Notes under the pieces: model-generated
The model's input: only the letters and a program-made list of their open reading frames with translations
Database searches by the model: none
What the model was told of the DNA's origin: nothing
Shown: in pieces, positions 1 through 64,000 of the stretch
How the letters are laid out: each line of letters begins with the position of its first letter
Position numbering within the stretch: position 1 is the first letter of the stretch
Program-made: the position numbers and the translations under genes
Assembly: GCF_001999765.1 (NCBI RefSeq)
Contig: NZ_KV908325.1
Coordinates: forward strand, 186,256-250,255
DNA: 64,000 nt
Source: Sinomonas mesophila
GTDB lineage: Bacteria > Actinomycetota > Actinomycetes > Actinomycetales > Micrococcaceae
Reading direction: 5' to 3'

Positions 1-2
1 CC

Positions 3-995
3 GCCGTCGTCGCCGCGCGCGAGGCGTGGAAGGACGCCGGCGCCCCCGAGGTCGACGGCGACCGGCTCGCCGTCGTGATCGGCACGGGCATCGGCGGGGT
101 GCAGACCCTCCTCGCGCAGGACGACGTGCTCGAGCGCTCGGGCGCGCGGCGCGTCTCGCCGCGGACCGTGCCGATGCTCATGGCCAACGCCGCCGCGGCC
201 CAGCTGAGCATCGAGTACGGGGCCCGCGCGTCCGCGTCCGCCCCCGCGTCGGCGTGCGCCTCGGGCGCCGAGGCCATCGTCCAGGCGGCACGGCTCATCG
301 AGTGCGACGAGGCGGACATCGTCATCGCCGGCGGCGCGGAGGCTGCCATCACGCCCCTGACTATCGCGGGCTTCGCCCAGATCGGCGCCCTCTCCAAGGA
401 CGCCGGCGACCCGGAGGCCGCGTCCCGGCCCTTCGACCTGAACCGCACCGGCTTCGTGCTCGGCGAGGGCGCGGGCGTCGTGGTGCTCGAGCGCGCCGAG
501 CACGCCCGCGCCCGCCGCGCGAGGGCCCGCGCGGCCCTGGCCGGCTGGGGCGTCACGGCGGACGCGTTCCACATCACCGGCACGGACCCCGAGGGCACGG
601 GCCAAGTCAAGGCGATCCGCAAGGCGCTCGCCAAGGCCGGGCTCGGCGCGCGGGACGTCCAGCACGTCAACGCCCACGCGACCGGCACGCAGGTCGGGGA
701 CGTGAGCGAGGCGCTCGCGGTCCGCGAAGCCCTCGGCGGCCACGTCGCCGTGACCGCGCCCAAGGGCGCCCTCGGCCACCTCGTCGGCGCGGCCGGCGCC
801 GTCGAGGCGATCCTCACCGCCTGCACGCTCGAGGCCGGCGTCATCCCGGCCACCCGCAACCTCGAGGAGCTGGACCCGGCCGTCGGGCTCGACGTCGTCG
901 CCGGCGCCCCGCGCGAGGCCCGGATCGAGGCGGCGATCTCCAACTCGTTCGGCTTCGGAGGCCACAACGTGAGCCTCCTGCTCACGCGCGCCTGA
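3..995 (+). CDS. fabF: 3-oxoacyl-ACP synthase II (KAS II), 5' truncated by window edge
   Basis: Condensing enzyme of type II fatty acid synthesis: it joins malonyl-ACP to a growing acyl-ACP in the cytoplasm. The frame is open from the first bases, so the start lies outside; about 330 of the usual 410 or so residues are visible. Counting from the codon at base 3, the nucleophile Cys is near residue 85 in PASACASGAEA. The two catalytic His are near 225 (VNAHATGT) and 259 (GALGHLVGAAGA), the latter preceded by the conserved Lys. The C-terminus ends with the family-typical FGFGGHN. The Cys-His-His set is complete. A specialised KAS from a secondary pathway cannot be excluded because the upstream neighbours are not visible. 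Confidence 0.93.
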   Translation, partial: AVVAAREAWKDAGAPEVDGDRLAVVIGTGIGGVQTLLAQDDVLERSGARRVSPRTVPMLMANAAAAQLSIEYGARASASAPASACASGAEAIVQAARLIECDEADIVIAGGAEAAITPLTIAGFAQIGALSKDAGDPEAASRPFDLNRTGFVLGEGAGVVVLERAEHARARRARARAALAGWGVTADAFHITGTDPEGTGQVKAIRKALAKAGLGARDVQHVNAHATGTQVGDVSEALAVREALGGHVAVTAPKGALGHLVGAAGAVEAILTACTLEAGVIPATRNLEELDPAVGLDVVAGAPREARIEAAISNSFGFGGHNVSLLLTRA

Positions 996-998
996 CGG

Positions 999-1250
999 CT
1001 ACCAGAGGCGCGCGTGCCGCAGGAGCAGCTCGCGGCGCACCGCGTCGCGGCGCTCCTCGAGGCGGCCGTCCGTCTCCCGGTGGCCTTCCGTGGGCGTGAG
1101 CCACCCGCGGACGACGGCGGCGGCCGCCCACGGTCCGCGCGCGGCCGCGGCCCGTCCCCGCGCCGTCGTGCGCTCGGGTTCCACCGTGCGCTCGGGTTCC
1201 ACCGTGCGCTCGGGCCTGATCCAGACGTCCCCCGTGATGACCGTGTGCAT
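999..1250 (-). CDS. Small hypothetical protein (83 aa), convergent with fabF
   Basis: I do not recognise this protein. It starts at ATG 1250 after a GGGAG ribosome binding site and ends 3 bases from the fabF stop. It opens with MHTVITGDVWIRPE. A hydrophilic segment follows in which RTVEPE occurs twice, encoded by an 18-bp tandem repeat. The C-terminal half is an Arg/Leu-rich likely helix (ERRDAVRRELLLRHARLW). The coding signal is moderate: good ribosome binding site, sensible start, tight packing against fabF. A non-coding 3' region is the alternative. Confidence 0.5.
   Translation of the reverse strand: MHTVITGDVWIRPERTVEPERTVEPERTTARGRAAAARGPWAAAAVVRGWLTPTEGHRETDGRLEERRDAVRRELLLRHARLW
1171..1206. 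repeat. 18-bp direct tandem repeat, two copies
   Basis: CGCTCGGGTTCCACCGTG is present at 1171-1188 and again at 1189-1206, followed by the first 8 bases of a third copy. The unit is a multiple of 3, so copy number changes would keep the small minus-strand gene in frame and add or remove a VEPERT block. Confidence 0.9.
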
Positions 1251-1428
1251 GCCCGCTCCCGTTCCCCTCGACCAGTGATGTGCCCTGCGGTCCTCGACCC
1301 TAGTGAGCCGGACGGGCGTCCCGCTCATCGCGTGCGCGCCCCTGTGGATAACCCGGCAGATGCTCACGCCTTCAGGATGCCGCCAGAAGAGGACAGGTCC
1401 GGTCCGCTGCCCGGGCCATGATGGAGGC

Positions 1429-2376
1429 ATGCCAGACACGACGCAGCGGGTCCTGAGCCTGCTCAGCCTCCTCCAGTCACGGCCCGTATGGACGGGGGCC
1501 GAGCTCGCGGAGCGGCTCGGGGTCACGACCCGGAGCATCCGCCGCGACGTCGAGCGCCTGCGAGAGCTCGGCTACCCTGTCCGCGCCGAGCACGGCACCG
1601 GCGGCGGCTACCAGCTCGGGGCGGGCATGGCACTCCCGCCGCTCCTGCTCGACGACGAGGAGGCCGTCGCCGTCGCCGTGAGCCTCCGGCTCGCCGCGGG
1701 CGGGACGGTCGCGGGGCTCGGCGAGGCCGCCGTGCGATCGCTCGCGAAGCTCGACCAGGTGCTCCCGTCGCGGCTGCGGGCCGAGGTCAAGGGCGTCATC
1801 GACGCAACCGTGAGCCTCGACAGCCCGGTCACGGCCGTCGACGCCGACGTCCTCGTGGCCCTCGCCCGCGCGATCCGCACGCCCGAGCGTGCGACCTTCG
1901 ACTACACGAAGTCTGGGGGAGAGCGCTCCGAGCGGCGCGTCGAGCCCTACCGACTCGTGGCCGCGGCGCGCCGCTGGTACCTCATGGCGTACGACTTGGA
2001 CCGCGAGGACTGGCGGACGTTCCGGCTCGACCGCATGGCGGCGGCCCGCGGGACCGGCTGGCGGTTCCGTCCGCGCGATGCGCCGGACGCCGTCGCCTAT
2101 GTCCAGGCCTCGATCACGCAGGCGCCCTACCAGTTCGTCGCGAAGGTGCGCATCCACGCGCCCGCGCACGAGGTGGCCGAGCGCGTCCCCTCGACGATGG
2201 CCGTCGTCGAGCCCGACGGCGACGACGGCGCGATCCTCACCGCGGGCGCGGACGACCTCGACTACGTCGCGTACCACGTGGTCCGGCTCGGCTGGCCGGT
2301 CACGGTGCTCGATCCGCCCGAGCTGCGCGAGGCCATGCGCGCGCTGGGGGAGCGCCTGACTGCGGCGGGGACGTAG
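1429..2376 (+). CDS. HTH + WYL domain transcriptional regulator (YafY-like)
   Basis: A 315-aa DNA-binding regulator. An N-terminal HTH_11/DeoR-like helix-turn-helix (about residues 8-55, TGAELAERLGVTTRSIRRDVERL split over two helices) precedes a WYL domain in the middle, marked by PYRLVAAARRWYLMAYD. A WCX-type C-terminal extension follows. WYL proteins sense small ligands or nucleic acid and act as repressors or activators; the target is not evident here. ATG 1429 was chosen because it has a GGAG just upstream and gives the family's usual MPDTTQRVLSLLSLLQSR beginning. The frame is open further upstream to 1303. It is convergent with the IclR gene, 4 bp between stops. Confidence 0.9.
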   Translation: MPDTTQRVLSLLSLLQSRPVWTGAELAERLGVTTRSIRRDVERLRELGYPVRAEHGTGGGYQLGAGMALPPLLLDDEEAVAVAVSLRLAAGGTVAGLGEAAVRSLAKLDQVLPSRLRAEVKGVIDATVSLDSPVTAVDADVLVALARAIRTPERATFDYTKSGGERSERRVEPYRLVAAARRWYLMAYDLDREDWRTFRLDRMAAARGTGWRFRPRDAPDAVAYVQASITQAPYQFVAKVRIHAPAHEVAERVPSTMAVVEPDGDDGAILTAGADDLDYVAYHVVRLGWPVTVLDPPELREAMRALGERLTAAGT

Positions 2377-2380
2377 GCCC

Positions 2381-3193
2381 CTATTTCGCCGCCACGGGTG
2401 CGCCCGAGGACAGGCTTCGCGCAATCTCCTTGGCCGACTGCCGCAGCTGCTCGACGATCGCCGGCAGTCGGCCCGACTTCATGCGCTGGTCGGGACCGGT
2501 GGCGCTGAGGACGCCGATGAGCTGGCCGTCGTCGTCGCGCACGGGCACCGAGACGGCGAAGAGCCCCTCCTCCAGCTCGTTGTCCATCGTCGCGTAGCCC
2601 TGCCGCTGGACCTCGTGGAGGGCCTCGATGAACTCCGATCGGTCCGTGATGGTGAAGCGGGTGAGCGCCGGAAGCGTCGAGGGCAGCAACGCCTCGACCT
2701 TCTCGTCCGAGAGGTCCGCGAGGACGATCTTCCCGGTACCGCTCGCGTGGAGGGGGAAGTCCCGTCCGATCCACCCCTGGGAGAGGGTCAGGAGCCGCGA
2801 GCCGAAGGCCTCCGCGACGAGCTCGAAGCGGCCCTCCCCGTTGGCCACCGCATAGCCGATCGTCTCGTTGAGCTCGTCCGCGAGGACGTCGAGGACGGGC
2901 TGCACGCGGGCGACGATTCCCCGGTGCGGGTCGGCCAGCCTGCCAAGGCGGGCCATCTCCCATCCGAGCAGGTACTTGGTGTCGACCCGCTCGACGAAGC
3001 CCGTCTGCTCGAGGCTGACCAGGAGGCGGAAGGCCGTGGGCCGGGTCATGCCGACCCGCTGGGCCAGCTGAGTCACCGTGATCCCCCGGGGATGCCGCCC
3101 GAGCTCGCTCAGGATCACCGTCGCCTTGATGACCGACTTGTTGGTGAGGTCAGAGGTCTCCAGTGCTTCGTCGGTGGTGGCGTCCTCAGACAC
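2381..3193 (-). CDS. IclR family transcriptional regulator
   Basis: A 270-aa one-component regulator. The N-terminal winged HTH (about residues 20-75, with TQLAQRVGMTRPTAFRLL) is followed by the IclR effector domain. Characteristic stretches are FPLHASGTGKI, the RQGYATMDNE block and FAVSVPVRDDDGQLIG. The IclR family usually controls an adjacent catabolic operon and itself. This gene reads away from the MFS gene and the large catabolic region behind it. A perfect CGTTC-GG-GAACG palindrome lies 53 bp upstream of its start, and related GAAC/GTTC boxes stand before at least four other units in the region. I infer it is the main candidate for binding them. The effector is unknown. Confidence 0.93.
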   Translation of the reverse strand: MSEDATTDEALETSDLTNKSVIKATVILSELGRHPRGITVTQLAQRVGMTRPTAFRLLVSLEQTGFVERVDTKYLLGWEMARLGRLADPHRGIVARVQPVLDVLADELNETIGYAVANGEGRFELVAEAFGSRLLTLSQGWIGRDFPLHASGTGKIVLADLSDEKVEALLPSTLPALTRFTITDRSEFIEALHEVQRQGYATMDNELEEGLFAVSVPVRDDDGQLIGVLSATGPDQRMKSGRLPAIVEQLRQSAKEIARSLSSGAPVAAK

Positions 3194-3245
3194 TGGGCAT
3201 CACGGCCTTCCTCGTCTCATGGATCCCTGCATCGCGTGGAGCGCG

Positions 3246-3257
3246 CGTTCGGGAACG
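3246..3257. promoter_or_regulatory. CGTTC-GG-GAACG palindrome upstream of iclR-type gene
   Basis: A perfect 12-bp inverted repeat CGTTCGGGAACG, 53 bp upstream of the IclR start. The half-site GTTC/GAAC is the one found in the other boxes of the region (5025, 5146, 16517, 23599). The likely role is autoregulation; this is inference from position and shared half-site. Confidence 0.5.
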
Positions 3258-3355
3258 TTGCTGATACCACCCTAGACCGCGCCGGGCACGACGACGCCTC
3301 ACAGGCATCCCCGCGCGGAAGCGGGGGAGCCTGCGAGGCGCCGGAAACTCAGAGG

Positions 3356-4732
3356 TCAGGAGGCGCTGTGGACAACGGCCTCGGGGCGGCGGCCCGTGGG
3401 GGCGTTGGTCTCGCTGAGCTGCTTGCCCTTCGTCTCCGGGGCGAGCATCTGGGAGACGATGCCGCCTACCAAGCTGATGCCGGCGGCGATGATCATCGTC
3501 GTTCCGATGCCGAGCGTCGTCATCGCCACCGGCAGGAGGAACGTGCCGGCCGCGGCGCCGACGCGGGAGGCCGCCGTGGCGAAGCCAGTGCCCGAGCCGC
3601 AGATCTCGGTCGGGAACACCTCGCCGGGGTAGACGCCGGTCAGGGCCGTGGAGATGGCGTTGACGAAGGAGAAGACGAGGAAGCAGACCATGATGATGAC
3701 CGGCGACTGCTGGGAGAAGAGGCCGACGACGACCAGCGCGATGGTGGAGATCCAGAACGGCGGGATGGCCAGCTTGCGGCGGCCGACGCGCTCGATGAGC
3801 ACGACCGAGACCAGCGAACCGGCAACGACAAGCCCGTTGAGGGCGAGGGCCCCGGTGAGGCCGTCCTCGAGGCCGAACTGCTCGAGGATGATCGGGGCGA
3901 AGGTGCCGATGGCGAAGTACGGCGTGACGTTGCAGATCCAGAAGACGGAGACGAAGACCGTGCTCTTGATGTAGGCGGGGGAGAACAGTGCCCGGACACC
4001 CAGCTTGCGGGTGGTGGTCTGGGCCTGGAGGTCCTTCCGGTCCGCCTCCTCCATGTATTCCTCCGCGAGGGCCAGCGCCTCCGCGGTGCGGCCCTTGGTC
4101 ATGAGCCAGCGGGGCGACTCGGGGGTCCCGAGGCGCATGAGGAAGACGATGACGCACGGGATCGTGCTCAGGCCAAGGATGATGTTCCAGTCGGCGGTAG
4201 CGGAGACGGTGAGGATGTAGCCGAGGGCGTAGGAGATCAGGTAGCCCACGTACCAGGCCACTTCCTGCACGGCGAGGAGCTTGCCGCGCATGCGTGCAGG
4301 CGAGAACTCGGCGAGCATCGGCCAGCCGATCGAGTAGTCGGCGCCGATCGCCACGCCCATGAGCAGGCGGACGAGGAACAGCTGCCAGGCCTCGGCGACG
4401 AAGAACTGGGCGACGGAGCCAACGAGGAAGATCGCCAGGTCGATCGTGAACATCGGCTTGCGCCCGACCTTGTCCGCAAGGTAGCCGCCGAGCGGGCCGC
4501 CGATGAAGATGCCGATGAGGGCAGAGGCCCCGATGAGGCCCTGCCACACGAGGTCGAGGCCGAGGTCCGCAGTGATCGCCGGCATGACGATGCCGATGCT
4601 CCCGAGGATGAAGCCGTCGATGAACATGCCGCCCGAGATGAGGACGGTGAGCTTGGTGATGAAGCGCCGTTGCTTCTCGGTCAGAACTGAAGGCCTGCCC
4701 GGGGCGGCAGAGCTCGTCGTGGTCATGGACAC
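3356..4732 (-). CDS. MFS transporter, sugar/aromatic-acid porter type (12 TM)
   Basis: A 458-aa major facilitator permease with about 12 hydrophobic segments. Visible family signatures are the loop 2-3 motif LGGYLADKVGRKP (near residue 85), the ESPRWLM motif at the end of TM6, the loop 8-9 ERVGRRKLAIP and the C-terminal PETKGKQL. These place it in the sugar porter/AAHS-like group that imports sugars, sugar acids or aromatic acids. GTG 4732 is preferred: AAGGAA lies 6 nt upstream. ATG 4726 is the alternative. It follows the 52-aa gene at 4829 on the same strand and probably shares its promoter. A paralogue at 28833 is damaged, so this may be the working importer for the cluster. Confidence 0.92.
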   Translation of the reverse strand: MSMTTTSSAAPGRPSVLTEKQRRFITKLTVLISGGMFIDGFILGSIGIVMPAITADLGLDLVWQGLIGASALIGIFIGGPLGGYLADKVGRKPMFTIDLAIFLVGSVAQFFVAEAWQLFLVRLLMGVAIGADYSIGWPMLAEFSPARMRGKLLAVQEVAWYVGYLISYALGYILTVSATADWNIILGLSTIPCVIVFLMRLGTPESPRWLMTKGRTAEALALAEEYMEEADRKDLQAQTTTRKLGVRALFSPAYIKSTVFVSVFWICNVTPYFAIGTFAPIILEQFGLEDGLTGALALNGLVVAGSLVSVVLIERVGRRKLAIPPFWISTIALVVVGLFSQQSPVIIMVCFLVFSFVNAISTALTGVYPGEVFPTEICGSGTGFATAASRVGAAAGTFLLPVAMTTLGIGTTMIIAAGISLVGGIVSQMLAPETKGKQLSETNAPTGRRPEAVVHSAS

Positions 4733-4828
4733 GGTGACTTCCTTGTCTTCAGGGGACTGCTGTTCATGGCCTGGACCGCATCAGCGGTGCGCCAGGGTTG
4801 TCATCTTCGGGGCAGGGTTGAGCCTGGC

Positions 4829-4987
4829 TCAGCCGCTTTCCTCGAGGTAGAGGCCCTCCCAGGGGACGCACACGAGCCGGCCGTGATGGCCATAGGGGCT
4901 GGGCAACGACGCCGCGGCCTGCGGCGGTCGGGGGACCTCACGGTGCTCGACGGCCATGGTGGTGAGGAATCGAGTGATGAGGTTCAT
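4829..4987 (-). CDS. Small hypothetical protein (52 aa) at head of transporter operon
   Basis: Unrecognised. It begins MNLITRFLTTMAVEHREVPR with a textbook AAGGAG 6 nt before ATG 4987. It has a short amphipathic N-terminus, then a Pro/Ala/Tyr/Gly-rich tail ending GLYLEESG. No membrane segment or known motif. It sits 96 bp before the MFS gene on the same strand and just downstream of the TGAAC-N5-GTTCA palindrome, so it appears to be the first gene of that transcript. It could be a short regulatory or leader-type protein. The ribosome binding site and spacing make translation likely. Confidence 0.6.
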   Translation of the reverse strand: MNLITRFLTTMAVEHREVPRPPQAAASLPSPYGHHGRLVCVPWEGLYLEESG

Positions 4988-5024
4988 GGCCTGCTCCTTG
5001 ATGACTGCGGTGGCGCGTCCAGAG

Positions 5025-5039
5025 TGAACATCACGTTCA
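5025..5039. promoter_or_regulatory. Operator-like palindrome TGAAC-ATCAC-GTTCA
   Basis: A perfect 15-bp inverted repeat, TGAACATCACGTTCA, 38 bp upstream of the start at 4987. It shares 11 bases (ACATCACGTTC) with the minus-strand reading of the box at 16517-16540 before the monooxygenase operon. The position fits a repressor or activator site for the transporter transcript. Confidence 0.55.
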
Positions 5040-5145
5040 GCATGTGGACGAATTCCATTGTGATGCCTCTCACCGCATTGCGCAACCCCCATCACGTCGC
5101 GAGGTGATCCCGTCATTGACAGTGAGCCGGCCAACACAGTAACTT

Positions 5146-5169
5146 GAACAAGACGTCCAAATAATGAAC
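5146..5169. promoter_or_regulatory. GAAC-N16-GAAC element upstream of catabolic operon
   Basis: Two GAAC half-sites exactly 20 bp apart (5146 and 5166), the second as AATAATGAACG, 36 bp before the start at 5205. The same spacing is seen at 16517 and 23599. A 20-bp step puts both half-sites on the same DNA face. This is the probable regulator site for the operon that runs to 13070. Confidence 0.5.
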
Positions 5170-5204
5170 GAGACCAGTTCCCGACTCTCGCTGAGGAGGC
5201 AGGC

Positions 5205-5333
5205 ATGCACGTCATCGAAGGCGTCGTCAAGCCAGGCGACCAGCGCGGCCGCACCGTCGGCTTCCCCACCGCGAATATCCCGCTCCTCAGCCACGAGGCC
5301 CAGGAGGCGCACGACGGCGTCGGGCTGGCATGA
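5205..5333 (+). pseudogene. Riboflavin kinase N-terminal fragment (42 codons)
   Basis: A GAGGAGG ribosome binding site precedes ATG 5205. The product starts MHVIEGVVKPGDQRGRTVGF and continues PTANIPLLSHEAQEAHDGV: the N-terminal beta strand and ATP/flavin-binding GRTxGFPTAN motif of flavokinase (riboflavin to FMN). A full RFK domain needs about 125-130 residues; here the frame stops after 42, just where the DGVW(A/Y) strand should continue. The stop overlaps the next start (ATGA). I read it as the 5' remnant of a stand-alone flavokinase gene that lost its middle. A stand-alone FMN-making enzyme would make sense beside an FMN-dependent monooxygenase. As it stands it cannot be catalytic. Confidence 0.7.
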
Positions 5334-5515
5334 CGGCCGAGCGCTCGCTGCCGGCCTGGGCTGTCCAGCGCGTCGCCGCGGTCCTCGCCTCCGGGCAGCG
5401 CGAGGGTGGGGCGTCGGCGGACGCCGTCGAGGTCGCGCGGCGTACGGGCCTGAGCAAGAGCCTTGCCCGCCGCTGCCTCTACCAGCTCCGCACGGAGTCC
5501 GGCCCGGCCCGCTGA
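5330..5515 (+). CDS. Small helix-turn-helix-like protein (61 aa), coupled to RFK stub
   Basis: The product is 61 aa; its second half, ADAVEVARRTGLSKSLARRC then LYQLRTE, has the helix-turn-recognition helix look of a small winged HTH. ATG 5330 overlaps the preceding TGA as ATGA, so it is translationally coupled to the riboflavin-kinase stub. It may be the C-terminal HTH part of an originally longer RFK-HTH protein, separated when the middle was deleted, or an independent small regulator. No SD of its own is needed if coupled. Function unknown. Confidence 0.5.
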   Translation: MTAERSLPAWAVQRVAAVLASGQREGGASADAVEVARRTGLSKSLARRCLYQLRTESGPAR

Positions 5516-5540
5516 CCACACACCCCGTCGCAGCTGCTCA

Positions 5541-5580
5541 CCCATCCGCGAAGCTGCCCACCCATCCGCGAAGCTGCCCA
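5541..5580. repeat. 20-bp tandem repeat in leader of aldehyde dehydrogenase gene
   Basis: CCCATCCGCGAAGCTGCCCA occurs twice back to back, with partial copies on either side (GCTGCTCA before, CCCGCCCGCC after). It lies 28 bp before the start at 5608 and does not form an obvious hairpin. Confidence 0.85.
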
Positions 5581-5607
5581 CCCGCCCGCCCTTAGGAGGC
5601 CCAGACC

Positions 5608-7191
5608 ATGACCCTCAACGGACACTCACTCATCGCAGGCGAGGCCATCGCCGGAACCAGCGGCACGTCCTTCGGGATCGACCCCTCCACGAACGCCAAA
5701 CTCGAACCTGAGTACACGCTGGTCAGCGAGGACCAGCTCAAGGTCGCCACCGAGGCGGCCGCGGCGGCCTTCGAGTCCTTCAGCACGCTCGAGCCCGAGC
5801 GGCACGCCCGGTTCCTCGAGTCCATCGCCGCCAACGTCGAGGCACTCGGCGAGGAGCTCGTCGAGCGCGCCTCGGCCGAGACGGGGCTCGGGGCCGAGCG
5901 GCTGCGGGGCGAGCGCGCCCGGACCGTGAACCAGCTGAGGCTCTTCGCCGCCGTCGTGCGCCGGGGCGACTTCCGCGGCGTCCGCATCGACCCTGCGCAG
6001 CCCGAGCACACGCCGCTGCCCCGCGCCGACATCCGCCTGCGGCAGGTTCCGCTCGGGCCGGTGGCGGTGTTCGGCGCGAGCAACTTCCCCCTCGCCTTCT
6101 CCGTCGCCGGCGGCGACACGGCCTCGGCCCTGGCCGCGGGCTGCCCCGTCGTCGTCAAGGCGCACAACGCCCACCCGGGCACCTCGGAGCTCGTCGGCCA
6201 GGCCGTCGTCCGGGCCGTGCGCGAGAACGACCTCCACCCGGGCGTCTTCTCCCTCGTCTACGGCGCGGGCACATCCATCGGCCAGGCCCTCGTCGCGGAC
6301 CCCGCGATCAAGGCCGTCGGCTTCACCGGCTCCCGGGCCGGCGGCGTCGCGCTCATGCGCACCGCCGCCGCCCGCCGCGAGCCCATCCCGGTCTACGCCG
6401 AGATGTCCTCGATCAACCCCGTCTTCGTGCTCCCCGGCGCCCTCGGCGGCGACGTCGAGACGCTCGCCCGCCAGTACCTCGCCTCGGTCACGGGCAGCTC
6501 GGGGCAGCTGTGCACCTCCCCGGGGCTTCTGTTCGTCCCCGCCGGGGACGACGGCGACCGGCTCGCCGAGGCCGTGGCCGCGGCCCTGCCCGGGCAGCCC
6601 GGGCAGACCATGCTCACCCCGGGGATCGCCTCGTCTTGGCAGGAGGGCTTCAGCGCTCTCGAGGCCGTCGCCGACGTCGAGCTCCTCGCCCGCGGCCAGG
6701 CCGGTCCCACCGAGAACGCCCCCGCCCCGGCCGTCTTCGGTGCCGATGTGGAGACCTTCACCGCGAACCCGGTCCTGCACGAGGAGGTCTTCGGCGCGGC
6801 CAGCGTGATCGTCCGCTACAAGGGCGCCGAGGACCTCGCCGCCGCCGCGCGCACGCTCGAGGGCCAGCTCACGGCCTCGGTCTGGCTTGCCGACGACGGC
6901 GACCTCGCCACGGCCGCGGCCCTCCTGCCCGTGCTCGAGGGCAAGGTCGGCCGGATCATCGTCAACGGCTGGCCCACCGGCGTCGAGGTCGGCCATGCGA
7001 TGGTGCACGGCGGCCCGTTCCCGGCCACGTCGGACTCCCGCACGACGTCGGTCGGAACCCTCGCGATCAACCGCTTCCTGCGTCCCGTCTCGTACCAGAA
7101 CGTCCCCCAGGAGCTGCTCCCGGCGCCCCTGCAGGACGCCAACCCCTGGCATGTGAACCGCCTCGTCGACGGCGCCGCCGAGAACGGCTAG
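5608..7191 (+). CDS. 2,5-dioxovalerate (alpha-ketoglutarate semialdehyde) dehydrogenase
   Basis: A 527-aa NAD(P)-dependent aldehyde dehydrogenase. It matches the KGSADH group that oxidises 2-oxoglutarate semialdehyde to 2-oxoglutarate in hydroxyproline, L-arabinose, D-xylose and glucarate breakdown. Visible features: cofactor-fold segment LGPVAVFGASNFPLAFSVAG (about 150-170), FTGSRAGG, the general-base Glu in YAEMSSINPVF and the nucleophile Cys in SSGQLCTSPGL (about 300). The C-terminal PATSDSRTTSVGTLAI region is typical of this subfamily. AGGAGG sits 7 nt before ATG 5608. It heads a run of tightly spaced genes (24, 32, 63 and 24 bp gaps), so a long operon. Its product enters the TCA cycle. 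Confidence 0.88.
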   Translation: MTLNGHSLIAGEAIAGTSGTSFGIDPSTNAKLEPEYTLVSEDQLKVATEAAAAAFESFSTLEPERHARFLESIAANVEALGEELVERASAETGLGAERLRGERARTVNQLRLFAAVVRRGDFRGVRIDPAQPEHTPLPRADIRLRQVPLGPVAVFGASNFPLAFSVAGGDTASALAAGCPVVVKAHNAHPGTSELVGQAVVRAVRENDLHPGVFSLVYGAGTSIGQALVADPAIKAVGFTGSRAGGVALMRTAAARREPIPVYAEMSSINPVFVLPGALGGDVETLARQYLASVTGSSGQLCTSPGLLFVPAGDDGDRLAEAVAAALPGQPGQTMLTPGIASSWQEGFSALEAVADVELLARGQAGPTENAPAPAVFGADVETFTANPVLHEEVFGAASVIVRYKGAEDLAAAARTLEGQLTASVWLADDGDLATAAALLPVLEGKVGRIIVNGWPTGVEVGHAMVHGGPFPATSDSRTTSVGTLAINRFLRPVSYQNVPQELLPAPLQDANPWHVNRLVDGAAENG

Positions 7192-7215
7192 CCCTTCCCC
7201 GCCGAAAGGACCCCC

Positions 7216-8001
7216 ATGCCAACCCTCACGCTCGACGACGTCGCCTCGACCCTGCGCGGGGCGCGCGAGCGCACCCAGCCCATCGCACCGCCGAGCGAGA
7301 CCTGGCCTGGCCTCGACCCCGACGCGGCATTCGAGGTGCAGAAGATCAACGTCGCCCACGCCGTCGCGCAGGGGGACCGCCTCGTCGGCTACAAGCTCGG
7401 CAACATCGCCAAGGTCATGCAGGACGCCTTCGGCCTCGACCAGCCCGACTACGGGCACCTGCTCGCGAGCGTCTTCGCCTACGAGGGCACCACCCTCGAC
7501 CGGGGCGCATTCATCGAGCCCTTCGTCGAGCTCGAGCCCGCCTTCGTCCTGCGCAAGCAGCTCGCCGGGCCCACCACGACCGTCGCCGATGTCATCGACG
7601 CCATCGAGTTCGCCGTCCCGGCGATCGAGATCATCGACTCCCGCGTCAAGGACTGGCAGATCGGCCTCTCCGACACGCTCGCCGACAACGGCTCCACTGG
7701 CGCCGTCATCCTCGGCGGCACCCCCCGCAAGGTCACCGACCTGACCCTGCGCGACACCCCGGGCGTGCTGACCTTCAACCACCGCGAGGTCATCGCCGGA
7801 AACACCCGCAACATCCTCGGCAACCCCTTCGCCGCCGTCGCGTGGCTCGTCAACCGCCTCGCCGCGTACAACGTCGTGTTCGAACCCGGGCAGGTCATCC
7901 TCCCCGGCAGCTGCCTCCAGGCCGTGCCCATGAACGAGGCCGGCCGCTGGTCCGGCACCTTCGAGGGCTGGGGCACCGTCGAGTTCGACGTCTCCGCCTG
8001 A
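7216..8001 (+). CDS. 2-keto-4-pentenoate hydratase family enzyme (MhpD/HpaH-like)
   Basis: A 261-aa member of the fumarylacetoacetase-fold hydratases/decarboxylases of catechol meta-cleavage and homoprotocatechuate pathways. They hydrate 2-oxo-pent-4-enoate-like or 2-oxo-hepta-dienoate compounds with Mg2+. Recognisable parts: VGYKLGN near residue 55, metal-ligand Glu region FVELEPAFVL, then PAIEIIDSRVKDW and DNGSTGAVILGG, and LPGSCLQAVPMNEA near the C-terminus. The gene starts 24 bp after the KGSADH stop with GAAAGGA as ribosome binding site. A 2-oxo-3-deoxy acid is an equally possible substrate given the dehydrogenase next door. Confidence 0.82.
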   Translation: MPTLTLDDVASTLRGARERTQPIAPPSETWPGLDPDAAFEVQKINVAHAVAQGDRLVGYKLGNIAKVMQDAFGLDQPDYGHLLASVFAYEGTTLDRGAFIEPFVELEPAFVLRKQLAGPTTTVADVIDAIEFAVPAIEIIDSRVKDWQIGLSDTLADNGSTGAVILGGTPRKVTDLTLRDTPGVLTFNHREVIAGNTRNILGNPFAAVAWLVNRLAAYNVVFEPGQVILPGSCLQAVPMNEAGRWSGTFEGWGTVEFDVSA

Positions 8002-8033
8002 CACATAACTCAGAGAGACCGAGAGGAGCCCCC

Positions 8034-8879
8034 ATGCGCCTGGCCAACATCGTCGACAGGTTCGCCCTCATCACCCCCGACGACCAGGCCGTCGACGTCT
8101 CGAGGGCCTCCGGCGGGCGCTTCAGCCCTCGGATCCAGGACTGCTACGAGCGCTGGGACGAGCTCCTCGCGGCCGCGCCGGACCTGCATCGAGCGCAGGG
8201 CAGGCCGCTGACGGAGGTGCGGCCCCACGAGGTCGGGAATCCGGCCCCGCAGCCGCGGCAGGTCTTCGCGATCGGCCTGAACTACGCGGACCACGCCGCG
8301 GAGGCCGGCCTGGCGGTGCCCGAGGACCTGACCGTGTTCACGAAGTTCGCGAGCTCGCTGACCGGGCCCTACGGGACGATCGCGCTGCCCCCGGGGACCG
8401 TCGACTGGGAGGTCGAGCTCGTCGTCGTCCTCGGCAGGGGCGGACGGAACATCCCCGCGGAGACGGCCTGGGACCACGTCGCGGGCCTGTCGGTGGGGCA
8501 GGACCTGTCGGAGCGGACGATGCAGTCGGCGGGGCCGGCGCCGCAGTACAGCCTCGCGAAGTCCTTCCCCGGATTCGGCCCGATCGGCCCCTTCCTCGTG
8601 ACCCCGGACGAGTTCGAGGACCCGGACATCATCGAGCTCTCGTGCTCGGTCAACGGGGAGCAGGTCCAGAAGGGCACGACGGCGTCCATGGTCTTCCCGG
8701 TGCCCGAGATCATCGCGCGCCTGTCCCGCGTCGCGACGCTCCTGCCGGGGGACGTCATCTTCACCGGCACACCGCCCGGCGTCGGCGTCGGCCGCAGCCC
8801 GCAGCGCTTCCTCGCCCCCGGGGACGAGCTCGTCACGGCGATCGAGGGGATCGGCGAGATGCGCCACCGCCTGAGCTGA
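8034..8879 (+). CDS. Fumarylacetoacetate hydrolase family protein (FAHD/diketo acid hydrolase type)
   Basis: A 281-aa protein with a variable N-terminal segment (1-75) and the FAH catalytic domain from about residue 80: FAIGLNYADHAAEAG, then PVVFTKFASSLTGP-like VFTKFASSLTGPYG, VDWEVELVVVLG, SLAKSFPGFGPIGPFLV and IFTGTPPGVGVG. The Glu-x-Glu metal ligands in WEVELV are present. The family splits acylpyruvates or dehydrates 2-keto-3-deoxy sugar acids, for example 2,4-diketo-3-deoxy-L-fuconate hydrolase and XylX-like dehydratases. With KGSADH upstream and an IlvD/EDD gene downstream, a 2-keto-3-deoxy acid dehydratase is attractive but inferred. ATG 8034 has GAGAGGAG upstream. Confidence 0.85.
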   Translation: MRLANIVDRFALITPDDQAVDVSRASGGRFSPRIQDCYERWDELLAAAPDLHRAQGRPLTEVRPHEVGNPAPQPRQVFAIGLNYADHAAEAGLAVPEDLTVFTKFASSLTGPYGTIALPPGTVDWEVELVVVLGRGGRNIPAETAWDHVAGLSVGQDLSERTMQSAGPAPQYSLAKSFPGFGPIGPFLVTPDEFEDPDIIELSCSVNGEQVQKGTTASMVFPVPEIIARLSRVATLLPGDVIFTGTPPGVGVGRSPQRFLAPGDELVTAIEGIGEMRHRLS

Positions 8880-8942
8880 CCGCGCGCCGTCGTCCGTGTC
8901 CTTTCCACCACGTCCACCACACGCACTGCATTGGAGATCACC

Positions 8943-10250
8943 ATGACCGAACAGACTGACGTCGTCGTCATCGGGGCCGGCCTCGCCGGTCTCATCACTG
9001 CCCGCGAGCTGGGCAATCGGGGCCACAGGGTGGTCGTGCTGGAGGCGCGGGACCGTCTGGGGGGCCGCGTCTACACCGAATCCCGTCTGGGCCAGCACCT
9101 GGAGCTCGGCGGCAACTGGCTGCACTGGACCCAGCCGCATGTGTGGGCCGAGGTGACCCGCTACGGTCTCGAGGTCTCCCGCGGCCCCCGTTCGGAGGAG
9201 ACCTACTGGCTGGCCGGGGACGAGGTGCGCCGCGGCAACCTCGACGACTTCATGAAGCTCATCGACCCGGGCATGACCCGACTGCTCGAGGACACCATGA
9301 CGTGGCTGCCGCGCCCGGACGCGCCGCTGACGGTGGAGAACCTGGCCGAGGTGGACCAGTTCAACCTGCAGGAGATGCTGGACAAGCTGGACCTCTCCGA
9401 GGACGAGAAGAACGCGAACGAGGCCGCCTGGGTGGGCCACTTCAACGCCCCGCTGGACCAGTGCGCCTACGTCAACGCCCTGCGCTGGACCGCCGGCGCC
9501 TCGGGCCACTGGCACCTCATGCACGAGGCCTCGGCGATCTTCCGCCTCAAGCACGGCAACGACACCCTCGTGAAGGCGATCGCCGAAGACTCCGACGCCG
9601 ACATCCGCCTGAATGCCCCCGTGACCGCCGTCCGCCACGACGCCGAGGGCGCGACGGTCTCCTACGGCGACGGCCGGGAGATCCGGGCGACAAAGGTCGT
9701 CATCACCCTGCCCCAGAACATCCTGCACAAGCTCGAGGTCCAGCCCGCCCTGTCCGAGGGCAAGCTCGTCCCCAGCCGGGAGAGGACCGCCTCCCAGGGC
9801 GTCAAGGCCTGGATGCGGGTCGGCCGTCGAGGAGGGGGCCCGATCAAGCCGTTCTTCGCCTATTCCGCGCAGGACAAGCCGCTGTCCGTGATCCGCACCG
9901 AGTTCATCGGAGAGGACGACGCCGTGCTGGTCGGCTTCGGTGCCGACGCGAACCGCATCGACGTGACCGACATCGAGCAGGTCCAGGAGGCCGTCAGGGT
10001 CTGGCGCGACGATCTGGAGGTCATTGAGGTCACCGGCCACAAGTGGGGCGAGGACCCGTATGCCGAGGAGACCTGGCAGATCCAGCGCCCGGGCCAGCTC
10101 ACCAAGTACCACGCCGCGCAGCAGGCCAGCGAAGGCGCGCTCCACTTCGCCAGCAGCGACATCGCCAACATCTGGGCCGGCTTCTTCGATGGCGCCATCG
10201 AAAGCGGCCTACGCGCCTCCCGCGAGGTCCACGCGGAGCTCGCCGGCTGA
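8943..10250 (+). CDS. Flavin monoamine oxidase family protein (6-hydroxynicotine oxidase-like)
   Basis: A 435-aa FAD amine oxidase. N-terminal dinucleotide fold VIGAGLAGLITARELGNRG (residues 8-26), the RLGGRVYTE motif that contacts FAD, and the C-terminal FAD-closing segment ASSDIANIWAGFFDGAIESG. By layout and segments such as the LDKLDL region and ASQGVKAWMRVG it resembles the monoamine oxidase/6-hydroxy-L-nicotine oxidase group, from memory of that family. These oxidise a C-N bond to an imine with O2. ATG 8943 follows TTGGAG. The gene lies inside the KGSADH operon, so the substrate is probably a cyclic or secondary amine whose imine feeds the oxo-acid steps. The exact amine is unknown. Confidence 0.85.
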   Translation: MTEQTDVVVIGAGLAGLITARELGNRGHRVVVLEARDRLGGRVYTESRLGQHLELGGNWLHWTQPHVWAEVTRYGLEVSRGPRSEETYWLAGDEVRRGNLDDFMKLIDPGMTRLLEDTMTWLPRPDAPLTVENLAEVDQFNLQEMLDKLDLSEDEKNANEAAWVGHFNAPLDQCAYVNALRWTAGASGHWHLMHEASAIFRLKHGNDTLVKAIAEDSDADIRLNAPVTAVRHDAEGATVSYGDGREIRATKVVITLPQNILHKLEVQPALSEGKLVPSRERTASQGVKAWMRVGRRGGGPIKPFFAYSAQDKPLSVIRTEFIGEDDAVLVGFGADANRIDVTDIEQVQEAVRVWRDDLEVIEVTGHKWGEDPYAEETWQIQRPGQLTKYHAAQQASEGALHFASSDIANIWAGFFDGAIESGLRASREVHAELAG

Positions 10251-10274
10251 ATCCCCCCTTCTGACGAGAGGAAC

Positions 10275-11420
10275 ATGACCATGGCAATGCCCCAGACGAT
10301 GGAAGCGGCGGTCCTGACAGGCCACGGCGGCCTGGACAAGCTCGAGTACCGGACCGACGTCCCCGTCCCCCAGCCCACGGCGGGGGAGGTGCTCATCGAG
10401 GTGGCCGCGGCCGGCGTGAACAACACGGACGTCAACACGCGCATCGGCTGGTACTCCAAGGCCGTCTCCACCGGCACGAACGCGGGCGGCGCCGCCGGGT
10501 TCGAGACCATCACGGCCGACGACGCCACGTGGTCCGGCCAGGAGCTCACGTTCCCGCGCATCCAGGGCGCCGACGTCTGCGGGCGCATCGTCGCCGTCGG
10601 CGACGGCGTGCCGGAGAGCAGGATCGGCGAGCGCGTCCTGGTCCGCAACATGCTGCGCACCTACGTCGACTACCGCCCGTACGAGTGCTGGACGCTCGGC
10701 AGCGAGTGCGACGGCGGCTTCGCGCAGTTCGCGGTGGCACCGTCGCGGGAGACCCACGCGGTGGACTGCGACTGGAGCGACGAAGAGCTCGCCGCGGTCC
10801 CGTGCGCGTACTCGACCGCGGAGAACATGCTCCACCGCGCCGGCGTGGGCGCCGGCGACCGCGTCCTCGTGACCGGCGCCTCGGGCGGGGTGGGCCTCGC
10901 GGCCGTGCAGCTGGCCAAGCGGCGAGGCGCCACGGTGATCGCCGTCTGCTCGCCCGCCAAGGCCGAGCAGGTGCGCGCCCAGGGCGCCGACGAGACGGTC
11001 GACCGCGGCGCGGACCTGGTTCAGGACGTCGGTGCGCGCTCGCTCGATGCGGTGCTCGACGTCGTCGGCGGCCAGCAGGCGAGCCGACTGCTCGAGCTGC
11101 TGCGCCCCGGCGGGGCGCTGGCGATCGCCGGCGCGATCGACGGCCCGATCGCCGAGATCGACCTGCGCACCGTGTACCTGAACGACCTGCGGATCCTCGG
11201 CTGCACGTTCCAGGACGACGAGGTCTTCGAGAACCTCGTGACGTACATCGAGCGCAACGAGATCCACCCCGTCGTCTCCGCCACCTACGCCCTCGCCGAC
11301 ATCGCGAGGGCGCAGGAGGACTTCCTCGCCAAGAAGCACACGGGCAAGCTCGTCCTGGTCCCGCCGCCGGTCCCGCCAGCCGGCCCCACCCACCGCCACG
11401 ACATGGAGGCAGCACAGTGA
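10275..11420 (+). CDS. Quinone-oxidoreductase/zinc-type alcohol dehydrogenase (MDR family)
   Basis: A 381-aa medium-chain dehydrogenase. GroES-like N-terminal domain (EVLIEVAAAGVNNTDVNTRIG, about 35-55), then the NADPH fold with VTGASGGVGLAAVQLAKRRG (about 200-220). The structural zinc Cys set is absent, so it is closer to zinc-independent quinone oxidoreductases. It probably reduces or oxidises a C=C or C=O intermediate. It overlaps the next gene: its TGA is contained in GTGA at 11417-11420, a sign of translational coupling. The C-terminus (VPPPVPPAGPTHRHDMEA) is an unusual Pro/His-rich tail. Start 10275 or 10281 are both possible. Confidence 0.85.
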   Translation: MTMAMPQTMEAAVLTGHGGLDKLEYRTDVPVPQPTAGEVLIEVAAAGVNNTDVNTRIGWYSKAVSTGTNAGGAAGFETITADDATWSGQELTFPRIQGADVCGRIVAVGDGVPESRIGERVLVRNMLRTYVDYRPYECWTLGSECDGGFAQFAVAPSRETHAVDCDWSDEELAAVPCAYSTAENMLHRAGVGAGDRVLVTGASGGVGLAAVQLAKRRGATVIAVCSPAKAEQVRAQGADETVDRGADLVQDVGARSLDAVLDVVGGQQASRLLELLRPGGALAIAGAIDGPIAEIDLRTVYLNDLRILGCTFQDDEVFENLVTYIERNEIHPVVSATYALADIARAQEDFLAKKHTGKLVLVPPPVPPAGPTHRHDMEAAQ

Positions 11421-12541
11421 AGATCACCCAGATCGACCTCTACCAAGTGGACCTCCCGTACGCGGGCGGCACCTACCAGCTCTCCGGGGGCCGGACCTAC
11501 GAGTCCTTCGACGCCTCGATCGTGAGGATCACGTGCGACGACGGCACGCAGGGCTGGGGCGAGAGCACCCCCTTCGGCTCCACCTACATCGCGGCCCACG
11601 CCCTCGGCACCCGGGCCGGCATCGCCGAGCTCGCCCCCGCGCTCCTCGGCCGCGACCCGCGGCAGGTCGACCGCATCAACGACCTCATGGACGCCACGCT
11701 CGTGGGCCACAACCACGCGAAGACACCCCTCGACGTCGCCTGCTGGGACGTCTTCGGCAAGTCCGTCGGTCTGCCGGTCGCCGAGCTGCTCGGCGGCTCC
11801 ACCGGGACGCCGATGCCGATGATCTCCTCGATCTACGCCGGCGACCCGGAGGACATGCGCCAGCGCGTCGCCGAGCACCGCGCCCGCGGCTACCTCGGCC
11901 ACTCCATCAAGATCGGCGCCCTGGACAGCGAGGGCGGGCCCGCGCTCGACGCCGAGCGCATCGCCGCCTCCCTGGCCGACAAGAAGCCGGGGGAGTTCTT
12001 CCTCGTCGACGCCAACGGCGGGATGCTGCCCGAGACGGCGCTGCGCATGCTGCGCATGCTCCCGCCCGGCCTCGACTTCGTCATCGAGGCGCCGTGCTCG
12101 ACGTGGCGCGAGACCATGTCGCTGCGCCAGCGCTGCGACTACCCGATCATCATGGACGAGCTCGCCCAGCAGGAGGACGACCTCGCCTGGCTCGCGGCGC
12201 AGGACGTGGCCGACGGCATCGGGCTGAAGATCTCCAAGGCCGGCGGGCTCACCAAGGGCCGGCGCCAGCGCGACATCTGCCGCGCGAACGGGCTCACGGT
12301 CAGTGTCCAGGACACGGTCGGATCCACGATCGCCTTCGCCGCCATTGCCCACCTCGGGGCGACGGTCCCGGAGCGGCTGCTCCGCTGCGTCCTGAACTGC
12401 GAGGACATGGTTACGCTGCAGACGGCGACGTTCGACGTCGTCCGGGACGGCGGCCGTATCCTGCCCCCCGAGCTCCCGGGCCTGGGCATCGATGTCAACG
12501 AGGACGTGCTCGGCGACCCCGTCGCGATCTGGGCGGCGTAG
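11417..12541 (+). CDS. Enolase superfamily, MLE-subgroup racemase/dehydratase
   Basis: A 374-aa mandelate racemase/muconate lactonizing enzyme-type protein. N-terminal capping domain (1-120), TIM barrel with metal ligands Asp in VDANGG (about 195), Glu in FVIEAPC and Asp in IIMDELAQ. After the second strand the usual catalytic K-x-K is K-I-G (SIKIGALD), while the opposite Lys in GLKISKAGG is kept. A changed K-x-K is a feature I recall for cis-3-hydroxy-L-proline dehydratases of this subgroup; the KGSADH and DapA-type genes of this region would suit hydroxyproline chemistry, but no proline-racemase-type epimerase is present. Acid-sugar or betaine substrates remain possible. GTG 11417 has GGAGG 8 nt upstream. 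Confidence 0.83.
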   Translation: MKITQIDLYQVDLPYAGGTYQLSGGRTYESFDASIVRITCDDGTQGWGESTPFGSTYIAAHALGTRAGIAELAPALLGRDPRQVDRINDLMDATLVGHNHAKTPLDVACWDVFGKSVGLPVAELLGGSTGTPMPMISSIYAGDPEDMRQRVAEHRARGYLGHSIKIGALDSEGGPALDAERIAASLADKKPGEFFLVDANGGMLPETALRMLRMLPPGLDFVIEAPCSTWRETMSLRQRCDYPIIMDELAQQEDDLAWLAAQDVADGIGLKISKAGGLTKGRRQRDICRANGLTVSVQDTVGSTIAFAAIAHLGATVPERLLRCVLNCEDMVTLQTATFDVVRDGGRILPPELPGLGIDVNEDVLGDPVAIWAA

Positions 12542-12555
12542 GCGGAAGAGCGCGC

Positions 12556-13070
12556 GTGCCCACCGTGAGCACACCGGAGGCCGGCCCCAGTGCCTGTCTC
12601 CGTACCGGTCTCCGGTCCAACCTCGTCAACTACGGCGACGCCGAGTTCGCCCTCTTCCTGCGCAAGGCCTTCATCAAGGGCGTGGGGTACACCGACGACG
12701 TGCTGGACCGGCCCGTCATCGGGATCACCGACACGGGGAGCGGGTTCAACCCGTGCCACGGCAACATGCCGCAGCTCGTCCAGGCGGTCGAGCGCGGCGT
12801 CATGATGGCCGGCGGCTTCCCCGTCCCCTTCCCGACGATCTCCCTGCACGAGAGCTTCTCGCACCTCACGAGCATGTTCCTGCGCAACCTCACGTCGATG
12901 GACACCGAGGAGATGATCCGCGCGGCGCCGGTCGACGCCGTCGTCCTCATCGGGGGCTGCGACAAGACCGTGCCAAGCTCTTCGTCGACGAGGTCACCCA
13001 GGCCGAGGAGGGCTGCGACTTCCGCTTCCTGCAGGCTGAGACGAGGACGGCGAGCCTCCCGCGCGTGTGA
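12556..13070 (+). pseudogene. IlvD/EDD family dehydratase with internal deletion
   Basis: From GTG 12556 the frame reads as the first 140 or so residues of a sugar-acid/dihydroxy-acid dehydratase: LRSNLVNYGDAEFALFLRKA, GITDTGSGFNPCHGNMP and the [Fe-S] ligand motif GGCDKTVP. At about 12972 homology jumps, in another frame, to what looks like the extreme C-terminus (AKLFVDEVTQAEEGCDFRFL, stop 13070). A normal family member is about 570-600 aa, so roughly 400 codons are missing. The junction contains a short GCC overlap. It is the last gene of the KGSADH operon and sits on the terminator. Enzymes of this kind make the 2-keto-3-deoxy acids that FAH-fold dehydratases and KGSADH use, so its loss may have broken or redirected the pathway. 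Confidence 0.82.
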
Positions 13071-13090
13071 GGCGCGGGACGCTCGCCGTC
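13047..13090. terminator. Hairpin terminator between convergent units
   Basis: GACGGCGAGC (13047-13056) pairs with GCTCGCCGTC (13081-13090); an inner CCCGCGC/GCGCGGG extends the stem. It overlaps the 3' end of the broken dehydratase and lies 15 bp from the stop of the convergent cupin gene, so it may serve both. No long T-run. Confidence 0.6.
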
Positions 13091-13104
13091 CTCCCCCTGC
13101 TCTC

Positions 13105-13467
13105 CTAGACGGAGATCGAGATGTACTGCTTCTTGAAGTGCTCGTGGATCTCCCAGACGCCGCTCCAGCCGTTGGGGATCAGCACCATGTCGCCTGCCTC
13201 GTGGTCCAGGCGCTCGCCGGTGTCGGAGACGAGGGTCGCCTTGCCCTCCAGGACGAGGATGACCTCGTTGACCCCATGACGGGCGGTCCTGAAGCTGCCC
13301 GGGGAGCATTCCCAGAACCCCAGATCGACGGTGCTGGCGGCGGCCGTGAAGGCGCTGTCCGTGGCGTCCTTCGGCTCTGTGCCCTCAACGGCGGTCGGCT
13401 TGAGGGCGAGCTCGGCGAAGGACAGCGTGTCCAGCGAGCGGAGGACCCTTGCTTGGGCGTTCGACAT
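13105..13467 (-). CDS. Cupin domain protein (COG3450 type, 120 aa)
   Basis: A single-domain cupin. The barrel motifs run from FWECSPGSFRTARHGVNEVI to EGKATLVSDTGERLDHEAGD and PNGWSGVWEIHEHFKKQYI. The first motif has a lone His (RHG) and Glu (NEV), the second only partial metal ligands, as in the COG3450 group of ureidoglycolate-lyase-like or (S)-allantoin-pathway-like cupins. Function is probably small-molecule binding or isomerisation in the nearby catabolic pathway; this is inference. ATG 13467 follows AGAAGGAGACAC. It could be the terminal gene of the minus-strand unit from 16462, but a hairpin repeat at 13503-13573 separates it. Confidence 0.75.
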   Translation of the reverse strand: MSNAQARVLRSLDTLSFAELALKPTAVEGTEPKDATDSAFTAAASTVDLGFWECSPGSFRTARHGVNEVILVLEGKATLVSDTGERLDHEAGDMVLIPNGWSGVWEIHEHFKKQYISISV

Positions 13468-13502
13468 GTGTCTCCTTCTGTTGTTATTGCGGACTGGATG
13501 TC

Positions 13503-13573
13503 AGAAACTGCACAACTCATGGGGCCCGGCCCAGGTTTGTGCCCTGCTTCCGCCCCGAGTTGTGCAGTTTCTG
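13503..13573. repeat. Intergenic hairpin repeat with GAAACTGCACAACTC arms
   Basis: CAGAAACTGCACAACTC (13502-13518) is inverted as GAGTTGTGCAGTTTCTG (13558-13574), about 17 bp per arm, with a GGGGCCCGGCC-containing loop. A second member with ACAACTCA and TGAGTTGTGCAGTTTC arms lies at 53448-53508. Here it stands between two minus-strand genes and may act as a terminator for the gene ending at 13589. Confidence 0.8.
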
Positions 13574-13588
13574 ACGCCTCTCCCGCGG

Positions 13589-13930
13589 TCATGTGAGTCG
13601 GTTAGTCGCGGGCGAGGGACTCCCAGCCGGTTGCGCCGGGGCTCCCGGGGCGGGGCGTTCGGCGTGGGAGGTCCTGGCGGCGTGGCGCCGCATCCGGGTC
13701 AGGCGGACCATGGCGACGATGGAGATCGTGCCCCACGCGCTGTTGAGGGCCACGAACGGCCAGGCGCCGTGGTAGCTGCCGTTGATGATGAGCGCCATCG
13801 ACCCGAGGAGGTTGATCCCCTGGAAGAGTCGGCCGCTGGTGATCCAGCCGAGTGAAAAGGCCGCGTAGCCGGCCAGCGTGGCAGCGGCGCCGAGCCAGCC
13901 GCTGACATCCGCGAACAATGCCATCCCCAT
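13589..13930 (-). CDS. Small integral membrane protein (CBU_0592-like)
   Basis: 113 aa with three hydrophobic segments (about residues 8-28, 33-52, 60-78): WLGAAATLAGYAAFSLGWI, LFQGINLLGSMALIINGSYH and WPFVALNSAWGTISIVAMV. This order and the NLLGS and AWGTISI signatures match the CBU_0592 family of small membrane proteins of unknown role. The tail is Arg/Pro-rich and cytoplasmic-looking. AGGGGGA stands 4 nt before ATG 13930; ATG 13924 is the alternative. Not obviously part of the catabolic pathway. Confidence 0.78.
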   Translation of the reverse strand: MGMALFADVSGWLGAAATLAGYAAFSLGWITSGRLFQGINLLGSMALIINGSYHGAWPFVALNSAWGTISIVAMVRLTRMRRHAARTSHAERPAPGAPAQPAGSPSPATNRLT

Positions 13931-14049
13931 GGGGTCCCCCTGACTACGGTCGCGATGCCGGCATCGCGAGTCGACGCGGACGCGGCCCCTCCCTCGGGAC
14001 CGCGTCCGCTGTCTTCTGTTGTGCTGTGTCTGCCGGCCCTGGGCGCTGG

Positions 14050-14478
14050 CTAGCGCTTGGCCCCCGACTGGTCCCCGAGGTGCCAGATGTTCATGGAGGA
14101 GAGGAGCTCGCGCGGATCCCAGACGGTCCATTCCTCGGTGATGAGCCCGTCGCGGTGGCGCAGGAACGACGCGCCGTTGACGGTCACCGTGCGGTTCGTG
14201 GGCGGGACTCCCATGAACGTCCCGGTGTGCGTGCCGACGCTCTGCCAGTGGATGGCGATGAGGTCGTCGCCCTCGACGGCGTGCAGGACCTCGACCGTGA
14301 AGTCCGTGAACGCGGCGTGGGAATCCTCGATCTGGCGGAGGACGTCGGGGAGGGACACGTCCGCGCCGCCCTTCGAGTGGCGGACGTAGCCCTCGGCCAC
14401 GATGCGCTCGAAGGCGCTCGTGTCGCCGTCGCCCCAGGCGCGGCTCCAGGCCTCGGTGATGGTCTGCAGCATGGTCAT
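14050..14478 (-). CDS. SnoaL-like / ester cyclase (NTF2-fold) protein
   Basis: 142 aa, single NTF2-like domain of the SnoaL/ester-cyclase type: ITEAWSRAWGDGDTSAFERI, FTVEVLHAVEGDDLIAIHW, the GTHTGTFMGVPPTNR loop and VTVNGASFLRHRDGLITEEW. SnoaL-like proteins act as cyclases, isomerases or hydrolases on small cyclic substrates. Its ATG overlaps the stop of the flavin reductase (TCAT on the plus strand), so the two are translationally coupled. It is therefore a third component of the FMN monooxygenase operon. The same two domains are fused in one protein at 30196, which supports a shared function. Confidence 0.85.
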   Translation of the reverse strand: MTMLQTITEAWSRAWGDGDTSAFERIVAEGYVRHSKGGADVSLPDVLRQIEDSHAAFTDFTVEVLHAVEGDDLIAIHWQSVGTHTGTFMGVPPTNRTVTVNGASFLRHRDGLITEEWTVWDPRELLSSMNIWHLGDQSGAKR

Positions 14479-15068
14479 CGGTCTTCTGCTTTCTGGGTGG
14501 GTGTGGGTGTGGGTGCGGGAGCGGGCGTGGGCCAGAGCGTGAACTCGCCGAACGTGCCTCCGCGGAACACGAGGGCCTCCCCGGTGCCGGGCTCCATCGC
14601 GGTGACGGAGCCGACGATCATGTAGTGGTCGCCGGCGACGACCTCGGACACCACGTGGCAGTCGATCCACGCGGTGGAGTTGAGGATCCGCGGCGTGCCG
14701 ATGGCGCTCTGCTCGTAGTCGAGGCCTTGGAACTTGTCCTGGCCCTTGCGGGAGAGCGCCTTGCAGACGTGCAGCTGCTCGGTGGAGAGGATGTTCGCGG
14801 TGAACCGGCCGAGATTGCGCAGCGTGGGCCACGTGCTCGAGGACTTGTCCACGCAGAAGGTCACGAGGGCCGGTTCGAGGGAGAGGGACTGGAAGGTCCC
14901 CACGACGAAGCCCATGGGCTTGCCGGCGTCGGTCAGGCCGGTGATGGCGGTGACGCCGGTGGGGAGGAGCCCGAAGACCTGCCGGTAGTCGGCGGCCGTG
15001 ATGGCGGCGTCCGTGGCGGGGGGGACTGCGGCGGCGACAGAGACCGCGGCGGCTGCTGTGGTGGTCAT
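14475..15068 (-). CDS. Flavin reductase, partner of FMN-dependent monooxygenase
   Basis: 197 aa, flavin reductase-like FMN-binding domain (HpaC/NtaB-like). Core: DYRQVFGLLPTGVTAITGL (about 27-45), VVGTFQSLSLEPALVTFCVD (residues 54-73), STWPTLRNLGRFTANILS, and the C-terminal GEALVFRGGTFGEF. It reduces free FMN with NAD(P)H for the LLM monooxygenase encoded 11 bp upstream. The first 25 residues are an Ala/Thr-rich low-complexity extension and the last 20 a Pro/Thr-rich tail (PAPAPTPTPTQ), both unusual for the family. It overlaps the SnoaL-like gene by 4 bp. Confidence 0.9.
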   Translation of the reverse strand: MTTTAAAAVSVAAAVPPATDAAITAADYRQVFGLLPTGVTAITGLTDAGKPMGFVVGTFQSLSLEPALVTFCVDKSSSTWPTLRNLGRFTANILSTEQLHVCKALSRKGQDKFQGLDYEQSAIGTPRILNSTAWIDCHVVSEVVAGDHYMIVGSVTAMEPGTGEALVFRGGTFGEFTLWPTPAPAPTPTPTQKAEDR

Positions 15069-15079
15069 GGCGTTGTCCT

Positions 15080-16462
15080 TCACTTGATCTTGGCGTACAG
15101 GGCGTCGCGGAGGGCTGCGCCCGGGTGGTCCTGGGGGAGGCGGGCCTGACCGGCGCCGAAGAGGTTCTCGCGCAGGGTCGGGCCGTCGTACGAGGTGCGC
15201 ATGAGGCCCCGGGCCTGGAGCTCGGGGACCGCGAGCTCGGCGAAGTCCTTGATGTCGCGGAACTTCACGCCGTGCGCGACGTTGAACCCGTCGATCCCGG
15301 TCTCGTTGACCCAGGAGGCGAGCTCGTCGGCGACCGTCTGGGGGCCGCCGACGATGACGGGGGACGTGCCGCCGATGCCGATGTAGTCGGCGATGTCCCG
15401 TGGCGTCCACTCCTTGGTGGGGTCCATCTTCGAGAACAGGTCGACCATGGTCTGGCCGGCGTTGGTCTTGACGTTCTTGAAGGGCACGTCCGGGTCGAAG
15501 GCGGACATGTCGAGCCCGGCCCAGCCGCTGTAGCGGGCCATGGCGCCCTCGTAGGAGACGTAGCTCTTGTACTCCTCGTACTTCGCCTGGGCCTCGGCGT
15601 CGGTCGGCGCCGTGATGACCGTGATCATCTGCAGCACGGCGATGTGCGACGGGTCGCGGCCGGCCTCGACGGCCTTCGCGCGGAGGGTGTCTACCTGCTT
15701 CTTGAGCCCGGCCTTGGACGTCGCGTTCATGAACACGGCCTCCGCGGTGGCGGCCGCGAGGGCCACGCCCTTGCTCGAGCCGCCGGCCTGGAAGATGACC
15801 GGGGTGCGCTGCGGGGACGGCTCGCACAGGTGGATGCCGGGAACCGTGAAGTGCTTGCCCTGATGCCCGATCGGGTGGACCCGCGTCGGGTCCGTGTAGG
15901 TGCCGGAGGCGGCGTCGGCCGGGACCGAGCCGTCCTCCCACGATGCCTCCCAGAGCTTGAGGGCGACCTCGATGAACTCCTCGGCGAGCTCGTAGCGGTC
16001 GTCGTGCGCCTTCTGGACGCCGGTGCCCAGGTTCTTCGCGGCGCTGTCCGAGTACGAGGTCACGACGTTCCAGCCGATGCGCCCGTTCGTGAGGTGGTCC
16101 AGCGTGGAGAACTTCCGGGCGAGCGCGTACGGGTGGTCGTAGGCCGTCGTCGACGTCACGCCGAAGCCGAGGTGCTTGGTCGCCGCGGCCATCGCCGGGA
16201 TCAGGTAGGCCGGGTCGTTCGCGGGGATCTGCGCGCCGTCCTTGAGGGCGGCATCCACGCTGCCCTTGTAGACGTCGTGGTAGCCGACGTTGTCGGCGAA
16301 GAAGATGCCGTCGAAGCACGCGTCCTCGAGCATCTTGGCGTACTCCACCCAGTACTTCAGGGACGTGTACTCGGTGCCCCTGTCCTCGGGGTGCCGCCAC
16401 AGACCCGCCGAGAGGTGCGCGGGACCGTTGAAGTCGAAGGCGAAGATCCTCATCTGGGTCAT
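15080..16462 (-). CDS. NtaA/SnaA/DszA-family FMN-dependent monooxygenase (LLM class)
   Basis: 460 aa, bacterial luciferase-like monooxygenase of the nitrilotriacetate/desulfurization subfamily. Seen: MRIFAFDFNGPAHLSAGLWR at the N-terminus, EDACFDGIFFADNVGYHDVY, TSTTAYDHPYALARKFSTLD, GRIGWNVVTSYSDSAAKNLG and VIFQAGGSSKG. All are classical for this group. The enzyme uses FMNH2 from the coupled reductase and O2 to cleave C-N or C-S bonds or do Baeyer-Villiger-type oxygenation. First gene of a three-gene operon (monooxygenase, reductase, SnoaL). AAGGAA lies 7 nt before ATG 16462. A GAAC/GTTC box 55-78 bp upstream probably controls it. Confidence 0.92.
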   Translation of the reverse strand: MTQMRIFAFDFNGPAHLSAGLWRHPEDRGTEYTSLKYWVEYAKMLEDACFDGIFFADNVGYHDVYKGSVDAALKDGAQIPANDPAYLIPAMAAATKHLGFGVTSTTAYDHPYALARKFSTLDHLTNGRIGWNVVTSYSDSAAKNLGTGVQKAHDDRYELAEEFIEVALKLWEASWEDGSVPADAASGTYTDPTRVHPIGHQGKHFTVPGIHLCEPSPQRTPVIFQAGGSSKGVALAAATAEAVFMNATSKAGLKKQVDTLRAKAVEAGRDPSHIAVLQMITVITAPTDAEAQAKYEEYKSYVSYEGAMARYSGWAGLDMSAFDPDVPFKNVKTNAGQTMVDLFSKMDPTKEWTPRDIADYIGIGGTSPVIVGGPQTVADELASWVNETGIDGFNVAHGVKFRDIKDFAELAVPELQARGLMRTSYDGPTLRENLFGAGQARLPQDHPGAALRDALYAKIK

Positions 16463-16516
16463 GCCGGTTCCTTTCCGCTCTCAGTCCGGATGGAGACTCT
16501 GATTCGTTCAGATTCC

Positions 16517-16540
16517 GAACGTGATGTTTGTTCTATGAAC
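16517..16540. promoter_or_regulatory. GAAC-N16-GAAC box upstream of monooxygenase operon
   Basis: GAACGTGATGTTTG (from 16517) followed by TTCTATGAAC (to 16540); GTTC-TAT-GAAC at 16530-16540 is a perfect small palindrome and another GTTC lies at 16506. It aligns with 23599-23622 without gaps (GAACGT, 7 variable bases, GTT-TATGAAC). It sits 55 bp before the monooxygenase start, a position for an operator or activator site. Confidence 0.6.
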
Positions 16541-16559
16541 AGATTAGAGTGGCACCTGT

Positions 16560-17185
16560 CACAGCGTCAAGTGGGGAGGGCGACGGCGGATGGGGCTCCG
16601 AAAGGCGCCCGCGGCGGCGCCGGGAACGGAAGGTCAAAGGGAGGGAGAAGAGCGCGACGGCGTCGGGATGCGGGGTCATCTCTCTGGGATGCGGGGTCAC
16701 CTGAACTGGACGCGGGGGCACCTCAATCCGACGCGGGCACGCTCGATGCGGGCTTCCCGATCCTGACCGGGGACGAACAGTCGAGGAGCAGTGTCTTCAC
16801 TTCCGACTGGGGCGCCGATCTCCCGGCTCGCCCGTCTGCAGGGTCTCGTCCTGAGCTCCGGACAGGGCCGTCCAGGACGGCAGCAGCGGCGGCGGATCCG
16901 GACTCCGCCGTACCGAACTCCCCAGGTTTCGCGGCCGGAACTCCCCAACTTTAAGCTTCAACCGGCCGATTTCCTGGGCCGCGCCGCCTCGGCGGCGGCC
17001 AGACGGCCCTTAAGCCGGGGAGGCTCGTCCAGATTGGGGCGAGTGATGCCCCCCCATCGCAGGGAGGTGACCTCGCATCGTAGGGAGGTGACCCCGCGTC
17101 GCAGGGAGGTGACCCCGCGTTTTGCCAGTCCCAACGCCGGTCAGGTTCCGCGTTCCTGAGCGGCCGGCAATTCGACGAGTGAGCC
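16560..17185. other. Gene-poor spacer of about 620 bp with repeat units
   Basis: No open frame here has a convincing start and ribosome binding site. It contains copies of the GCGGGGTCACC / GGTGACCCCGC repeat at about 16674-16738 and in direct array at 17054-17120. A G/C-rich stretch between them has the words CTCCCCAGGTTT and CTCCCCAACTTT. It looks like degraded intergenic sequence. Confidence 0.6.
17054..17120. repeat. GGGAGGTGACCCCGC intergenic repeat array (copy 1 of the window)
   Basis: Three direct units of about 22 bp: CATCGCAGGGAGGTGACCTC, then CATCGTAGGGAGGTGACC and CGTCGCAGGGAGGTGACC. Related single units are at 16674-16738 in opposite orientation (GATGCGGGGTCACCT). Members of this family recur at 21917, 37495, 45330, 54641 and 57850. 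Confidence 0.85.
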
Positions 17186-17323
17186 TCAGCTCCGCGCGGC
17201 GCCGACCTTCCGGGGGTCCGCACCTGCGGGCCGCGGCTGCTGTTCACGTGGGCTCGCGTCATCCTCCGCCTGCTCCTGGAGCCACTCGAGCATGTGCTCG
17301 TGGACCAGGGTCCGCCGCTTCAC
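17186..17323 (-). CDS. Small hypothetical protein (45 aa)
   Basis: Too short for usual gene callers. GTG 17323 follows AGAGAGGA with a 7-nt gap. The product begins VKRRTLVHEHMLEWLQEQAE, predicted amphipathic helix, then a Pro/Arg/Gln-rich tail to the stop at 17186. No known motif. It is divergent from the PAS gene at 17479. Ribosome binding site and a sensible amphipathic helix argue for translation; there is no homology evidence. Confidence 0.4.
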   Translation of the reverse strand: MKRRTLVHEHMLEWLQEQAEDDASPREQQPRPAGADPRKVGAARS

Positions 17324-17478
17324 GATGATGTCCTCTCTCCGTCCGGCGCGGGGGCCGGTCAATTTATGGAGAACTGTTGCCCGGCGGCGGGCGGTTCAAC
17401 CCGATCCGGGCAGATCCCCGGGGCTTGACCCAGCAGGGTCGCCCTCCTAGCGTCAGGGCAAGTGAAAGGAGCCTTGTG

Positions 17479-17862
17479 ATGATGGAGTCGCACGAGACCG
17501 CGCTCGCGGAGCTGGCCAGGCATCTGAAGCCGGTGTTCGAGCAAAGCCCGGACGGCGTCTACCTCTGGCTCGATGAGAAGCACAAGGTCTGCAACGAGCA
17601 GTTGGCCACGATGTTCGGGTACGACGTCGGCGAGTGGCAGGCGGTCGACGACTTCGCGGCGACGTTCATCGCGGAGGAGAGCCGGTCACTGTACGTCTGG
17701 CACTATCAGCACGAGGTCGCCGAACTGAGGTACCCGGTGTCGTTCCGCTTCCGCGGGAAGCGCAAGGACGGGTCAACCTTCGACGCAGAGACGGACATGA
17801 TCCCGCTGACGTACGCCGGGCACGTCGTGGCGTACCACTTCGTCCGCCAGCTCGGCACCTAG
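17479..17862 (+). CDS. Single-domain PAS protein (128 aa)
   Basis: One PAS fold and nothing else: HLKPVFEQSPDGVYLWLDEK at residues 14-33, then VCNEQLATMFGYDVGEWQAV, FRFRGKRKDGSTFDAETDMI and a final beta strand GHVVAYHFVRQLG. PAS domains bind small ligands or cofactors and pass the signal to an output domain; here none is attached, so it must act through a partner. Start chosen at ATG 17479, 8 nt after AAAGGA; GTG 17476 is possible. It stands alone between the repeat-rich spacer and the aldehyde dehydrogenase, and a role in sensing within the catabolic region is only a guess. Confidence 0.8.
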   Translation: MMESHETALAELARHLKPVFEQSPDGVYLWLDEKHKVCNEQLATMFGYDVGEWQAVDDFAATFIAEESRSLYVWHYQHEVAELRYPVSFRFRGKRKDGSTFDAETDMIPLTYAGHVVAYHFVRQLGT

Positions 17863-17927
17863 CTACACCACGGTGACGGAGGCGCCCCGCCCCCGGGGCC
17901 CACGCACCACGAGGCAAAGGTGACTCG

Positions 17928-19436
17928 TCAGTGACCCTGCCTGTGCATGACGTGCTTGGTCCGCGAGTAGTCGTCGAGGGCGTAGATCGAGAGGTCGCGG
18001 CCGTAGCCGGAGCCCTTGAACCCGCCCCACGGGACCTCGTTGGCGAGCACCAAGTGCGAGTTCACCCACACGGTCCCGGCGTCGATCCGGGAGGCGACAT
18101 CGTGGCTGCGCCGGGCGTCCTCGGTCCACACGGAGGCGGCGAGGCCGAATGGGACATCGTTGGCCCGGGCGATCGCCTCGGCCTCGTCCGAGAACGTCTC
18201 GACCGTGACGACGGGGCCGAAGATCTCCTCGCGGGAGCACTCGGCGCCGTCGGGCACGTCCACGAGCACGGTCGGCGCGACGAAGTAGCCTGGGCCCTCG
18301 AGCGCCGAGCCTCCGACGGCGGCACGGATGCCCGCCGCCTTGGCACGCTCGAGGTAGCCCAGGACCCGCTCGTAGTGGTCCTTGGAGTTCAGCGGGCCGA
18401 TCTCGACGTCCTTCCCGGCGCCGGGCTCGCCCACCACGAGGGTGCTGACCTCCTTCACGAGGAGCTCGGTGAACTCCGCGGCGACGGACTCGTGCACGAG
18501 GACGCGGCAGGCGGCCCCGCACTCCTGCCCCGAGTTCCAGTACCCGGCGGCGCGCAGCGACTCGGCGGCCGCGGCGAGGTCGGCGTCGGCGAAGACGACG
18601 ACGGGCGCCTTGCCGCCGAGCTCGAGGTGCACGCGCTTGAGCGACTCGGCGGCGCCGCGGGCCACGGCCTGGCCGCTGCCCACCGACCCGGTGAGGGCGA
18701 TCATCGCCACGTCCGGGTGCTCCGAAAGCCGCTGGCCGACGACGGACCCGCGGCCCGTGACGACGTTGAACACGCCGGCGGGCAGGAGGTCCGCGACGAG
18801 CTCGGCGAACTTGAGCGTCGTGAGCGGGGTCTGCTCCGAGGGCTTGAGCACGATCGAGTTCCCCGCGGCGAGGATCGGGGCGACCTTCCACGCGCCCATG
18901 AGCAGCGGGTAGTTCCACGGCGTCACGACCCCGACCACGCCGAGGGGCTCGCGCAGGATCAGGGACAGGTGGCCCTCGGCGTACTCCCCGGCGGCCATCG
19001 ACGTCGTCGCGCGCAGGGCTCCGGCCATGAAGCGGAACGTGTCGATGGTCCCGGCGACTTCGTCCTCGGCGACCATGGCCGGCTTGCCCGTGTTGGCGGA
19101 CTCGAGCCGGGTCAGGAGGTCGGCGTTCTCGGCGAGGCGGTCGGCGATCCGGTGCAGGATCTCCGAGCGCTCCTTGGGCACCATCCGGCCCCACTCGCCC
19201 TGGGCGGCCAGGGCCGCGGCGACGGCGGCGTCGACTTCCTCGACCGTGCCGGAGGCGACCGTGGCGATGGGCGCGCCGGTGCACGGGTCGATGACCTGGG
19301 TGACGGGGCCCGAGGTCCCGGGCCGGAAGGCGCCGTCGATGAAGTGCTGCCCCGGGGGCAGCTCCGCCTCGGTGACGAGGGGGCCGGGGGCCTGGGAGCG
19401 GCGGACCTGGGTGGGGTTGCTGACCGAGATGGACAT
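17928..19436 (-). CDS. NAD-dependent aldehyde dehydrogenase (betaine/aminobutyraldehyde DH-like)
   Basis: 502 aa. Full ALDH set: VVTPWNYPLLMGAWKVAP (about 165-182), the KPSEQTP Lys, ALTGSVGSGQ NAD loop, base Glu in LELGGKAPVVVF, nucleophile Cys in WNSGQECGAACR (about 300) and EIFGPVV. It resembles the betaine-aldehyde/4-aminobutyraldehyde group that oxidises aldehydes released by amine oxidases. It is the last gene of the unit amine oxidase - DapA-type lyase - ALDH (gap 13 bp), so the aldehyde probably comes from these two enzymes. AAGGAAAGGG precedes ATG 19436. Confidence 0.9.
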   Translation of the reverse strand: MSISVSNPTQVRRSQAPGPLVTEAELPPGQHFIDGAFRPGTSGPVTQVIDPCTGAPIATVASGTVEEVDAAVAAALAAQGEWGRMVPKERSEILHRIADRLAENADLLTRLESANTGKPAMVAEDEVAGTIDTFRFMAGALRATTSMAAGEYAEGHLSLILREPLGVVGVVTPWNYPLLMGAWKVAPILAAGNSIVLKPSEQTPLTTLKFAELVADLLPAGVFNVVTGRGSVVGQRLSEHPDVAMIALTGSVGSGQAVARGAAESLKRVHLELGGKAPVVVFADADLAAAAESLRAAGYWNSGQECGAACRVLVHESVAAEFTELLVKEVSTLVVGEPGAGKDVEIGPLNSKDHYERVLGYLERAKAAGIRAAVGGSALEGPGYFVAPTVLVDVPDGAECSREEIFGPVVTVETFSDEAEAIARANDVPFGLAASVWTEDARRSHDVASRIDAGTVWVNSHLVLANEVPWGGFKGSGYGRDLSIYALDDYSRTKHVMHRQGH

Positions 19437-19449
19437 GGCTTCCCTTTCC

Positions 19450-20343
19450 TTAGCGGACGTTCTGGTAGAGGGCGGCGAGGGCGTCCTTGACCCGGGCGTG
19501 GTCGGCGGCGCCGAGCACGGCGGTGGGGCGGCGCGGGGCCCCGGCGGGGAGCCCCTGCAGGGCCAGGCCGGCCTTGACCGAGGGGATGAACGGCACGGAC
19601 AGGAGCGCGTCGATGACGGGGTAGAGGGCGTTCCACCGCTCGCGGGCGCCGGTCAGGTCGCCCTCCGCGATGCGGCGGGCGACGTCGACGATCTCGCCCG
19701 GGACGACGTTGGCCGTGCCGGCCATGACCCCGGCCGCGCCCTCGACGAGGGCGCTGTAGAGGTAGGCGTCCCAGCCGATGAACGTGCCGATCACGTCGCT
19801 GTGGTGGTGGATGAGCTGGAGCGCCTGCTCCCAGTTCGCGCTCGAGTCCTTGATGTAGCGGATGTTCTCGACGTCCTCGGCGAGCGAGCGGACCGTGGCC
19901 GGGTCCAGGTTCACGCCCGTGACGGCCGGGATGTTGTAGAGCATGACCGGGATGCTGACGGAACCGGCGACGTCCTTGAGGTACGCGACCGTCTCCTCGA
20001 CGCTGAGCGGCTCGTAGTACGGCGTGATCAGCATGAGCACGTCCGCGCCCGACTTCTCGGCCGCCTTCGAGAGGCGGATCGCCTCGGCCGTCGAGGTGGC
20101 GCCGGTCTGGGCGATGACCGGGACGCGTCCGGCCGTGTGCTCGATGACCGTGTCGATGAGGAGCAGGCGCTCCTCCGAGGACAGGGCCCCGACCTCGCCG
20201 GTCGAGCCCGCGGCGACGACGCCGTCGACGCCGGCCTCGATCGAGCGGTCGACGACGCGCCGCAGGGTCGCGACGTCGATCGCCTCGTCAGAGGTGAAGG
20301 GGGTTGCCAGCGCCGTCAGGACGCCCGTGAGCTGCTTGGACAT
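19450..20343 (-). CDS. DapA-family lyase/deaminase (dihydrodipicolinate synthase-like)
   Basis: 297-aa class I aldolase-fold enzyme. GVVAAGSTGEVGALSSEER (about 40-58) is the substrate-carboxylate loop, the Tyr is in PVMLYNIPAVTGV, the Schiff-base Lys in IRYIKDSSAN (about 165). Family members include dihydrodipicolinate synthase, 2-keto-3-deoxy acid aldolases/dehydratases and pyrroline-4-hydroxy-2-carboxylate deaminase. In an amine-oxidase operon and near a KGSADH gene a catabolic lyase or deaminase role is far more likely than lysine synthesis. The hydroxyproline-type deaminase, which yields ketoglutarate semialdehyde, is one testable option. Confidence 0.87.
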   Translation of the reverse strand: MSKQLTGVLTALATPFTSDEAIDVATLRRVVDRSIEAGVDGVVAAGSTGEVGALSSEERLLLIDTVIEHTAGRVPVIAQTGATSTAEAIRLSKAAEKSGADVLMLITPYYEPLSVEETVAYLKDVAGSVSIPVMLYNIPAVTGVNLDPATVRSLAEDVENIRYIKDSSANWEQALQLIHHHSDVIGTFIGWDAYLYSALVEGAAGVMAGTANVVPGEIVDVARRIAEGDLTGARERWNALYPVIDALLSVPFIPSVKAGLALQGLPAGAPRRPTAVLGAADHARVKDALAALYQNVR

Positions 20344-20400
20344 GTTTGGTTGTTCTCCCTGGGAAGCGTGGGAAGCGTTGGATTTGGGAGCGGGGCCGGT

Positions 20401-21789
20401 TCAGGACCCGGAGGCCAGGCGCAGGCGCGGGGTGCCGCTCTGCCGCTCGGTGGCCAGCAGGCTGGCGGCCTCCTGGGCCGCCGAGAACCCGGTGGTGATG
20501 GAGCTCTCGGTGTAGAGGGTTCCGAGGTAGTCGCCCGCGAGGAAGACGCGGTCGGTGCCGCGCATGAGGGTCGACTGGATCTTGGCCCGGCCGGGGAAGC
20601 AGTACGGCGAGGCGACCCTCCACCGGTCGGTCTGGGCTTCGACGACGCTGTCCGCGAAGCCGTTGCCGAGGACCTGGTCGAGGTCGGCGAGGTGGGTCTG
20701 GATGACCTCCTCGTCGCTCTTGTCCAGCAGGGCCCGCCCGAGGCTGGCCGGCGAGAACGTCATGAAGCTGCCGCCCGGCTTCCGCACGGACTCGGTGCCC
20801 CGGACGATGCTCGCCTGGTTCAGGGCGATCGCGAACGAGCGCTTCGGGGCCGCGATGGCGTAGATGTCGTCCCAGGGCCGCGCCGACGTCTCATTGGTCA
20901 GGAACGCTGTGCTCACGTGGGGGCCGTACTTGATCTGGCCGAGCGCGCCGCGCAGGTCCTCCGGGAGGTCCACGCCGATCCGGTGCGAGACGTCCGCGGT
21001 GGTCGCGAGGACGACGGCGCGGGCCTCCACCTCGCGGTGGGCGCCGCCCTGGTGGTAGCGGACGACGACCGAGTCCTTCTTGTGCACGACCTCCTGCACG
21101 GTGGCCGCGAGCTGGATCCGGTCGCCGAGCGAGGCGGCGATGGACTCGGTCAGGGTGGACGGGCCGCCCACGACGCCCCGGCTGAGGCCCTGGCCGAAGC
21201 CGAGGACGAGGCTGAAGTAGCCGATGCCGGCCCCGGCCGAGATCTGGTCCATGTCGCCCGCGGAGCGCGTGACGGTCGTCTTGAAGAGCGCGGCGGCGTC
21301 CTCCGAGAGGTCTCCGATGTAGTCGAGGAACGAGCGGTCGTTCTCGAAGTCGTAGATGCGCTGCTGCCGCTGGGCGCCGGACTCCCCGGCCCGCTTCCGC
21401 ACGACGCCCGTGTACTTGGCGACGCCGCTGACGACCTTCAGGCCGGCCCGCAGCGTGTCGATGCGCGCGGACAGGGACATCGGGATGCGGAAGGGGTAGG
21501 TCGCGATGTGCCCCTTCTTGATGAACTTCCCGTTCATCGACAGCGCCTGGAGCGAGCCGGGAATGTTCACGGCCGTGACGCCGACCTCGTTCAGGAGGGA
21601 GTTCGTGGAGGACCCGGCGCCGGCGAAGACGTGGCCTCCCCAGTTGAGCCAGTAGGAGCCCCGTCGCTCCGAGCGGATCCGGCCGCCGACGCGGTCCCCG
21701 GACTCCAGCAGCACCGTGTCCCAGTGCCGCAGCCGCCAGGCCGCCGAGAGGCCCGCAAGGCCACCGCCGACAATGACTACATCTTTCAT
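20401..21789 (-). CDS. FAD-dependent amine oxidase / protoporphyrinogen-oxidase-like flavoprotein
   Basis: 462 aa. N-terminal FAD fold VVIVGGGLAGLSAAWRLRHW, then DRVGGRIRSERRG, and a C-terminal FAD-closing motif FLAGDYLGTLYTESSITTGF. The middle is divergent from the first amine oxidase at 8943, so this is a different subfamily of the same superfamily (MAO/PPO/squalene-desaturase group). First gene of the minus-strand operon with the DapA-type lyase and ALDH, which suggests it oxidises an amine substrate to an imine or aldehyde. GAAGGAAA lies 11 nt before ATG 21789. Upstream is the conserved AT-rich element at 21849-21895. Confidence 0.85.
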   Translation of the reverse strand: MKDVVIVGGGLAGLSAAWRLRHWDTVLLESGDRVGGRIRSERRGSYWLNWGGHVFAGAGSSTNSLLNEVGVTAVNIPGSLQALSMNGKFIKKGHIATYPFRIPMSLSARIDTLRAGLKVVSGVAKYTGVVRKRAGESGAQRQQRIYDFENDRSFLDYIGDLSEDAAALFKTTVTRSAGDMDQISAGAGIGYFSLVLGFGQGLSRGVVGGPSTLTESIAASLGDRIQLAATVQEVVHKKDSVVVRYHQGGAHREVEARAVVLATTADVSHRIGVDLPEDLRGALGQIKYGPHVSTAFLTNETSARPWDDIYAIAAPKRSFAIALNQASIVRGTESVRKPGGSFMTFSPASLGRALLDKSDEEVIQTHLADLDQVLGNGFADSVVEAQTDRWRVASPYCFPGRAKIQSTLMRGTDRVFLAGDYLGTLYTESSITTGFSAAQEAASLLATERQSGTPRLRLASGS

Positions 21790-21848
21790 GGCATGTGTTT
21801 CCTTCTCAAGCTGGAGGTCGGCCGGCTCGCTGTGGCGGCACTCACATA

Positions 21849-21895
21849 AAGATACAACATTGTAGGATTAATGCAATATCCTTTTTTGAGGGCGC
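21849..21895 (-). promoter_or_regulatory. Conserved promoter/operator element A (shared with 28673)
   Basis: Read on the minus strand towards the amine oxidase gene: GCGCCCTCAAAAAAGGATA, TTGCATTAATCCTACAATG. TTGCAT (21871-21876) and TATCTT (21849-21854), 16 bp apart, make a fair -35/-10 pair. ATTG and CAAT arms 11 bp apart overlap the spacer. Almost the same 36-38 bases precede the second MFS gene at 28673-28708. Conservation of the non-promoter part indicates a regulator site. Confidence 0.6.
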
Positions 21896-21916
21896 GGAAG
21901 GACCAGGTCCAAGCCG

Positions 21917-21992
21917 TTGCGGGGTCGCATCTCAACGATGCGAGGTCACGTCCCAACGTTGCGGGGTCACGTCCCAACGTTGCGGGGTCACT
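21917..21992. repeat. GCGGGGTCACGTCCCAACGTT intergenic repeat array (copy 2)
   Basis: Three to four direct units of about 22 bp (GTTGCGGGGTC, GATGCGAGGTCACGTCCCAA, then CGTTGCGGGGTCACGTCCCA and CGTTGCGGGGTCAC) between the amine-oxidase promoter and the stop of the Cache-domain gene at 22005. Same family as at 17054 and 37495. Confidence 0.85.
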
Positions 21993-22004
21993 GACCCGCC
22001 GGCG

Positions 22005-22736
22005 TCAGGCGCCGAGCGCGACCAGGGTCCAGGGGAGCGGGCCGGTGCCCTCAGGCGTGACCTCGAGGGTCGTGCCGATCGCGGCCCGGTCCTCGTCCGC
22101 CAGCAGCGTCCCGGTCGCGATCCGCGGGGAGTTGGACGCGATGACGCGGCCGTTCGCCCCGAGGAGGACGACGGTCGGCTCCATGATGCCGAGGGCCCGC
22201 AGGAAGGACCCCTCCAGGTTGGACAGCGGCAGGTCGCAGCCGAGCACGTGCGTCCCCTGCTTCGTGAGCGCGGGGACGCAGAGGGTGATGATGCTGCTGT
22301 TGATACCGCCGAAGTCGACGTAGGGGCCGACGGCGATCGGCCGGCCCGTCTGGACCGGCAGGGTGAACCACTCGCGGGTCGAGTAGTCGTAGTAGTTCAG
22401 CGAGTCCGGGTTGAGGTCGTGGGTGACGAAGCGCGGCTCCTCGGCCGGCTGGGCCCTCCACCACTCGAGCCACTGCGGCGACCCGGCCAGGCTGCCCGGC
22501 GCGAACGCGATCCCGGCGCCGATGATGAGGCCCGAGTGCCGGCGGATGAGGCCGGCGAACTCGGCCTTGAGGAAGGCGAACTCGGAGCGCGGAGGCAGGT
22601 CAGGCCCGGCCGCGGCGGCGTCGACGACGGCCGACGCCGTCTTCCCGAGATCGGCGAAGACCTCGCCGAGGCTCGAGGAGAGGGTGGCCGCAGTGCGCTC
22701 GAGCGCGTCCTTCACAGTGTCCACGTCGTCATGCAC
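22005..22736 (-). CDS. Soluble Cache-domain sensor protein
   Basis: 243 aa with no membrane segment or signal peptide. Residues about 100-190 have the dCache/PDC ligand-pocket signature: LNYYDYSTREWFTLPVQTGR then PIAVGPYVDFGGINSSIITL, as in extracytoplasmic sensors, but here the protein seems cytoplasmic. N-terminal residues 1-45 form likely helices (VKDALERTAATLSSSLGEVF). The start overlaps the end of the GntR gene by 8 bp, so the two are co-expressed. I infer that it supplies ligand sensing to that regulator or acts on the same effector. Known paired Cache/GntR systems are not something I can cite. Confidence 0.75.
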   Translation of the reverse strand: MHDDVDTVKDALERTAATLSSSLGEVFADLGKTASAVVDAAAAGPDLPPRSEFAFLKAEFAGLIRRHSGLIIGAGIAFAPGSLAGSPQWLEWWRAQPAEEPRFVTHDLNPDSLNYYDYSTREWFTLPVQTGRPIAVGPYVDFGGINSSIITLCVPALTKQGTHVLGCDLPLSNLEGSFLRALGIMEPTVVLLGANGRVIASNSPRIATGTLLADEDRAAIGTTLEVTPEGTGPLPWTLVALGA

Positions 22737-23496
22737 CTTCTCCCGGCAGCATCGTCAGGGACAGGTGCTGTGCGATCAAATACTCGGTCTCGGCCCTGCT
22801 GTGGAGCTCGGCTGCGGAAGCCGCCCCCTCGGCGTCGCGCTTCCGGATCGCGTCCACAATGGCCTGATGCTGCTCCGCGGCGACGGTCGCGCCGTCGTCC
22901 GGCCCCGGCTGCCCCCACCAGATCGTCATGAGCTCGGCGCGGAGCTGCAGCTGGGCCGCCGTCAGCCGGCTCGACTGGGCGGCGATGCTCACAGCAACGT
23001 GGAACCGGCTGTCGATGCGGCGGCGCAGCCGCTCGTCGGCCGCTTCCCGGTGGCGCCGGACGAGCTCCTCGAGGTGCTGGACGTTCTGCGCGTCCGCGCG
23101 GTCCGCCGCGAGCCGCGCGGACATTGAGGCGATGGCGGCGCCCATGTCGCCGAGGTCGCGCAGGGCCTCGGTGCTCGTCTCGCGGAGCTTGTTCCGCAGC
23201 TCCGAGTCCGAGAGGTCGATCTGCCGTCGGACCACGCTGCCGCCGCTGCGCCCCCGGCTCGTCTCGATGAGGCCCTTCGATCTGAGGGACGCTAGGGACT
23301 GGCGCAGGGTGATCGGGGAGATGCCCAGCTCGGCGGCGAGGGCCGACTCCGTGGGCAGGCGGTCACCCTCGGCGAGGATGCCCATGAGGATGGCGGTCTC
23401 GATCTGGTAGGACACCTGGTCCGCCCGGCCGAGGCCCTCCGGCTCGCTGCCCCTCAGGAGCAGGAGGAGGTCGAGCGTCGTCGACGGGATCGTCAC
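22729..23496 (-). CDS. GntR family regulator, FadR/FCD subfamily
   Basis: 255 aa from GTG 23496 (SD GGAAGG 9 nt upstream; GTG 23523 in frame is an alternative). N-terminal winged HTH (TESALAELGI-type: LPTESALAAELGISPITLRQ, then SLASLRSKGLIETSRG) and an all-helical FCD ligand domain whose metal-binding Asp/His pattern is partly visible (RIDSRFHVAVSIAA). Such proteins repress catabolic operons until an organic acid binds. It is divergent from the quinone oxidoreductase pseudogene; the GAAC box at 23599 lies between them. It is the second regulator candidate for the cluster besides IclR. Confidence 0.88.
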   Translation of the reverse strand: MTIPSTTLDLLLLLRGSEPEGLGRADQVSYQIETAILMGILAEGDRLPTESALAAELGISPITLRQSLASLRSKGLIETSRGRSGGSVVRRQIDLSDSELRNKLRETSTEALRDLGDMGAAIASMSARLAADRADAQNVQHLEELVRRHREAADERLRRRIDSRFHVAVSIAAQSSRLTAAQLQLRAELMTIWWGQPGPDDGATVAAEQHQAIVDAIRKRDAEGAASAAELHSRAETEYLIAQHLSLTMLPGEGA

Positions 23497-23598
23497 TCCG
23501 GCACCCCTTCCGCTATTTCCCACAACCCTAAATGTTGATCGGAGAGGGGGACAAGCGAGGAGGGCCGGCGGTACGTCGCGGACCCGGGGAATCGTTCT

Positions 23599-23622
23599 GA
23601 ACGTCCTGCTCGTTTTATGAAC
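23599..23622. promoter_or_regulatory. GAAC-N16-GAAC box between GntR gene and quinone oxidoreductase
   Basis: GAACGTCCTGCTCG then TTTTATGAAC, preceded directly by GTTCT so that GTTC-T-GAAC forms a tight palindrome at 23594-23602. It aligns gap-free with the box at 16517. It ends 32 bp before ATG 23654 and lies about 100 bp before the GntR start, so it could control both directions. Confidence 0.58.
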
Positions 23623-23653
23623 GTCAAGTCGCGTGACATTGAAGGAGCCTTAC

Positions 23654-24673
23654 ATGCCGTACGCCATGCAGATCCCCCGCGCCGGCGGTCCGGACGTCTT
23701 CGAGCGGATCGAGGCCCCGCGCCCGGTCCCTGGACCCGGGCAGGTGCTCGTGCGCGTCGCGGCGATCGGGATGAACTTCATCGAGACGTACCAGCGCGCG
23801 GGCGTCTACGCCGTCGACTATCCCTTCGTCCCGGGCGTCGAGGCGGCCGGGACGGTCGTGGATCTCGGACCGGGCGTCGCCGGCCTCGCCCCGGGCGACA
23901 GGGTGGCGACGACGGAGGGCACCGGCAGCTACGCCGAGTACATGCTGCTCGACGCCGACAAGGCGCTCCCCGTGCCGGACCGCGTCCCCGACGACGTCGC
24001 GGGGCGCGCTTCCGGCGCAGGGCATCACCGCGCACTACCTCATCACCTCGAGCTACCGCGTGCAGCCCGGCGATACCGTCCTGACCTACGCCGGGGCGGG
24101 GGGAGTCGGGCTCCTGCTGATCCAGATGCTCAAGCTGCGCGGCGCGGCGGTGATCACGACGACGTCGACCCCGGAGAAGGCCGAGCACGCGCGGGCCGCC
24201 GGCGCCGACCACGTCCTCGAGTACGCGGAGGTGCCCCGCCGCGTGCGCGAGCTGACCGGCGGCCGGGGCGTCGACGTCGTCTACGACGGCGTCGGCAAGG
24301 ACACCTTCGAGGCGTCGCTGGACTCCCTGCGCGTGCGCGGCACACTCGTGCTCTTCGGCGGCGCGTCCGGGCAGGTCCCGCCGTTCGACCTCCAGCAGCT
24401 CAACGCCCACGGGTCCCTGACCGTCACGCGCCCCAAGATCGACGACTTCCTGCTCACCGAGCAGGAGCGGCGCTGGCGCTCCGACGAGGTCTTCGGACTG
24501 GCCGCCGAGGGAGGCTCAAGGTCACCATCGGCGCGCGCTTCCCCCTCGAGCGGGCGGGCGGGGCGCATGCGGCGCTCGAGTCGCGGGCCACGACGGGCAA
24601 GGTCATCCTGCTGCCGGCCGTTGGGGCTCGATCATCGGACGCTCACGCAGCGACTGGCAAGATGGCCCGGTGA
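23654..24673 (+). pseudogene. Quinone oxidoreductase with two compensating frameshifts
   Basis: GAAGGAG precedes ATG 23654. MPYAMQIPRAGGPDVFERIE, GMNFIETYQRAGVYAVDYPF and GVEAAGTVVDLGPGV are a normal zinc-independent quinone oxidoreductase N-terminus. Near 24005-24010 homology moves to another frame (LPAQGITAHYLIT, VLTYAGAGGVGLLLIQMLK, FGGASGQVPPF). Near 24512-24516 it returns to the first (RLKVTIGARFPLERAGGAHA, TGKVILLPA). One base gained and one lost fit. The original frame stays open throughout, so a 339-aa protein with a nonsense middle could be made. Sequencing error is the main alternative. The stop overlaps the GTG of the following hydrolase. Confidence 0.8.
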
Positions 24674-25500
24674 AGACTCACGAGCTGACCAGAACTCTCG
24701 TCTGGCAGGGCCGTACCGTGTCCTGGGATCGCTTCGGACAGGGCCCGGCTCTCGTCCTCCTGCACGGCACACCCTGGTCATCGGCACTATGGCGCCCGGT
24801 CGCTGACGCCCTCGCCGACCGCTTCACCGTCTACCTCTGGGACATGCCGGGCTACGGCGCGTCGTCCAAGGACCCAGAACACGCCGTCGACCTCGGCGCT
24901 CAGGGCGAGCTGTTCGCGCACCTTCTCCATGAATGGCAGCTCGAGCGGCCCCACGTCATCGCGCACGACGTCGGCGGCGCCGTCGCTCTACGTGCCCGGC
25001 TACTCCACGGGGCACGGTACTCCTCCCTTTGCCTCGTCGACGTCGTGGCCCTTGCCCCCTGGGGCTCATCCTTCTTCACCCTCGTCAAGCAGCATGCAGG
25101 CGTCTTCGCGCAGCTCCCATCGGCAATCCATCGCGGTTCCGTTGAGGCCTATATACGCGGAGCGAGCCACCGTGGGCTGCGGGATGACGACCTCGCGATG
25201 CTCGTCGATCCCTGGACAGGGAAGGAAGGGCAAGCTGCCTTCTACCGGCAGATCGCCCAGGCGGACGAGCGCTTCACCGATGAGGTCGAGCCTCTGTACG
25301 GAACGATTGATGAGCCGACGCACATCATCTGGGGCACCGACGACACCTGGATTCCTGTCGACCGCGCGCACCGCCTCCAAGCACTGATCCCGCACGCAAC
25401 ACTTGAACTCATTCCAGAGGCGGGCCACCTCATTCACCTCGACGCTCCAGTCCAGCTCGCCGCAGAACTCGTGCGCTGGACCGAAACCGTCCGGTCGTAG
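24670..25500 (+). CDS. Alpha/beta hydrolase with Asp nucleophile (epoxide hydrolase/haloalkane dehalogenase type)
   Basis: 276 aa. Oxyanion segment LVLLHGTPWSSALWRPVA (about 28-45) with HGTPW. Nucleophile elbow is AHDVGGAVALR (about 97), i.e. Asp in place of Ser, as in haloalkane dehalogenases, haloacetate dehalogenases and epoxide hydrolases. Acid Asp in IIWGTDDTWIPV; catalytic His in PEAGHLIHLDAP near the C-terminus. The gene uses the GTG at 24670 that overlaps the upstream TGA. Codon usage is visibly less GC-biased than neighbours (for instance CTCTGTACGGAACGATTGAT), suggesting recent acquisition. Not certain to be part of the same pathway. Confidence 0.85.
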   Translation: MKTHELTRTLVWQGRTVSWDRFGQGPALVLLHGTPWSSALWRPVADALADRFTVYLWDMPGYGASSKDPEHAVDLGAQGELFAHLLHEWQLERPHVIAHDVGGAVALRARLLHGARYSSLCLVDVVALAPWGSSFFTLVKQHAGVFAQLPSAIHRGSVEAYIRGASHRGLRDDDLAMLVDPWTGKEGQAAFYRQIAQADERFTDEVEPLYGTIDEPTHIIWGTDDTWIPVDRAHRLQALIPHATLELIPEAGHLIHLDAPVQLAAELVRWTETVRS

Positions 25501-25520
25501 GCGTCTCAGCTCACTCGGCG

Positions 25521-26036
25521 TCAGAGGGCGGCGACGGCCACCACCTCCGGGCGGCCGGGGCCCGGGCCGGGCGCCATGTCCACGAGGGCGAGCTGCGCGA
25601 GGTCCAGCCGCTGGCCAGGGATCGCGCGCCCGCGGCTCGTCGCCGTGACGTGCGGGCGGAACCCCGCCCCGGTGAAGTGCGGGTTCTCGTACGCGAAGCG
25701 CCCCGCGAGCTCCGCGGCGAGCCTGCGCGAAAACCACGAGTGCAGCGACTCGAGCCCGGGATGCGGCTCGACGAGGGCCACGGGCGTGTCGTGCCGGGCG
25801 CCGAAGAGCTCCTCCGCCCCCGCGGTGCACGCGAGCGGGGCATGCCCGCGCGCCGCGTCGCCGAGGACGTGCGCGAGGAGGGGAGTGCCCGCCGTCGTCC
25901 GGAACACCGGCGCGATGGTGACGTGCAGCGGCCAGTCGCGCACCGCATAGCGCTCGCCGACCGCCATGGGCACCAAAGGGAGGACGACGGCGAAGCGGCG
26001 CCACCCGCCGTCGTGCGCGCCAGGCAGCAGCGGCAC
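25521..26036 (-). CDS. 2'-5' RNA ligase family (2H phosphoesterase) protein
   Basis: 171 aa from GTG 26036 (start not certain). Two HxT motifs spaced as in the 2H superfamily: PLHVTIAPVF (about residue 38) and RPHVTATSRG (about residue 130). The superfamily includes 2'-5' RNA ligase/cyclic phosphodiesterase ThpR. Between them lies LHSWFSRRLAAELAGRF. The frame stays open further upstream but that part is Arg/Ser-rich and looks non-coding. The RNA substrate, if any, is unknown. It is convergent with the alpha/beta hydrolase, 20 bp between stops. Confidence 0.78.
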   Translation of the reverse strand: MPLLPGAHDGGWRRFAVVLPLVPMAVGERYAVRDWPLHVTIAPVFRTTAGTPLLAHVLGDAARGHAPLACTAGAEELFGARHDTPVALVEPHPGLESLHSWFSRRLAAELAGRFAYENPHFTGAGFRPHVTATSRGRAIPGQRLDLAQLALVDMAPGPGPGRPEVVAVAAL

Positions 26037-26037
26037 C

Positions 26038-26142
26038 CTAGTGGGCCGCGATCGCGAGGAAGCGGATCGGCAGCTCGACGAGCCGCAGCGGCCCCTGCCT
26101 CGCGCTCGGGCCACCCTCGGGAGGGGTCGGCCGGTGGGTCAC
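26038..26142 (-). CDS. Possible short ORF (34 aa) ahead of 2H phosphoesterase
   Basis: GTG 26142 lies behind a strong GGAGGGGACC. The product is short: MTHRPTPPEGGPSARQGPLR followed by LVELPIRFLAIAAH, stop at 26038, one base before the next GTG. It may be a leader peptide for translational coupling or a conserved small protein; the ATG at 26166 would add 8 residues. It could also mark a frameshifted N-terminus of the phosphoesterase. Low support beyond the ribosome binding site. Confidence 0.3.
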   Translation of the reverse strand: MTHRPTPPEGGPSARQGPLRLVELPIRFLAIAAH

Positions 26143-26252
26143 GGTCCCCTCCTCGATGGGCGTCATGCTGGGAGTATAGGCATGTACAAGGTGTGATTCA
26201 TCGGCCTCTCCGTGGGGCGGCCCACCCGGACCCGCCCCACTAGGCTGACCCC

Positions 26253-27185
26253 ATGACCTCCACCGCCCCCGCCCTCCGCGTCGCCGTCCACGGCGAGCTG
26301 CTGCCCTACCTCACCGGCGCGATCGAGGCGGGAGGAGGCGGCGTCGTCGGGCTCCACGACGAGCCCGAGGCCCTCGTCCTGGACCACGGCAACGACAAGT
26401 CCGCGCTCAAGGGCATCCTCGACGCGACGCCGTCGATCCGCTGGGTGCAGCTGCCCTCGGCCGGGATCGAGGCGTACGCCGACGCGCTCGCGGCGCACCC
26501 CGAGAAGCTCTGGACGAGTGCCAAGGGCGCCTACGCCAAGCCCGTCGCCGAGCACGCCCTCGCCCTGATTCTTGCGCTCCTGCGGCATCTGCCCGAGCGC
26601 GCCACCGCCCGCTCGTGGGGCCGCTCCGCCGGCACGTCGCTGCACGGGCTGCGCGCGGTCGTCATCGGTGCCGGGGGAGTGGGGCTCGAGACGCTCCGGC
26701 TGCTCCTGGCGTTCGACGTCGAGGTCGACGTCGTGCGCCGCACCCCCGCGCCCGTCCCCGGCGCCCGGAGCACAACGACGACGGCGGACATGCCCGCGCT
26801 CTTGCCGGAGGCCGACGTCGTCATCGTCGCCGCGGCGCTGACCCCCGGGACGGCGCGGCTCATCGGAGAGGCGGAGCTCGAGGCCATGAAGCCGTCCGCG
26901 GTGCTGGTGAACATCGCGCGGGGCGGGCTCGTCGACACGGACGCGCTCGTCGCCGCGCTCGCGGACGGGCGCATCGCCGGCGCGGCCCTCGACGTGACCG
27001 ACCCCGAGCCGCTGCCCGACGGGCACCCGCTCTGGGACGAGCCGCGGGCCCTCATCACTCCCCACACCGCGGACACGATCGAGATGATCCGCCCGCTCCT
27101 CGGCGAGCGCGTCACGGAGAACCTGCGCCGGCTCGCCGAGGGCCGCCAGCTCGAGGGCCTCGTGGACGCCGCCGCGGGGTACTGA
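26253..27185 (+). CDS. D-isomer-specific 2-hydroxyacid dehydrogenase
   Basis: 310 aa, NAD-binding 2-hydroxyacid dehydrogenase. Rossmann motif VVIGAGGVGLETLRLLLAF (about 137-155), the substrate-binding Arg in NIARGGLVDTDAL (about 222), Glu in DVTDPEPLPDGHPLW and catalytic His in LITPHTADT (about 270). The N-terminal catalytic half is compact (WVQLPSAGIEAYADAL). It reduces 2-oxo acids to D-2-hydroxy acids or the reverse; hydroxypyruvate or glyoxylate reductase are common roles. It is monocistronic-looking; a 23-bp-stem hairpin follows. Confidence 0.9.
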   Translation: MTSTAPALRVAVHGELLPYLTGAIEAGGGGVVGLHDEPEALVLDHGNDKSALKGILDATPSIRWVQLPSAGIEAYADALAAHPEKLWTSAKGAYAKPVAEHALALILALLRHLPERATARSWGRSAGTSLHGLRAVVIGAGGVGLETLRLLLAFDVEVDVVRRTPAPVPGARSTTTTADMPALLPEADVVIVAAALTPGTARLIGEAELEAMKPSAVLVNIARGGLVDTDALVAALADGRIAGAALDVTDPEPLPDGHPLWDEPRALITPHTADTIEMIRPLLGERVTENLRRLAEGRQLEGLVDAAAGY

Positions 27186-27200
27186 CCCCCGCCTTCCCTT

Positions 27201-27267
27201 CCCAACGCCGCATCGCAACACGCGGGAATGGCTCCGGGATAACAGCGTGTTGCGATGCGGCGTTGGG
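27201..27267. repeat. Palindromic intergenic repeat AACGCCGCATCGCAACACGC (copy 1)
   Basis: Left arm 27201-27223 and right arm 27245-27267 pair over 23 bp without mismatch, loop about 21 nt. The 20-nt arm core is identical to the element at 59390-59450. It lies right after the dehydrogenase stop and ends 20 bp before the start of the next gene, so it may act as terminator or as structured leader. Confidence 0.9.
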
Positions 27268-27287
27268 GGGCCTGCGAGGATGGGACG

Positions 27288-27785
27288 GTGACGATCCTCA
27301 AGACGAGCCCCGCAGGCACCGTGACCCCCCGCTCCCTCTACCGCGCGCTCGCGCTGGCCGAGATGGCCACGTGGACCATGCTCATCGTGGGCATGGTGCT
27401 CAAGTACGTGGTCCGGGTCGGCGACTGGCCCGTGCAGGTGGCCGGCATGGCTCACGGGATCGTCTTTGTCTCCTTCGCCGTGACGGCCGCGTTCGTCGGC
27501 GTGAACCAGCACTGGCCCGTGGCGCGGATCGCCGCCGCGGTCGCGACCGCCGTCGTACCCTACGCGACGTACCCGTTCGACCGCTGGCTCGAGCGCGGGG
27601 GCCACCTCGAGGGCGGCTGGCGGCGCGAGCGCACCGACGACCCGCGCGACCACACCGCGGCGAGCGCCGTCCTGCGCGTGCTGCTTGCGCACCCACTCGC
27701 GCTCGGCGCGGGGATGGCCGTCGCCGTGGCCGGGATCGTCGCCACGCTCCTCTTCCTCGGCCCGCCCACCGAGTGGGGCCGCTGA
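27288..27785 (+). CDS. DUF3817-type integral membrane protein
   Basis: 165 aa, three to four hydrophobic segments: ALAEMATWTMLIVGMVLKYV (about 20-40), GMAHGIVFVSFAVTAAFVGV (about 54-73), IAAAVATAVVPYATYPFDRW and ALGAGMAVAVAGIVATLLFL at the C-terminus. The N-terminal E-x-x-T-W-T and AHG...F motifs are those of DUF3817, a widespread actinobacterial membrane family of unknown role. GTG 27288 follows GAGGATGGGAC. It is preceded by the palindromic repeat and followed 37 bp later by a Nudix gene. Confidence 0.82.
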   Translation: MTILKTSPAGTVTPRSLYRALALAEMATWTMLIVGMVLKYVVRVGDWPVQVAGMAHGIVFVSFAVTAAFVGVNQHWPVARIAAAVATAVVPYATYPFDRWLERGGHLEGGWRRERTDDPRDHTAASAVLRVLLAHPLALGAGMAVAVAGIVATLLFLGPPTEWGR

Positions 27786-27822
27786 TCCTCCGGCCATGCC
27801 GTGCCGGACTAGATTGAGGCGC

Positions 27823-28605
27823 ATGGGACACGCTGAAGAGACGGCCGACTCGCCGCTCGTGGGGGAGGCCGCGACCGTCGTGCTGCTGCGCGAGGCGCCT
27901 GAAGCGGCAGGCGTGGAGGTGCTCCTCCTCGAGCGGCCCCACTCGGGCACCTTTGCCGGCGCGTGGGTCTTCCCGGGCGGGCGTGTGGACCCGGAGGACG
28001 CCGTCGCCGGTGAGGCGGTGGCAGGGGAGTCGGGCGGCGATGCGCCTCCCTGGGATCCCGCGCACGACGCCGGGTGGCCGGCGTGGCGGGGCGTCCCGCC
28101 GGAGCACGGGGCGGCGCTGGGCCGGGCCGCCGTGCGCGAGACGCTCGAGGAGACGGGCCTCGCGCTGGACGCCGCCGCCCTCGTCCCCCTGTCCCACTGG
28201 ATCCCGCCGATCGGGGCGCCCAAGCGGCTGCGCACGTGGTTCTTCCTCGCAGAGCACCCGGGCGGTGAGGTGCGGCTCAACCCGGGCGAGCACGTCGGCT
28301 TCGAGTGGCTCACGCCCGCCGCAGCGCTGGAGCGGCACGCGGACGGCGACGTCGTCCTCGCTCCGCCCACGTGGATGACCCTCCACGGCCTGCGCGAGGC
28401 GGCCGGCGTGCGGGCGGTGCTCGCGGCGCGTGCGGCCGTGCCCGGGTTCGAGCGCTATTTCAGCCATCCGCTCCGCGGCCAGGACGGCGTGCTCGCGGTC
28501 ATGTGGGAGGGCGACGCCCAATACGACGACCCCTTCGCGGGCGGGCACGCGCGGCACCGCCTCTGGACCGCATCCCTCCCCTGGCGCTACGAGCGCACGC
28601 CCTGA
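27823..28605 (+). CDS. Nudix hydrolase
   Basis: 260 aa. The Nudix helix is present but interrupted by an insertion: FPGGRVDPEDAVAG, a 35-residue Gly/Pro/Trp-rich insert, then GRAAVRETLEETGLAL with the R-E-T-x-E-E catalytic core. This GGR-insert layout is seen in the RNU7/NUDT19-like group that hydrolyses CoA or other nucleoside-diphosphate derivatives; the assignment to a substrate is inference. The C-terminal half includes HGLREAAGVRAVL. ATG 27823 has GAGG upstream. A strong hairpin at 28633 ends the transcript. Confidence 0.85.
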   Translation: MGHAEETADSPLVGEAATVVLLREAPEAAGVEVLLLERPHSGTFAGAWVFPGGRVDPEDAVAGEAVAGESGGDAPPWDPAHDAGWPAWRGVPPEHGAALGRAAVRETLEETGLALDAAALVPLSHWIPPIGAPKRLRTWFFLAEHPGGEVRLNPGEHVGFEWLTPAAALERHADGDVVLAPPTWMTLHGLREAAGVRAVLAARAAVPGFERYFSHPLRGQDGVLAVMWEGDAQYDDPFAGGHARHRLWTASLPWRYERTP

Positions 28606-28632
28606 CCCGGCAGACCCTCCGATCCCCAACAG

Positions 28633-28671
28633 CGCCCCTCGTCATGGACTGCATGACGAGGGGCGCTTCAG
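28633..28671 (+). terminator. Rho-independent-type terminator after Nudix gene
   Basis: GCGCCCCTCGTCATG pairs with CATGACGAGGGGCGC across a short ACTG loop, 15 bp, immediately followed by TTCAG. No long T-run, as is usual in actinobacteria. Confidence 0.8.
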
Positions 28672-28672
28672 T

Positions 28673-28718
28673 GCGCCCTCAAAAAGGTATTGCCTTAATC
28701 ATACAATGATATATATTT
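28673..28718 (+). promoter_or_regulatory. Conserved promoter/operator element B (shared with 21849)
   Basis: GCGCCCTCAAAAAGGTA then TTGCCTTAATCATACAATG. TTGCCT (28690-28695) and TATATT (28712-28717) are 16 bp apart. Compared with element A the first 36-38 bases differ at only a few positions and one small gap, and the distance between the two hexamers is the same. It directs transcription towards the damaged MFS gene. The AT-rich patch stands out sharply from the GC-rich surroundings. Confidence 0.6.
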
Positions 28719-28832
28719 AGTGGCACACATCACGCCTCGAGCAGCGGGGCGAAGGAAGGGTGGCAGCGGACGCGCAGTGCCGAGCGCGGTCCATCGTGAT
28801 CAGGCCGCCCTTCGGACCAAAGGAGTGATCCA

Positions 28833-30100
28833 GTGTCAGCACTAAACAACGCAACGACGAGTCGGGGAGGTGCCTCGACGGCGAGCAAGCGGCGCTTCCC
28901 GTGTCGGGGAGGATGGCGGAGGACCTTCAGCTCACGGCGTTCTGGCAGGGCCTCATCGCCGCGGCCGCGCTGATCGGCATCCTGATCGGCTCGCCGCTCG
29001 GCGGCTGGGCCGCCGACAAGTTCGGCCGCAAGCCGATCTTCATGTTCGACATCGGCCTCTTCGCCATCGGCTCGGGCATGCAGTTCTTCGTCGACTCACC
29101 GGCGCTGCTCATCGTCGTGCGGCTGCTCATGGGCATCGCGATCGGCACCGAGTACGCGGTGGGCTGGCCCCTCATGGCCGAGTTCTCGCCCACCCATCTG
29201 CGCGGGAAGCTCATGGCCGCCATGGGCATCGCCTGGTACGGCGGCTTCATGGTCGCGTTCCTGATCGGCCACCTGCTCAGCGAGTACACCGACCTGAGCT
29301 GGCACTTCATCCTGGGCACGAGCACCTTCCTCGCGGTGGCGCTGTTCCTCGCCCGGCTTGGCCTGCCGGAGTCGCCGCGCTGGCTGTGGAGCGTGGGCCG
29401 CAAGGACGAGGCCCGCGCCCTCGCCTACAGGTACATGCCCGACGACGCGCTCGACGACGTCCAGCACGAGGACGTGCGCAAGGGCACCTTCGGCATGCTG
29501 TTCTCCAAGGACTACTGGCGTGCCACGCTCTTTATCTCCGGGTTCTGGTTCTGCGCCGTGACGCCCTACTTCGCGATCGCCACCTTCGCCGACAGCGTGC
29601 TGCAGCAGTACGGCCTCGCCGGCGGGCTTGCCGGCGGCGTGGGGCTCTCTGCCGTCGCGCTGGCCGGGGTCGTCCTCACCTTCCTGCTGATCGAAAGGAT
29701 CGGCCGACGCACGCTGACCGTCCCGCCGCAGTGGCTGTGCGCGATCGTCCTCGCGATCATCGGCCTCTGGGCCGGGGCGCCGGCCATCGTGGTGCTCATC
29801 CTCTTCCTGGTCTTCTCCTTCTTCAACGCGGGGTACAACACGCTGACGAACGTCTACCCCGGCGAGGTCCTCCCGACCGAGATCCGAGGGATCGGAACGG
29901 GGTTCTCGGCCGCCGTCAGCCGCGTGGGGGCCGGCATCGGCATCTTCCTCCTGCCGATGTCGATGGAGAGCCTCGGGGCCGGTCCGACCATGCTGATCGC
30001 CGCCGGAGTCGCCCTCGTCGGTGCCGCCCTGTCCCAGTGGCTGGCTCCCGAGACGAAGGGCAAGACCCTGACCGAGGCCGCAGCGGGGTACTCGCACTGA
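28833..30100 (+). pseudogene. MFS transporter lacking TM1 (5' internal deletion with frame change)
   Basis: GTG 28833 (AAAGGAG upstream) opens a normal-looking N-terminus, MSALNNATTSRGGASTASKR then RF, matching the start style of the intact paralogue at 3356 (tail then KQRRF). Instead of TM1 the sequence jumps near 28896-28901, in another frame, to GRMAEDLQLTAFWQGLIAAA, which corresponds to the loop before TM2. About 27 residues (TM1) appear deleted. From there on the rest is intact: LGGWAADKFGRKP, ESPRWLW, PETKGKTL. Translation from GTG 28901 would give a 399-aa protein with 11 helices. Probably non-functional. Confidence 0.78.
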
Positions 30101-30125
30101 TCATGCGCAGGCCCTGACCACGCGA

Positions 30126-30169
30126 GTGAGCGGACGACGGCGGGTGGGAACCCGCCGTCGTCCGCTCAC
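30126..30169. terminator. Perfect 20-bp-stem hairpin between convergent genes
   Basis: GTGAGCGGACGACGGCGGGT (30126-30145), GGGA loop, and the exact complement at 30150-30169. It lies between the stop at 30100 and the convergent stop at 30196, so a bidirectional terminator. The GACGACGGCG(G) core recurs in hairpins at 32665 and near 48468 and 59984. Confidence 0.85.
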
Positions 30170-30195
30170 GTGGTGCCGCTGCGACGAGACCCGGG

Positions 30196-31143
30196 TCAGA
30201 GCTCCTCGAGGCGGGCGCCGTCGAAGAAGTGGCCGGCCTTGTAGACCATGGGATGGGCCTCTCCCACCTCGGCGTGGCGGACGCGGCCGACGAAGATCGT
30301 GTGGGTCTTCGCCTGGAAGCGCTCCTTGATCTCCGCCTCGAGCGAGGCGGCCGAGCCGTCGATGAGCGGGGTGCCGTGGGGGCCGGCGTGCCACTCGAGG
30401 TCGGCAAACTTGTCCGGGGCCTTGGACGCGAAGGTGCGCACGGTGCCCAGTTGGTCGTTGCTGAGGATGTTGATCCCCAGATGCGAGGACTGGAACAGCG
30501 CCGGGTAGGTCGAGGACGTCTTCTGGACGCAGACGAGCACGAGCGGCGGGTCCAGCGAGATCGAGGCGTAGGAGTTGGCGGCGAGGCCGCGCGGTCGCCC
30601 CTCGTCGTCGACCGTCGTCACGACGGTGACGCCCGTGATGAACTGCCGGTTGAACCCCTTCATGACGTCGGAGGGGAGATTGCCGGAGAGGTTGTCCACG
30701 ACGACGTCCGGGGCCTCCTCGAACGCCGAGCCGAGGGACGGGACGCCGAGGTCGGCCAGGAGCTCGGCGGAGTCCCACGTGACGCGCTCGTAGGCGATGC
30801 GGCCATCGCGCAGCGTGAGCGCGTTCGAGCCCCGGGTCTCGACGACGCCGCCCGTGGGCGGGACCCCGCGGAGCGGCTGCGTGAACGTGCCGGTCGTCGT
30901 CCAGAAGATCGCGACGTCGTCGCCGCTCGCGATGACCTTGTCGATGCGCGTTGTGAGATCGGGGAATGCTGCCCGGACGTCGAGGACCTCCTGCTTGAGC
31001 TCGGCAAGGCCCGTGACCTTCTTCGTTCCGGTGCTCTCGCGCTGGTAGTCGGCGGTGACGATCGCGTCGAGGGCATCGACGTCGCCCTCGTCCCACGCTG
31101 CCTTCCAGGCTGCTGTCACAGTGTCGGTGATCGTCGGTTGCAT
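30196..31143 (-). CDS. SnoaL-like domain fused to flavin reductase domain
   Basis: 315 aa in two parts. Residues 1-135: NTF2/SnoaL-like domain (VTAAWKAAWDEGDVDALDAI, the GTFTQPLRGVPPTGG loop, LTLRDGRIAYERVTW). Residues about 155-312: flavin reductase FMN-binding domain (FNRQFITGVTVVTT, GLAANSYASISLDPPLVLVC, NILSNDQLGTVRTFASKAPD, GHFFDG). At 14050 and 14475 the same two domains are separate, adjacent and translationally coupled. The fusion therefore links both activities in one reaction sequence, presumably with an FMN monooxygenase. No clear SD before ATG 31143. No monooxygenase gene is adjacent. Confidence 0.88.
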   Translation of the reverse strand: MQPTITDTVTAAWKAAWDEGDVDALDAIVTADYQRESTGTKKVTGLAELKQEVLDVRAAFPDLTTRIDKVIASGDDVAIFWTTTGTFTQPLRGVPPTGGVVETRGSNALTLRDGRIAYERVTWDSAELLADLGVPSLGSAFEEAPDVVVDNLSGNLPSDVMKGFNRQFITGVTVVTTVDDEGRPRGLAANSYASISLDPPLVLVCVQKTSSTYPALFQSSHLGINILSNDQLGTVRTFASKAPDKFADLEWHAGPHGTPLIDGSAASLEAEIKERFQAKTHTIFVGRVRHAEVGEAHPMVYKAGHFFDGARLEEL

Positions 31144-31191
31144 GCCACAACCGTAGGACTCGATGCGCGTCGTGCGCGAGGAGGCGCGACA

Positions 31192-31240
31192 TGGTGGGTT
31201 GAGCAGGGTCAGAGGCGCTCCGACCCTGCTCAACCCACCA
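31192..31240 (-). terminator. 19-bp-stem hairpin downstream of aminotransferase gene
   Basis: TGGTGGGTTGAGCAGGGTC (31192-31210) pairs exactly with 31222-31240; 11-nt loop. It lies between the aminotransferase stop and the start of the fusion gene on the same strand, so it should separate the two transcripts. Confidence 0.75.
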
Positions 31241-31265
31241 ATTGCGCCGCAGCGGGCGGCGCGGG

Positions 31266-32588
31266 TCAGCCCGCCGTGGCCGCCTTCGCCCGGTGCCTCT
31301 CGACCGCCGCGCGGACCACGGGCGCGAGCCGCCGCACGCCCTCGCGGATCTGCTCGGGGGAGACGCCGCTGAACGCGAGCCGCAGCCTGCTGCTCGGCCC
31401 GTCCGCGGGCGTGAACGCGGCGCCGGGGATGAACACGACGCCGGCGTCGATCGCCTCGTGCAGGAGCGGGTACGTGTCGATCCCCTCGGGCAGGGTGACC
31501 CAGACGAAGAAGCCGCCGTCCGGCGTCGTCCACTCCGCCTCGGCGGGGAAGTGCTCGGCGAGGGCCTCGAGCATCGCCGAGCACCGCTCCGCGTACACGG
31601 CGCGGGCCGCGGCGAGGTAGCCGCGCCAGTCGAAGCTCCGGAAGAACTCGGTCACGATGAGCTGGTTCAGCGTGGACGGGCACAGCACGACGGCCTCGGC
31701 CGCGAGGTAGAAGCGCCGGTAGAGGTGCCGCGGCACGAGCGCCCAGCCGAGCCGCACGCCGGGGGAGAAGATCTTCGAGAACGATCCGCAGTAGATGACG
31801 TCGTCGGGGTTGTCCGCGCGGAGGGGCGGCAGCGGCTTCCCGTCGAAGCGCAGCATGCCATATGGGTTGTCCTCGAGCAGGAGGATGTTGTGCTCGCGGC
31901 AGATGTCCACGATCCGCTGGCGCCGCTCGGCGGTGAGCGTGATCCCGGACGGGTTGTTGAAGCTCGGGATCGTGTAGAGGATCTTGATGGTCTTCCCGGC
32001 GGCCTCGAGCTCGGCGATGCGGGCCTCGAGCTCCTCGGGGACGAGCCCGTCGGCGTCCATGCGGACCGGCTCGACCTGCACCTGGTAGGCCTCGAAGGTG
32101 TTGAGGGCGCCCACGTAGGTCGGGTCCTCGACGAGCACCACATCGCCCGGGTTGCAGAAGACCTTCGCCGCGATGTCCTGCGCGGACTGCGAGCCGGTGG
32201 TCACGACGACGTCCTCGGGCGAGGCTCCGGCGATCCCCTCCTCGCCCATGATCTCGCAGATGAGCCGCCGCAGCTCCTCGGTGCCCTTGCCGTTGCCATA
32301 CTGCAGCGCCGTCATGCCGTGCTCGGCGATGACGCGCCGCGCGGCCTCGGCGACGGTATCGAGCGGCAGCCCACTCAGGCTCGGCGCGCCGCCGGCGAGG
32401 GAGACGAGCCCCGGGCGGATCGAGATGTCGAAGACGTCCCGGACGGCGGACTGCTTGATGTTGTGCGCGCGGGCCGAAAACAGGGATTCGTGGCGGTGGC
32501 TGGCCTCGGCGCGCTCGAGGGCCGTCTGGGTCTCGGCGGTGAGCTCGGTGCCGGTCAGCGTTCCGGCGGTCATGTCCTGTGAAGTCAC
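31266..32588 (-). CDS. PLP-dependent aminotransferase, class I/II (2-aminoadipate-aminotransferase-like)
   Basis: 440 aa. Fold-type I features in order: VSLAGGAPSLSGLP (about 62-75), LQYGNGKGTEELRRLICEIM, VVTTGSQSAQDIAAKVFCNP, EDPTYVGAL, PSFNNPSG with the NNPSG signature, LEDNPYGMLRF and the Schiff-base Lys in GSFSKIFSPGVRLGW (about 265). Closest in style to LysN/2-aminoadipate and valine-pyruvate aminotransferases without an HTH domain (so not MocR). It may remove an amino group in the catabolic cluster or serve general amino-acid metabolism. ATG 32588; ATG 32573 also possible. Confidence 0.9.
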   Translation of the reverse strand: MTSQDMTAGTLTGTELTAETQTALERAEASHRHESLFSARAHNIKQSAVRDVFDISIRPGLVSLAGGAPSLSGLPLDTVAEAARRVIAEHGMTALQYGNGKGTEELRRLICEIMGEEGIAGASPEDVVVTTGSQSAQDIAAKVFCNPGDVVLVEDPTYVGALNTFEAYQVQVEPVRMDADGLVPEELEARIAELEAAGKTIKILYTIPSFNNPSGITLTAERRQRIVDICREHNILLLEDNPYGMLRFDGKPLPPLRADNPDDVIYCGSFSKIFSPGVRLGWALVPRHLYRRFYLAAEAVVLCPSTLNQLIVTEFFRSFDWRGYLAAARAVYAERCSAMLEALAEHFPAEAEWTTPDGGFFVWVTLPEGIDTYPLLHEAIDAGVVFIPGAAFTPADGPSSRLRLAFSGVSPEQIREGVRRLAPVVRAAVERHRAKAATAG

Positions 32589-32664
32589 TCACACATCCTA
32601 GCGCGGAAGTTGCTGGATATGCACTTTTTGTTTCTCCCCCGCGCCTTCGTGCGCCGTGGCTCGC

Positions 32665-32708
32665 ACGACGGCGGCGCCGCACCCGGCTGGGTGCGGCGCC
32701 GCCGTCGT
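32665..32708 (-). terminator. Perfect 20-bp-stem hairpin after GlsB/YeaQ gene
   Basis: ACGACGGCGGCGCCGCACCC (32665-32684), GGCT loop, exact complement 32689-32708. It stands 58 bp past the minus-strand stop at 32766 and upstream of the aminotransferase start. Confidence 0.8.
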
Positions 32709-32765
32709 CATTTCCCAGGGCGTGAGCCCGCGTCGGTGCGCGTGCTCACGTCAGTGTTCCTGAGC

Positions 32766-33032
32766 TCAGGCGTGGTGGTGGCGGCTCGTGACCGCGCCGT
32801 AGATGCCCAGTGTCACGAGCGAGCCGAGGATCGCGACGATCCAGGTCTGCAGGCTCCAGAACTCGTTCAGGCCCACGCCGAAGACGGCGCTGCCGATCCA
32901 GCCGCCCAGCAGGGCGCCCACGACGCCGAGCAGCATCGTGATGATCCAGCCGCCGCCCTGGCGGCCGGGCAGGATGGCCTTGGCGATGGCGCCGGCGATG
33001 AGTCCGAGGATGAGGAATGCGAGGATGCTCAT
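32766..33032 (-). CDS. GlsB/YeaQ/YmgE family stress membrane protein
   Basis: 88 aa, three hydrophobic helices: SILAFLILGLIAGAIAKAIL, GGWIITMLLGVVGALLGGWI and TWIVAILGSLVTLGIYGAVT, ending SRHHHA. The GLIAGxIAK...PG...GG motif defines the transglycosylase-associated (YeaQ) family, induced by general stress in many bacteria. GAAGGAG 6 nt before ATG 33032. Forms a stress block with the CsbD, TetR and sigma-factor genes that follow. Confidence 0.92.
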   Translation of the reverse strand: MSILAFLILGLIAGAIAKAILPGRQGGGWIITMLLGVVGALLGGWIGSAVFGVGLNEFWSLQTWIVAILGSLVTLGIYGAVTSRHHHA

Positions 33033-33125
33033 AGTCAACTCCTTCTCGTCCGGCCACGGATCTGGGCCGGTTGGTGTCGGTTGCTGTGATGAGTCGCTTG
33101 TTGGGTCGCTGCGGCCCGTTGGCCG

Positions 33126-33311
33126 TCAGCGGTCGGTGACGTCCTTGACGGCGTCCTTCAAGTGCTCGCCGGCCTGCTTGAGCCCGGCCTTCGTCTGCTC
33201 GGCCTGGCCTTCGGCCTCGAGTCGCTCATCGTCCGTGGCCTCTCCGAGGCGCTCCTTGGCCTTGCCGCTGAGTTCCTCGGCCTTGTTCCGGATCTTGTCG
33301 TCCATGCCCAT
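33126..33311 (-). CDS. CsbD family stress protein
   Basis: 61 aa, very hydrophilic and helical: MGMDDKIRNKAEELSGKAKE, then RLGEATDDERLEAEGQAEQT and KAGLKQAGEHLKDAVKDVTD. This is the CsbD pattern of small sigma-B-type stress proteins of unknown molecular function. GGAGGAAG precedes ATG 33311. Located between the YeaQ gene and the TetR gene, all on the minus strand. Confidence 0.92.
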   Translation of the reverse strand: MGMDDKIRNKAEELSGKAKERLGEATDDERLEAEGQAEQTKAGLKQAGEHLKDAVKDVTDR

Positions 33312-33473
33312 GTGCGGCTTCTTCCTCCCGTCGTGGGTGGGTCCGTGTGCCCACCCTGTGGGCGTGCGCTCCGTCCGTCGTCCGGCATGGCCGGTCCGTT
33401 GGGGGCGCACACGGAATAAGTGCCCCGCAGGCGCCGATTGAAACATCCGGCCATGAGGCCCTGCGGGAACCAC

Positions 33474-34163
33474 CTAGGAGCTGTGCGCGGTGTCGCGCCG
33501 GCGGGAGCCATTCTGCTCGCGCTTCGAGCGCGGCGTTCCATCCGAGCGGCCATCCTTGACGGGCCCGGCCTGCGGGCGGTGCAGCTCGATGAGCGCCCTC
33601 GCCATGTCTCTCGCCCGTGTTGCGGCCTGGCCGTCCCCCTCGAGCGAGGCGATGATGGCGCCCTTCGTCAGGATGTGGAACGACCACGCGAAGCCCTCCG
33701 GGTCGCGAAGGCCGCTGGCCTTGGCGAGGTCGGCGAGCTGGGCGCGGACGCGGCCGAGATACTCGATGCTTGCCCGGCCGAGGGGATGGTTCGGCCCCAT
33801 CTCGATCATGACCTGGAGGAATGTTCCGACCTCCGCGACATCACGCCGGAACCAGTCGTCGAGGACCTCGAAGGCGGCGAGGAGCGCCTCTTCGGGCGTG
33901 CTGCGCCCTTCGGAGGCCTTCGCGATCGCAGCCCGGCGCTCCCGGAACCAGCGCTCCATGTAGGCCATGACGAGCGATTCCTTCGAGGGGAAATGACGAT
34001 AGAACGTCGCCTTGGCAACCCCCGAGCGCGCAATCAGTTCGTCCACTCCGACGTCCCGGATCCCGCGCCGCGCGAAGAGCTGATAGGAGGTGTCCAGGAT
34101 CCTCTCCCGCGCGCTCGAGCGCGCGGTCACCCCACGAGAGAGGCCGTCTTCTCGACCATTCAT
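33474..34163 (-). CDS. TetR family transcriptional regulator
   Basis: 229 aa from ATG 34163 (ATG 34172/34175 possible). HTH: ARERILDTSYQLFARRGIRD (about 17-36) and LIARSGVAKATFYRHFPSKE (about 42-61), the classic TetR_N layout. C-terminal ligand domain is helical (EEALLAAFEVLDDWFRRDVA, WSFHILTKGAIIASLEGDG). It is divergent from the sigma-factor gene, and the 180-bp gap holds two AGACAGAC palindromes, so it very probably represses itself and the sigma gene. A lipophilic ligand is typical for the family; the actual one is unknown. Confidence 0.92.
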   Translation of the reverse strand: MNGREDGLSRGVTARSSARERILDTSYQLFARRGIRDVGVDELIARSGVAKATFYRHFPSKESLVMAYMERWFRERRAAIAKASEGRSTPEEALLAAFEVLDDWFRRDVAEVGTFLQVMIEMGPNHPLGRASIEYLGRVRAQLADLAKASGLRDPEGFAWSFHILTKGAIIASLEGDGQAATRARDMARALIELHRPQAGPVKDGRSDGTPRSKREQNGSRRRDTAHSS

Positions 34164-34182
34164 GTCTCCCATCATAGCCGCT

Positions 34183-34200
34183 AGACAGACCTGTCTGTCT
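34183..34200. promoter_or_regulatory. TetR operator 1
   Basis: AGACAGACCTGTCTGTCT: 8-bp arms exactly inverted around CT. It lies 20 bp before the TetR start. With the second site 41 bp away (about four helical turns) it flanks an AT-rich GCAATAAT core that could serve divergent promoters. Confidence 0.85.
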
Positions 34201-34220
34201 GTGTGCAATAATCCTCGCAG

Positions 34221-34242
34221 TGAGACAGACCGGTCTGTCTCA
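34221..34242. promoter_or_regulatory. TetR operator 2
   Basis: AGACAGACCGGTCTGTCT (34223-34240) is a perfect palindrome, extended by TG and CA to 22 bp. It is nearer to the sigma-factor gene. Same half-site as operator 1, so one regulator binds both. Confidence 0.87.
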
Positions 34243-34339
34243 TCACTGGGCAGTAGCGGTCCGCCGTCGTCTGAGCAGTGACGACGCGCGGCCGTCCACA
34301 CGACCGCACCGGTGCAGCGGTGCGGATGAGGAGGCCACT

Positions 34340-35107
34340 GTGAGTGAAGTCAGCGGGCTCGAGGAGACATCGGCCCACGCCAAGAGACCGGCCCACGCCG
34401 GAGCGGAGGACGACCTGTGCGCGGATGAGAGGGCCGCCGCGCTGGTGGAAGACCACCTCGGCGTCGCCGATGCGCTCGCACGCAGGATGCGGGTGCCCGG
34501 CCACGACATTGAGGACCTGCGGCAGGTCGCGCGGCTGGGGCTGGTGACGGCCGCAGCGCGGTACCGAGAAGGGCGCGGCCACGGATTCGTGCCCTACGCC
34601 GTCCCCACGATCACGGGGACAGTGAAGCGCTACATCCGGGACCAGTCCTGGGTCGTCAGGCCCCCTCGTTCCATCCAGGAGCTCCGGCTGCGGGTCAACG
34701 CGGCGCGCACGCGGCTCGCCCAGGACCTCGGCCGGGAGCCGACCGTCGGGGAGCTGAGCCGGGAGCTCGGTGCCTCCGAGGAGGCGGTCGCGGAGGTGCG
34801 GGTCGCGTGCGCGGCCATGTCCCCCGTCTCCCTCGAGTCCCTCGACGGAACCCCAGACTCGCCGCCGGATTCTTCCTTACGCCTCATCGGCGTCGTCGAC
34901 GCCGGTTACGAGCGCGTCGAGGAGCGCCAGCTCCTGGCCGCAGCGCTCGAGGGAGCGTCCGACGCCGACAGGCGGCTCCTCCGGATGCGCTTCGTGGAGC
35001 AGATGAGCCAGAGCGAGATCGCGACCGAGCTCGGCGTGAGCCAGATGCAGGTCTCGCGCCTCCTGAGTCGGCTGCTTGCGCGCATGCGCCGCAAGGTGGC
35101 CGCCTGA
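34340..35107 (+). CDS. RNA polymerase sigma factor, SigB/SigF-type (sigma-70 group 3)
   Basis: 255 aa. Region 2: GHDIEDLRQVARLGLVTAAA, VPYAVPTITGTVKRYIRDQS, WVVRPPRSIQELRLRVN. Region 3: LGREPTVGELSRELGASEEA. Region 4 HTH: FVEQMSQSEIATELGVSQMQ then VSRLLSRLL. The order and the RPPRSIQEL signature are those of stress/sporulation sigma factors. GTG 34340 has GAGGAGG 5 nt upstream. No anti-sigma gene is adjacent, unusual for the type; instead it appears to be controlled by the divergent TetR protein. CsbD/YeaQ neighbours fit a stress regulon. Confidence 0.92.
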   Translation: MSEVSGLEETSAHAKRPAHAGAEDDLCADERAAALVEDHLGVADALARRMRVPGHDIEDLRQVARLGLVTAAARYREGRGHGFVPYAVPTITGTVKRYIRDQSWVVRPPRSIQELRLRVNAARTRLAQDLGREPTVGELSRELGASEEAVAEVRVACAAMSPVSLESLDGTPDSPPDSSLRLIGVVDAGYERVEERQLLAAALEGASDADRRLLRMRFVEQMSQSEIATELGVSQMQVSRLLSRLLARMRRKVAA

Positions 35108-35177
35108 GGGCCATGTGTAGGGACGTGGGCAGGGGGAAATAGCCGGGTGACCGGAGCCTGACAGAGAGGAGTCCACC

Positions 35178-35765
35178 ATGCGCACCGTCACAACCGAAGG
35201 CATGTCGGCAGCGGGGGCGGGCGTGAGCGCCGTCGTCGTCGGCACGATCCCACCCGAGCCGCAGCCACCGCATGTCCCGCCAGAGCCCGGGCCGGAGCCG
35301 GGGGGCCCCGAGCGTGGGCCGAGCACGTTCCCGCCCGTCGACCCCGATGCGGAACCGTTCCCGCAGCCGGGGCGGCCCTCGCCGGGCGGCCCGGTGCCGG
35401 AACCCCCGATCCCGCCGGACGGCCCCGTGCCGCCGGGCAAGGAACCGGGCGAGCCCGGTCCCTTCGGGCACAACCCTTTGGGCCGCGATCCGTGGGGGCG
35501 CCACCCACAGGGACACAGGCCCGTCGGGCGCGAGCCCGCGCCTGACCGCGAGCCGCCCGGGCCGGCCGAGCCGGTGCCCGGGGAACCCGAGCCGGGGGAA
35601 CCCTTCCCCGCTGAGCCCGGCCCCGACCGGCCAGGGCGCGATCCCGATGCGCCCCGCCCCGGCCCGCCGGACGATCCCTACGCCCCCGTGACCATCCCGC
35701 CGGAGTCGCAGGATCCGCTCAAGACGGAACCACAGGAGCCGGCGGAGGACGACGGCGGGGGATAG
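35178..35765 (+). CDS. Proline/glycine/glutamate-rich low-complexity protein
   Basis: 195 aa. Short N-terminus MRTVTTEGMSAAGAGVSAVV, then almost continuous PEP, PGP, GEPG and RDP-type sequence to EDDGGG. About a third Pro. No signal peptide or membrane helix that I can see, so probably intrinsically disordered and cytoplasmic. GAGAGGAG precedes ATG 35178. It follows the stress sigma factor by 70 bp on the same strand and may be co-transcribed. No function assigned. Confidence 0.7.
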   Translation: MRTVTTEGMSAAGAGVSAVVVGTIPPEPQPPHVPPEPGPEPGGPERGPSTFPPVDPDAEPFPQPGRPSPGGPVPEPPIPPDGPVPPGKEPGEPGPFGHNPLGRDPWGRHPQGHRPVGREPAPDREPPGPAEPVPGEPEPGEPFPAEPGPDRPGRDPDAPRPGPPDDPYAPVTIPPESQDPLKTEPQEPAEDDGGG

Positions 35766-36124
35766 GGCGGGGCCGATGAGGGCCTGACGCCCTGACGGCA
35801 AGCCCGTCACCTCGCGGCGAGTTCCCCCGCCGCGAGCCGTTCGAGGACCTCGGTGAGCACGGCAGGACCGGCCACGGGGTCCTCGTCGCGTGTGTGCTCG
35901 TGCGCGCAGAGTTCCCCAGAATTGAGGCCTTGGGGCGCCCGACACGCCGTGAAAGCAGGCGACACGCCGGCGGTTGAAGCCCAAAGCTGGGGAAGCCTGC
36001 ACGCCGGGATTGCCCCGCACGCGCCCCCGACGAGGGCAGGCCCACATTGAACACGGGCTCGCCGTGGGGCAGAGTCGAAGGGCATCCGGTGCGCAGGAAG
36101 TCCACCCGGTGCGAAAGGAGCCCC
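35766..36124. other. 359-bp spacer without a supported gene
   Basis: I find no start with ribosome binding site and sensible product. GCCTGACGCCCTGACGGC near 35785 could form a small hairpin. CCCCAGAATTGAGGCCTTGG and CCCAAAGCTGGGG are short palindromic patches. The ribosome binding site of the next gene (AAAGGAG) is at its end. Confidence 0.55.
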
Positions 36125-37492
36125 ATGCCGTCCGTCCTGCCCCGCCTCGAGGAGGCCCTCGGCGCGCAGAAGGTCTCGACCGCCCCCGAGACGCTCGCCG
36201 TCTACTCGCGCGACGGGGGGCCGCACCCGTCGGGGACGCAGGCGATCGCGGTCGTCTTCGCCGAGGATGTCGAGGACGTGCAGGCCACGGTCCGTGCGTG
36301 CGCCGCGGCCGGCGTGCGGATCGTCCCCCGCGGCGCCGGGTCCGGGCTCTCGGGCGGCGCGGCGGCCCTCGAGAACTCGATCGTGCTGAGCCTCGAGCGG
36401 ATGAACCGCATCCTCGAGATCCGCGCCGAGGACGAGGTCGCCGTCGTCGAGCCCGGCGTGATCAACGCGGACCTCAACGCCGCCGCCGCACCCTACGGGC
36501 TCATGTATGCCCCGGACCCCGCGAGCTACACGTTCGCCACGATCGGCGGAAACATCGGCACGAACGCAGGCGGCCTGCGGTGCGCGAAGTACGGGGTGAC
36601 GCGCGAGGCCGTCCTGGGCCTCGACGTCGTGCTCGCCGACGGCACGCTCATCCGGACCGGCAGGAACACCTTCAAGGGCGTGGCGGGCTACGACCTCACG
36701 GGCCTCATCGTCGGCTCCGAGGGAACGCTCGGGATCGTCGTCGGGGCCACCGTGCGCCTGCGCTACCTCCCCGCGGAGGTCCAGACGATCGCCGCGTTCT
36801 ACCCCGACTTTGCCTCCGCCGCGGCGGGCGTCCTCGCCGTCGGCCGGGCCCGGGTGCAGCCGGCCATCATGGAGCTCATGGACGCCGGCTCGATCGCCGA
36901 CGTCGACCGCCTCCACGCCTCGGACCTCGCCTCGCGCGGCGCGGCTCTCCTGCTCATCCAGACGGACGGCTTCGGCGCTGCCGCCGAGGCCGACGTCGTC
37001 CGGCGGGTCCTCGCGGAGACCGGCGCCGCCGTCTCGACCGAGGACCCGGAGGAGGCCGAGCGCCTCGTCTTCCTCCGGCGCAACTCCCGCGGCGCCGAGG
37101 CCGACGACGCGTTCCGGGTGGGCGAGGACGTCGCCGTCCCACGCTCGCGGCTCGTCGACTACGCCCACGAGCTCGGGCTGATGGCGGCCAGGCATCGCGT
37201 GAACCTCAAGATCGTCGCGCACGCGGGCGACGGCAACCTGCACCCGACCTTCTGGGTCGACCCGCTCGCCCCCGACTGCGCCGAGGCCGCCGCGCGCCTC
37301 GACGACGCCCTCGACGAATCGATCGACGTGGCCCTCGCGATGGGCGGCACCATCACCGGCGAGCACGGGATCGGCTCCTTCAAGCTCCGCTGGCTCCCGC
37401 TCGAGCAGGCCGAGCGCGTCCACGATCTCCAGGCCGGCATCAAGGCCGTCTTCGACCCCGACGGGATCCTCAACCCCGGCAAGGCGTTCTGA
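36125..37492 (+). CDS. FAD-linked oxidase, GlcD/lactate dehydrogenase-type
   Basis: 455 aa. PCMH-type FAD domain (about 40-215): VVPRGAGSGLSGG-like IVPRGAGSGLSGGAAALENS, TIGGNIGTNAGGLRCAKYGV, GVAGYDLTGLIVGSEGTLGI. C-terminal FAD-linked oxidase domain with AHAGDGNLHPTFWVD and the GEHGIGSFKLRWL end. These are typical of glycolate oxidase subunit GlcD and D-lactate dehydrogenases: oxidation of D-2-hydroxy acids to 2-oxo acids. It stands alone without GlcE/GlcF, so it may be the single-subunit kind. AAAGGAG 5 nt before ATG 36125. Annotated as glcD-like only, because the substrate is not defined. Confidence 0.9.
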   Translation: MPSVLPRLEEALGAQKVSTAPETLAVYSRDGGPHPSGTQAIAVVFAEDVEDVQATVRACAAAGVRIVPRGAGSGLSGGAAALENSIVLSLERMNRILEIRAEDEVAVVEPGVINADLNAAAAPYGLMYAPDPASYTFATIGGNIGTNAGGLRCAKYGVTREAVLGLDVVLADGTLIRTGRNTFKGVAGYDLTGLIVGSEGTLGIVVGATVRLRYLPAEVQTIAAFYPDFASAAAGVLAVGRARVQPAIMELMDAGSIADVDRLHASDLASRGAALLLIQTDGFGAAAEADVVRRVLAETGAAVSTEDPEEAERLVFLRRNSRGAEADDAFRVGEDVAVPRSRLVDYAHELGLMAARHRVNLKIVAHAGDGNLHPTFWVDPLAPDCAEAAARLDDALDESIDVALAMGGTITGEHGIGSFKLRWLPLEQAERVHDLQAGIKAVFDPDGILNPGKAF

Positions 37493-37494
37493 CC

Positions 37495-37592
37495 TGACCC
37501 CGCATCGTTGGGAGGTGACCCCGCATCGTTGGGACGTGACCCCGCATCGTTGAGAGCTGACCCCGCATCGTTGGGACGTGACCCCGGATCGG
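37495..37592. repeat. GGGAGGTGACCCCGCATCGTT repeat array (copy 3)
   Basis: Five near-identical direct units of 20-22 bp (TGACCCCGCATCGTTGGGA, spaced GGTGACC or CGTGACC, one GAGAGCTGACC) between two convergent genes. Almost perfect unit conservation suggests recent expansion. Same family as 17054, 21917, 45330 and 54641. Confidence 0.92.
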
Positions 37593-37600
37593 TGGGCGGC

Positions 37601-40048
37601 CTAGCGCATCGCCGCGACGGCGGCGAGACCCGCCGTCGGCGTCGGGTCCGGGAACACGCTCGGCTCGGGCTCGGCGACCGGCTCGAGGGGGATGGAGATG
37701 GGCTCCGCGCCGACGGCGTAGACGCGCCCGCGCACCTCGACGTCGAGCCGGCCCGTGCCGTTCAGCGCCACGCCGCCCAGTGCCCCTGAATCCGGGCCGG
37801 GTTCGAGCCCGAGGGTGATCGCCGCCGGCGTGACCCGCACGGCAAGGGTCCGCCCCCGCAGCCGGAGCCGGAACGCGAGGCTCTCCCAGCCCTCGGGCAG
37901 GCGGGGGTCGAAGCGCGGCGCCCGGCCCTGGTCGCGGAAGCCCGCGAAGCCGTTCGCGAGCGCGGCCCAGACCCCGCCCGCCGAGGCCGTGTGCACGCCG
38001 TCGACCGTGTTGCCGTGCAGGTCGTCAAGGTCGATGAATGCCGCGGTCGTGAAGTGCGCCAGCGCCGTCGCGGTGTACCCGACCTCGGCTGCCATGATCC
38101 CCTGGACGCACGGGGACAGCGTCGAGTCGCCGGTCGTGATCGGGTCGTAGAAGTCGAACGCGCGCTGCTTCTCCTCGTCCGTGAAGTCCTCCCACTGGAG
38201 GAACATCGCGAGCACGGTGTCCGCCTGCTTGAGCACCTGGTGGCGGTAGATCACGAGCGGGTGGAAGTGCAGAAGGAGCGGGTACTTGTCCCGGGGCGTG
38301 TCCCAGTCCCACTGCTGGAGCGTCATGAAGTCGTTGTCCTGGGCGTGGACGCGCTGCTCCACGTCGTAGGGCAGGGCCATGCGCGCGGCAGCCTCGGTCC
38401 AGAGGAGGCGGTCGGTCTCGCTGACGGAGTGGTGCTCGAGCGACGCGGCGGCGCGCAGGTTGAACCGCGCCATGACGTTCGTGTAGAGGTTGTCGTTCAC
38501 GACTGCGGTGTACTCGTCCGGCCCGGTCACGCCGTGCAGGTGGAACTTCCCGTCCTTGCCGAAGAATCCGAGCGATGCCCACATGCGCGCGGTCTCGGAG
38601 AGCAGCTCGGCGCCCTCTCCCGTGCGGAACGCCTCGTCGCCCGTGGCCCACGCGTAGCGCGACGCGGCGAACGCGATGGCCGCGTTGATGTGGAACTGGG
38701 CGGTCCCGGCGGCGTAGTAGGCGCTCGCCTCCTGGCCGTTGATCGTGCGCCAGGGGAACAGCGCGCCGTCCACGTTGAGCTCGGCGGCGCGGGCCTTGGC
38801 CGCGGGCAGCATGCGGTGCCGGAACTCGAGGACCTGCCGCGCGGAATCGGGCGCGGTGTACGTCAGGTACGGCATGAGGTACACCTCCTGGTCCCAGAAG
38901 TAGTGCCCCTCGTAGCCCGAGCCGCTCACGCCCTTGGCGGGGATGCCCGCGACGCCGGCCTGTGCTGTGGCCTGGGCAAGCTGGAACAGGTTCCAGCGCA
39001 CGGCCTGCTGGAGCTCGGGCTGGCCGCCGATCTCGACGTCGGCCGTCGCCCAGTACCGCGCGTAGTGGGCCGCGCTTTCGGCGGCGAGGTCCTCGATCCC
39101 GCGCAGCGACGCCTCCGCGGAGGCGAGCAGCGCGTCGACGGAGATTCCTGCATCGGCATGGCTCGCCGCCGTCCCGGCATAGGAGTCGAATTCCTCCCAC
39201 TCGGGCTCGGGGGCAGGCTCGACGGCGTACGCGAGCCGCTTCTCGAGCCGGAACTCCTCGCCCGGGTCGAGCGGCAGGACGTAGCGGACCGTGCTGCGGT
39301 CGCAGTCGGCCTCGGTCGAGAAGGGCGGGACGGTCGCGTTCGTCTCGTGCTCGACGGCGAGGGCGATCCGCTGGCGCGACTCCGCCGTCGCCCACGCGAG
39401 CCGCAGGGAGCCGGTGGGGCCGCCCTCGGCGCGCAGCGGGGACAGGACGCGGCCGGCGTGCCGACCGGCCCGGCGCGGGTCGTGCGCGGAGCCGTCCTCG
39501 GCGGGCTGGTCCTGGCGGTTGACGACGGCGGAGGCGACGTCCGCGACGACGCGGCGGTCCGCCGTCACGACCAGCTCGATCGTGAGGCTCGCGCGCGACG
39601 CGGCGCCGACGGCGCGGCGCTCGCGCGTCGTGACGACCGCTCCCGACGAGGTCTGCCACACGACGGTGCACTCGTAGACGCCGGCGGCGAAGTCGAGCGT
39701 CCGGCGGTAGTCGAGCACGGGCGTCGCGGCGAGGGTCAGCTCCTCGCCGTTGATCCGCACGGTGGCCTCCTGGCCGTCCGGGACGTAGAGGATGCGCTGG
39801 CCCTGCTTCGCGAAGCCGTACGCGTTCTCGGCGTGCCGGATGTCGAAGGTCTCGTGGAAGCCGTTGATGAACGTCCCGGGCAGCTGGGCGTCCTGGGCGG
39901 AGGCGTGCGCGCCGCGCAGGCCGAGGTGGCCGTTGCCGAGCGTGAAGAGGGTCTCGAGCGTGCCGGCGTCGCCGGGCACGTGCGCGGCCTCGACGAGGGA
40001 CCACGGCTCGGCGGGGAAGCGGCGGCGGTCAGCGGAGACGAGCGTCAT
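37601..40048 (-). CDS. Glycoside hydrolase family 65 (disaccharide phosphorylase)
   Basis: 815 aa. N-terminal beta-sandwich (LFTLGNGHLGLRGAHASAQD about 33-52), helical linker, (alpha/alpha)6 barrel with YEGHYFWDQEVYLMPYLTYT, RTINGQEASAYYAAGTAQFH and the general-acid Glu in TGPDEYTAVVNDN, and a C-terminal beta domain. GH65 enzymes phosphorolyse maltose, trehalose, kojibiose or nigerose to beta-glucose-1-phosphate plus glucose. The beta-phosphoglucomutase-like gene immediately upstream on the same strand fits this: it turns beta-G1P into glucose-6-phosphate. Which disaccharide is used cannot be told. Confidence 0.92.
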   Translation of the reverse strand: MTLVSADRRRFPAEPWSLVEAAHVPGDAGTLETLFTLGNGHLGLRGAHASAQDAQLPGTFINGFHETFDIRHAENAYGFAKQGQRILYVPDGQEATVRINGEELTLAATPVLDYRRTLDFAAGVYECTVVWQTSSGAVVTTRERRAVGAASRASLTIELVVTADRRVVADVASAVVNRQDQPAEDGSAHDPRRAGRHAGRVLSPLRAEGGPTGSLRLAWATAESRQRIALAVEHETNATVPPFSTEADCDRSTVRYVLPLDPGEEFRLEKRLAYAVEPAPEPEWEEFDSYAGTAASHADAGISVDALLASAEASLRGIEDLAAESAAHYARYWATADVEIGGQPELQQAVRWNLFQLAQATAQAGVAGIPAKGVSGSGYEGHYFWDQEVYLMPYLTYTAPDSARQVLEFRHRMLPAAKARAAELNVDGALFPWRTINGQEASAYYAAGTAQFHINAAIAFAASRYAWATGDEAFRTGEGAELLSETARMWASLGFFGKDGKFHLHGVTGPDEYTAVVNDNLYTNVMARFNLRAAASLEHHSVSETDRLLWTEAAARMALPYDVEQRVHAQDNDFMTLQQWDWDTPRDKYPLLLHFHPLVIYRHQVLKQADTVLAMFLQWEDFTDEEKQRAFDFYDPITTGDSTLSPCVQGIMAAEVGYTATALAHFTTAAFIDLDDLHGNTVDGVHTASAGGVWAALANGFAGFRDQGRAPRFDPRLPEGWESLAFRLRLRGRTLAVRVTPAAITLGLEPGPDSGALGGVALNGTGRLDVEVRGRVYAVGAEPISIPLEPVAEPEPSVFPDPTPTAGLAAVAAMR

Positions 40049-40148
40049 GGGTGCGTCCTTCAGGGGGAGAAGGGTGTGTGAACGGAGCGAGGGGGTTGCG
40101 GGGGTAGTGCTGGGGGTACGGCCCGGTCCGTGGGGGGTCAGGCCAGAC

Positions 40149-40180
40149 GGAGGGGAGGGGGGAGGGGAGGGGGAGGGGGA
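40149..40180 (+). other. G-quadruplex-prone G-tract
   Basis: An uninterrupted run of G blocks (GGAGGGGAGGGGGGAGGGG, then AGGGGGAGGGGG) in the 136-bp gap between the two sugar genes. It has well over four runs of four G with single-A loops. The genes are on the minus strand, so their RNA would carry the C-rich complement and the G-strand is the template strand. Confidence 0.85.
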
Positions 40181-40184
40181 CAGG

Positions 40185-40922
40185 TCAGAGCAGTTCGTCG
40201 AGGTCGCGGACGACGAGTGTCGCCCCGGCCCCCAGCAGGGCCTCGTGGCCGGCGCCGCGGTCGATCCCGACGACGGCGCGGAAGCCGCCGGCGGCCCCCG
40301 CCTGGACGCCGGAGACTGCGTCCTCGATCACGAGGCATGCCGCGGCCGGCGTGCCGAGGAGCTCGGCCGCCCGCGCGTACGTGGCCGGGTGCGGCTTGCC
40401 GGGCAGGCCCTCCGCGGCCGCCGTCGCGCCGTCGACCACGACTGGGAACTCGCCCGCGAGCCCGGCCGCCCGCAGGACCGCGGGGGCATTGCGCGAGGAG
40501 GAGACGACGGCGAGCCGCAGCCCGCGGGCCTGGGCCTCGGCGATGAAGCGGACAGAGCCGGCGAAGGGCTCGACCCCCTCAGTCTCGACGATCTGCGTGA
40601 AGATGCGGTTCTTGCGGTTGCCGAGGCCGTGGACGGTCATGCTCTCGGGGCTGTCGTCCTCGGGCCCCTCGGGCAGCACGATGCCGCGGGAGGCCAGGAA
40701 GTCCCGGACGCCGTCGAAGCGCGGCTTGCCGTCGATGTGGTCGAAGTAGTCCGAGTCCGCGTAGGCGGGGCCCGTGCCGGCCTCGTCGAGGTAGCCCTCG
40801 AAGAGGCGGCGCCACGCGAGCTCGTGCACGGTCGCGGTGGGGGTCAGGACGCCGTCGAGGTCGAAGAGGACGGCCTGCGTGCCGGTCCACAGGTCGGTGT
40901 GCTGGTCCTGCTGTGTCGTCAT
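40185..40922 (-). CDS. HAD-superfamily beta-phosphoglucomutase family protein
   Basis: 245 aa. HAD motif I VLFDLDGVLTPT with nucleophile Asp near residue 22; motif II VVSSSRNAPAVL; Lys in GLPGKPHPATYARA; motif IV ACLVIEDAVSGVQAGAAGGF. The cap domain contains DGKPRFDGVRDFLASRG. beta-PGM interconverts beta-glucose-1-phosphate and glucose-6-phosphate. With the GH65 gene 136 bp downstream it makes a two-step phosphorolytic sugar route. GAGGAGAGG precedes ATG 40922. A LacI-type operator 405 bp upstream may control it. Confidence 0.88.
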   Translation of the reverse strand: MTTQQDQHTDLWTGTQAVLFDLDGVLTPTATVHELAWRRLFEGYLDEAGTGPAYADSDYFDHIDGKPRFDGVRDFLASRGIVLPEGPEDDSPESMTVHGLGNRKNRIFTQIVETEGVEPFAGSVRFIAEAQARGLRLAVVSSSRNAPAVLRAAGLAGEFPVVVDGATAAAEGLPGKPHPATYARAAELLGTPAAACLVIEDAVSGVQAGAAGGFRAVVGIDRGAGHEALLGAGATLVVRDLDELL

Positions 40923-41326
40923 GGTCCTCTCCTCGGTCGGGGCGTCCGGGGTCGTGGGGCGCGCATGCGGGCGCGCCCGGGGGATCGGTGGCGTGTGTGC
41001 AGCTGCGATGGGAAGCGAAGTCCCGGGCCGCTGGTTCCGGCGGCGGAGCGGGGCGTCCGGGCAGCCGCGGAGCGGGCGCGTCCTGCGCGCGCGTCGCCCG
41101 CGGGCAATCATTCCACGGTACGCCGGGCAGGCGTGGGACCGCGAACCGAGGGCGCGCTATGACGTCGCGTCCACATCGGGGCGGGAGCCGGACAAGCCTC
41201 GATTGCGTGCGCGGGCGGCACGCCATCCGGCGTCAGCCATGGGATCACGGCCTCAACCCTTTCGACGGGGAACCAGGCGGGTGCCGGGCGCGAATCACGG
41301 TGCTCCGCGTGGTGCCGACGAGAAAC

Positions 41327-41340
41327 TGTAAGCGCTTGCA
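41327..41340. promoter_or_regulatory. LacI-family operator-like palindrome
   Basis: TGTAAGCGCTTGCA: AAGCGCTT core with 6-bp arms, one mismatch, as in many LacI/GalR operators of actinobacteria. The 587-bp gap 40923-41509 has no supported gene; this site is its only clear signal. No lacI gene is in the window. Confidence 0.6.
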
Positions 41341-41509
41341 CATCGGCTGCGCAACACCGTGGCGCGCGGGCGCGTAGTCCCGAAAGAGGCCCTTCAGGCC
41401 TGTTGACCCCCGCCGCGGACCGGTATCAGGATGGAATCGACTGGACGGCGAAGGCTGATGCGGTCAATCCGGGCCGGGCCGGCGCGCCGCAGTCGCGAAG
41501 GAGGAGCCC

Positions 41510-41923
41510 ATGCCCAAGGTCAAGGACCTCATGACCGACCACGCCGAGTGCATCGGCGAGAAGGACACCCTGCGCCGCGCCGCCGAGAGGCTGCGCACGC
41601 TCGACGTCGGCTCGATGCCCATCTGCGGCGAAGACGGCAAGATCCACGGCATGCTGACCGACAGGGACATCGTCGTGAAGTGCATCGCCGAGGGCGGCGA
41701 CCCCGACATGGTCATCGCGGGCGACCTCGCCCAAGGCCGGCTGTACTACGTCGACTCCGAGGCCACGATCGAGGATGCCATCTCCGTCATGAAGGAGCAC
41801 CAAGTCCGGCGCCTGCCGGTGATCCACGACCACCGGCTCGTCGGGATCCTCAGCCAGGCCGACGTGGCCCGGCACTATGCCGAGGAACGCGTTGGCGAGC
41901 TGGTCGAGGGCATCTCGGAATAG
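41510..41923 (+). CDS. CBS-domain pair protein
   Basis: 137 aa: two CBS motifs (about 5-65 and 73-135), VKDLMTDHAECIGEKDTLRR, SMPICGEDGKIHGMLTDRDI and VRRLPVIHDHRLVGILSQAD. Such stand-alone pairs bind adenosine nucleotides or SAM and modulate partners, often in stress or redox response. GAAGGAGG precedes ATG 41510. A hairpin terminator follows 18 bp after the stop, so it is monocistronic. Confidence 0.92.
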   Translation: MPKVKDLMTDHAECIGEKDTLRRAAERLRTLDVGSMPICGEDGKIHGMLTDRDIVVKCIAEGGDPDMVIAGDLAQGRLYYVDSEATIEDAISVMKEHQVRRLPVIHDHRLVGILSQADVARHYAEERVGELVEGISE

Positions 41924-41940
41924 GCCTGTCGACAACCTCG

Positions 41941-41970
41941 AGGCAGGCGCCATACGGCGCCTGCCTCCTT
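41941..41970 (+). terminator. Rho-independent terminator after CBS gene
   Basis: AGGCAGGCGCC, ATAC loop, GGCGCCTGCCT followed by CCTTTC. An 11-bp perfect stem with T-rich tail. Confidence 0.88.
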
Positions 41971-42046
41971 TCGGCTGGGGCCGCGTGGCGCGGCGGGAGC
42001 CACGGGAGATTGTTTCGAACGCCGCGTCCGGGGCAATGAAACCGGC

Positions 42047-42208
42047 ATGAACACTCTTCTCATCATCGCCGGCGTCATCGCGATCATCCTGCTCCTCGTG
42101 GGCGGGTTCAACCAGGCGCTCAACTTCCTGCTCTGGGTAGGCATCATCCTGCTCGTCCTGGCCCTCATCGGCTGGGTCATGGGCCGTGCCCGCGGCGGCG
42201 TGAGGTAG
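42047..42208 (+). CDS. Small hydrophobic membrane protein (53 aa)
   Basis: Two transmembrane helices fill the protein: TLLIIAGVIAIILLLVGGF and ALNFLLWVGIILLVLALIGW, then a short basic tail VMGRARGGVR. Similar small hydrophobic proteins of unknown role are frequent in Micrococcaceae stress loci. Upstream SD is weak (GGGG at 42031 only). The strict helix-turn-helix hydrophobic pattern and absence of rare codons argue for a real gene. Confidence 0.65.
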   Translation: MNTLLIIAGVIAIILLLVGGFNQALNFLLWVGIILLVLALIGWVMGRARGGVR

Positions 42209-42301
42209 AGGCACGGGGCGCTGTCTCGGTGCTGCAGCGCCCCGGCATTGCGCGCGCCCGCCCCCTCCCGTGGCGGGCGCGCGCGTGCGTAGCATGGGCC
42301 C

Positions 42302-42766
42302 ATGTCTGGGTACACGATCACGCGCAGCGCCTTCATCCCTGCCCCTCCCGAGGCCGTGTTCCCGCTCGTGAACAGCTTCCGCGAATGGAGGAAATGGTCG
42401 CCCTGGGAGGGGGTCGATCCAGATCTTCAGCGCACCTACTCCGGACCTGAGTCCGGGGTGGGTGCCACGTACGCGTGGTCGGGCAACCGCAAGGCCGGTG
42501 CGGGGAGCATGCAGATCCTCGACGCGCATGAGCCCACCAGCGTCCGCATCCGGCTCATCTTCCTGAAGCCGTTCCGCGCCGTGAATCCCACGGGCTTCAC
42601 CTTCGAGCCGGAGCGCGGCGGGACCCGGGTCACCTGGGCCATGAGGGGCGAGAACAAGGGGCTCGCGAAGCTGTTCGCCATGGTCATGGACATGGACAAG
42701 CTCGTGGGCAAGGACTTCGAGAAGGGTCTCGCGAACCTCGCGAAGGCCGTCGAGCAGAACCGCTAG
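42302..42766 (+). CDS. SRPBCC family (START/polyketide cyclase-like) protein
   Basis: 154 aa, Bet v1-like cavity fold: ITRSAFIPAPPEAVFPLVNS (5-24), WRKWSPWEGVDPD (about 29-41), GATYAWSGNRKAGAGSMQIL and VTWAMRGENKGLAKLF, then a long C-terminal helix. SRPBCC proteins bind hydrophobic ligands. No catalytic residues are predictable. Its TAG overlaps the TAG of the convergent MOSC gene. Confidence 0.85.
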   Translation: MSGYTITRSAFIPAPPEAVFPLVNSFREWRKWSPWEGVDPDLQRTYSGPESGVGATYAWSGNRKAGAGSMQILDAHEPTSVRIRLIFLKPFRAVNPTGFTFEPERGGTRVTWAMRGENKGLAKLFAMVMDMDKLVGKDFEKGLANLAKAVEQNR

Positions 42767-43377
42767 GGGAGCCTCCCGGGCCGGAGCGCGGAGGCCTCGC
42801 CGGCGCGCGCCGGGTCCAGGGGCACGGGGCTCACGAGCACCGCCGGCCCCCGCCGCAGCGTCCCGTCCGTCAGCGGCTGGCACCGCAGCCCGCCCCGCCC
42901 GCGCATCGCCGCGTGCGCGCCCGGTGCGAGCATGCGGTCCATCCACGCGCAGGGGTGCGCGGGCCGCCCGCCGCGCAGCCGGACGCTCGAGCCGTCCGAC
43001 TCGAGGACGAACTCGACGCCGACAAGCGGCCCCAGCTGCGCGCCGCGCAGGATCACGTTGCGCCGGGTCAGCGCCGGATCGAGCGGTCCCGTGCCCAGCT
43101 CGGCCGCGACGGCCTCCAGTCCCTCGGCCGCTAACAGCGTCAACGCGGCATCCATGTGCGCGGCCTTGCCGAAGAACCTGTCGCCCACGATCCCCTTGCC
43201 GGCCACGATCTCGACGCGCTCTGCGTCCTCGGTCGGGACGTCCGCGGCGCCGTCCTTGGCCCGGCCAAAGTAGGCGTGGCCGGCCGAGACGACGAGGTGC
43301 AGGATCTCGATGTCGTAGCGGAACGCATTGCCGTAGCGGAACGAGGGTTCGGGGGACTCCTGGTCAGGCTGGCTCAT
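42763..43377 (-). CDS. MOSC domain-containing protein
   Basis: 204 aa. MOSC (molybdenum cofactor sulfurase C-terminal) features: VEIVAGKGIVGDRFFGKAAH (about 53-72), LTRRNVILRGAQLGPLVGVE, RPAHPCAWMDRML with the conserved Cys and GRGGLRC. Related to YiiM/YuaD, thought to handle sulfur or Mo-cofactor-bound substrates. The stop codon is read within CTAG shared with the convergent SRPBCC gene. Start at ATG 43377; no strong SD. Confidence 0.85.
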   Translation of the reverse strand: MSQPDQESPEPSFRYGNAFRYDIEILHLVVSAGHAYFGRAKDGAADVPTEDAERVEIVAGKGIVGDRFFGKAAHMDAALTLLAAEGLEAVAAELGTGPLDPALTRRNVILRGAQLGPLVGVEFVLESDGSSVRLRGGRPAHPCAWMDRMLAPGAHAAMRGRGGLRCQPLTDGTLRRGPAVLVSPVPLDPARAGEASALRPGRLP

Positions 43378-43506
43378 GCCACCACGCTACGCCCGCGTCG
43401 TGATGGGCAGTACACGTCCCAGAGCAGGGCGCGTGCTCACGGCCCTGACCGTGGCCGCGTCCGATTCGGGCTCCCGCGTCCGCGGCGTCTCGCGGGGTCC
43501 TGCTGA

Positions 43507-43638
43507 TCAGTCCTCGTCGGGCCCCTCGGCGGGATCCTCCGAGTGCGCCCGGATCTCGGTCGCGTCCAATTCCTGGTCGCCCTCGGCCGGGGCCTCGCTG
43601 TGGACCCTGTCCTCGGTGTCGGGCTCGAACCCTGTCAT
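43507..43638 (-). CDS. Small acidic hypothetical protein (43 aa)
   Basis: MTGFEPDTEDRVHSEAPAEG followed by DQELDATEIRAHSEDPAEGP and DED: nearly all Asp/Glu/Pro/Ala, with the imperfect repeat HSE(A/D)PAEG twice. GAGGGGAT stands 6 nt before ATG 43638. Likely disordered. Similar very acidic short proteins are known in high-GC actinobacteria; no role is assigned. Confidence 0.6.
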   Translation of the reverse strand: MTGFEPDTEDRVHSEAPAEGDQELDATEIRAHSEDPAEGPDED

Positions 43639-43724
43639 GGCAATCCCCTCGTGCGTTGAGTGGCTTCCTCCCCCGATTCCAGCGTAGACCCGCCCCGGGC
43701 GTCGGGCCATGGAACGCGCCGGGC

Positions 43725-44357
43725 CTACGCGAGGCTCAGGACGTCGTCGAGCGGCACGCCGTTGACGTAGACCACGGCGCGCTCGGCGCCCGCGGCCGCC
43801 ATCGCGCTGTACTCGATCTGGGCCTTGGCCCGGGGGACGTCGCACGTCCCGGCGAGCATGAATGTCCCGGTGAGCCAGACCGTGATCGTGCTGCCGTCGT
43901 AGGAGCCCGCGACGTACTTCAGCTCCGACTGGTAGAGCGCGTTGTACAGGCCGGACTGGCCGACGAGCGCCCGGTGGTCGGCGAACAGCCGGCGCAGGGT
44001 GGGGCCGACCTGGTCCCGGAAGCGCTCGGGCGCGGTGAAGGTGGCGACCACGCTGTCGCCGCAGCCGATCCGCGGGCCGGATGCGCCGTCGTCGTCCATC
44101 GCGATGTAGAAGATCGTCAGCGGCGCGACCTGCTCGGGGAGCTGGGCAGCGGTGGGGGCAGTGGTCGGGGGCAGCGGCGCGGCGGACGACGGCGTGCCGC
44201 CTGGCGGCATCGTCGGCGCGGGCGCGCCGGTGGTCGGCGCGGCTGACGGGGACGGGCTCAGGCTCTGATCGGGTCCGGGGGAGGGCGCGCACGCGGCGAG
44301 GGCGAGCGCAAGGGCGATGGCAGCGGCCGTCCGCGCCGTCGTCGTCCGCCTGGCCAT
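43725..44357 (-). CDS. GerMN-domain lipoprotein
   Basis: 210 aa. Lipoprotein signal: MARRTTTARTAAAIALALAL then AAC, lipid-modified Cys near residue 23. A Ser/Pro/Ala linker (about 25-70) then a Sporulation/spore-germination GerMN-type domain: LTIFYIAMDDDGASGPRIGC, SVVATFTAPERFRDQVGPTL, YVAGSYDGSTITVWLTGTFM and ending VVYVNGVPLDDVL. Located outside the membrane. In actinobacteria GerMN lipoproteins often go with cell-envelope two-component systems (LpqB-like); no such partner is adjacent. GAGGGAG precedes ATG 44357. Confidence 0.82.
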   Translation of the reverse strand: MARRTTTARTAAAIALALALAACAPSPGPDQSLSPSPSAAPTTGAPAPTMPPGGTPSSAAPLPPTTAPTAAQLPEQVAPLTIFYIAMDDDGASGPRIGCGDSVVATFTAPERFRDQVGPTLRRLFADHRALVGQSGLYNALYQSELKYVAGSYDGSTITVWLTGTFMLAGTCDVPRAKAQIEYSAMAAAGAERAVVYVNGVPLDDVLSLA

Positions 44358-44529
44358 GTCGGCTCCCTCGCTCGCCACCCTCCGTCTCTCAACGGTAGGG
44401 CCGGGGCGAGCCGCCGAGCATGCCGTTCGGTTCACGCTTCCGCGGCACTTGGGACACGGCGCGGCAACGGCGCGGGGCCGGGGCGGCGGCTGTCATCACA
44501 GGCCGGACACGCCCGCCCTCATGCGCAAA

Positions 44530-44570
44530 GCGCCGCCGCGCCCAGGGGCAGCCCCCGGGCGCGGCGGCGC
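44530..44570 (-). terminator. GC-rich hairpin terminator after NADPH-FMN reductase gene
   Basis: GCGCCGCCGCGCCC (44530-44543) pairs with GGGCGCGGCGGCGC (44557-44570), 14 bp. It lies 45 bp beyond the minus-strand stop at 44615. Confidence 0.8.
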
Positions 44571-44614
44571 TCGATGGATCGGTGACGCGGTCGTTCGGCG
44601 TCCTGACGATCGTG

Positions 44615-45202
44615 TCAGTTGGCTGCGGCGGCCTCGGCCACGGCGCCGGTGGCCACGGCGGGGGCGGCGAGAGCGGCGAGGACGCTCTTGATGCCCTCGA
44701 CCACCTCGGCGTCGTCCTGAGGGGCGATCTCGGCGAATCGCGAGTACGACGCGCCCACGGCGAGCTTGGCGTCCTCGAGGACCTCGGCGCCGGCGATCTT
44801 GAGGGACTTGCGGGCGTCATCGTGCGCCCACACGCCGCCGAACTGGCCGGCGGACGTGCCGATCACGGCGGCCTTCGTGCCGGTCGCCGAGCCCTGGCCG
44901 AACGGGCGGGAGATCCAGTCGATCGCGTTGTTGAGCACGGCCGGCGTCGTGCCGTTGTACTCGGGCGTGATGAGGAGGATGCCGTCTGCGGCGGCGACGG
45001 CGGCGCGGAGCTCCGCGGCCTTGGCCGGAACCTTTCCCTCGACGTCGAGGTCCTCGTTGTAGAACGGGATCTCCTCGAGGCCGGCGAACGTCGTCACGGC
45101 GGTGCCCTCGGGGGCGGCTGCTGCCGCGACCTCGGCGAACTTGCTGTTGACGGACTCGGCGCGGAGGCTGCCGACAAGGGTCAGAATCGTGGTCTCGGCC
45201 AT
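44615..45202 (-). CDS. NADPH-dependent FMN reductase
   Basis: 195 aa flavodoxin-like reductase. ILTLVGSLRAESVNSKFAEV (phosphate loop with GSLR, S-N), LLITPEYNGTTPAVLNNAID (about 77-96) and AVIGTSAGQFGGVWAHDDAR (residues 112-131). Members reduce FMN, quinones or azo dyes with NAD(P)H, giving redox-stress tolerance. The C-terminal 20 residues are Ala-rich. CGAGGAGAAC before ATG 45202. A possible extra supply of reduced FMN in a genome segment with two LLM monooxygenases. Confidence 0.9.
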   Translation of the reverse strand: MAETTILTLVGSLRAESVNSKFAEVAAAAAPEGTAVTTFAGLEEIPFYNEDLDVEGKVPAKAAELRAAVAAADGILLITPEYNGTTPAVLNNAIDWISRPFGQGSATGTKAAVIGTSAGQFGGVWAHDDARKSLKIAGAEVLEDAKLAVGASYSRFAEIAPQDDAEVVEGIKSVLAALAAPAVATGAVAEAAAAN

Positions 45203-45329
45203 GGTGTTCTCCTCGATGGTCAGTGGCCCCGGGCGGGCCGCCCGGCGCTTCTGTGATGTGTCAACCATCTGGAGGGGGCGGGCCATTCCGCGCCGGGGAG
45301 TGGCCTTGATCACACCGCCGCCCCCGACG

Positions 45330-45467
45330 CGGGGTCACCTCCCTACGTTCCGGGGTCACCTCCCAAGGATGCGGGGTCACGTCTCAGGGACGCGGGGTCA
45401 ATGTCAGCTCAATGACCCCGGGTGGCAGGGAGGTGACCCCGGATCGCTGGGAGGTGACCCCGGATAG
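45330..45467. repeat. GGGGTCACC / GGTGACCCC repeat array in both orientations (copy 4)
   Basis: Four units in one orientation (GACGCGGGGTCACCTCCC, TTCCGGGGTCACCTCCC, GATGCGGGGTCACGTCTC, GACGCGGGGTCAATG) then three in the other (TCAATGACCCCGGGTGG, GGGAGGTGACCCCGGATCG, GGGAGGTGACCCCGGATA). The two halves can pair, so the whole is a large imperfect cruciform/hairpin, just before the stop of alanine dehydrogenase. Confidence 0.9.
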
Positions 45468-45472
45468 GAGGG

Positions 45473-46591
45473 TCAGGCGGAGACGAGGCCCCGCCAGTCC
45501 GGAGCGAGCGGGAGTCCGTGGGCTTCGGAGACGGAATGATGGGTCACGCGGCCGGCCGCGATGTTGAGGCCCGCGGCGAGCGCCGGGTCCTTCTCGAAGG
45601 CCGCGGCGACGCCGAGGTCCGCAAGCAGGACGCCGTAGCGCAGCGTGACGTTCGTCAGGGCATAGGTCGACGTGTTGGGGACCGCCCCGGGCATGTTCGC
45701 GACGCAGTAGAAGATCGAGTTGTGCACCCGGAATGTCGGGTCCTGATGCGTCGTCGGATGCGAGTCCTCGAAGCAGCCGCCCTGATCCACTGCGATGTCC
45801 ACGAGCACGCTGCCGGGCTTCATCCGGGCCACCAGCTCATTGGACACCAGCTTGGGCGCCTTGGCCCCCGGGATGAGGACCGAGCCGACCACGAGGTCCG
45901 CCTCGACGACCGACTTCTCGATCTCGTACTTGTTCGAGGCGACCGTCTTGAGCCTGCTGCCGTACAGCGCATCGAGCTCCTGGAGCCGTCCGATATTGAT
46001 GTCCAGGATCGTCACGTCCGCCCCGAGGCCCATCGCGACGACGGCGGCGTTGGTCCCGGCCACCCCCGCGCCGAGCACCACGACCTTGGCCGGGCGGACG
46101 CCGGGCACGCCGCCCAGGAGCACGCCCTTGCCGCCGGCCGGGGCCGTCAGCGCCTGCGCTCCGACCTGGACCGAGAGTCGGCCGGCGACCTCGGACATGG
46201 GGGCAAGCAGGGGCAGGCTGCGGCCGGACTGGACCGTCTCGTAGGCGATCGCGGTCACGCCGGACTTGAGCAGGGCACGGGTGAGCGCCGGTTCGGCGGC
46301 CAGGTGCAGGTACGTGAAGAGAATGAGGCCCTTGCGGAAATGGCCGTACTCGGCGGCGATCGGCTCCTTGACCTTCATGATCATGTCCGCCCGGGCCCAC
46401 ACGTCCGCGGCGTCCTCGACAAGCTCGGCGCCCGCGATCATGTACTCGTCGTCGCTGATGCCCGAGCCGAGGCCGGCTCCGCGCTCGACCAGCACGGTGT
46501 GGCCGTGCGCGTCGAACTCGTGGACCCCCGCGGCCGTGATGGCTACGCGGAACTCGTTGTTCTTGATCTCTTTGGGGACTCCAATGATCAC
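45473..46591 (-). CDS. ald: Alanine dehydrogenase
   Basis: 372 aa, the standard length. GVPKEIKNNEFRVAITAAGV (3-22), MKVKEPIAAEY with catalytic Lys (about 75), YLHLAAEPALT with catalytic His (about 96), NAD fold VVVLGAGVAGTNAAVVAMGL (about 170-190), SVLVDIAVDQGGCFEDSHPT and TLRYGVLLADLG. It interconverts L-alanine and pyruvate + NH3. GTG 46591 has CGGAG 7 nt upstream; longer in-frame starts look non-coding. It is divergent from the PucR regulator, the likely controller, and near a D-alanine/D-serine-type permease gene. Confidence 0.95.
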   Translation of the reverse strand: MIIGVPKEIKNNEFRVAITAAGVHEFDAHGHTVLVERGAGLGSGISDDEYMIAGAELVEDAADVWARADMIMKVKEPIAAEYGHFRKGLILFTYLHLAAEPALTRALLKSGVTAIAYETVQSGRSLPLLAPMSEVAGRLSVQVGAQALTAPAGGKGVLLGGVPGVRPAKVVVLGAGVAGTNAAVVAMGLGADVTILDINIGRLQELDALYGSRLKTVASNKYEIEKSVVEADLVVGSVLIPGAKAPKLVSNELVARMKPGSVLVDIAVDQGGCFEDSHPTTHQDPTFRVHNSIFYCVANMPGAVPNTSTYALTNVTLRYGVLLADLGVAAAFEKDPALAAGLNIAAGRVTHHSVSEAHGLPLAPDWRGLVSA

Positions 46592-46800
46592 TGCGGTCTC
46601 CGTTGCTTCCGTGGGGTTACGGCCGTCGTCCGGCCGGCCTGCGCGAGGGGCATCAGCCCGTGCCTCCAGCGTAGATCCGGTGTGAGGCGTGCCATACGGG
46701 CGCAGCCGACCGCCGACGGCGCGAGGCCCGGAAATCCGGGGATCCCGTCGTCGTGCGTCAGACAAGTGTCTGAGCGTGCAGCGGCAAATGTCGCCTCGTG

Positions 46801-46832
46801 TTGACGCGAGGGGGCCTCCGCGGACGTATGCT
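46801..46832 (+). promoter_or_regulatory. Promoter of PucR gene, probably leaderless
   Basis: TTGACG (46801-46806) and TATGCT (46827-46832), or ACGTAT with a 17-bp gap, lie so close to ATG 46840 that the transcript would begin at or within a few bases of the start. There is no SD before that ATG. Confidence 0.45.
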
Positions 46833-46839
46833 GAACGGC

Positions 46840-48036
46840 ATGCGGCACGGCGTCGAGGAACTGGTGGAAGAGGCGGCGGCCAAGCTGGGGCGGGGGCTGA
46901 GCGTCGAGGACCTCGACGGTGTGCTCATCGCGTACTCGTCCAACCAGCCCCAGGCGGACCCGGCGCGCGTGCGGTTCCTCCTGTCGAAGCGGCTCCCGCC
47001 GGACATCCAGGCGTGGCAGCTCTCGCACGGCATCGCGACCGCCGTGCGGCCCGTGACCGTCCCGGCGAACCCGACCCTCGGGATGTACGGGCGCGTGTGC
47101 GTGCCGCTGCTCGTGCGCGGCTTCCGGGTCGGCTACCTCTGGATCCTGCAGGGGCCCGAGGAGGACGGCTCGGCGGCGATCCTCGCGGCCCTGCCGACCG
47201 TGCGGCTCGAGCTCGAGCTGCTCGCGGGGCTGCTCCTGGAGTCCAACACCGCGGAGTCGGCGCACCGGCGCGGGCGCGAGGCGGAGTTCCTCGCCGCCGC
47301 CGCAGGAGACCGGAATGCGCAGGCTGCCATCTCGGGCTGGCGCGAGGTCCAGGGCCGCGCCCCGTGGCAGGTCGCCGTGCTCCTCGACCCCGAGGGCGTC
47401 ACCCCCGAGGACCCGCAGGCCGCGACCGTCGCGACGAGCACCGCCGCGATGCAGGCCACCGCCGGGATTGACCCAGCGCTGTTCACCGCTGGGACCGAGA
47501 CGCACGCCGTCGTGCTCTTCACTGCGACGAGCGCCCGGGCGAGCCACGCCGCCGTCCTGACGCACTACGAGCGGGAGCTCGCGAAGCGGTCGGGGCGGCC
47601 CGCCGGGCGCATCCTCGTGGGGATCAGCGAGCCATTCTCTGCCCTCAAAGGGCTGCCCGAGGCCGCGGCGCAGGCCAGGCTCGCGGCGCAGGCCGCGGCG
47701 GTGGATCCCGAGCTCGGCGAGCTCGTGGACGTGCGCAGCATCGGCGCCTACCAGCTCATGGGAGCGTTCGCTGCCGAGCCGACGAGCGTGTACTTCTCGC
47801 TGCTCGAGGCCGAGGACCGCAACGGCGAACTGCTGCCGGTGCTCGAGATGCTCTACGACAGCGACGGCGCCGTGCAGACCGTCGCGGACCGGCTGCACGT
47901 GCACCGCTCGACCGTGTACCATCGGCTCGCGCGCGTGCGGAAGGTGATCCGCGCCGAGCCGCTCTCGGGCCGCGTGCGGCAGGAGCTGCACCTCGCGCTC
48001 AAGGCCCGCCGCTGGGCGGGCCGCCCCCGGATCTGA
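46840..48036 (+). CDS. PucR family helix-turn-helix regulator
   Basis: 398 aa from ATG 46840. The N-terminal half contains a GAF-like sensor region (LSVEDLDGVLIAYSSNQPQA about 16-35; GRVCVPLLVRGFRVGYLWIL), then a GGDEF-like central domain, and the C-terminal HTH_30: MLYDSDGAVQTVADRLHVHR then STVYHRLARVRKV. PucR/CdaR-type regulators control purine, amino-acid or sugar-acid catabolism. Divergent from ald (250 bp apart), so an alanine-responsive role is plausible. Frames starting at 46798/46828 are possible but lack an SD. Confidence 0.85.
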   Translation: MRHGVEELVEEAAAKLGRGLSVEDLDGVLIAYSSNQPQADPARVRFLLSKRLPPDIQAWQLSHGIATAVRPVTVPANPTLGMYGRVCVPLLVRGFRVGYLWILQGPEEDGSAAILAALPTVRLELELLAGLLLESNTAESAHRRGREAEFLAAAAGDRNAQAAISGWREVQGRAPWQVAVLLDPEGVTPEDPQAATVATSTAAMQATAGIDPALFTAGTETHAVVLFTATSARASHAAVLTHYERELAKRSGRPAGRILVGISEPFSALKGLPEAAAQARLAAQAAAVDPELGELVDVRSIGAYQLMGAFAAEPTSVYFSLLEAEDRNGELLPVLEMLYDSDGAVQTVADRLHVHRSTVYHRLARVRKVIRAEPLSGRVRQELHLALKARRWAGRPRI

Positions 48037-48038
48037 GC

Positions 48039-48434
48039 TCAGTCCTCCCCGACGGCAGGCCCGCCCTTGCGCGAGCCCTTCTGGCCCGCGAGCCACGCGA
48101 GCACATCCTCGCGCCGGATCCGCCGGTGCGAGCCGCGGTACTCGACGGGCCACGTGCCGAGGTCGGTCAGCTTGCGCACGTAGGTGTGGCTCACGCCGGC
48201 GAGCTCGGCGGCCTGCGCGACGGTCAGGAGCGGCTCGGCGCTGCTCACCGTGACGGACTCCCCGCGCGCGAGCCGCGCTAGCAGGTCCTTCACCGCGGCG
48301 TCCGCCTCTGGGGCGAGGCGGTGCGCCGTTCCGTTGGCGAACACCGAGACGTCCTGCGCGGTCAGCGCCCGCCCGAGCGCGGCGGCCTCCTCGGGGGCCA
48401 GGGCGGGAGTCGTGCGCGGGGCGAATCTGCTCAT
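48039..48434 (-). CDS. Excisionase-like HTH protein (orphan antitoxin-type)
   Basis: 131 aa. C-terminal MerR/excisionase-like HTH: LLTVAQAAELAGVSHTYVRK (about 68-87), EYRGSHRRIRREDVLAWLAG. This is the DNA-binding antitoxin type usually encoded next to a PIN-domain toxin. No PIN gene is present on either side (PucR stop 2 bp away, repeats upstream), so it is an orphan regulator or a remnant pair. ATG 48434 without clear SD. Confidence 0.82.
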   Translation of the reverse strand: MSRFAPRTTPALAPEEAAALGRALTAQDVSVFANGTAHRLAPEADAAVKDLLARLARGESVTVSSAEPLLTVAQAAELAGVSHTYVRKLTDLGTWPVEYRGSHRRIRREDVLAWLAGQKGSRKGGPAVGED

Positions 48435-48496
48435 GCGCCCAGAGTAACCACAGGTCAGGTCGGTACGGACGACGGCGCGTGGTCGCCCCGCCGCTC

Positions 48497-48765
48497 AGGT
48501 CTCGGGTACGCATCTCGACGCCCTCCTGCCGTTCCTGGTACGGATCTCGACGCCGATCCGGCATTCCGGGTGCACTGGGGTTCGGATGGCCGACGGCGGG
48601 CCGCCGCCCATCGCCGTCGTCATCCCCGGAGGTAACGCCGACGGCGCGCGGCCGGCCCTGAGAGCCGGCCACGCGCCGTCGTACCCGCGATGCCAAATCC
48701 GGGGCGAGATCTGCACCCGAAACGGGGAAACCGCGTCGAGATGCGTACCCGAAACGGATGTGGGG
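48497..48765. repeat. GGTACGNATCTCGACG intergenic repeat region (copy 1)
   Basis: Unit CGGGTACGCATCTCGACG at about 48504-48521, TGGTACGGATCTCGACGCCG at 48537-48556 and inverted ends ACCCGAAACGGGGAAACCGC, CGTCGAGATGCGTACCCG at 48716-48754. A GACGGCGCGCGGCCGGC / GCCGGCCACGCGCCGTC hairpin stands inside. Fills the 333-bp gap between the HTH and permease genes; no gene seen. Confidence 0.85.
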
Positions 48766-48767
48766 GG

Positions 48768-50237
48768 CTAGGCGGTGACCTTGGCCTCCTCCTCGAGAAC
48801 CTCGCGGTGGTTGGCGATGCGCGCCTGATGCAGCGGGGAGCGCTTGACGATCTGCCACGCGACGAAGAGCACGGCGAACCAGATCGGCGTCACGAGCAGC
48901 GCCGTGAGCGTGTCCGGCTGCGTGGTCAGGGCCCAGACGAGGAAGCTGAAGAACGCGAACACGGCCCAGACCATCGCCCGGCCGCCGGGCATCTTGTACG
49001 TCGAGGCGGCGTGGAGCTCGGGGCGGCGCTTGAGGTAGACGAGGTAGCTCGCGAGGATGATCGACCACACGAACATGAAGCACACGGCCGAGACGGTCGT
49101 GACCATGTCGAACGCCGCGCCGATGCTCTTGCCCGCATAGAGGAGCACGACGCCGGAGAGCAGCAGGACGCAGGACAGGAACAGGGCGTTCTGCGGGACC
49201 TTGCGCGAGGAGAGCCTGCCGAAGACCGACGGCGCGTCGCCCTCCATCGCGAGGCCGAACACCATGCGCGAGGTCGAGTAGATGCCCGAGTTCGCGCTCG
49301 ACATCGCCGAGGTCAGGACTACGAGGTTGACGATCGTCGCGGCCGCGCCGAGGCCCGCGAGCGAGAACATGCCGATGAACGGCGAGTGCCCGGCCATGAA
49401 CTCGGTCCACGGCGTGACGGACATGAGGATGATGAGCGCGCCGATGTAGAACAGGCCCACGCGGACGGGGATGGCGTTGATGGCCTTGGGCAGGTTGTGC
49501 TCGGGGTTCTTCGTCTCGGCCGCGGCGGTGCCCACGAGCTCGATGCCCACGAACGCGAACACCGCGATCTGGAAGCCGGCCACGAAGCCCATGAACTCCT
49601 TGGGGAAGAAGCCACCGTGCTGCCACAGGTTGGAGAACGACGCCGTGCCCGCCGACGACGTGAAGCCCGAGAAGATCATGTACAGGCCGGTGCCGATGAG
49701 GGCCAGGATCGCGACGATCTTGATGAGCGCGAACCAGAACTCGACCTCGCCGAACGCCTTGACAGTGGGCAGGTTGAGGGCCAGGAGGATGAGGATCGTG
49801 GCGACGCCGGGGATCCACAGGGGGATGCCAGGCCACAGCTCGTTGGCGTAGCCAGCGATCGCGATGACATCCGCGACGCCCGTGACCACCCAGCAGAACC
49901 AGTACGTCCAGCCGGTGAAGAAGCTCGCCCACGGGCCGAGGAGGTCGCCCGCGAAGTCGCTGAAGGACTTGTAGTTGAGGTTGCTCAGAAGCAGCTCGCC
50001 CATGGCCCGCATGACGAAGAAGAGCATGAAGCCGATGACCATGTAGACGAAGATCACCGACGGCCCGGCCACCGAGATGGTCTTGCCGGAGCCCATGAAC
50101 AGTCCGGTGCCGATGGCGCCGCCGATCGCCAACAGCTGGATGTGCCGGTTGGACAGGCCGCGGGAGAGATGGGGCTCGTCGAGGTGGCTCGACGCTGAGC
50201 CGTCAGACGGGACCCTGGGGGTGTTGGGCGTAGTCAT
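48768..50237 (-). CDS. Amino acid permease (APC family, D-Ala/D-Ser/Gly or aromatic type)
   Basis: 489 aa with about 12 TM helices. TM1 signature NRHIQLLAIGGAIGTGLFMG (about 31-50), VMRAMGELLLSN, KNPEHNLPKAINAIPVR (loop of the family) and STSRMVFGLAMEGDAP. These match the AAT subfamily (CycA, ProY, PheP, LysP). The alanine dehydrogenase and PucR genes lie close by, so uptake of alanine or a D-amino acid is a good guess but not shown. GAAGGT upstream of ATG 50237. The N-terminal tail (residues 1-28) is Ser/Asp-rich. Confidence 0.9.
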   Translation of the reverse strand: MTTPNTPRVPSDGSASSHLDEPHLSRGLSNRHIQLLAIGGAIGTGLFMGSGKTISVAGPSVIFVYMVIGFMLFFVMRAMGELLLSNLNYKSFSDFAGDLLGPWASFFTGWTYWFCWVVTGVADVIAIAGYANELWPGIPLWIPGVATILILLALNLPTVKAFGEVEFWFALIKIVAILALIGTGLYMIFSGFTSSAGTASFSNLWQHGGFFPKEFMGFVAGFQIAVFAFVGIELVGTAAAETKNPEHNLPKAINAIPVRVGLFYIGALIILMSVTPWTEFMAGHSPFIGMFSLAGLGAAATIVNLVVLTSAMSSANSGIYSTSRMVFGLAMEGDAPSVFGRLSSRKVPQNALFLSCVLLLSGVVLLYAGKSIGAAFDMVTTVSAVCFMFVWSIILASYLVYLKRRPELHAASTYKMPGGRAMVWAVFAFFSFLVWALTTQPDTLTALLVTPIWFAVLFVAWQIVKRSPLHQARIANHREVLEEEAKVTA

Positions 50238-50466
50238 AGTGCACAGACCTTCACAGTGGTTTCTTCAAAATGTGATGCCCCTAACAGGGCCTCACCTAGG
50301 CTACAGCCCGTCGGATGTGGTCTTGACCATACAGAGTGTCTTGATGGTCGCGGCGATTGCGCGACAGATGTCGCACCGAATCGGCGTGGCGCGCATAAAT
50401 TAAGTTGTCGGACAAATTCTTGTGCAAGTAAGGTTGACGGTTGAAAGTTGTAGCAAGGAGAAAGTC

Positions 50467-50685
50467 ATGATCCACGGCCGACACCGCCATGACGCGCTGA
50501 CCGTCGTCGTCGACTCCGCGCGCGAGCTGGACTCCGCGCTGGATTCGGCCATCGGCACCCTCCAAGAGCGCGCCCTCGCCAACCCCTGCTGCGGCATCCT
50601 CGTCACCCGTGAGGAGCCCGGGCAGTACACGGTTGCCTTCGACGAAAGCGTCCCGTTCGGCGTCACGCACCAGCGCTGCACGTGA
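50467..50685 (+). CDS. Small hypothetical protein (72 aa)
   Basis: AAGGAG 6 nt before ATG 50467. MIHGRHRHDALTVVVDSARE then LDSALDSAIGTLQERALANP and CCGILVTREEPGQYTVAFDE. Beta-alpha-beta-like, with an adjacent Cys pair. A good terminator follows at 50699. No family recognised. It is divergent from the permease and shares a 229-bp intergenic region with it. Confidence 0.7.
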   Translation: MIHGRHRHDALTVVVDSARELDSALDSAIGTLQERALANPCCGILVTREEPGQYTVAFDESVPFGVTHQRCT

Positions 50686-50698
50686 GCCCAACGTAGGC

Positions 50699-50730
50699 AA
50701 GAGGCCCCCGGCTACAGCCGGGGGCCTCTT
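50699..50730 (+). terminator. Terminator after 72-aa protein gene
   Basis: AAGAGGCCCCCGGCT, ACA loop region, GCCGGGGGCCTCTT: 14-bp perfect stem followed by GCGTTCC. Confidence 0.9.
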
Positions 50731-50789
50731 GCGTTCCGTGCCGCGCTCCGTCTCGGGGTCTGGTGGCACCGTGTCGGGTGGCACTCTGT

Positions 50790-51002
50790 CGGGTACGCAT
50801 CTCGACGGGGATTCAGCGTTCCTGGTACGGATCTCGACGCCCAACGGGCATCTCGGGAACACTGCGATGCTGGCGGTGCCGGACGACGGCGTGCGGTCGC
50901 CTGGGGCGCCGCACGCCCGCCATCGTGCGTACCCGGAATGCGGAAAGTGCGTCGAGATCTGCACCCGAAACGGGGATTCCCCGTCGAGATGCGTACCCGG
51001 CC
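50790..51002. repeat. GGTACGNATCTCGACG intergenic repeat region (copy 2)
   Basis: CGGGTACGCATCTCGACGGG (50792-50811), CTGGTACGGATCTCGACGCC (50822-50841), then inverted GCGTCGAGATCTGCACCCG and CGTCGAGATGCGTACCCGG near 50952-51001. Organisation mirrors 48497-48765: two forward units, a spacer, two inverted units. Fills much of the gap upstream of the copper genes; no gene supported. Confidence 0.85.
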
Positions 51003-51075
51003 ACCCTTCGCCCCGACGTCCCAGAGGATGTGCTGAGGTTCCATACCCCGACCCCGGCGCCCACTCTTGCGGTGG

Positions 51076-51094
51076 TATACCCCCTGGGGGTATA
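51076..51094. promoter_or_regulatory. CsoR-type copper operator
   Basis: TATACCCCCTGGGGGTATA is a perfect palindrome of the CsoR/RcnR operator class (G/C tract flanked by TATA). It lies 98 bp upstream of the copper ATPase start. CsoR represses until Cu(I) binds. No csoR gene is in the window. Confidence 0.85.
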
Positions 51095-51192
51095 TTGGAC
51101 GTGCTGTCAGCGATGGAGGCGGTCCCGGGGCATCCCATTCACCGCCGATCGACCACAGCCCGTACGCATCCCCAGGGAAAGAAGGGGTCATC

Positions 51193-53427
51193 GTGAACGA
51201 GCACAGCGAACACCAGCACAGCGAACACGAACAGCACAGCCGCGTGGCCGAACACCACGCCGAGGCGGGGCACCAGCACGACGCCGGGCCCGCGCCGGAC
51301 CTCTCGGCCCACCTCCACGAGACGCGCGCCGACGCCCACGCCGTCCACACCCACGGCGAGCACGCGGGCCATTCCGTGGCGATGTTCCGCGACAGGTTCT
51401 GGCTCACGCTCGGCCTCACCGCCGTCGTCGTCCTCTTCAGCCCCATGGTGTGGCACCTCTTCGGCGCGATGCCGCCCATGTTCCCCGGCAGCGAGTGGAT
51501 CCCTCCGGTGCTCGGCACGGCCGTCTTCGTCTACGGCGGCGCCCCCTTCCTGACCGGCGGCCTGCGGGAGCTGCGCGAGCGCCAGCCCGGCATGATGCTC
51601 CTCATCTCGATGGCCATCACGGTCGCGTTCGTCGCCTCGTGGGCCACGAGCCTCGGGATCGGCGGCTTCGCCCTCGACTTCTGGTGGGAGCTCGCGCTCC
51701 TCGTGACCGTCATGCTCCTGGGGCACTGGCTCGAGATGCGCGCCCTCGGCGCCTCGCGCGGCGCGCTCGAGGCCCTCGCCGCGCTCCTGCCGGACGAGGC
51801 CGAGCGGATCACCTCCGCGGGGACCGAGACCGTTCCCGCGGCCGACCTCGCCCCCGGCGACCTCGTCCTCGTCCGCGCCGGCGGCCGCCTCCCCGCGGAC
51901 GGACGCATCGAGGAGGGCACCGCCGAGCTCGACGAGTCGATGATCACCGGCGAATCCAAGACCGTCACGCGTGGCCCGGGCGACGCCGTCGTGGCCGGCA
52001 CCGTCGCGACGGACACGAGCCTGCGCGTCCGCGTCGAGGCCGTGGGGGAAGCGACGGCGCTCGCAGGCATCCAGCGCATGGTCGCCGACGCGCAGGCCTC
52101 CTCGTCCCGCGCCCAGGCCCTCGCCGACCGGGCCGCGGCCTTCCTCTTCTACTTCGCGACCGCCGCGGGCGCGATCACGTTCGCCGCGTGGACCCTTCTC
52201 GGGAGCCTCCCCGACGCCGTGACGAGCAGCGTCACCGTCCTCGTCATCGCGTGCCCGCACGCCCTCGGCCTCGCGATCCCGCTCGTCATCGCCATCTCGA
52301 CCGAGAACGCGGCCCGGGGCGGCGTCCTCGTCAAGGACCGCCTCGCCCTCGAGCGCATGCGCACCGTCGACGCCGTCCTCTTCGACAAGACCGGGACGCT
52401 GACCAAGGGCGAGCCGGAGGTCGTCGGCGTCGCGGCGGCGGGTGTCGCCGCGGGCCGGCATGAGGGCGGCGGCCGGGGCGGCGCGCACGACGGCGGCGCG
52501 GGCGGTGACCTGCACGACGGCGACGCGGGCGACGCGGGCGACGGCGGGCTGCTCACCCTCGCGGCGGCTGTCGAATCCGACTCGGAGCATCCCGTGGCCC
52601 GGGCCATCGTCCGGGCAGCCCAAGACCGGGGGCTCGACGTGCCGGCCGCGACGGGCTTCGAGGCCAGCTCGGGCCGGGGGGTCCGCGCCCGGATCGGGGG
52701 CGAGACCGTCCACGTCGGCGGCCCCGCGCTCCTGGCCGAGCTGGGGCTTGAGTCGCCTGCGGAGCTGCGCGACGCCGTCGGCGGCTGGGAGTCCCGCGGC
52801 GCCTCGGTGCTCCATGTGGTCCGCGACGGCCGGGTGGCCGGCGCGATCGCCCTCGAGGACTCGATCCGCGAGGAGTCGCGTGTCGCCGTCACGACGCTCC
52901 AGCGCCTGGGGATCCGGGTCGCGATGATCACCGGCGACGCGCAGGAGGTCGCCGATGCCGTCGCGGCAGACCTCGGCATCGACGAGGTCTTCGCCCAGGT
53001 CCTGCCGCAGGACAAGGACCGCAAGGTCGCAGAGCTGCAGGGCCGCGGGCTCACCGTCGCGATGGTCGGCGATGGCGTCAACGACGCCCCGGCACTCGCC
53101 CGGGCCGACGTCGGCATCGCGATCGGCGCGGGAACAGACGTCGCCATCGAGTCCGCCGGTGTCGTCCTCGCGGGCAGCGACCCGCGCTCGGTCGTGTCCG
53201 TCGTCGAGCTCTCCCGGGCGAGCTACCGCAAGATGTGGGAGAACCTCGCGTGGGCCACGGGCTACAACGTCGTCGCCGTGCCGCTCGCCGCAGGCGTCCT
53301 CGCCTTCGCCGGGATCACGCTGTCCCCGGCCGCGGGCGCCGTCCTGATGTCCGCCTCAACGATTCTGGTGGCGCTCAACGCCCAGCTCCTGCGGCGCCTC
53401 GACGTGGATCCGAGGCATGTCTCCTAG
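51193..53427 (+). CDS. copB: Copper-translocating P1B-type ATPase (CopB-like, CPH motif)
   Basis: 744 aa. N-terminal cytoplasmic tail is rich in His (HSEHQHSEHEQHSRVAEHH, about residues 3-22, and again to 65), a metal-binding segment. Eight TM helices; A-domain TGES (DESMITGESKTV), CPH in TM6 (VLVIACPHALGLAIP), phosphorylation Asp in FDKTGTLTKGEP, HP locus in SDSEHPVARA, MVGDGVNDAPAL and the TM8 MSASTILVALNAQLLRR. CPH marks the CopB/P1B-3 group of Cu export pumps. After DKTGTLTKG there is an unusual His/Gly/Asp-rich insertion of about 40 residues. GTG 51193 with AAGGGG upstream. Regulated by the CsoR-type site. Confidence 0.93.
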   Translation: MNEHSEHQHSEHEQHSRVAEHHAEAGHQHDAGPAPDLSAHLHETRADAHAVHTHGEHAGHSVAMFRDRFWLTLGLTAVVVLFSPMVWHLFGAMPPMFPGSEWIPPVLGTAVFVYGGAPFLTGGLRELRERQPGMMLLISMAITVAFVASWATSLGIGGFALDFWWELALLVTVMLLGHWLEMRALGASRGALEALAALLPDEAERITSAGTETVPAADLAPGDLVLVRAGGRLPADGRIEEGTAELDESMITGESKTVTRGPGDAVVAGTVATDTSLRVRVEAVGEATALAGIQRMVADAQASSSRAQALADRAAAFLFYFATAAGAITFAAWTLLGSLPDAVTSSVTVLVIACPHALGLAIPLVIAISTENAARGGVLVKDRLALERMRTVDAVLFDKTGTLTKGEPEVVGVAAAGVAAGRHEGGGRGGAHDGGAGGDLHDGDAGDAGDGGLLTLAAAVESDSEHPVARAIVRAAQDRGLDVPAATGFEASSGRGVRARIGGETVHVGGPALLAELGLESPAELRDAVGGWESRGASVLHVVRDGRVAGAIALEDSIREESRVAVTTLQRLGIRVAMITGDAQEVADAVAADLGIDEVFAQVLPQDKDRKVAELQGRGLTVAMVGDGVNDAPALARADVGIAIGAGTDVAIESAGVVLAGSDPRSVVSVVELSRASYRKMWENLAWATGYNVVAVPLAAGVLAFAGITLSPAAGAVLMSASTILVALNAQLLRRLDVDPRHVS

Positions 53428-53428
53428 C

Positions 53429-53950
53429 ATGGGGAGCGTGCGGAACGACACAACTCAGAGGCCGATGGGGCCGTTCGGGCCCTTGTCGGCCCGTGAGTTG
53501 TGCAGTTTCGTGCGCGTCGTCGCCGTCCTGGCCTTGGCCCTAGGACTCCTGGGCATGCATACGCTCGGCTCGGGCCAGGCGGCCCATGAGGCGGCCGCGG
53601 TCGCGACGCAGGGCGTCGGGCACGCCGCCGGAGGGCATGCCGCCGGAGGGCACGCCGCCACGCACGCCACCCATGGCGCTGGCCACTCCGGCGATGCGCG
53701 GCTCATGGCGCACGACAAGCGCCTCCGCGACGCTGGCCCAGACGCCACCTGCGTGCCCTCGGACCCCGGGGAGCACAGCGGCGCCCACTGCGTCCCCGCG
53801 CCCGGTGCGCTGGCCCCGGTGCCGCCCGCCGTCGTCGTGCTTGACCGCTCCGATGCCCTTCCGCCGCCGCCCGCCGCCGCCCCGCCGCGTTCCGTTCTGG
53901 CCCGTGCCCCGACGCCGGACCTCGTGGACCTCTCGGTCAGCCGGACGTGA
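53429..53950 (+). CDS. DUF6153-type His-rich signal-anchored protein
   Basis: 173 aa from ATG 53429 (GTG 53510 possible). After an unusual N-terminus, a hydrophobic segment VVAVLALALGLLGMHTLGSG (about 30-49) anchors or exports it. Then a His/Ala/Gly-rich part (GHAAGGHAAGGHAATHATHG) and HSGAHCVPAP; the tail is Pro-rich. Such proteins stand beside copper or DUF305 genes and probably bind metal outside the cell. The first 27 codons coincide with a repeat element (ACAACTC ... GAGTTGTGCAGTTTC), so the true start may be 53510. Confidence 0.72.
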   Translation: MGSVRNDTTQRPMGPFGPLSARELCSFVRVVAVLALALGLLGMHTLGSGQAAHEAAAVATQGVGHAAGGHAAGGHAATHATHGAGHSGDARLMAHDKRLRDAGPDATCVPSDPGEHSGAHCVPAPGALAPVPPAVVVLDRSDALPPPPAAAPPRSVLARAPTPDLVDLSVSRT

Positions 53951-53996
53951 CGGGGCCCGCCCCACCCACACCATTGGACTGACACGAGAGAAGACC

Positions 53997-54632
53997 ATGA
54001 ACCTCAAGAGCAACACCCTGCGCTTCGCGCTGCCCGCCACGGCCCTCGCCGCCGCTCTCGCCCTCGCCGGATGCGGGGCCCCCGGCCCCTCGACCGCGCC
54101 CACGAGCAGCGCTGCGCCCAGCAGCACGGGCGGCGCCCACGGAAACCACGAGATGCCCATGGGCACGCCGAATGCTGGCTTCAACGCCGGCGACGTGATG
54201 TTCGCGCAGATGATGGTCCCGCACCACGAGCAGGCGGTCGAGATGAGCGACATCGTCCTGGCCAAGCCCGGCCTTGACCCGCGCGTCGCGCAGCTCGCCG
54301 AGCAGATCAAGGGCGCCCAGGCGCCCGAGATCGCGACCCTGCGCGGCTGGCTCGGCGAGTGGGGCCAGCCGAGCATGATGCCCGGAGGCGCCGGCCACGG
54401 CATGGACGGCATGATGAGCGCCGACGACCTCGAGAAGCTCCGGGCCGCCGGCGCGGCCGAGGCCGCGAAGCTGTTCCTGACCCAGATGATCGCCCACCAC
54501 GAGGGCGCCGTGTCGATGGCCCAGACCGAGAAGTCCTCGGGCCAGCACGCGGGCGCCAAGTCCATGGCGGAGTCGATCATCGCCTCCCAGACCAAGGAGA
54601 TCGAGGATATGAAGGCCCTGCTGGCCAGCTAG
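53997..54632 (+). CDS. DUF305 lipoprotein (copper-associated)
   Basis: 211 aa. Lipoprotein signal ending LALAGC (lipidated Cys near residue 24), Ser/Thr/Gly linker with HGNHEMPMG, then DUF305, a ferritin-like helical fold, with both halves carrying the H-H-E motif: FAQMMVPHHEQAVEMSDIVL (about 73-92) and LTQMIAHHEGAVSMAQTEKS. Met- and His-rich, suited to Cu binding. Third gene of the copper module after the ATPase and DUF6153 genes. GAGAGAAG before ATG 53997. Confidence 0.92.
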   Translation: MNLKSNTLRFALPATALAAALALAGCGAPGPSTAPTSSAAPSSTGGAHGNHEMPMGTPNAGFNAGDVMFAQMMVPHHEQAVEMSDIVLAKPGLDPRVAQLAEQIKGAQAPEIATLRGWLGEWGQPSMMPGGAGHGMDGMMSADDLEKLRAAGAAEAAKLFLTQMIAHHEGAVSMAQTEKSSGQHAGAKSMAESIIASQTKEIEDMKALLAS

Positions 54633-54640
54633 CCCTTCCG

Positions 54641-54766
54641 TTGAGGGGTCACCTCCCTGCGTTGCGGGGTCAATGACGAGACATTGACCTTGGATCGTTG
54701 GGAGGTGACCCCGGATCGTTGGGAGGTGACCTCGCATCCTTGCGAGGTGACCCCGGATTCCCTCTG
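54641..54766. repeat. GGGGTCACC / GGTGACCCC repeat array in both orientations (copy 5)
   Basis: GTTGAGGGGTCACCTCCCTG and GTTGCGGGGTCAATG, then TGACCTTGGATCGTTGGGAG and three further GGTGACC units (GGATCGTTGGGAGGTGACC, GCATCCTTGCGAGGTGACC). It lies between convergent genes (54632 and 54770) and can fold back on itself. Confidence 0.9.
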
Positions 54767-54769
54767 CAG

Positions 54770-55441
54770 TCAGGCCGAGAGGAGTCCCGCGAGCCCGTCG
54801 ATGACGGGCTTCCGGCCGGACTCGACGTGGGCAGCGGCCACGGCCTCGGCGAGCTGGGCCTGGCCGGTGAGGATCGCGTCGGCGAGCTCGTCGTGCTCGA
54901 GGGCGTTGATCTCCAGCGGCCGGTTCACCGAGAGGCCGAAGATCCACCGGGTCAGGCCGCGCAGAGGCCGGATCGAGCGCTCGAGGAGGGCGTTGTTCGC
55001 CAGGGCCACGATCTGGTCGTGGAACGCGCTGTTGAGGTCCGACGTGCGCACGGCATCGCCTGCGGCCATCGCGTCGCGGGCGAGTCGGAGCGTCTCGGTC
55101 AGGTGCGCGCCGTCGGCCCCCGCGGCCACGCGCTCGGCTGCGCGGCGGGCCGCGAAGGACTCGAGCAGCACGCGCAGGTCGAAGAGCTCCTCGACGTCGG
55201 CCAGGGTGAGGCGCCGCACGACGGCGCCGCGCCGGGGTGCCGTGACGAGGAAGCCGTCCTGCTCGAGCCGGTGGATCGCCTCGCGCACCGGGATGCGGGA
55301 GACGCCGTACTGGTCCGAGAGCTCGCGCTCGCGCAGCCTCTGGCCCGGGGTGAGCCGCCCCTCGACGATCGCCTCGAGGATCTGCTGGTACACCTGACCG
55401 GCCATCGCCTCGTCGGGCGCCGCTGCTGCCTGATTTTCCAC
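54770..55441 (-). CDS. GntR family regulator (FadR/FCD subfamily)
   Basis: 223 aa from GTG 55441 (ATG 55405 also possible). Winged [59 protein letters not shown] (about 20-80). FCD helical domain after residue 85: [33 protein letters not shown]. Acid-responsive repressors of catabolic or transport genes. Divergent from the MFS gene at 55713, so this transporter is its most likely target. No SD at GTG 55441, possibly leaderless. Confidence 0.88.
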
Positions 55442-55712
55442 GGTATGAGAGTACGACGTCGGCCGGCCAAGCAGGGCCTCCGGCTCACCCACAGCCGGGA
55501 TCACCCTCGGCGGGGCGGCGCTGTCGTGCGGCGGGCCACTGGCCCGCAAGTAAGGGGACATAACCCCTCACGTTGAGGGGTCATGTCCTCGGGCGTGAGG
55601 GTCACCTTCCCGGGACACATCGCCGCATCAGGCGCCACTGAGCCCCGGCTGACGTAATCTGAGAGCCACCGACCCACTCCGGGTGGGGCGGACGTCAGCA
55701 GCGGAGCCGACC

Positions 55713-56999
55713 ATGACCAACCAGACCCCCGAGACGCCCCGGGACATTGGCCCAGCGCTCGCGTTCGCCGAGCCTGAGGTGCCCGTCCGCGCCCCGTGGA
55801 CCTTCGGCGTCGTCCTCGTCAACCTCGGCATCAACGCGGCCTTCTTCGGCCCGATCCAGGTGCTCCTCGGCCAGCAGGCCGCGCACTTCGACCCGGGCCA
55901 GAAGGAGGCGATCCTCGCCCTCGTGACGGGCGCCGGGGCAGCGGTGTCGATGGTCGGCAACCCGCTCTCGGGCGCCTTCTCGGACCGCACGGCCGGGCGC
56001 TTCGGCCGCCGCCGCCCGTGGGTCCTGGCCGGGGCGCTGCTCGGCACCGTCGCGCTCGTCGCGCTCGCCGGCGCGCCCGGCGTCGCCGTCATGACGGTCC
56101 TCTGGTGCCTCGTGCAGGCCGGGTGCAACGCCGCCTATGCCGCGATCACCGCCGCCATCCCGGACCGCGTGCCCGTCCTGCAGCGCGGGACCGTAGGGGG
56201 GCTCGCGGCGATGGGGCAGACGGTCGGTATCCTCCTCGGCGCGGTGATCGCCGCGGCGGTCGCGGGCTCCTTCGGCCTGGGATACATCGTGTGCGCCGTG
56301 GTGCTGATCGCCAGCGTCGTGCTCTACCTCGTGAGGGCCGACGACGCCCCGCTCACCCGCTCGTCGGTCGTGCCCTTCTCGCTGGGCGCGTTCCTCGCCT
56401 CGTTCTGGGTGAGCCCGAGGGCCTACCCCGACTTCGGCTGGGCCTGGCTCACGCGCCTGCTCGTGAACATCGGCAACCACATGGTCACGCTGTACCTGCT
56501 GTTCTTCCTCGCCGACGCCGTCCACCTCGAGCGGACGACGGGCATCCCCTCCGCGACCGGCGTGCTCATCCTCACGGGCCTCTACGCGGTCATGGTCATC
56601 GTCACGAGTGTCCTCGGCGGCAAGCTCAGCGACCGCATGGGGAAGCGGAAGCCCCTCGTCATCGCGTCCTCGGCCGTGATCGCCGGGGCCTCGCTCATCC
56701 TCGCCTTCTTCCCGACCTGGGTGGGCGCGATCGTCGGCGCCCTCGTGCTCGGGATCGGCTTCGGCGCCTACCTCGCCGTCGACTTCGCCCTCATCACCCA
56801 GGTCCTCCCGCGGGCCGCCGACCGCGGCAAGGACCTCGGCGTCATCAACATCGCCAACTCGCTCCCGCAGGTCATCGCCCCGCTCATCGCCTATCCCTTC
56901 GTGGCGTTCCTCGGCGGGTACGTCTCGCTGTACGTCGCCGCCGCGGTGATCGGCCTGCTCGGCGCGGTCTTCGTCACCAGGATCCGCTCGGTCGCCTGA
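55713..56999 (+). CDS. MFS transporter
   Basis: 428 aa, 12 hydrophobic segments. SGAFSDRTAGRFGRRRPWVL is the loop 2-3 motif, GGKLSDRMGKRKPLVI the loop 8-9 one. It resembles SLC45/melibiose-like sugar:cation symporters and Micrococcaceae sugar MFS proteins. AGCGGAG precedes ATG 55713. It is divergent from the GntR/FCD gene. Substrate not evident; uptake of sugar or sugar derivative is most likely. Confidence 0.87.
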   Translation: MTNQTPETPRDIGPALAFAEPEVPVRAPWTFGVVLVNLGINAAFFGPIQVLLGQQAAHFDPGQKEAILALVTGAGAAVSMVGNPLSGAFSDRTAGRFGRRRPWVLAGALLGTVALVALAGAPGVAVMTVLWCLVQAGCNAAYAAITAAIPDRVPVLQRGTVGGLAAMGQTVGILLGAVIAAAVAGSFGLGYIVCAVVLIASVVLYLVRADDAPLTRSSVVPFSLGAFLASFWVSPRAYPDFGWAWLTRLLVNIGNHMVTLYLLFFLADAVHLERTTGIPSATGVLILTGLYAVMVIVTSVLGGKLSDRMGKRKPLVIASSAVIAGASLILAFFPTWVGAIVGALVLGIGFGAYLAVDFALITQVLPRAADRGKDLGVINIANSLPQVIAPLIAYPFVAFLGGYVSLYVAAAVIGLLGAVFVTRIRSVA

Positions 57000-57166
57000 C
57001 CCGCTCCCGCGGCCCCGGGTCACCCCCGCGGGGCCCAACAATGCGGGGCGCCCCGGGACCACCGGGAGCGGGGAGGCGGCTGGCGTATAGTTGGACAGTC
57101 CCCGGCACGCCCCACCCCCGGCGTGCGGTCGCTGTGCAGAAGCGTCCGGAGAGAGGTTGCCGCGCT

Positions 57167-57787
57167 GTGCTCGAACTGCCGCAGGATCTGGTCATCCCAG
57201 CCCCTCCCCCTGCGACCCCGCGCCTTGCCGCGCGCTACGAGCAGCTTCTCTCCACGGCCGGCACCTTCGCCACGCGCGAGTACGCGGAGGTGGACGTCGT
57301 AGAAGTCGCCGAGGAGGCCGGCGTCGCCTCGAGCACGGCCCACCGCTACTTCCCGTCCTCGGCCCACCTGCTCCTGGCCCTCCACCGCCGCCAGCTCGCC
57401 GAGCTCAAGCGCCGGGTCGAGAACCGGGCGAACACTGTCCGTGACCGGCAGCAGCGCATCCGGCACCTGGCCGGCGCCGCCGTCGAACTCCTCCACATGC
57501 GCCTCGCCCAGCCGGCCGTGAATGCGTGCCTCGCCGAGCTCGTCGTCCCGGCCGACCACGAGCTCACGGGTCTCGTCGGCGAGGTCGACGAGCTCGCCTG
57601 GTCCCTCCTCGCGATGCTCGCTGGGGACGAGGAGCGCGGCCGCAGCATCCTGCACATCGTCTCGGGCCTCGTCTCCGCGGTGCGCACGGGCCGGCTCATG
57701 CCGCTCCAGGCCGAGCGGCAGCTCAAGGCCGCGTGCGAGATGCTCGCCCGCCGGGGCGCCGTGCGCACGGCCCCGGCCCGCGTCTAG
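57167..57787 (+). CDS. TetR-like transcriptional regulator
   Basis: 206 aa from GTG 57167. HTH: LLSTAGTFATREYAEVDVVE (residues 28-47) and VAEEAGVASSTAHRYFPSSA, then helices (AELKRRVENRANTVRDRQQR, MRLAQPAVNACLAEL). The YFPSS region replaces the common YYHFPSK of TetR. TATAGT at about 57085 may be its -10. The first 20 residues are Pro-rich. Targets unknown; genes on both sides (MFS, malic enzyme) are candidates. Confidence 0.82.
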   Translation: MLELPQDLVIPAPPPATPRLAARYEQLLSTAGTFATREYAEVDVVEVAEEAGVASSTAHRYFPSSAHLLLALHRRQLAELKRRVENRANTVRDRQQRIRHLAGAAVELLHMRLAQPAVNACLAELVVPADHELTGLVGEVDELAWSLLAMLAGDEERGRSILHIVSGLVSAVRTGRLMPLQAERQLKAACEMLARRGAVRTAPARV

Positions 57788-57849
57788 CCGCCCGCGCCCC
57801 GGCGACCCGCGCCCTGGCGACCCGCAACTCCCTGGCCTCCAGAGCCAAC

Positions 57850-57882
57850 TGACCCCGCGTCGCAGGGAGGTGACACCGCGAG
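57850..57882. repeat. GGGAGGTGACACCGC repeat unit pair (copy 6)
   Basis: TGACCCCGCGTCGCAGGGAG then GTGACACCGCG, one and a half units of the recurring family, in the 361-bp gap after the TetR gene. The remainder of the gap is leader sequence of the malic enzyme gene. Confidence 0.75.
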
Positions 57883-58057
57883 AATCCTGCTGACGTCTCT
57901 CACTTCCACGTTGCGGAAGCCCGGTGCCGCCCGAGTAAGATGGCCATACGTCCCACCGAGGCCTGCAGCCGCGCACATCCCCGCGCCGTCACGGCCCCGG
58001 ACGCGCCGCACCCCGGCGGCGCCCCGGATCCTATCCACAGGCTGTGCCCTGTTCAAC

Positions 58058-58077
58058 CCTGCGCGACGTCGCGCAGG
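58058..58077. promoter_or_regulatory. Perfect 20-bp palindrome in malic enzyme leader
   Basis: CCTGCGCGACGTCGCGCAGG, 71 bp before the start at 58149. A weak promoter (TTGCGG 57911, TAAGAT 57936, 19-bp gap) would put it in the transcribed leader, so it is either an RNA hairpin or a DNA operator. Confidence 0.5.
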
Positions 58078-58148
58078 CGAGGACTCAGCGCACGGCCCGC
58101 CACGCCGTCGTGCGCCCGCGCGTCGGCACGACCCCAGGAGACAGTACC

Positions 58149-59381
58149 GTGTCCTCTTCCACGATCGATTCGCCCGCGCAGCCTGAGAACGCCCAGCCGC
58201 AGGGCGACCAGACCCCGATCACCGAGGCCGAGATCTTCGCCGCGCACGAGGGCGGGAAGCTCTCCGTCGGCGTGGACCGCCCGCTGGCGACCAAGCGCGA
58301 CCTCTCGATCGCGTACACGCCCGGGGTCGCCCAGGTCTCCCGCGCGATCGCCGCGGACCCGGCCCTGGCCCGCACGCACACGTGGGCGTCGCGGCTCGTC
58401 GCGGTCGTCTCGGACGGCACCGCCGTCCTCGGCCTGGGCAACATCGGCCCGAGCGCGTCGCTGCCCGTGATGGAGGGCAAGAGCGCCCTGTTCAAGACCT
58501 TCGCGGACCTGGACTCGATCCCGATCGTGCTCAACACGACGGACGTGGACGAGATCGTCGAGACCCTCGTCCGGATCGCCCCGAGCTTCGGCGCGGTGAA
58601 CCTCGAGGACATCTCGGCCCCGCGCTGCTTCGAGCTCGAGCGGCGCCTCATCGAGGCCCTCGACATGCCGGTCATGCACGACGACCAGCACGGCACCGCC
58701 GTCGTGGCCCTCGCCGCGCTGACGAACGCCGCGAAGGTCGTGGGCAAGGACCTCGCCTCGCTCAAGGTCGTCATCGCCGGGGCCGGGGCTGCGGGCATCG
58801 CCGTCGCGGAGATCCTCCTGACGGCGGGGGTGAGCGACGTCGTGCTCATCGACTCCAAGGGCACCCTGCACACCGGGCGCGAGGACCTCGAGGGCATGAA
58901 GGCCGAGTTCGCCGAGCGCACCAACCCGCGCGCCGTGGCCGGCGGGATCGCGCACGCGCTCGAGGGCGCGGACGTGTTCATCGGCGTCTCGTCCTCGACC
59001 GTGCCTGAGGAGGACATCGCGCGCATGGCCGAGGGCTCGATCGTGTTCGCCCTCTCCAACCCGGACCCCGAGGTCGCGCCCGACGTCGCGCGCCGGCACG
59101 CCGCCGTCGTCGCCACCGGTCGCAGCGACTTCCCGAACCAGATCAACAACGTCCTCGCGTTCCCGGGCATCTTCCGCGGCGCGCTCGACGCCGGCGCCCG
59201 CCGCATCACCCCCGCGATGAAGCTCGCCGCGGCCCGCGCGATCGCCGAGCTCGCCGAGTCCAGCGCCGATGGCCTCTCCGCGGACTACATCGTCCCGAGC
59301 CCGCTCGACCCGCGCGTCGGCCCGGCCGTCACTGAGGCTGTCATGCGAGCCGCGGCAACCGCCATCGTCCCCGGGGAGTAG
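58149..59381 (+). CDS. NAD(P)-dependent malic enzyme
   Basis: 410 aa. LSIAYTPGVAQVSRAIAADP (about 55-74), NIGPSASLPVMEGKSALFKT with catalytic Lys, DISAPRCFELERRLIEALDM, MHDDQHGTAVVALAAL (metal ligands D-D-Q-H), NAD fold IAGAGAAGIAVAEILLTAGV and FPNQINNVLAFPGIFRGALD. Length and motifs match the short bacterial malic enzyme without phosphotransacetylase domain: malate to pyruvate + CO2. GTG 58149 has AGGAGA 7 nt upstream. Preceded by a leader of about 200 nt. Confidence 0.94.
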   Translation: MSSSTIDSPAQPENAQPQGDQTPITEAEIFAAHEGGKLSVGVDRPLATKRDLSIAYTPGVAQVSRAIAADPALARTHTWASRLVAVVSDGTAVLGLGNIGPSASLPVMEGKSALFKTFADLDSIPIVLNTTDVDEIVETLVRIAPSFGAVNLEDISAPRCFELERRLIEALDMPVMHDDQHGTAVVALAALTNAAKVVGKDLASLKVVIAGAGAAGIAVAEILLTAGVSDVVLIDSKGTLHTGREDLEGMKAEFAERTNPRAVAGGIAHALEGADVFIGVSSSTVPEEDIARMAEGSIVFALSNPDPEVAPDVARRHAAVVATGRSDFPNQINNVLAFPGIFRGALDAGARRITPAMKLAAARAIAELAESSADGLSADYIVPSPLDPRVGPAVTEAVMRAAATAIVPGE

Positions 59382-59389
59382 CCTCCCGC

Positions 59390-59450
59390 AACGCCGCATC
59401 GCAACACGCCGTTATCCCGCGGGGATAGCAGCGTGTTGCGATGCGGCGTT
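59390..59450. repeat. Palindromic intergenic repeat AACGCCGCATCGCAACACGC (copy 2)
   Basis: Left arm 59390-59409, right arm 59431-59450, 20 bp perfect; the loop itself holds TATCCCGCGGGGATA, so the stem is nearly continuous. T-rich end (GTTTGG). Arms identical to 27201-27267. Located after malic enzyme and 31 bp before the next start. Confidence 0.9.
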
Positions 59451-59480
59451 TGGCGGGGGAGCGGCCCCTAGGATGGCCGC

Positions 59481-59984
59481 GTGGACCCCTCCATGCTCGC
59501 CGCCGTCCTGTGCGGCCTCGCCCTCGCCGTCTCCGTCGCCGGGACGGTCATCCCGGTCCTCCCGGGCAGCGTCCTCGGCCTCGTCGCGCTCCTCGGGTGG
59601 GCGCTCTTCGGCGGGGCGGGCTGGGGCGGCTGGCTCGTCTTCGGCGTCGGCGGCGTCCTGTTCGGCGCGGGCATGGGGGCCTCGGCCATCCTGACCGGCC
59701 GCCGGCTCCGCCAGCGGGAGATCCCCAACCGCTCGGTCCTCGCCGGAGCCGTGCTCGCCGTCGTGGGCATGTTCCTCATCCCCGTGGTGGGCCTCATCCT
59801 CGGCTTCGCCGCGGGCCTCCTCCTGAGCGAGTGGCGGCGCACGCGGCACCTGCGCGGCGCCGCCTCCTCCGCGTTGGCCGCGCTCAAGGCCACGGGCCTG
59901 GGCATCCTCGTCGAGTTCGGCTTCGCCTGCGCCGCCGTGACCGTGTGGGTCGTCGGGATGTGGACGCACTTCGCGGTGCGGTGA
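59481..59984 (+). CDS. DUF456-type membrane protein
   Basis: 167 aa; strong hydrophobic segments: AVLCGLALAVSVAGTVIPVL (about 8-27), GLVALLGWALFGGAGWGGWL, FGVGGVLFGAGMGASAILTG, and GAVLAVVGMFLIPVVGLILG. GxxxPVLPGSxLGLVALL at the start and GLILGFAAGLLLSEWRR are DUF456 signs. Function unknown. GTG 59481 is the chosen start; no strong SD. Follows the palindromic repeat. Confidence 0.85.
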   Translation: MDPSMLAAVLCGLALAVSVAGTVIPVLPGSVLGLVALLGWALFGGAGWGGWLVFGVGGVLFGAGMGASAILTGRRLRQREIPNRSVLAGAVLAVVGMFLIPVVGLILGFAAGLLLSEWRRTRHLRGAASSALAALKATGLGILVEFGFACAAVTVWVVGMWTHFAVR

Positions 59985-60094
59985 CGGACGACGGCGGGTG
60001 GTCGCCGTCGTGCGTCACCGGTCGCCCGGCCCGCGGTCTTCGCCGGGCGCTCTCCCTGCGGTCCTGCCCGGGGCGAGTCGTTAGCATGGTGGGC

Positions 60095-61027
60095 ATGGCT
60101 TCCGGCGAGCTGGGCCGCCAGCCCTCGTTCCACGACCCCCGCGACCTCACGCCCTTCCGCGGCGCGCAGGTCTATGCGCCCGTGCGCGGATTCGGCCGCC
60201 GGCTCGCCCGCCGCGTCTCCGGGCGGGTCCGGGCTCCGAAGCTGCGGCGCGCCGCGGGTAGGCCCGAGCGGCTCGTCCACGCCGCCGTCTTCGGCACCGA
60301 CGAGCCCGAGCGGCTCATCCTCGCCGCGCGCGCCTATCCCGGATGGTCAGGGCTCTGCTACGTTCTCGCAGGCCTGCACGCCTACCGGGCGCACCAGCAC
60401 GCCCAGGCCGCAGAGCTGCTGGCCCGAGGGCTCAACGGCACGAGCGAGCCGGCCGCGGCGGCCTTCGCTGCCGAGTACCTCCGCGGGCTGAGCCACTGGA
60501 TCGAGGTCGCCGAGGGCGTCGAGGTCGAGGTCCGCTTCAGCGAGGAGTCGGTCTGCCTGGCCCTCGCGCACAGCCTGCGCGAGATCGGCCGGCCGGAGGA
60601 CGCCCTCACTGCCCTCGCCCCGCTCCCACCCTCCCTCCCGGCGGCCCTCGCCTCATGCCGCCTCGCCGAGGTCCTTGGCCGGCCGCTGGACGTCGTCGCG
60701 TGGACCGCGGGGCTCACGAACCGGGACGACCTCGCCGCTGCCCTGTTGGTCCTGCGCGCCCGGGCGCTGCGCTCCCTGGGCCGCCGCGGCGATGCCGGCA
60801 CCGCGCTCCGTGAGGCGCTGCGCCGGCGTCGGACGTCCTTCGCCGTGAAGAACGCCGCGGCGACCGAGCGCGCCCTGCTCATGCTCGGCGTCGGACGCCG
60901 GACGGTGAGGCCGTGGAAGGCGGCGCAGGGCGGCCCCACGCCGGGCGAGCTGCGGCGCGCCGACGACTCCGAAGCGCGCGAGGCCTGGCTGAGGGACTTC
61001 GAGCGGCTTACGGGCGACCGGGGATAG
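60095..61027 (+). CDS. Hypothetical helical-repeat protein (310 aa)
   Basis: No family recognised. The sequence is almost all helical: PERLVHAAVFGTDEPERLIL, YAYRAHQ-like LAGLHAYRAHQHAQAAELLA, AAFAAEYLRGLSHWIEVAEG, SVCLALAHSLREIGRPEDAL, LLVLRARALRSLGRRGDAGT. The spacing looks like a TPR/solenoid, so a scaffold role is possible. N-terminus (1-60) is basic: RGFGRRLARRVSGRVRAPKL. No TM segments. ATG 60095 or 60086. Convergent with the Lrp gene. Confidence 0.75.
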   Translation: MASGELGRQPSFHDPRDLTPFRGAQVYAPVRGFGRRLARRVSGRVRAPKLRRAAGRPERLVHAAVFGTDEPERLILAARAYPGWSGLCYVLAGLHAYRAHQHAQAAELLARGLNGTSEPAAAAFAAEYLRGLSHWIEVAEGVEVEVRFSEESVCLALAHSLREIGRPEDALTALAPLPPSLPAALASCRLAEVLGRPLDVVAWTAGLTNRDDLAAALLVLRARALRSLGRRGDAGTALREALRRRRTSFAVKNAAATERALLMLGVGRRTVRPWKAAQGGPTPGELRRADDSEAREAWLRDFERLTGDRG

Positions 61028-61037
61028 CTGGGCGCGC

Positions 61038-61505
61038 TCACTCGGCCAGAAGCGCCGTCGTCCGGTACGGGATGACGGTGCGCAGGATCATGCGGGTCGA
61101 GGTGCGCCGGATGCCCGGGCAGAGTCGGATCTCCTCGGACACGCGGTAGAGGTCGTCGGGGCTCGTGGCGACGACGCGGATGAGCAGGTCCGTGTCGCCC
61201 GCGGGGGCGAGGCACTCGAGGACCTCGGGGATGCCGCGCAGGGCGGCGACGGCGTCGTCGATCCGGCTCTGGTCGAGCTCGGCGCTGACCTCAGCGGTGA
61301 CGCCGCGGCCGAGCGACTCGGGCTGGACCCTGGTCGAGTGCCCGCGGAGCACGCCGGACGCCGCCATGCGCTCGAGCCGGGACTGGACCGTCCCGCGGGC
61401 CAGGCCGAGGCGCTGGGCGAGGACCATGATCGGGGCCCGCGGATCCTCGTCGAGCGCGAGGAGGATGCGCCGGTCGGTGGCGTCGAGCTGCTGCGTTCTG
61501 ATCAC
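61038..61505 (-). CDS. Lrp/AsnC family regulator
   Basis: 155 aa. HTH: LDATDRRILLALDEDPRAPI, MVLAQRLGLARGTVQSRLER (about 25-44). C-terminal RAM domain with VTAEVSAELDQSRIDDAVAA and AGDTDLLIRVVATSPDDLYR. Amino-acid-sensing regulator of catabolism or export. GTG 61505 with GGGAA upstream. Its usual divergent target gene is missing: the next 400 bp have only hairpins. Confidence 0.92.
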   Translation of the reverse strand: MIRTQQLDATDRRILLALDEDPRAPIMVLAQRLGLARGTVQSRLERMAASGVLRGHSTRVQPESLGRGVTAEVSAELDQSRIDDAVAALRGIPEVLECLAPAGDTDLLIRVVATSPDDLYRVSEEIRLCPGIRRTSTRMILRTVIPYRTTALLAE

Positions 61506-61706
61506 TTCCCACTGCTTTTAGGGGGGCGCGCTGGTCAGATTGACCACTCTACTCCGGTCCAGTTGTCGATGCCGATAGTTGGATGGTCACATGGTGGCAG
61601 TCAGTCGCACCGGTCCACCGGCCGGCGCGGCGCGGCAGCGGCCCGCGGCGGAACACCCAGCGCCCGGGACCCGAGGGGGCACGCCAGCCCGCCGCACGAG
61701 ATGCAA

Positions 61707-61739
61707 CGAGGGCCCCGCAGCATTGCTGCGGGGCCCTCG
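61707..61739. terminator. 15-bp-stem hairpin
   Basis: CGAGGGCCCCGCAGC, loop ATT, exact complement to 61739. Likely terminator; which gene it serves is unclear because no plus-strand gene ends nearby. Confidence 0.7.
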
Positions 61740-61830
61740 GCGTCGCCGGGAAGGACCCTTCCCCCGAGGACGACGGCGAGCCCTCTCCCGAGGTTCGTCT
61801 CCTCGCCTGAGCTGCTTCTGCTGCCCTGGA

Positions 61831-61866
61831 CCGCTTCTCCTTGCCGGACCACGCAAGGAGAAGCGG
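61831..61866 (-). terminator. Hairpin terminator after WXG100 gene
   Basis: CCGCTTCTCCTTGC (61831-61844) pairs exactly with GCAAGGAGAAGCGG (61853-61866), 14 bp; weaker pairing extends it outward. It starts 48 bp beyond the minus-strand stop at 61914. Confidence 0.75.
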
Positions 61867-61913
61867 CCCAGAGCAGGAGATGTCGGCCCGCGGGCACTGC
61901 CCGGTGAGCGGGC

Positions 61914-62198
61914 TCAGCTGAGCGAGTTGGAGGTCTGCTCCTGGACCCTGGCGTTCGTGTCCATCGTCTTGGCCGCCTCGCGCAGCTCGTCGATGAGCTT
62001 GTTCAGGGACTTCAGGCCCTCGGCGTGCCAGTTGCTCCTGAACTGCTCGGCGTCCCGGCCGGACCAGTTCTCCGGGATGTTGTTGCTGATCAGGCCGTTG
62101 AGGTTGTTCTTGATGCTCGCGATCTCCTCGGCCTTGGAGTTGAACTGCTTGGCAACGTCGCGCAGCTGCTCGACGTTGGCACCCTGCCTAATAGCCAT
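61914..62198 (-). CDS. WXG100 family (ESX-secreted) protein
   Basis: 94 aa, helical hairpin. IRQGANVEQLRDVAKQFNSK (first helix, 3-22), the WSG turn at NWSGRDAEQF (about 47), second helix LKSLNKLIDELREAAKTMDT. W-x-G in the centre and the size are those of EsxA/EsxB substrates of type VII secretion. The paired second WXG protein and the EccC ATPase are not in the window. GAGGGG 6 nt before ATG 62198. Confidence 0.9.
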   Translation of the reverse strand: MAIRQGANVEQLRDVAKQFNSKAEEIASIKNNLNGLISNNIPENWSGRDAEQFRSNWHAEGLKSLNKLIDELREAAKTMDTNARVQEQTSNSLS

Positions 62199-62325
62199 CC
62201 TGTATCCCCTCTCTGGAACGTGCCCCCGGGACCTCCCCGTGAACTCTGGGTCCACGCTATCGGTACCGCTGGTGGGGACGCGATGGGGAGAACTCCACGG
62301 TCAGAGCCTCCCGCTGGGGGAGGGG

Positions 62326-62817
62326 TCAGCTGGCCTTCACAACGAGGATCGGCTGGGTGCCCGTGTGCGGGCGCACGACGGCGCCGGTGGACTTCCCCGT
62401 GATGGCGAGCCGTGGCGCCGCGGCGGGGAGGGCGGCGGGCGTCGGGGCCGGTGCGGGCACGTCCGCGGGCTCGGGCCGGAGCCGTCCGGCCGGGGACTGT
62501 GCCTCCCGGGACTGGGCCGCGGACGCGTAGGTCGCGGCGCTGTGTGAGGCGAGGATCGCATCCGCCTTGGCGACCACGGCGGCGCGCACCGAGTCCGCGC
62601 CCGCGGGTGCCGCCGTCGTCCGCTCCTGTGCCTGCCCGCGCGCGAACAGGCGCTGGAACGGCCGGAGGACGATCCCGAGGAGGGACGCGACGCCCTGGCC
62701 GGCCCCCGCGAGGAAGAGCACGATGACGAATGCCATCGAAAAGCACAGGAAGAGGACGCCCCCGATGACGAGGGTTCCGAGATAGACCAGATTGGCCACG
62801 AGCAAGGCGTCGTCCAC
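62326..62817 (-). CDS. Membrane protein with Pro/Ala-rich tail (163 aa)
   Basis: Two N-terminal TM helices: VANLVYLGTLVIGGVLFLCF (about 8-27) and VIVLFLAGAGQGVASLLGIV; then a basic loop RPFQRLFARGQAQERTTAAP, and an Ala/Pro tail ending TGTQPILVVKAS. Family not recognised. GGAACGGCT upstream of ATG 62817. Located 127 bp upstream of the WXG100 gene on the same strand; co-transcription and an ESX link are possible but unproved. Confidence 0.75.
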   Translation of the reverse strand: MDDALLVANLVYLGTLVIGGVLFLCFSMAFVIVLFLAGAGQGVASLLGIVLRPFQRLFARGQAQERTTAAPAGADSVRAAVVAKADAILASHSAATYASAAQSREAQSPAGRLRPEPADVPAPAPTPAALPAAAPRLAITGKSTGAVVRPHTGTQPILVVKAS

Positions 62818-63003
62818 AGCCGTTCCTCCCGACAGGTCACGTCACAAGGTATGCGTGCCCTCCCATGTTTCCCGGGGTTGACTCGCCCTAACAAGCCTCC
62901 GCGCATCCTGTTGCAGAAAAGCAACGGACCCGTTATCGAACGTGACAAAGTCGTCACCCCGTGTCTCGGGAACATCCCGCGCCGGGGCGGGGTTGCCGCA
63001 GAC

Positions 63004-64000
63004 GTGACCGCCCTGAGCATCCTGGACCTTGCCCCCGTCGTGGAGGGCTCCACCGTGGCCGACGCCCTCGCCGACGCGACGCGCCTCGCGCGCCTCGCGG
63101 AGGAGTCCGGGTACCGGCGTCTATGGTACGCCGAGCACCACAACACGGACGCCCTGGCGTCGAGCGCGACCGCCCTGCTCATCGCCAACGCCGCCGCGAA
63201 CACGTCCACGCTGCGCGTCGGCTCCGGCGGCATCATGCTGCCGAACCACGCTCCGCTCGCGGTCGCGGAGGCGTTCGGCACGCTCGCCAACCTCTACGGC
63301 GACCGGATCGACCTTGGCCTCGGCCGCGCGCCCGGCACGGATCCGCGCACCGCAGCGCTCCTGCGCCGCGGCTCGCACGACGACGGCGAGGCCGCCTTCG
63401 CGGCGAACATCCGGCTCCTCGCGTGGTACTTCGGGGAGCAGGTCGACGAATCAGTACAGGGTGGCGGTACCGAGTCCACCCAGCTCTCGCACGGCGTCCA
63501 CGCCGGGGTGGCCCGGGGGACGAACGTGCCGCTGTGGATCCTCGGGAGCTCGACGGCGGGTGCCGCCCTCGCCGGGCAGCTCGGCCTGCCCTTCGCGGCC
63601 GCGAGCCAATTCGCCCCGTTCCAGCTCTCCGAGGCCATCTGGACCTATCGGCAGATGTTCAACCCCGCGGCGCCGACCGCCCAGATCCCCGAGCCCTACG
63701 TCATGGCGGGGGCGAACCTCATGGCCGCCCCGACGCGGGAGGAAGCCGAGCACCTCTTCACGACGCACCAGCAGATGTTCCTCGGCATCCGCCGGGGCAC
63801 CCGCGGGCCGCTGCGCCCGCCCGTGCGAGAGCTCGACTGGGCCCCGCACGAGGAGCAGATGGCGTCCTCGGCCCTGCGCGTCTCCGCGGTTGGCACGCCG
63901 GAGGAGTGCGCGGAGTTCCTCAGGACGTTCGCCGCTTCCTACGGGATCGACGAGCTCATCCTCACCGGCTACGCCCACGACCCGTCCCTGCGCGAGCGCT
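63004..64000 (+). CDS. LLM class flavin-dependent monooxygenase (MsnO8/alkanal-type), 3' truncated
   Basis: 332 codons visible, no stop before the window end. VTALSILDLAPVVEGSTVAD at the N-terminus, WYAEHHNTDALASSATALLI (the E-H-H motif, about 43-62), SGGIMLPNHAPLAVAEAFG, DRIDLGLGRAPGTDP, PLWILGSSTAGAALAGQLGL and a C-terminal GTPEECAEFLRTFA. This is the single-gene luciferase-like family (MsnO8-like), distinct from the NtaA-type enzyme at 15080. Uses FMNH2 and O2. GTG 63004 chosen; SD weak. Substrate unknown. Confidence 0.9.
   Translation, partial: MTALSILDLAPVVEGSTVADALADATRLARLAEESGYRRLWYAEHHNTDALASSATALLIANAAANTSTLRVGSGGIMLPNHAPLAVAEAFGTLANLYGDRIDLGLGRAPGTDPRTAALLRRGSHDDGEAAFAANIRLLAWYFGEQVDESVQGGGTESTQLSHGVHAGVARGTNVPLWILGSSTAGAALAGQLGLPFAAASQFAPFQLSEAIWTYRQMFNPAAPTAQIPEPYVMAGANLMAAPTREEAEHLFTTHQQMFLGIRRGTRGPLRPPVRELDWAPHEEQMASSALRVSAVGTPEECAEFLRTFAASYGIDELILTGYAHDPSLRER

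Follow-up and report, generated by a model that had tools for sequence, protein, structure and literature searches.

The window is a stretch of 64,000 nucleotides from Sinomonas mesophila. It has two places in which a SnoaL-like sequence is joined to a flavin reductase (FR). In one of them SnoaL and FR are neighbouring genes which form a triad with a luciferase-like monooxygenase (LLM); in the other they are domains of a single protein. Genes of a catabolic cluster lie next to the triad, and relatives of many of them are found in other loci (L numbers):

2381–3193, minus strand: IclR regulator (PF01614/PF09339; relatives in L047 and L048)
3356–4732, minus strand: MFS transporter (PF00083/PF07690; relatives in L047–L050)
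5608–7191, plus strand: aldehyde dehydrogenase of the same catabolic cluster (PF00171; a relative directly adjoins SnoaL-FR in L047, L048 and L050)
7216–8001, plus strand: 2-oxo-hept-4-enedioate/2-keto-4-pentenoate hydratase-like protein (TIGR02312, 190.7 bits, below the cut-off of 351.5; in L030 and L046 a relative comes after the triad)
8034–8879, plus strand: FAA-hydrolase family protein (PF01557, 217 bits)
8931–10250, plus strand: flavin amine-oxidase family protein (PF01593, 199 bits; a gene 85–90% identical adjoins the LLM in L047–L050)
10275–11420, plus strand: zinc-type alcohol dehydrogenase/quinone oxidoreductase-like protein (PF00107; 80% relative in L050)
11417–12541, plus strand: enolase-superfamily (MR/MLE) protein, cis-3-hydroxyproline dehydratase-like (NF043002, 325 bits, below the cut-off of 500; relatives in L049 and L050)
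13105–13467, minus strand: cupin (PF05899; 88% relative in L047)
14050–14478, minus strand: SnoaL-like protein, 142 aa (PF07366, 88.3 bits, cut-off 28.4)
14475–15068, minus strand: FR, 197 aa (PF01613, 119.9 bits, cut-off 27)
15080–16462, minus strand: LLM oxygenase component, NtaA/DmoA family, 460 aa (TIGR03860, 532.3 bits, cut-off 279.7)
30196–31143, minus strand: SnoaL-FR fusion, 315 aa (PF07366, 95.6 bits; PF01613, 139.2 bits)

The sequence-only reading had described a SnoaL-like gene which overlaps by 4 bp an FR gene that follows an NtaA/DszA-type monooxygenase (14050–15068). Coordinates, Pfam and TIGR03860 scores agree with it, and the letters ATGA are common to the FR stop and the SnoaL start. 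It had also placed a SnoaL domain at residues 1–135 of the fusion: the Pfam search finds PF07366 at 9–132 and PF01613 at 166–308 of the same protein. The coupling of SnoaL and FR in one operon and their fusion in another are thus confirmed. The window SnoaL is 38% identical to the SnoaL domain of the fusion, and the FRs are 35% identical. The best PDB match of the window LLM by sequence is 6ak1, annotated as a dimethyl-sulfide monooxygenase (502 bits). Every NCBIfam equivalog scored below its cut-off for the window FR. The model of SnoaL/DnrD polyketide methyl ester cyclases, NF033407, gave 15.2 bits for the SnoaL-like protein against a cut-off of 200, and the fusion was not among the matches listed; the ketosteroid isomerase-related model TIGR02096 gave 49.9 bits for the SnoaL-like protein and 60.7 for the fusion, against 97.1. 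In an AlphaFold2 model of the fusion the SnoaL half has fair to high confidence; from residue 132 on, in the FR half, the pLDDT is below 50 (the alignment had ten rows). Foldseek ranks AclR and SnoaL2 first for this model, then IdmH, with ChaU and KstA15 lower.

The substrate of the window cluster could not be named, since the family models scored below their cut-offs. The fusion is an orphan: no LLM adjoins it, and the usual LLM of its cluster was not found in this genome with a query that recovered the LLM in genomes G061 and G104, and partially in G006. A PF13577 search gave just two weak matches, both elsewhere. An AA_synth search had no match here and none in the control genomes either, hence it is uninformative.

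The pairing of SnoaL and FR is recurrent. In 149 genomes of the family 30 of the 31 places with a close SnoaL have it fused to or adjoining FR, and the remaining copy has decayed and retains a remnant of an FR; the idea that the pairing is confined to this genome is rejected. An NtaA-type LLM accompanies the triad in all seven non-decayed loci, including the window (L030 ends at a contig end). In relatives the home of the fusion is a conserved catabolic cluster of LLM, aldehyde dehydrogenase and hydrolase, found in 24 of the 25 distinct fusion or split loci read with long flanks. The 25 derive from 26 loci, L015 and L051 being the same contig, and further overlaps are possible among the genomes of relatives; fusions with short flanks or unfetched fall outside this count. 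Two genomes have SnoaL and FR as separate neighbouring genes in this same cluster. The Rosetta-stone link that had been proposed is real: fused and split forms share one cluster across relatives.

Chance neighbourhood can also be rejected. The genome has 8 PF07366 and 6 PF01613 places; if 3,700 genes are assumed and the fusion is taken as one pair, chance alone would give 0.026 adjacent pairs. The pairing goes beyond chance because the probability of two or more is 2.6e-4. Nor do SnoaL genes generally lie beside FRs: none of 23 distant SnoaL relatives, from a draw of 296 genomes of the phylum, has a tblastn match to either FR query in its flanks (about 1.5 kb, shorter at contig ends). With the same queries none of the five other SnoaL places in this genome has an FR match nearby; the queries did detect four other, divergent FRs of this genome, and a very divergent one could escape them. 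Twelve other FR loci (L017–L028) have no relative of the FR-associated SnoaL. For a plasmid SnoaL of Salipiger (L063), 36% identical to the window SnoaL, the annotation within 8 kb shows neither an FR nor an LLM. Of the 424 plasmid records which match the fusion query only 2 reach 80% coverage; in most the match is limited to the FR part.

The FR-associated SnoaLs form one group in an unrooted tree (support 100/99). Its partners come from two FR lineages and five LLM types, the latter only 23–32% alike; SnoaL keeps its link with FR and LLM as the lineages of these two change. In the SnoaL tree the split pairs branch outside the fusions (L014 is placed tentatively), in the FR tree within them; the genes may have fused once or may have split again. 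Both trees are unrooted, and treekit flagged long branches. Repeat fetches of the same places were skipped from the row set, as were L001, L002 and L015; the trees additionally lack L004, L007, L008, L045 and L061.

A signature distinguishes the group: R33 is present in 42 of 43 rows, W78 in all 43, E or D116 in all 43 and W120 in 42. The 28 control SnoaLs have R33 in 4 cases, W78 in 6, E116 in 1 and W120 in 3. The alignment had 36 rows at first and reached 43 with L004, L007, L008, L045, L052, L056 and L061. This conservation is partly due to shared ancestry. Asp121 is found in 27 of the 28 controls and in 39 of the 43 FR-associated rows, including both window proteins; this family-wide Asp is numbered after P0006 and may correspond to the catalytic D121 of SnoaL itself. 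It is replaced by Gln or Asn in L059, L062, L065 and L056, with Asn in L059 and L056. AclR and ChaU also carry Asn at the matching position.

In this bacterium and its relatives SnoaL travels with the reductase and is often fused to it, which suggests that a third functional component can belong to these well-known two-part oxygenases. We give only slightly less than an even chance to the proposal that the window and its relatives encode a three-component FMN monooxygenase module, in which SnoaL handles an unstable oxygenated product of the LLM. It starts from the domains, gene order, fusion, conservation and exchange of partners found in these loci. FR would produce reduced FMN, which the LLM would use with O2 to oxygenate the substrate and perhaps open a ring. 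Either fusion to the reductase or translational coupling would keep the SnoaL-fold protein or domain near the reaction; it would receive the unstable product in its barrel and catalyse a proton transfer (isomerisation, dehydration or ring opening). The downstream aldehyde dehydrogenase and a hydratase or hydrolase would act afterwards. Three elements of this scheme are inferences: catalysis by SnoaL, the LLM product as its ligand and physical contact between the three proteins. Such a role is plausible: the top folds of the model are AclR and SnoaL2, and the latter acts with a reductase on an O2 adduct, according to the accessible part of PMC12281474. Other facts speak against it. The fusion partner is the reductase, never the LLM, in the loci seen; the signature residues stay constant although the LLMs are diverse and may form different products; Asp121 is replaced in four loci, and the window fusion has no LLM beside it. 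The Salipiger SnoaL, the plasmid records and the shared ancestry behind part of the signature count against it too. Against a strict need for SnoaL stand proteobacterial clusters with an LLM about 50% identical, in which SnoaL is absent and the FR ends in a different C-terminal tail.

A serious rival, though a less probable one, is that SnoaL would serve the reductase in regulation or flavin handling: it would sense the substrate, or hold or guide reduced FMN, and so keep NADH oxidation and the release of reduced FMN in step with the demand of the LLM, with little leak of H2O2. SnoaL indeed tracks the reductase and not the oxygenase, and the identical signature is kept although the LLMs differ widely, which may point to a ligand that all of them share, for example flavin. 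In the loci read SnoaL and the extra tail of the proteobacterial FR are mutually exclusive; this tail has about 150 aa, and none of the three that were scanned gave a significant Pfam match (one match in L068 is below the cut-off). A precedent is the reductase of p-hydroxyphenylacetate hydroxylase, whose C-terminal domain is an effector-sensing inhibitor. However, SnoaL is free-standing in the triads, Asp121 is retained in most members, and the nearest folds are hydroxylase-type SnoaL proteins.

These folds, with AclR and SnoaL2 ahead of IdmH and of the lower ChaU and KstA15, would suit a SnoaL2-like oxygenation beside that of the LLM: the flavin reduced by FR would reduce a quinone-like intermediate, O2 would add and SnoaL would resolve the hydroperoxide. 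The Asn of L059 and L056, as in AclR and ChaU, points the same way, and so does SnoaL2 itself, which acts together with a reductase and keeps H2O2 from accumulating (PMC12281474, available text). But its partner SnoaW is there an SDR and not an FR, most members keep Asp121, and an LLM is present in nearly all loci read, so a second oxygenation would be redundant; we find this highly improbable. Only marginally better are the prospects of the view that SnoaL simply catalyses a later step of the pathway and is fused to FR through co-expression only: the clusters are catabolic operons that encode a number of later enzymes, but the same SnoaL group stays with FR and LLM though those later enzymes differ. 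Returning to the three-component module, we tentatively propose, with somewhat less assurance, a more general form: one SnoaL group, marked by R33/W78/E-D116/W120, would be a hitherto unrecognised, transferable third component of LLM-type FMN monooxygenases, which docks with FR and is needed for clean turnover, through product processing or control of reduced-flavin delivery, whichever LLM is present.

Two-component FMN monooxygenases carry out ring opening and cleavage of stable bonds in the catabolism of pollutants and alkaloids, and are usually viewed as an oxygenase plus a reductase. Should some of them depend on a partner with the SnoaL fold, this would account for weak coupling or absent products when such systems are rebuilt, and it would suggest one testable role for the SnoaL-like parts of iac/iif and type II FMOs, whose function is unclear. 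The fused and split forms offer a simple test of the role of SnoaL.

Related arrangements are already known: SnoaL2/SnoaW, iac/iif and SnoaL-domain FMOs. The earlier claim that a SnoaL-like third component is not described thus holds in part only: SnoaL-fold partners of O2-using systems have been published, as the accessible parts of PMC12281474, PMC7225977 and PMC10028610 indicate, and of an LLM-FR-SnoaL module we recognised no description in the open-access literature searched. In indole and indoleacetic acid catabolism (iac/iif) the SnoaL-fold IacI/IifA is clustered with a flavin monooxygenase and its FR, but the oxygenases belong to groups D and E and are not LLMs; the role of IacI is unproven, as DOAA was not converted by IacB/IacI (PMC7225977, in the text available). 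In the type II FMO JsFMO a SnoaL-like domain is also fused into a flavin monooxygenase, but it is N-terminal, precedes the monooxygenase domain and has no direct interaction with the active site, as far as the accessible text of PMC10028610 goes. The anthracycline 1-hydroxylases SnoaL2/SnoaW and KstA15/KstA16 also combine a SnoaL-fold protein with a reductase in an O2 reaction, and SnoaL2 is among the nearest folds; they differ in belonging to secondary metabolism and in having an SDR as reductase (PMC12281474, same portion). In the window SnoaL is instead fused to, or overlaps, a PF01613 FR and not an SDR-type quinone reductase.

The home cluster of the fusion, with LLM, FR, aldehyde dehydrogenase and hydrolase, resembles trigonelline TgnA/TgnB-type clusters, judging by gene content and the tgn enzyme set. 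The fusion cluster of pDCT5 also has a succinate-semialdehyde dehydrogenase, as in the S. meliloti pSymA cluster. In Arthrobacter sp. 68b a pyr cluster reportedly encodes a reductase, PyrE, that could be a SnoaL-FR fusion. TgnA/TgnB acts on trigonelline by opening its aromatic ring (PMC8269262, available part); the proteobacterial version of the home cluster differs by its FR tail and the absence of SnoaL. Also close are the two-component FMN monooxygenases of the NtaA/DmoA family: they too have LLM and FR in one operon, and the window LLM scores above the TIGR03860 cut-off. The window differs from them by a third, SnoaL-like gene that overlaps the FR gene, and by a second system in which SnoaL is fused to FR.

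The triad comprises separate genes for a luciferase-like monooxygenase (LLM), a flavin reductase (FR) and a SnoaL-like protein. It lies on the minus strand in the order LLM, FR, SnoaL:

15080-16462, minus strand: LLM; Pfam luciferase-like monooxygenase above the curated cut-off, NCBIfam NtaA/DmoA above its cut-off
14475-15068, minus strand: FR; Pfam flavin reductase above the curated cut-off
14050-14478, minus strand: SnoaL; Pfam SnoaL above the curated cut-off

There are 11 bases between the LLM stop and the FR start, and the end of the FR frame and the beginning of the SnoaL frame share ATGA. The sequence-only reading had described here a SnoaL gene overlapping a reductase gene that follows a monooxygenase; order, overlap and domains are right as given, by the sequence and by Pfam. 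With NCBIfam models every score for the window FR and SnoaL was below the cut-off. That reading had also placed both domains in one protein elsewhere in the window, and the 315-aa product at 30196-31143 indeed has SnoaL at residues 9-132 and FR at 166-308 (Pfam). This genome has eight SnoaL and six FR places, and two SnoaL-FR pairs are far beyond chance.

In an AlphaFold2 model of the fusion, residues 1-130 (block means 61-91) have a predicted NTF2-like order of helices and strands; with an alignment of ten rows the FR half was left unresolved. A Foldseek search with this model put AclR and SnoaL2 at the top and SnoaL itself at rank 45. By sequence, the window SnoaL finds its best matches in the PDB in 8ysb (a predicted ester cyclase), IdmH and AclR. 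Both rankings are weak evidence.

The pairing is not limited to this genome: fusions, split pairs (adjacent SnoaL and FR genes) and triads are found in many relatives. A contig scan gave 26 loci. Twelve of them (L003-L013, L016) have full-length fusions, in Pseudarthrobacter, Arthrobacter, Sinomonas, Rothia and Corynebacterium; two have split pairs (L014 Streptomyces, L015 Specibacter), and the remaining 12 match FR or part of it. In the family set of 149 genomes the SnoaL query (E <= 1e-15) found 31 places in 26 genomes: 22 fusions, one split pair (G143), seven triads including that of the window and one decayed copy. The fusion in genome G112 has an in-frame stop, and the triad match in G099 contains TAG. 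The fusion query matched 25 of the 149 genomes, 23 of them with a full-length fusion; the others are G143, with its split pair, and G122, where FR and SnoaL are neighbours in opposite order. Among plasmids the SnoaL query gave four records. One is a fusion, two more have SnoaL next to LLM and FR genes, and the fourth, from Salipiger, has no annotated LLM or FR near SnoaL.

The decayed copy (L045, G000:C10:104000-122000, positions 6505-8473) is a second triad in a genome that has another one. Its LLM frame breaks, and about 0.47 kb over the LLM end and most of FR is missing; its SnoaL reading frame nevertheless stays open, at 98% identity. An assembly fault is an alternative reading. A 30-nt motif occurs three times with 21-nt spacing at window 17047-17118; related stretches are found in L045 and near window 45413-45462.

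The triad is part of a larger catabolic cluster. Loci L047, L048 and L050 have, in order, an NtaA-type LLM, an amine-oxidase-like gene, two FRs, SnoaL, aldehyde dehydrogenase, hydratase and FAA hydrolase, together with an MFS transporter and, in L047 and L048, IclR. Against the window their LLMs score 52-54% and the amine-oxidase-like proteins 85-90%. L030 and L046 have LLM (about 73%), FR (75-78%), SnoaL and hydratase, L046 also the aldehyde dehydrogenase. Relatives of these cluster genes occupy window 2381-12541 and 13105-16462, rearranged. In L047-L050 each LLM cluster has two different FR genes, only one of which adjoins SnoaL.

The fusion or split form has its own home cluster. Of the 25 distinct loci with long flanks, 24 show it together with a GntR regulator, two AA_synth genes (PF06684), alpha/beta hydrolase, aldehyde dehydrogenase, tautomerase and LLM; only on a plasmid of A. 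crystallopoietes (L070) is the fusion outside this cluster, beside nicotinate phosphoribosyltransferase. The Specibacter cluster has another LLM (28%), and the copy on plasmid pDCT5 adds riboflavin kinase and succinate-semialdehyde dehydrogenase. This conserved cluster, with paired AA_synth genes beside LLM, aldehyde dehydrogenase, hydrolase and tautomerase, was seen in L003-L016, L051-L058, L060, L061 and L064, some of which have an NCS1 permease or isochorismatase.

The window fusion is an orphan, with these neighbours:

28913-30100: MFS transporter
31266-32588: class I/II aminotransferase-family protein

A search for the home-cluster LLM at E <= 1e-20 gave nothing here, although this query did detect the gene in two other members of the genus and part of it in a third. 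An AA_synth search gave no match in this genome, but none in any control genome either. The support that the window fusion gives to the SnoaL-FR link thus comes from its domain architecture rather than from an operon around it. Between the aminotransferase-family and fusion genes an inverted repeat with 19-nt arms is visible by eye (31192-31240), perhaps a terminator.

Which gene neighbours which is observed directly, and partners have been exchanged. In an unrooted SnoaL tree with long branches flagged, one branch (support 100/99) separates all 38 FR-associated rows from the 28 other SnoaLs. The FR tree, also unrooted and flagged, joins fusion-type FRs, split pairs, L059, L062 and L065 in one group (99/99) and places the FRs of the triads with four others whose loci showed no SnoaL (95/85). 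Five types of LLM (window/L046/L047, L014/L016, L051, L062, L059) share 23-32% identity with one another; the L059 LLM is about 2.8 kb from its pair, so that partnership is presumed. An Agrobacterium plasmid has the order hydrolase-LLM-SnoaL-small ORF-FR-CoA transferase, with a 4-bp overlap between the LLM and SnoaL genes, and the succession LLM, SnoaL, FR recurs on a Rhizobium plasmid.

Four alignment positions (33, 78, 116 and 120) form a signature of FR-associated SnoaLs, and D121 is common in both sets; the counts in FR-associated SnoaLs (43 rows) and controls (28) are as follows: R33 42 and 4, W78 43 and 6, W120 42 and 3, D121 39 and 27; at 116, E or D is present in all 43, E in one control. 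The only row without R33 is the orphan L070; L047 lacks W120, and L056, L059, L062 and L065 lack D121.

From family knowledge, LLM would oxygenate the substrate and FR would provide the reduced FMN. We infer that SnoaL may take the unstable LLM product through a proton-transfer step, kept near by fusion or coupling; we hold this product-handling role at close to even confidence. That SnoaL instead controls the reductase is rather unlikely, and its strongest argument comes from Proteobacteria. Four clusters which we picked from 326 plasmid records with the home-cluster LLM (Rhizobium lentis, Leisingera, Thioclava, S. meliloti pSymA) combine FR, hydrolase, dehydrogenase and a single AA_synth with an LLM about 50% identical to that of L016, and no SnoaL was annotated in them or found by BLAST. 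Such LLMs therefore do not all require SnoaL. In the first three clusters (L066, L067, L068) the FR has an extra C-terminal tail with no significant Pfam family. That of S. meliloti (L072 6069-7004) has the same length and agrees with the chain of 3rh7 at almost every letter; this solved structure bears the title putative oxidoreductase SMa0793. In Mesorhizobium (L069 6205-8004) FR is fused to an alpha/beta hydrolase. Other domains thus seem able to partner the reductase, and this is part of the same argument for reductase control. The pSymA cluster, on a symbiosis plasmid, lies near noeB.

Product handling is also to be weighed against a SnoaL that is a plain later enzyme of the pathway, which we consider improbable, and against SnoaL2-like oxygenation, for which we see little probability.

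The sequence-only reading had called a SnoaL-like third component, to its knowledge, undescribed for two-component FMN monooxygenases. Among the papers listed by full-text searches of an open-access library, which mostly lacks subscription papers, we recognised none on an LLM-FR-SnoaL module. SnoaL-fold parts are, however, described in other oxygenase systems: SnoaL2/SnoaW (PMC12281474), IacI/IifA (PMC7225977) and JsFMO (PMC10028610). Another NTF2-like protein, ActVI-ORFA, is presented in the title of its paper as steering flux by preventing intermediate degradation (PMC11315284).
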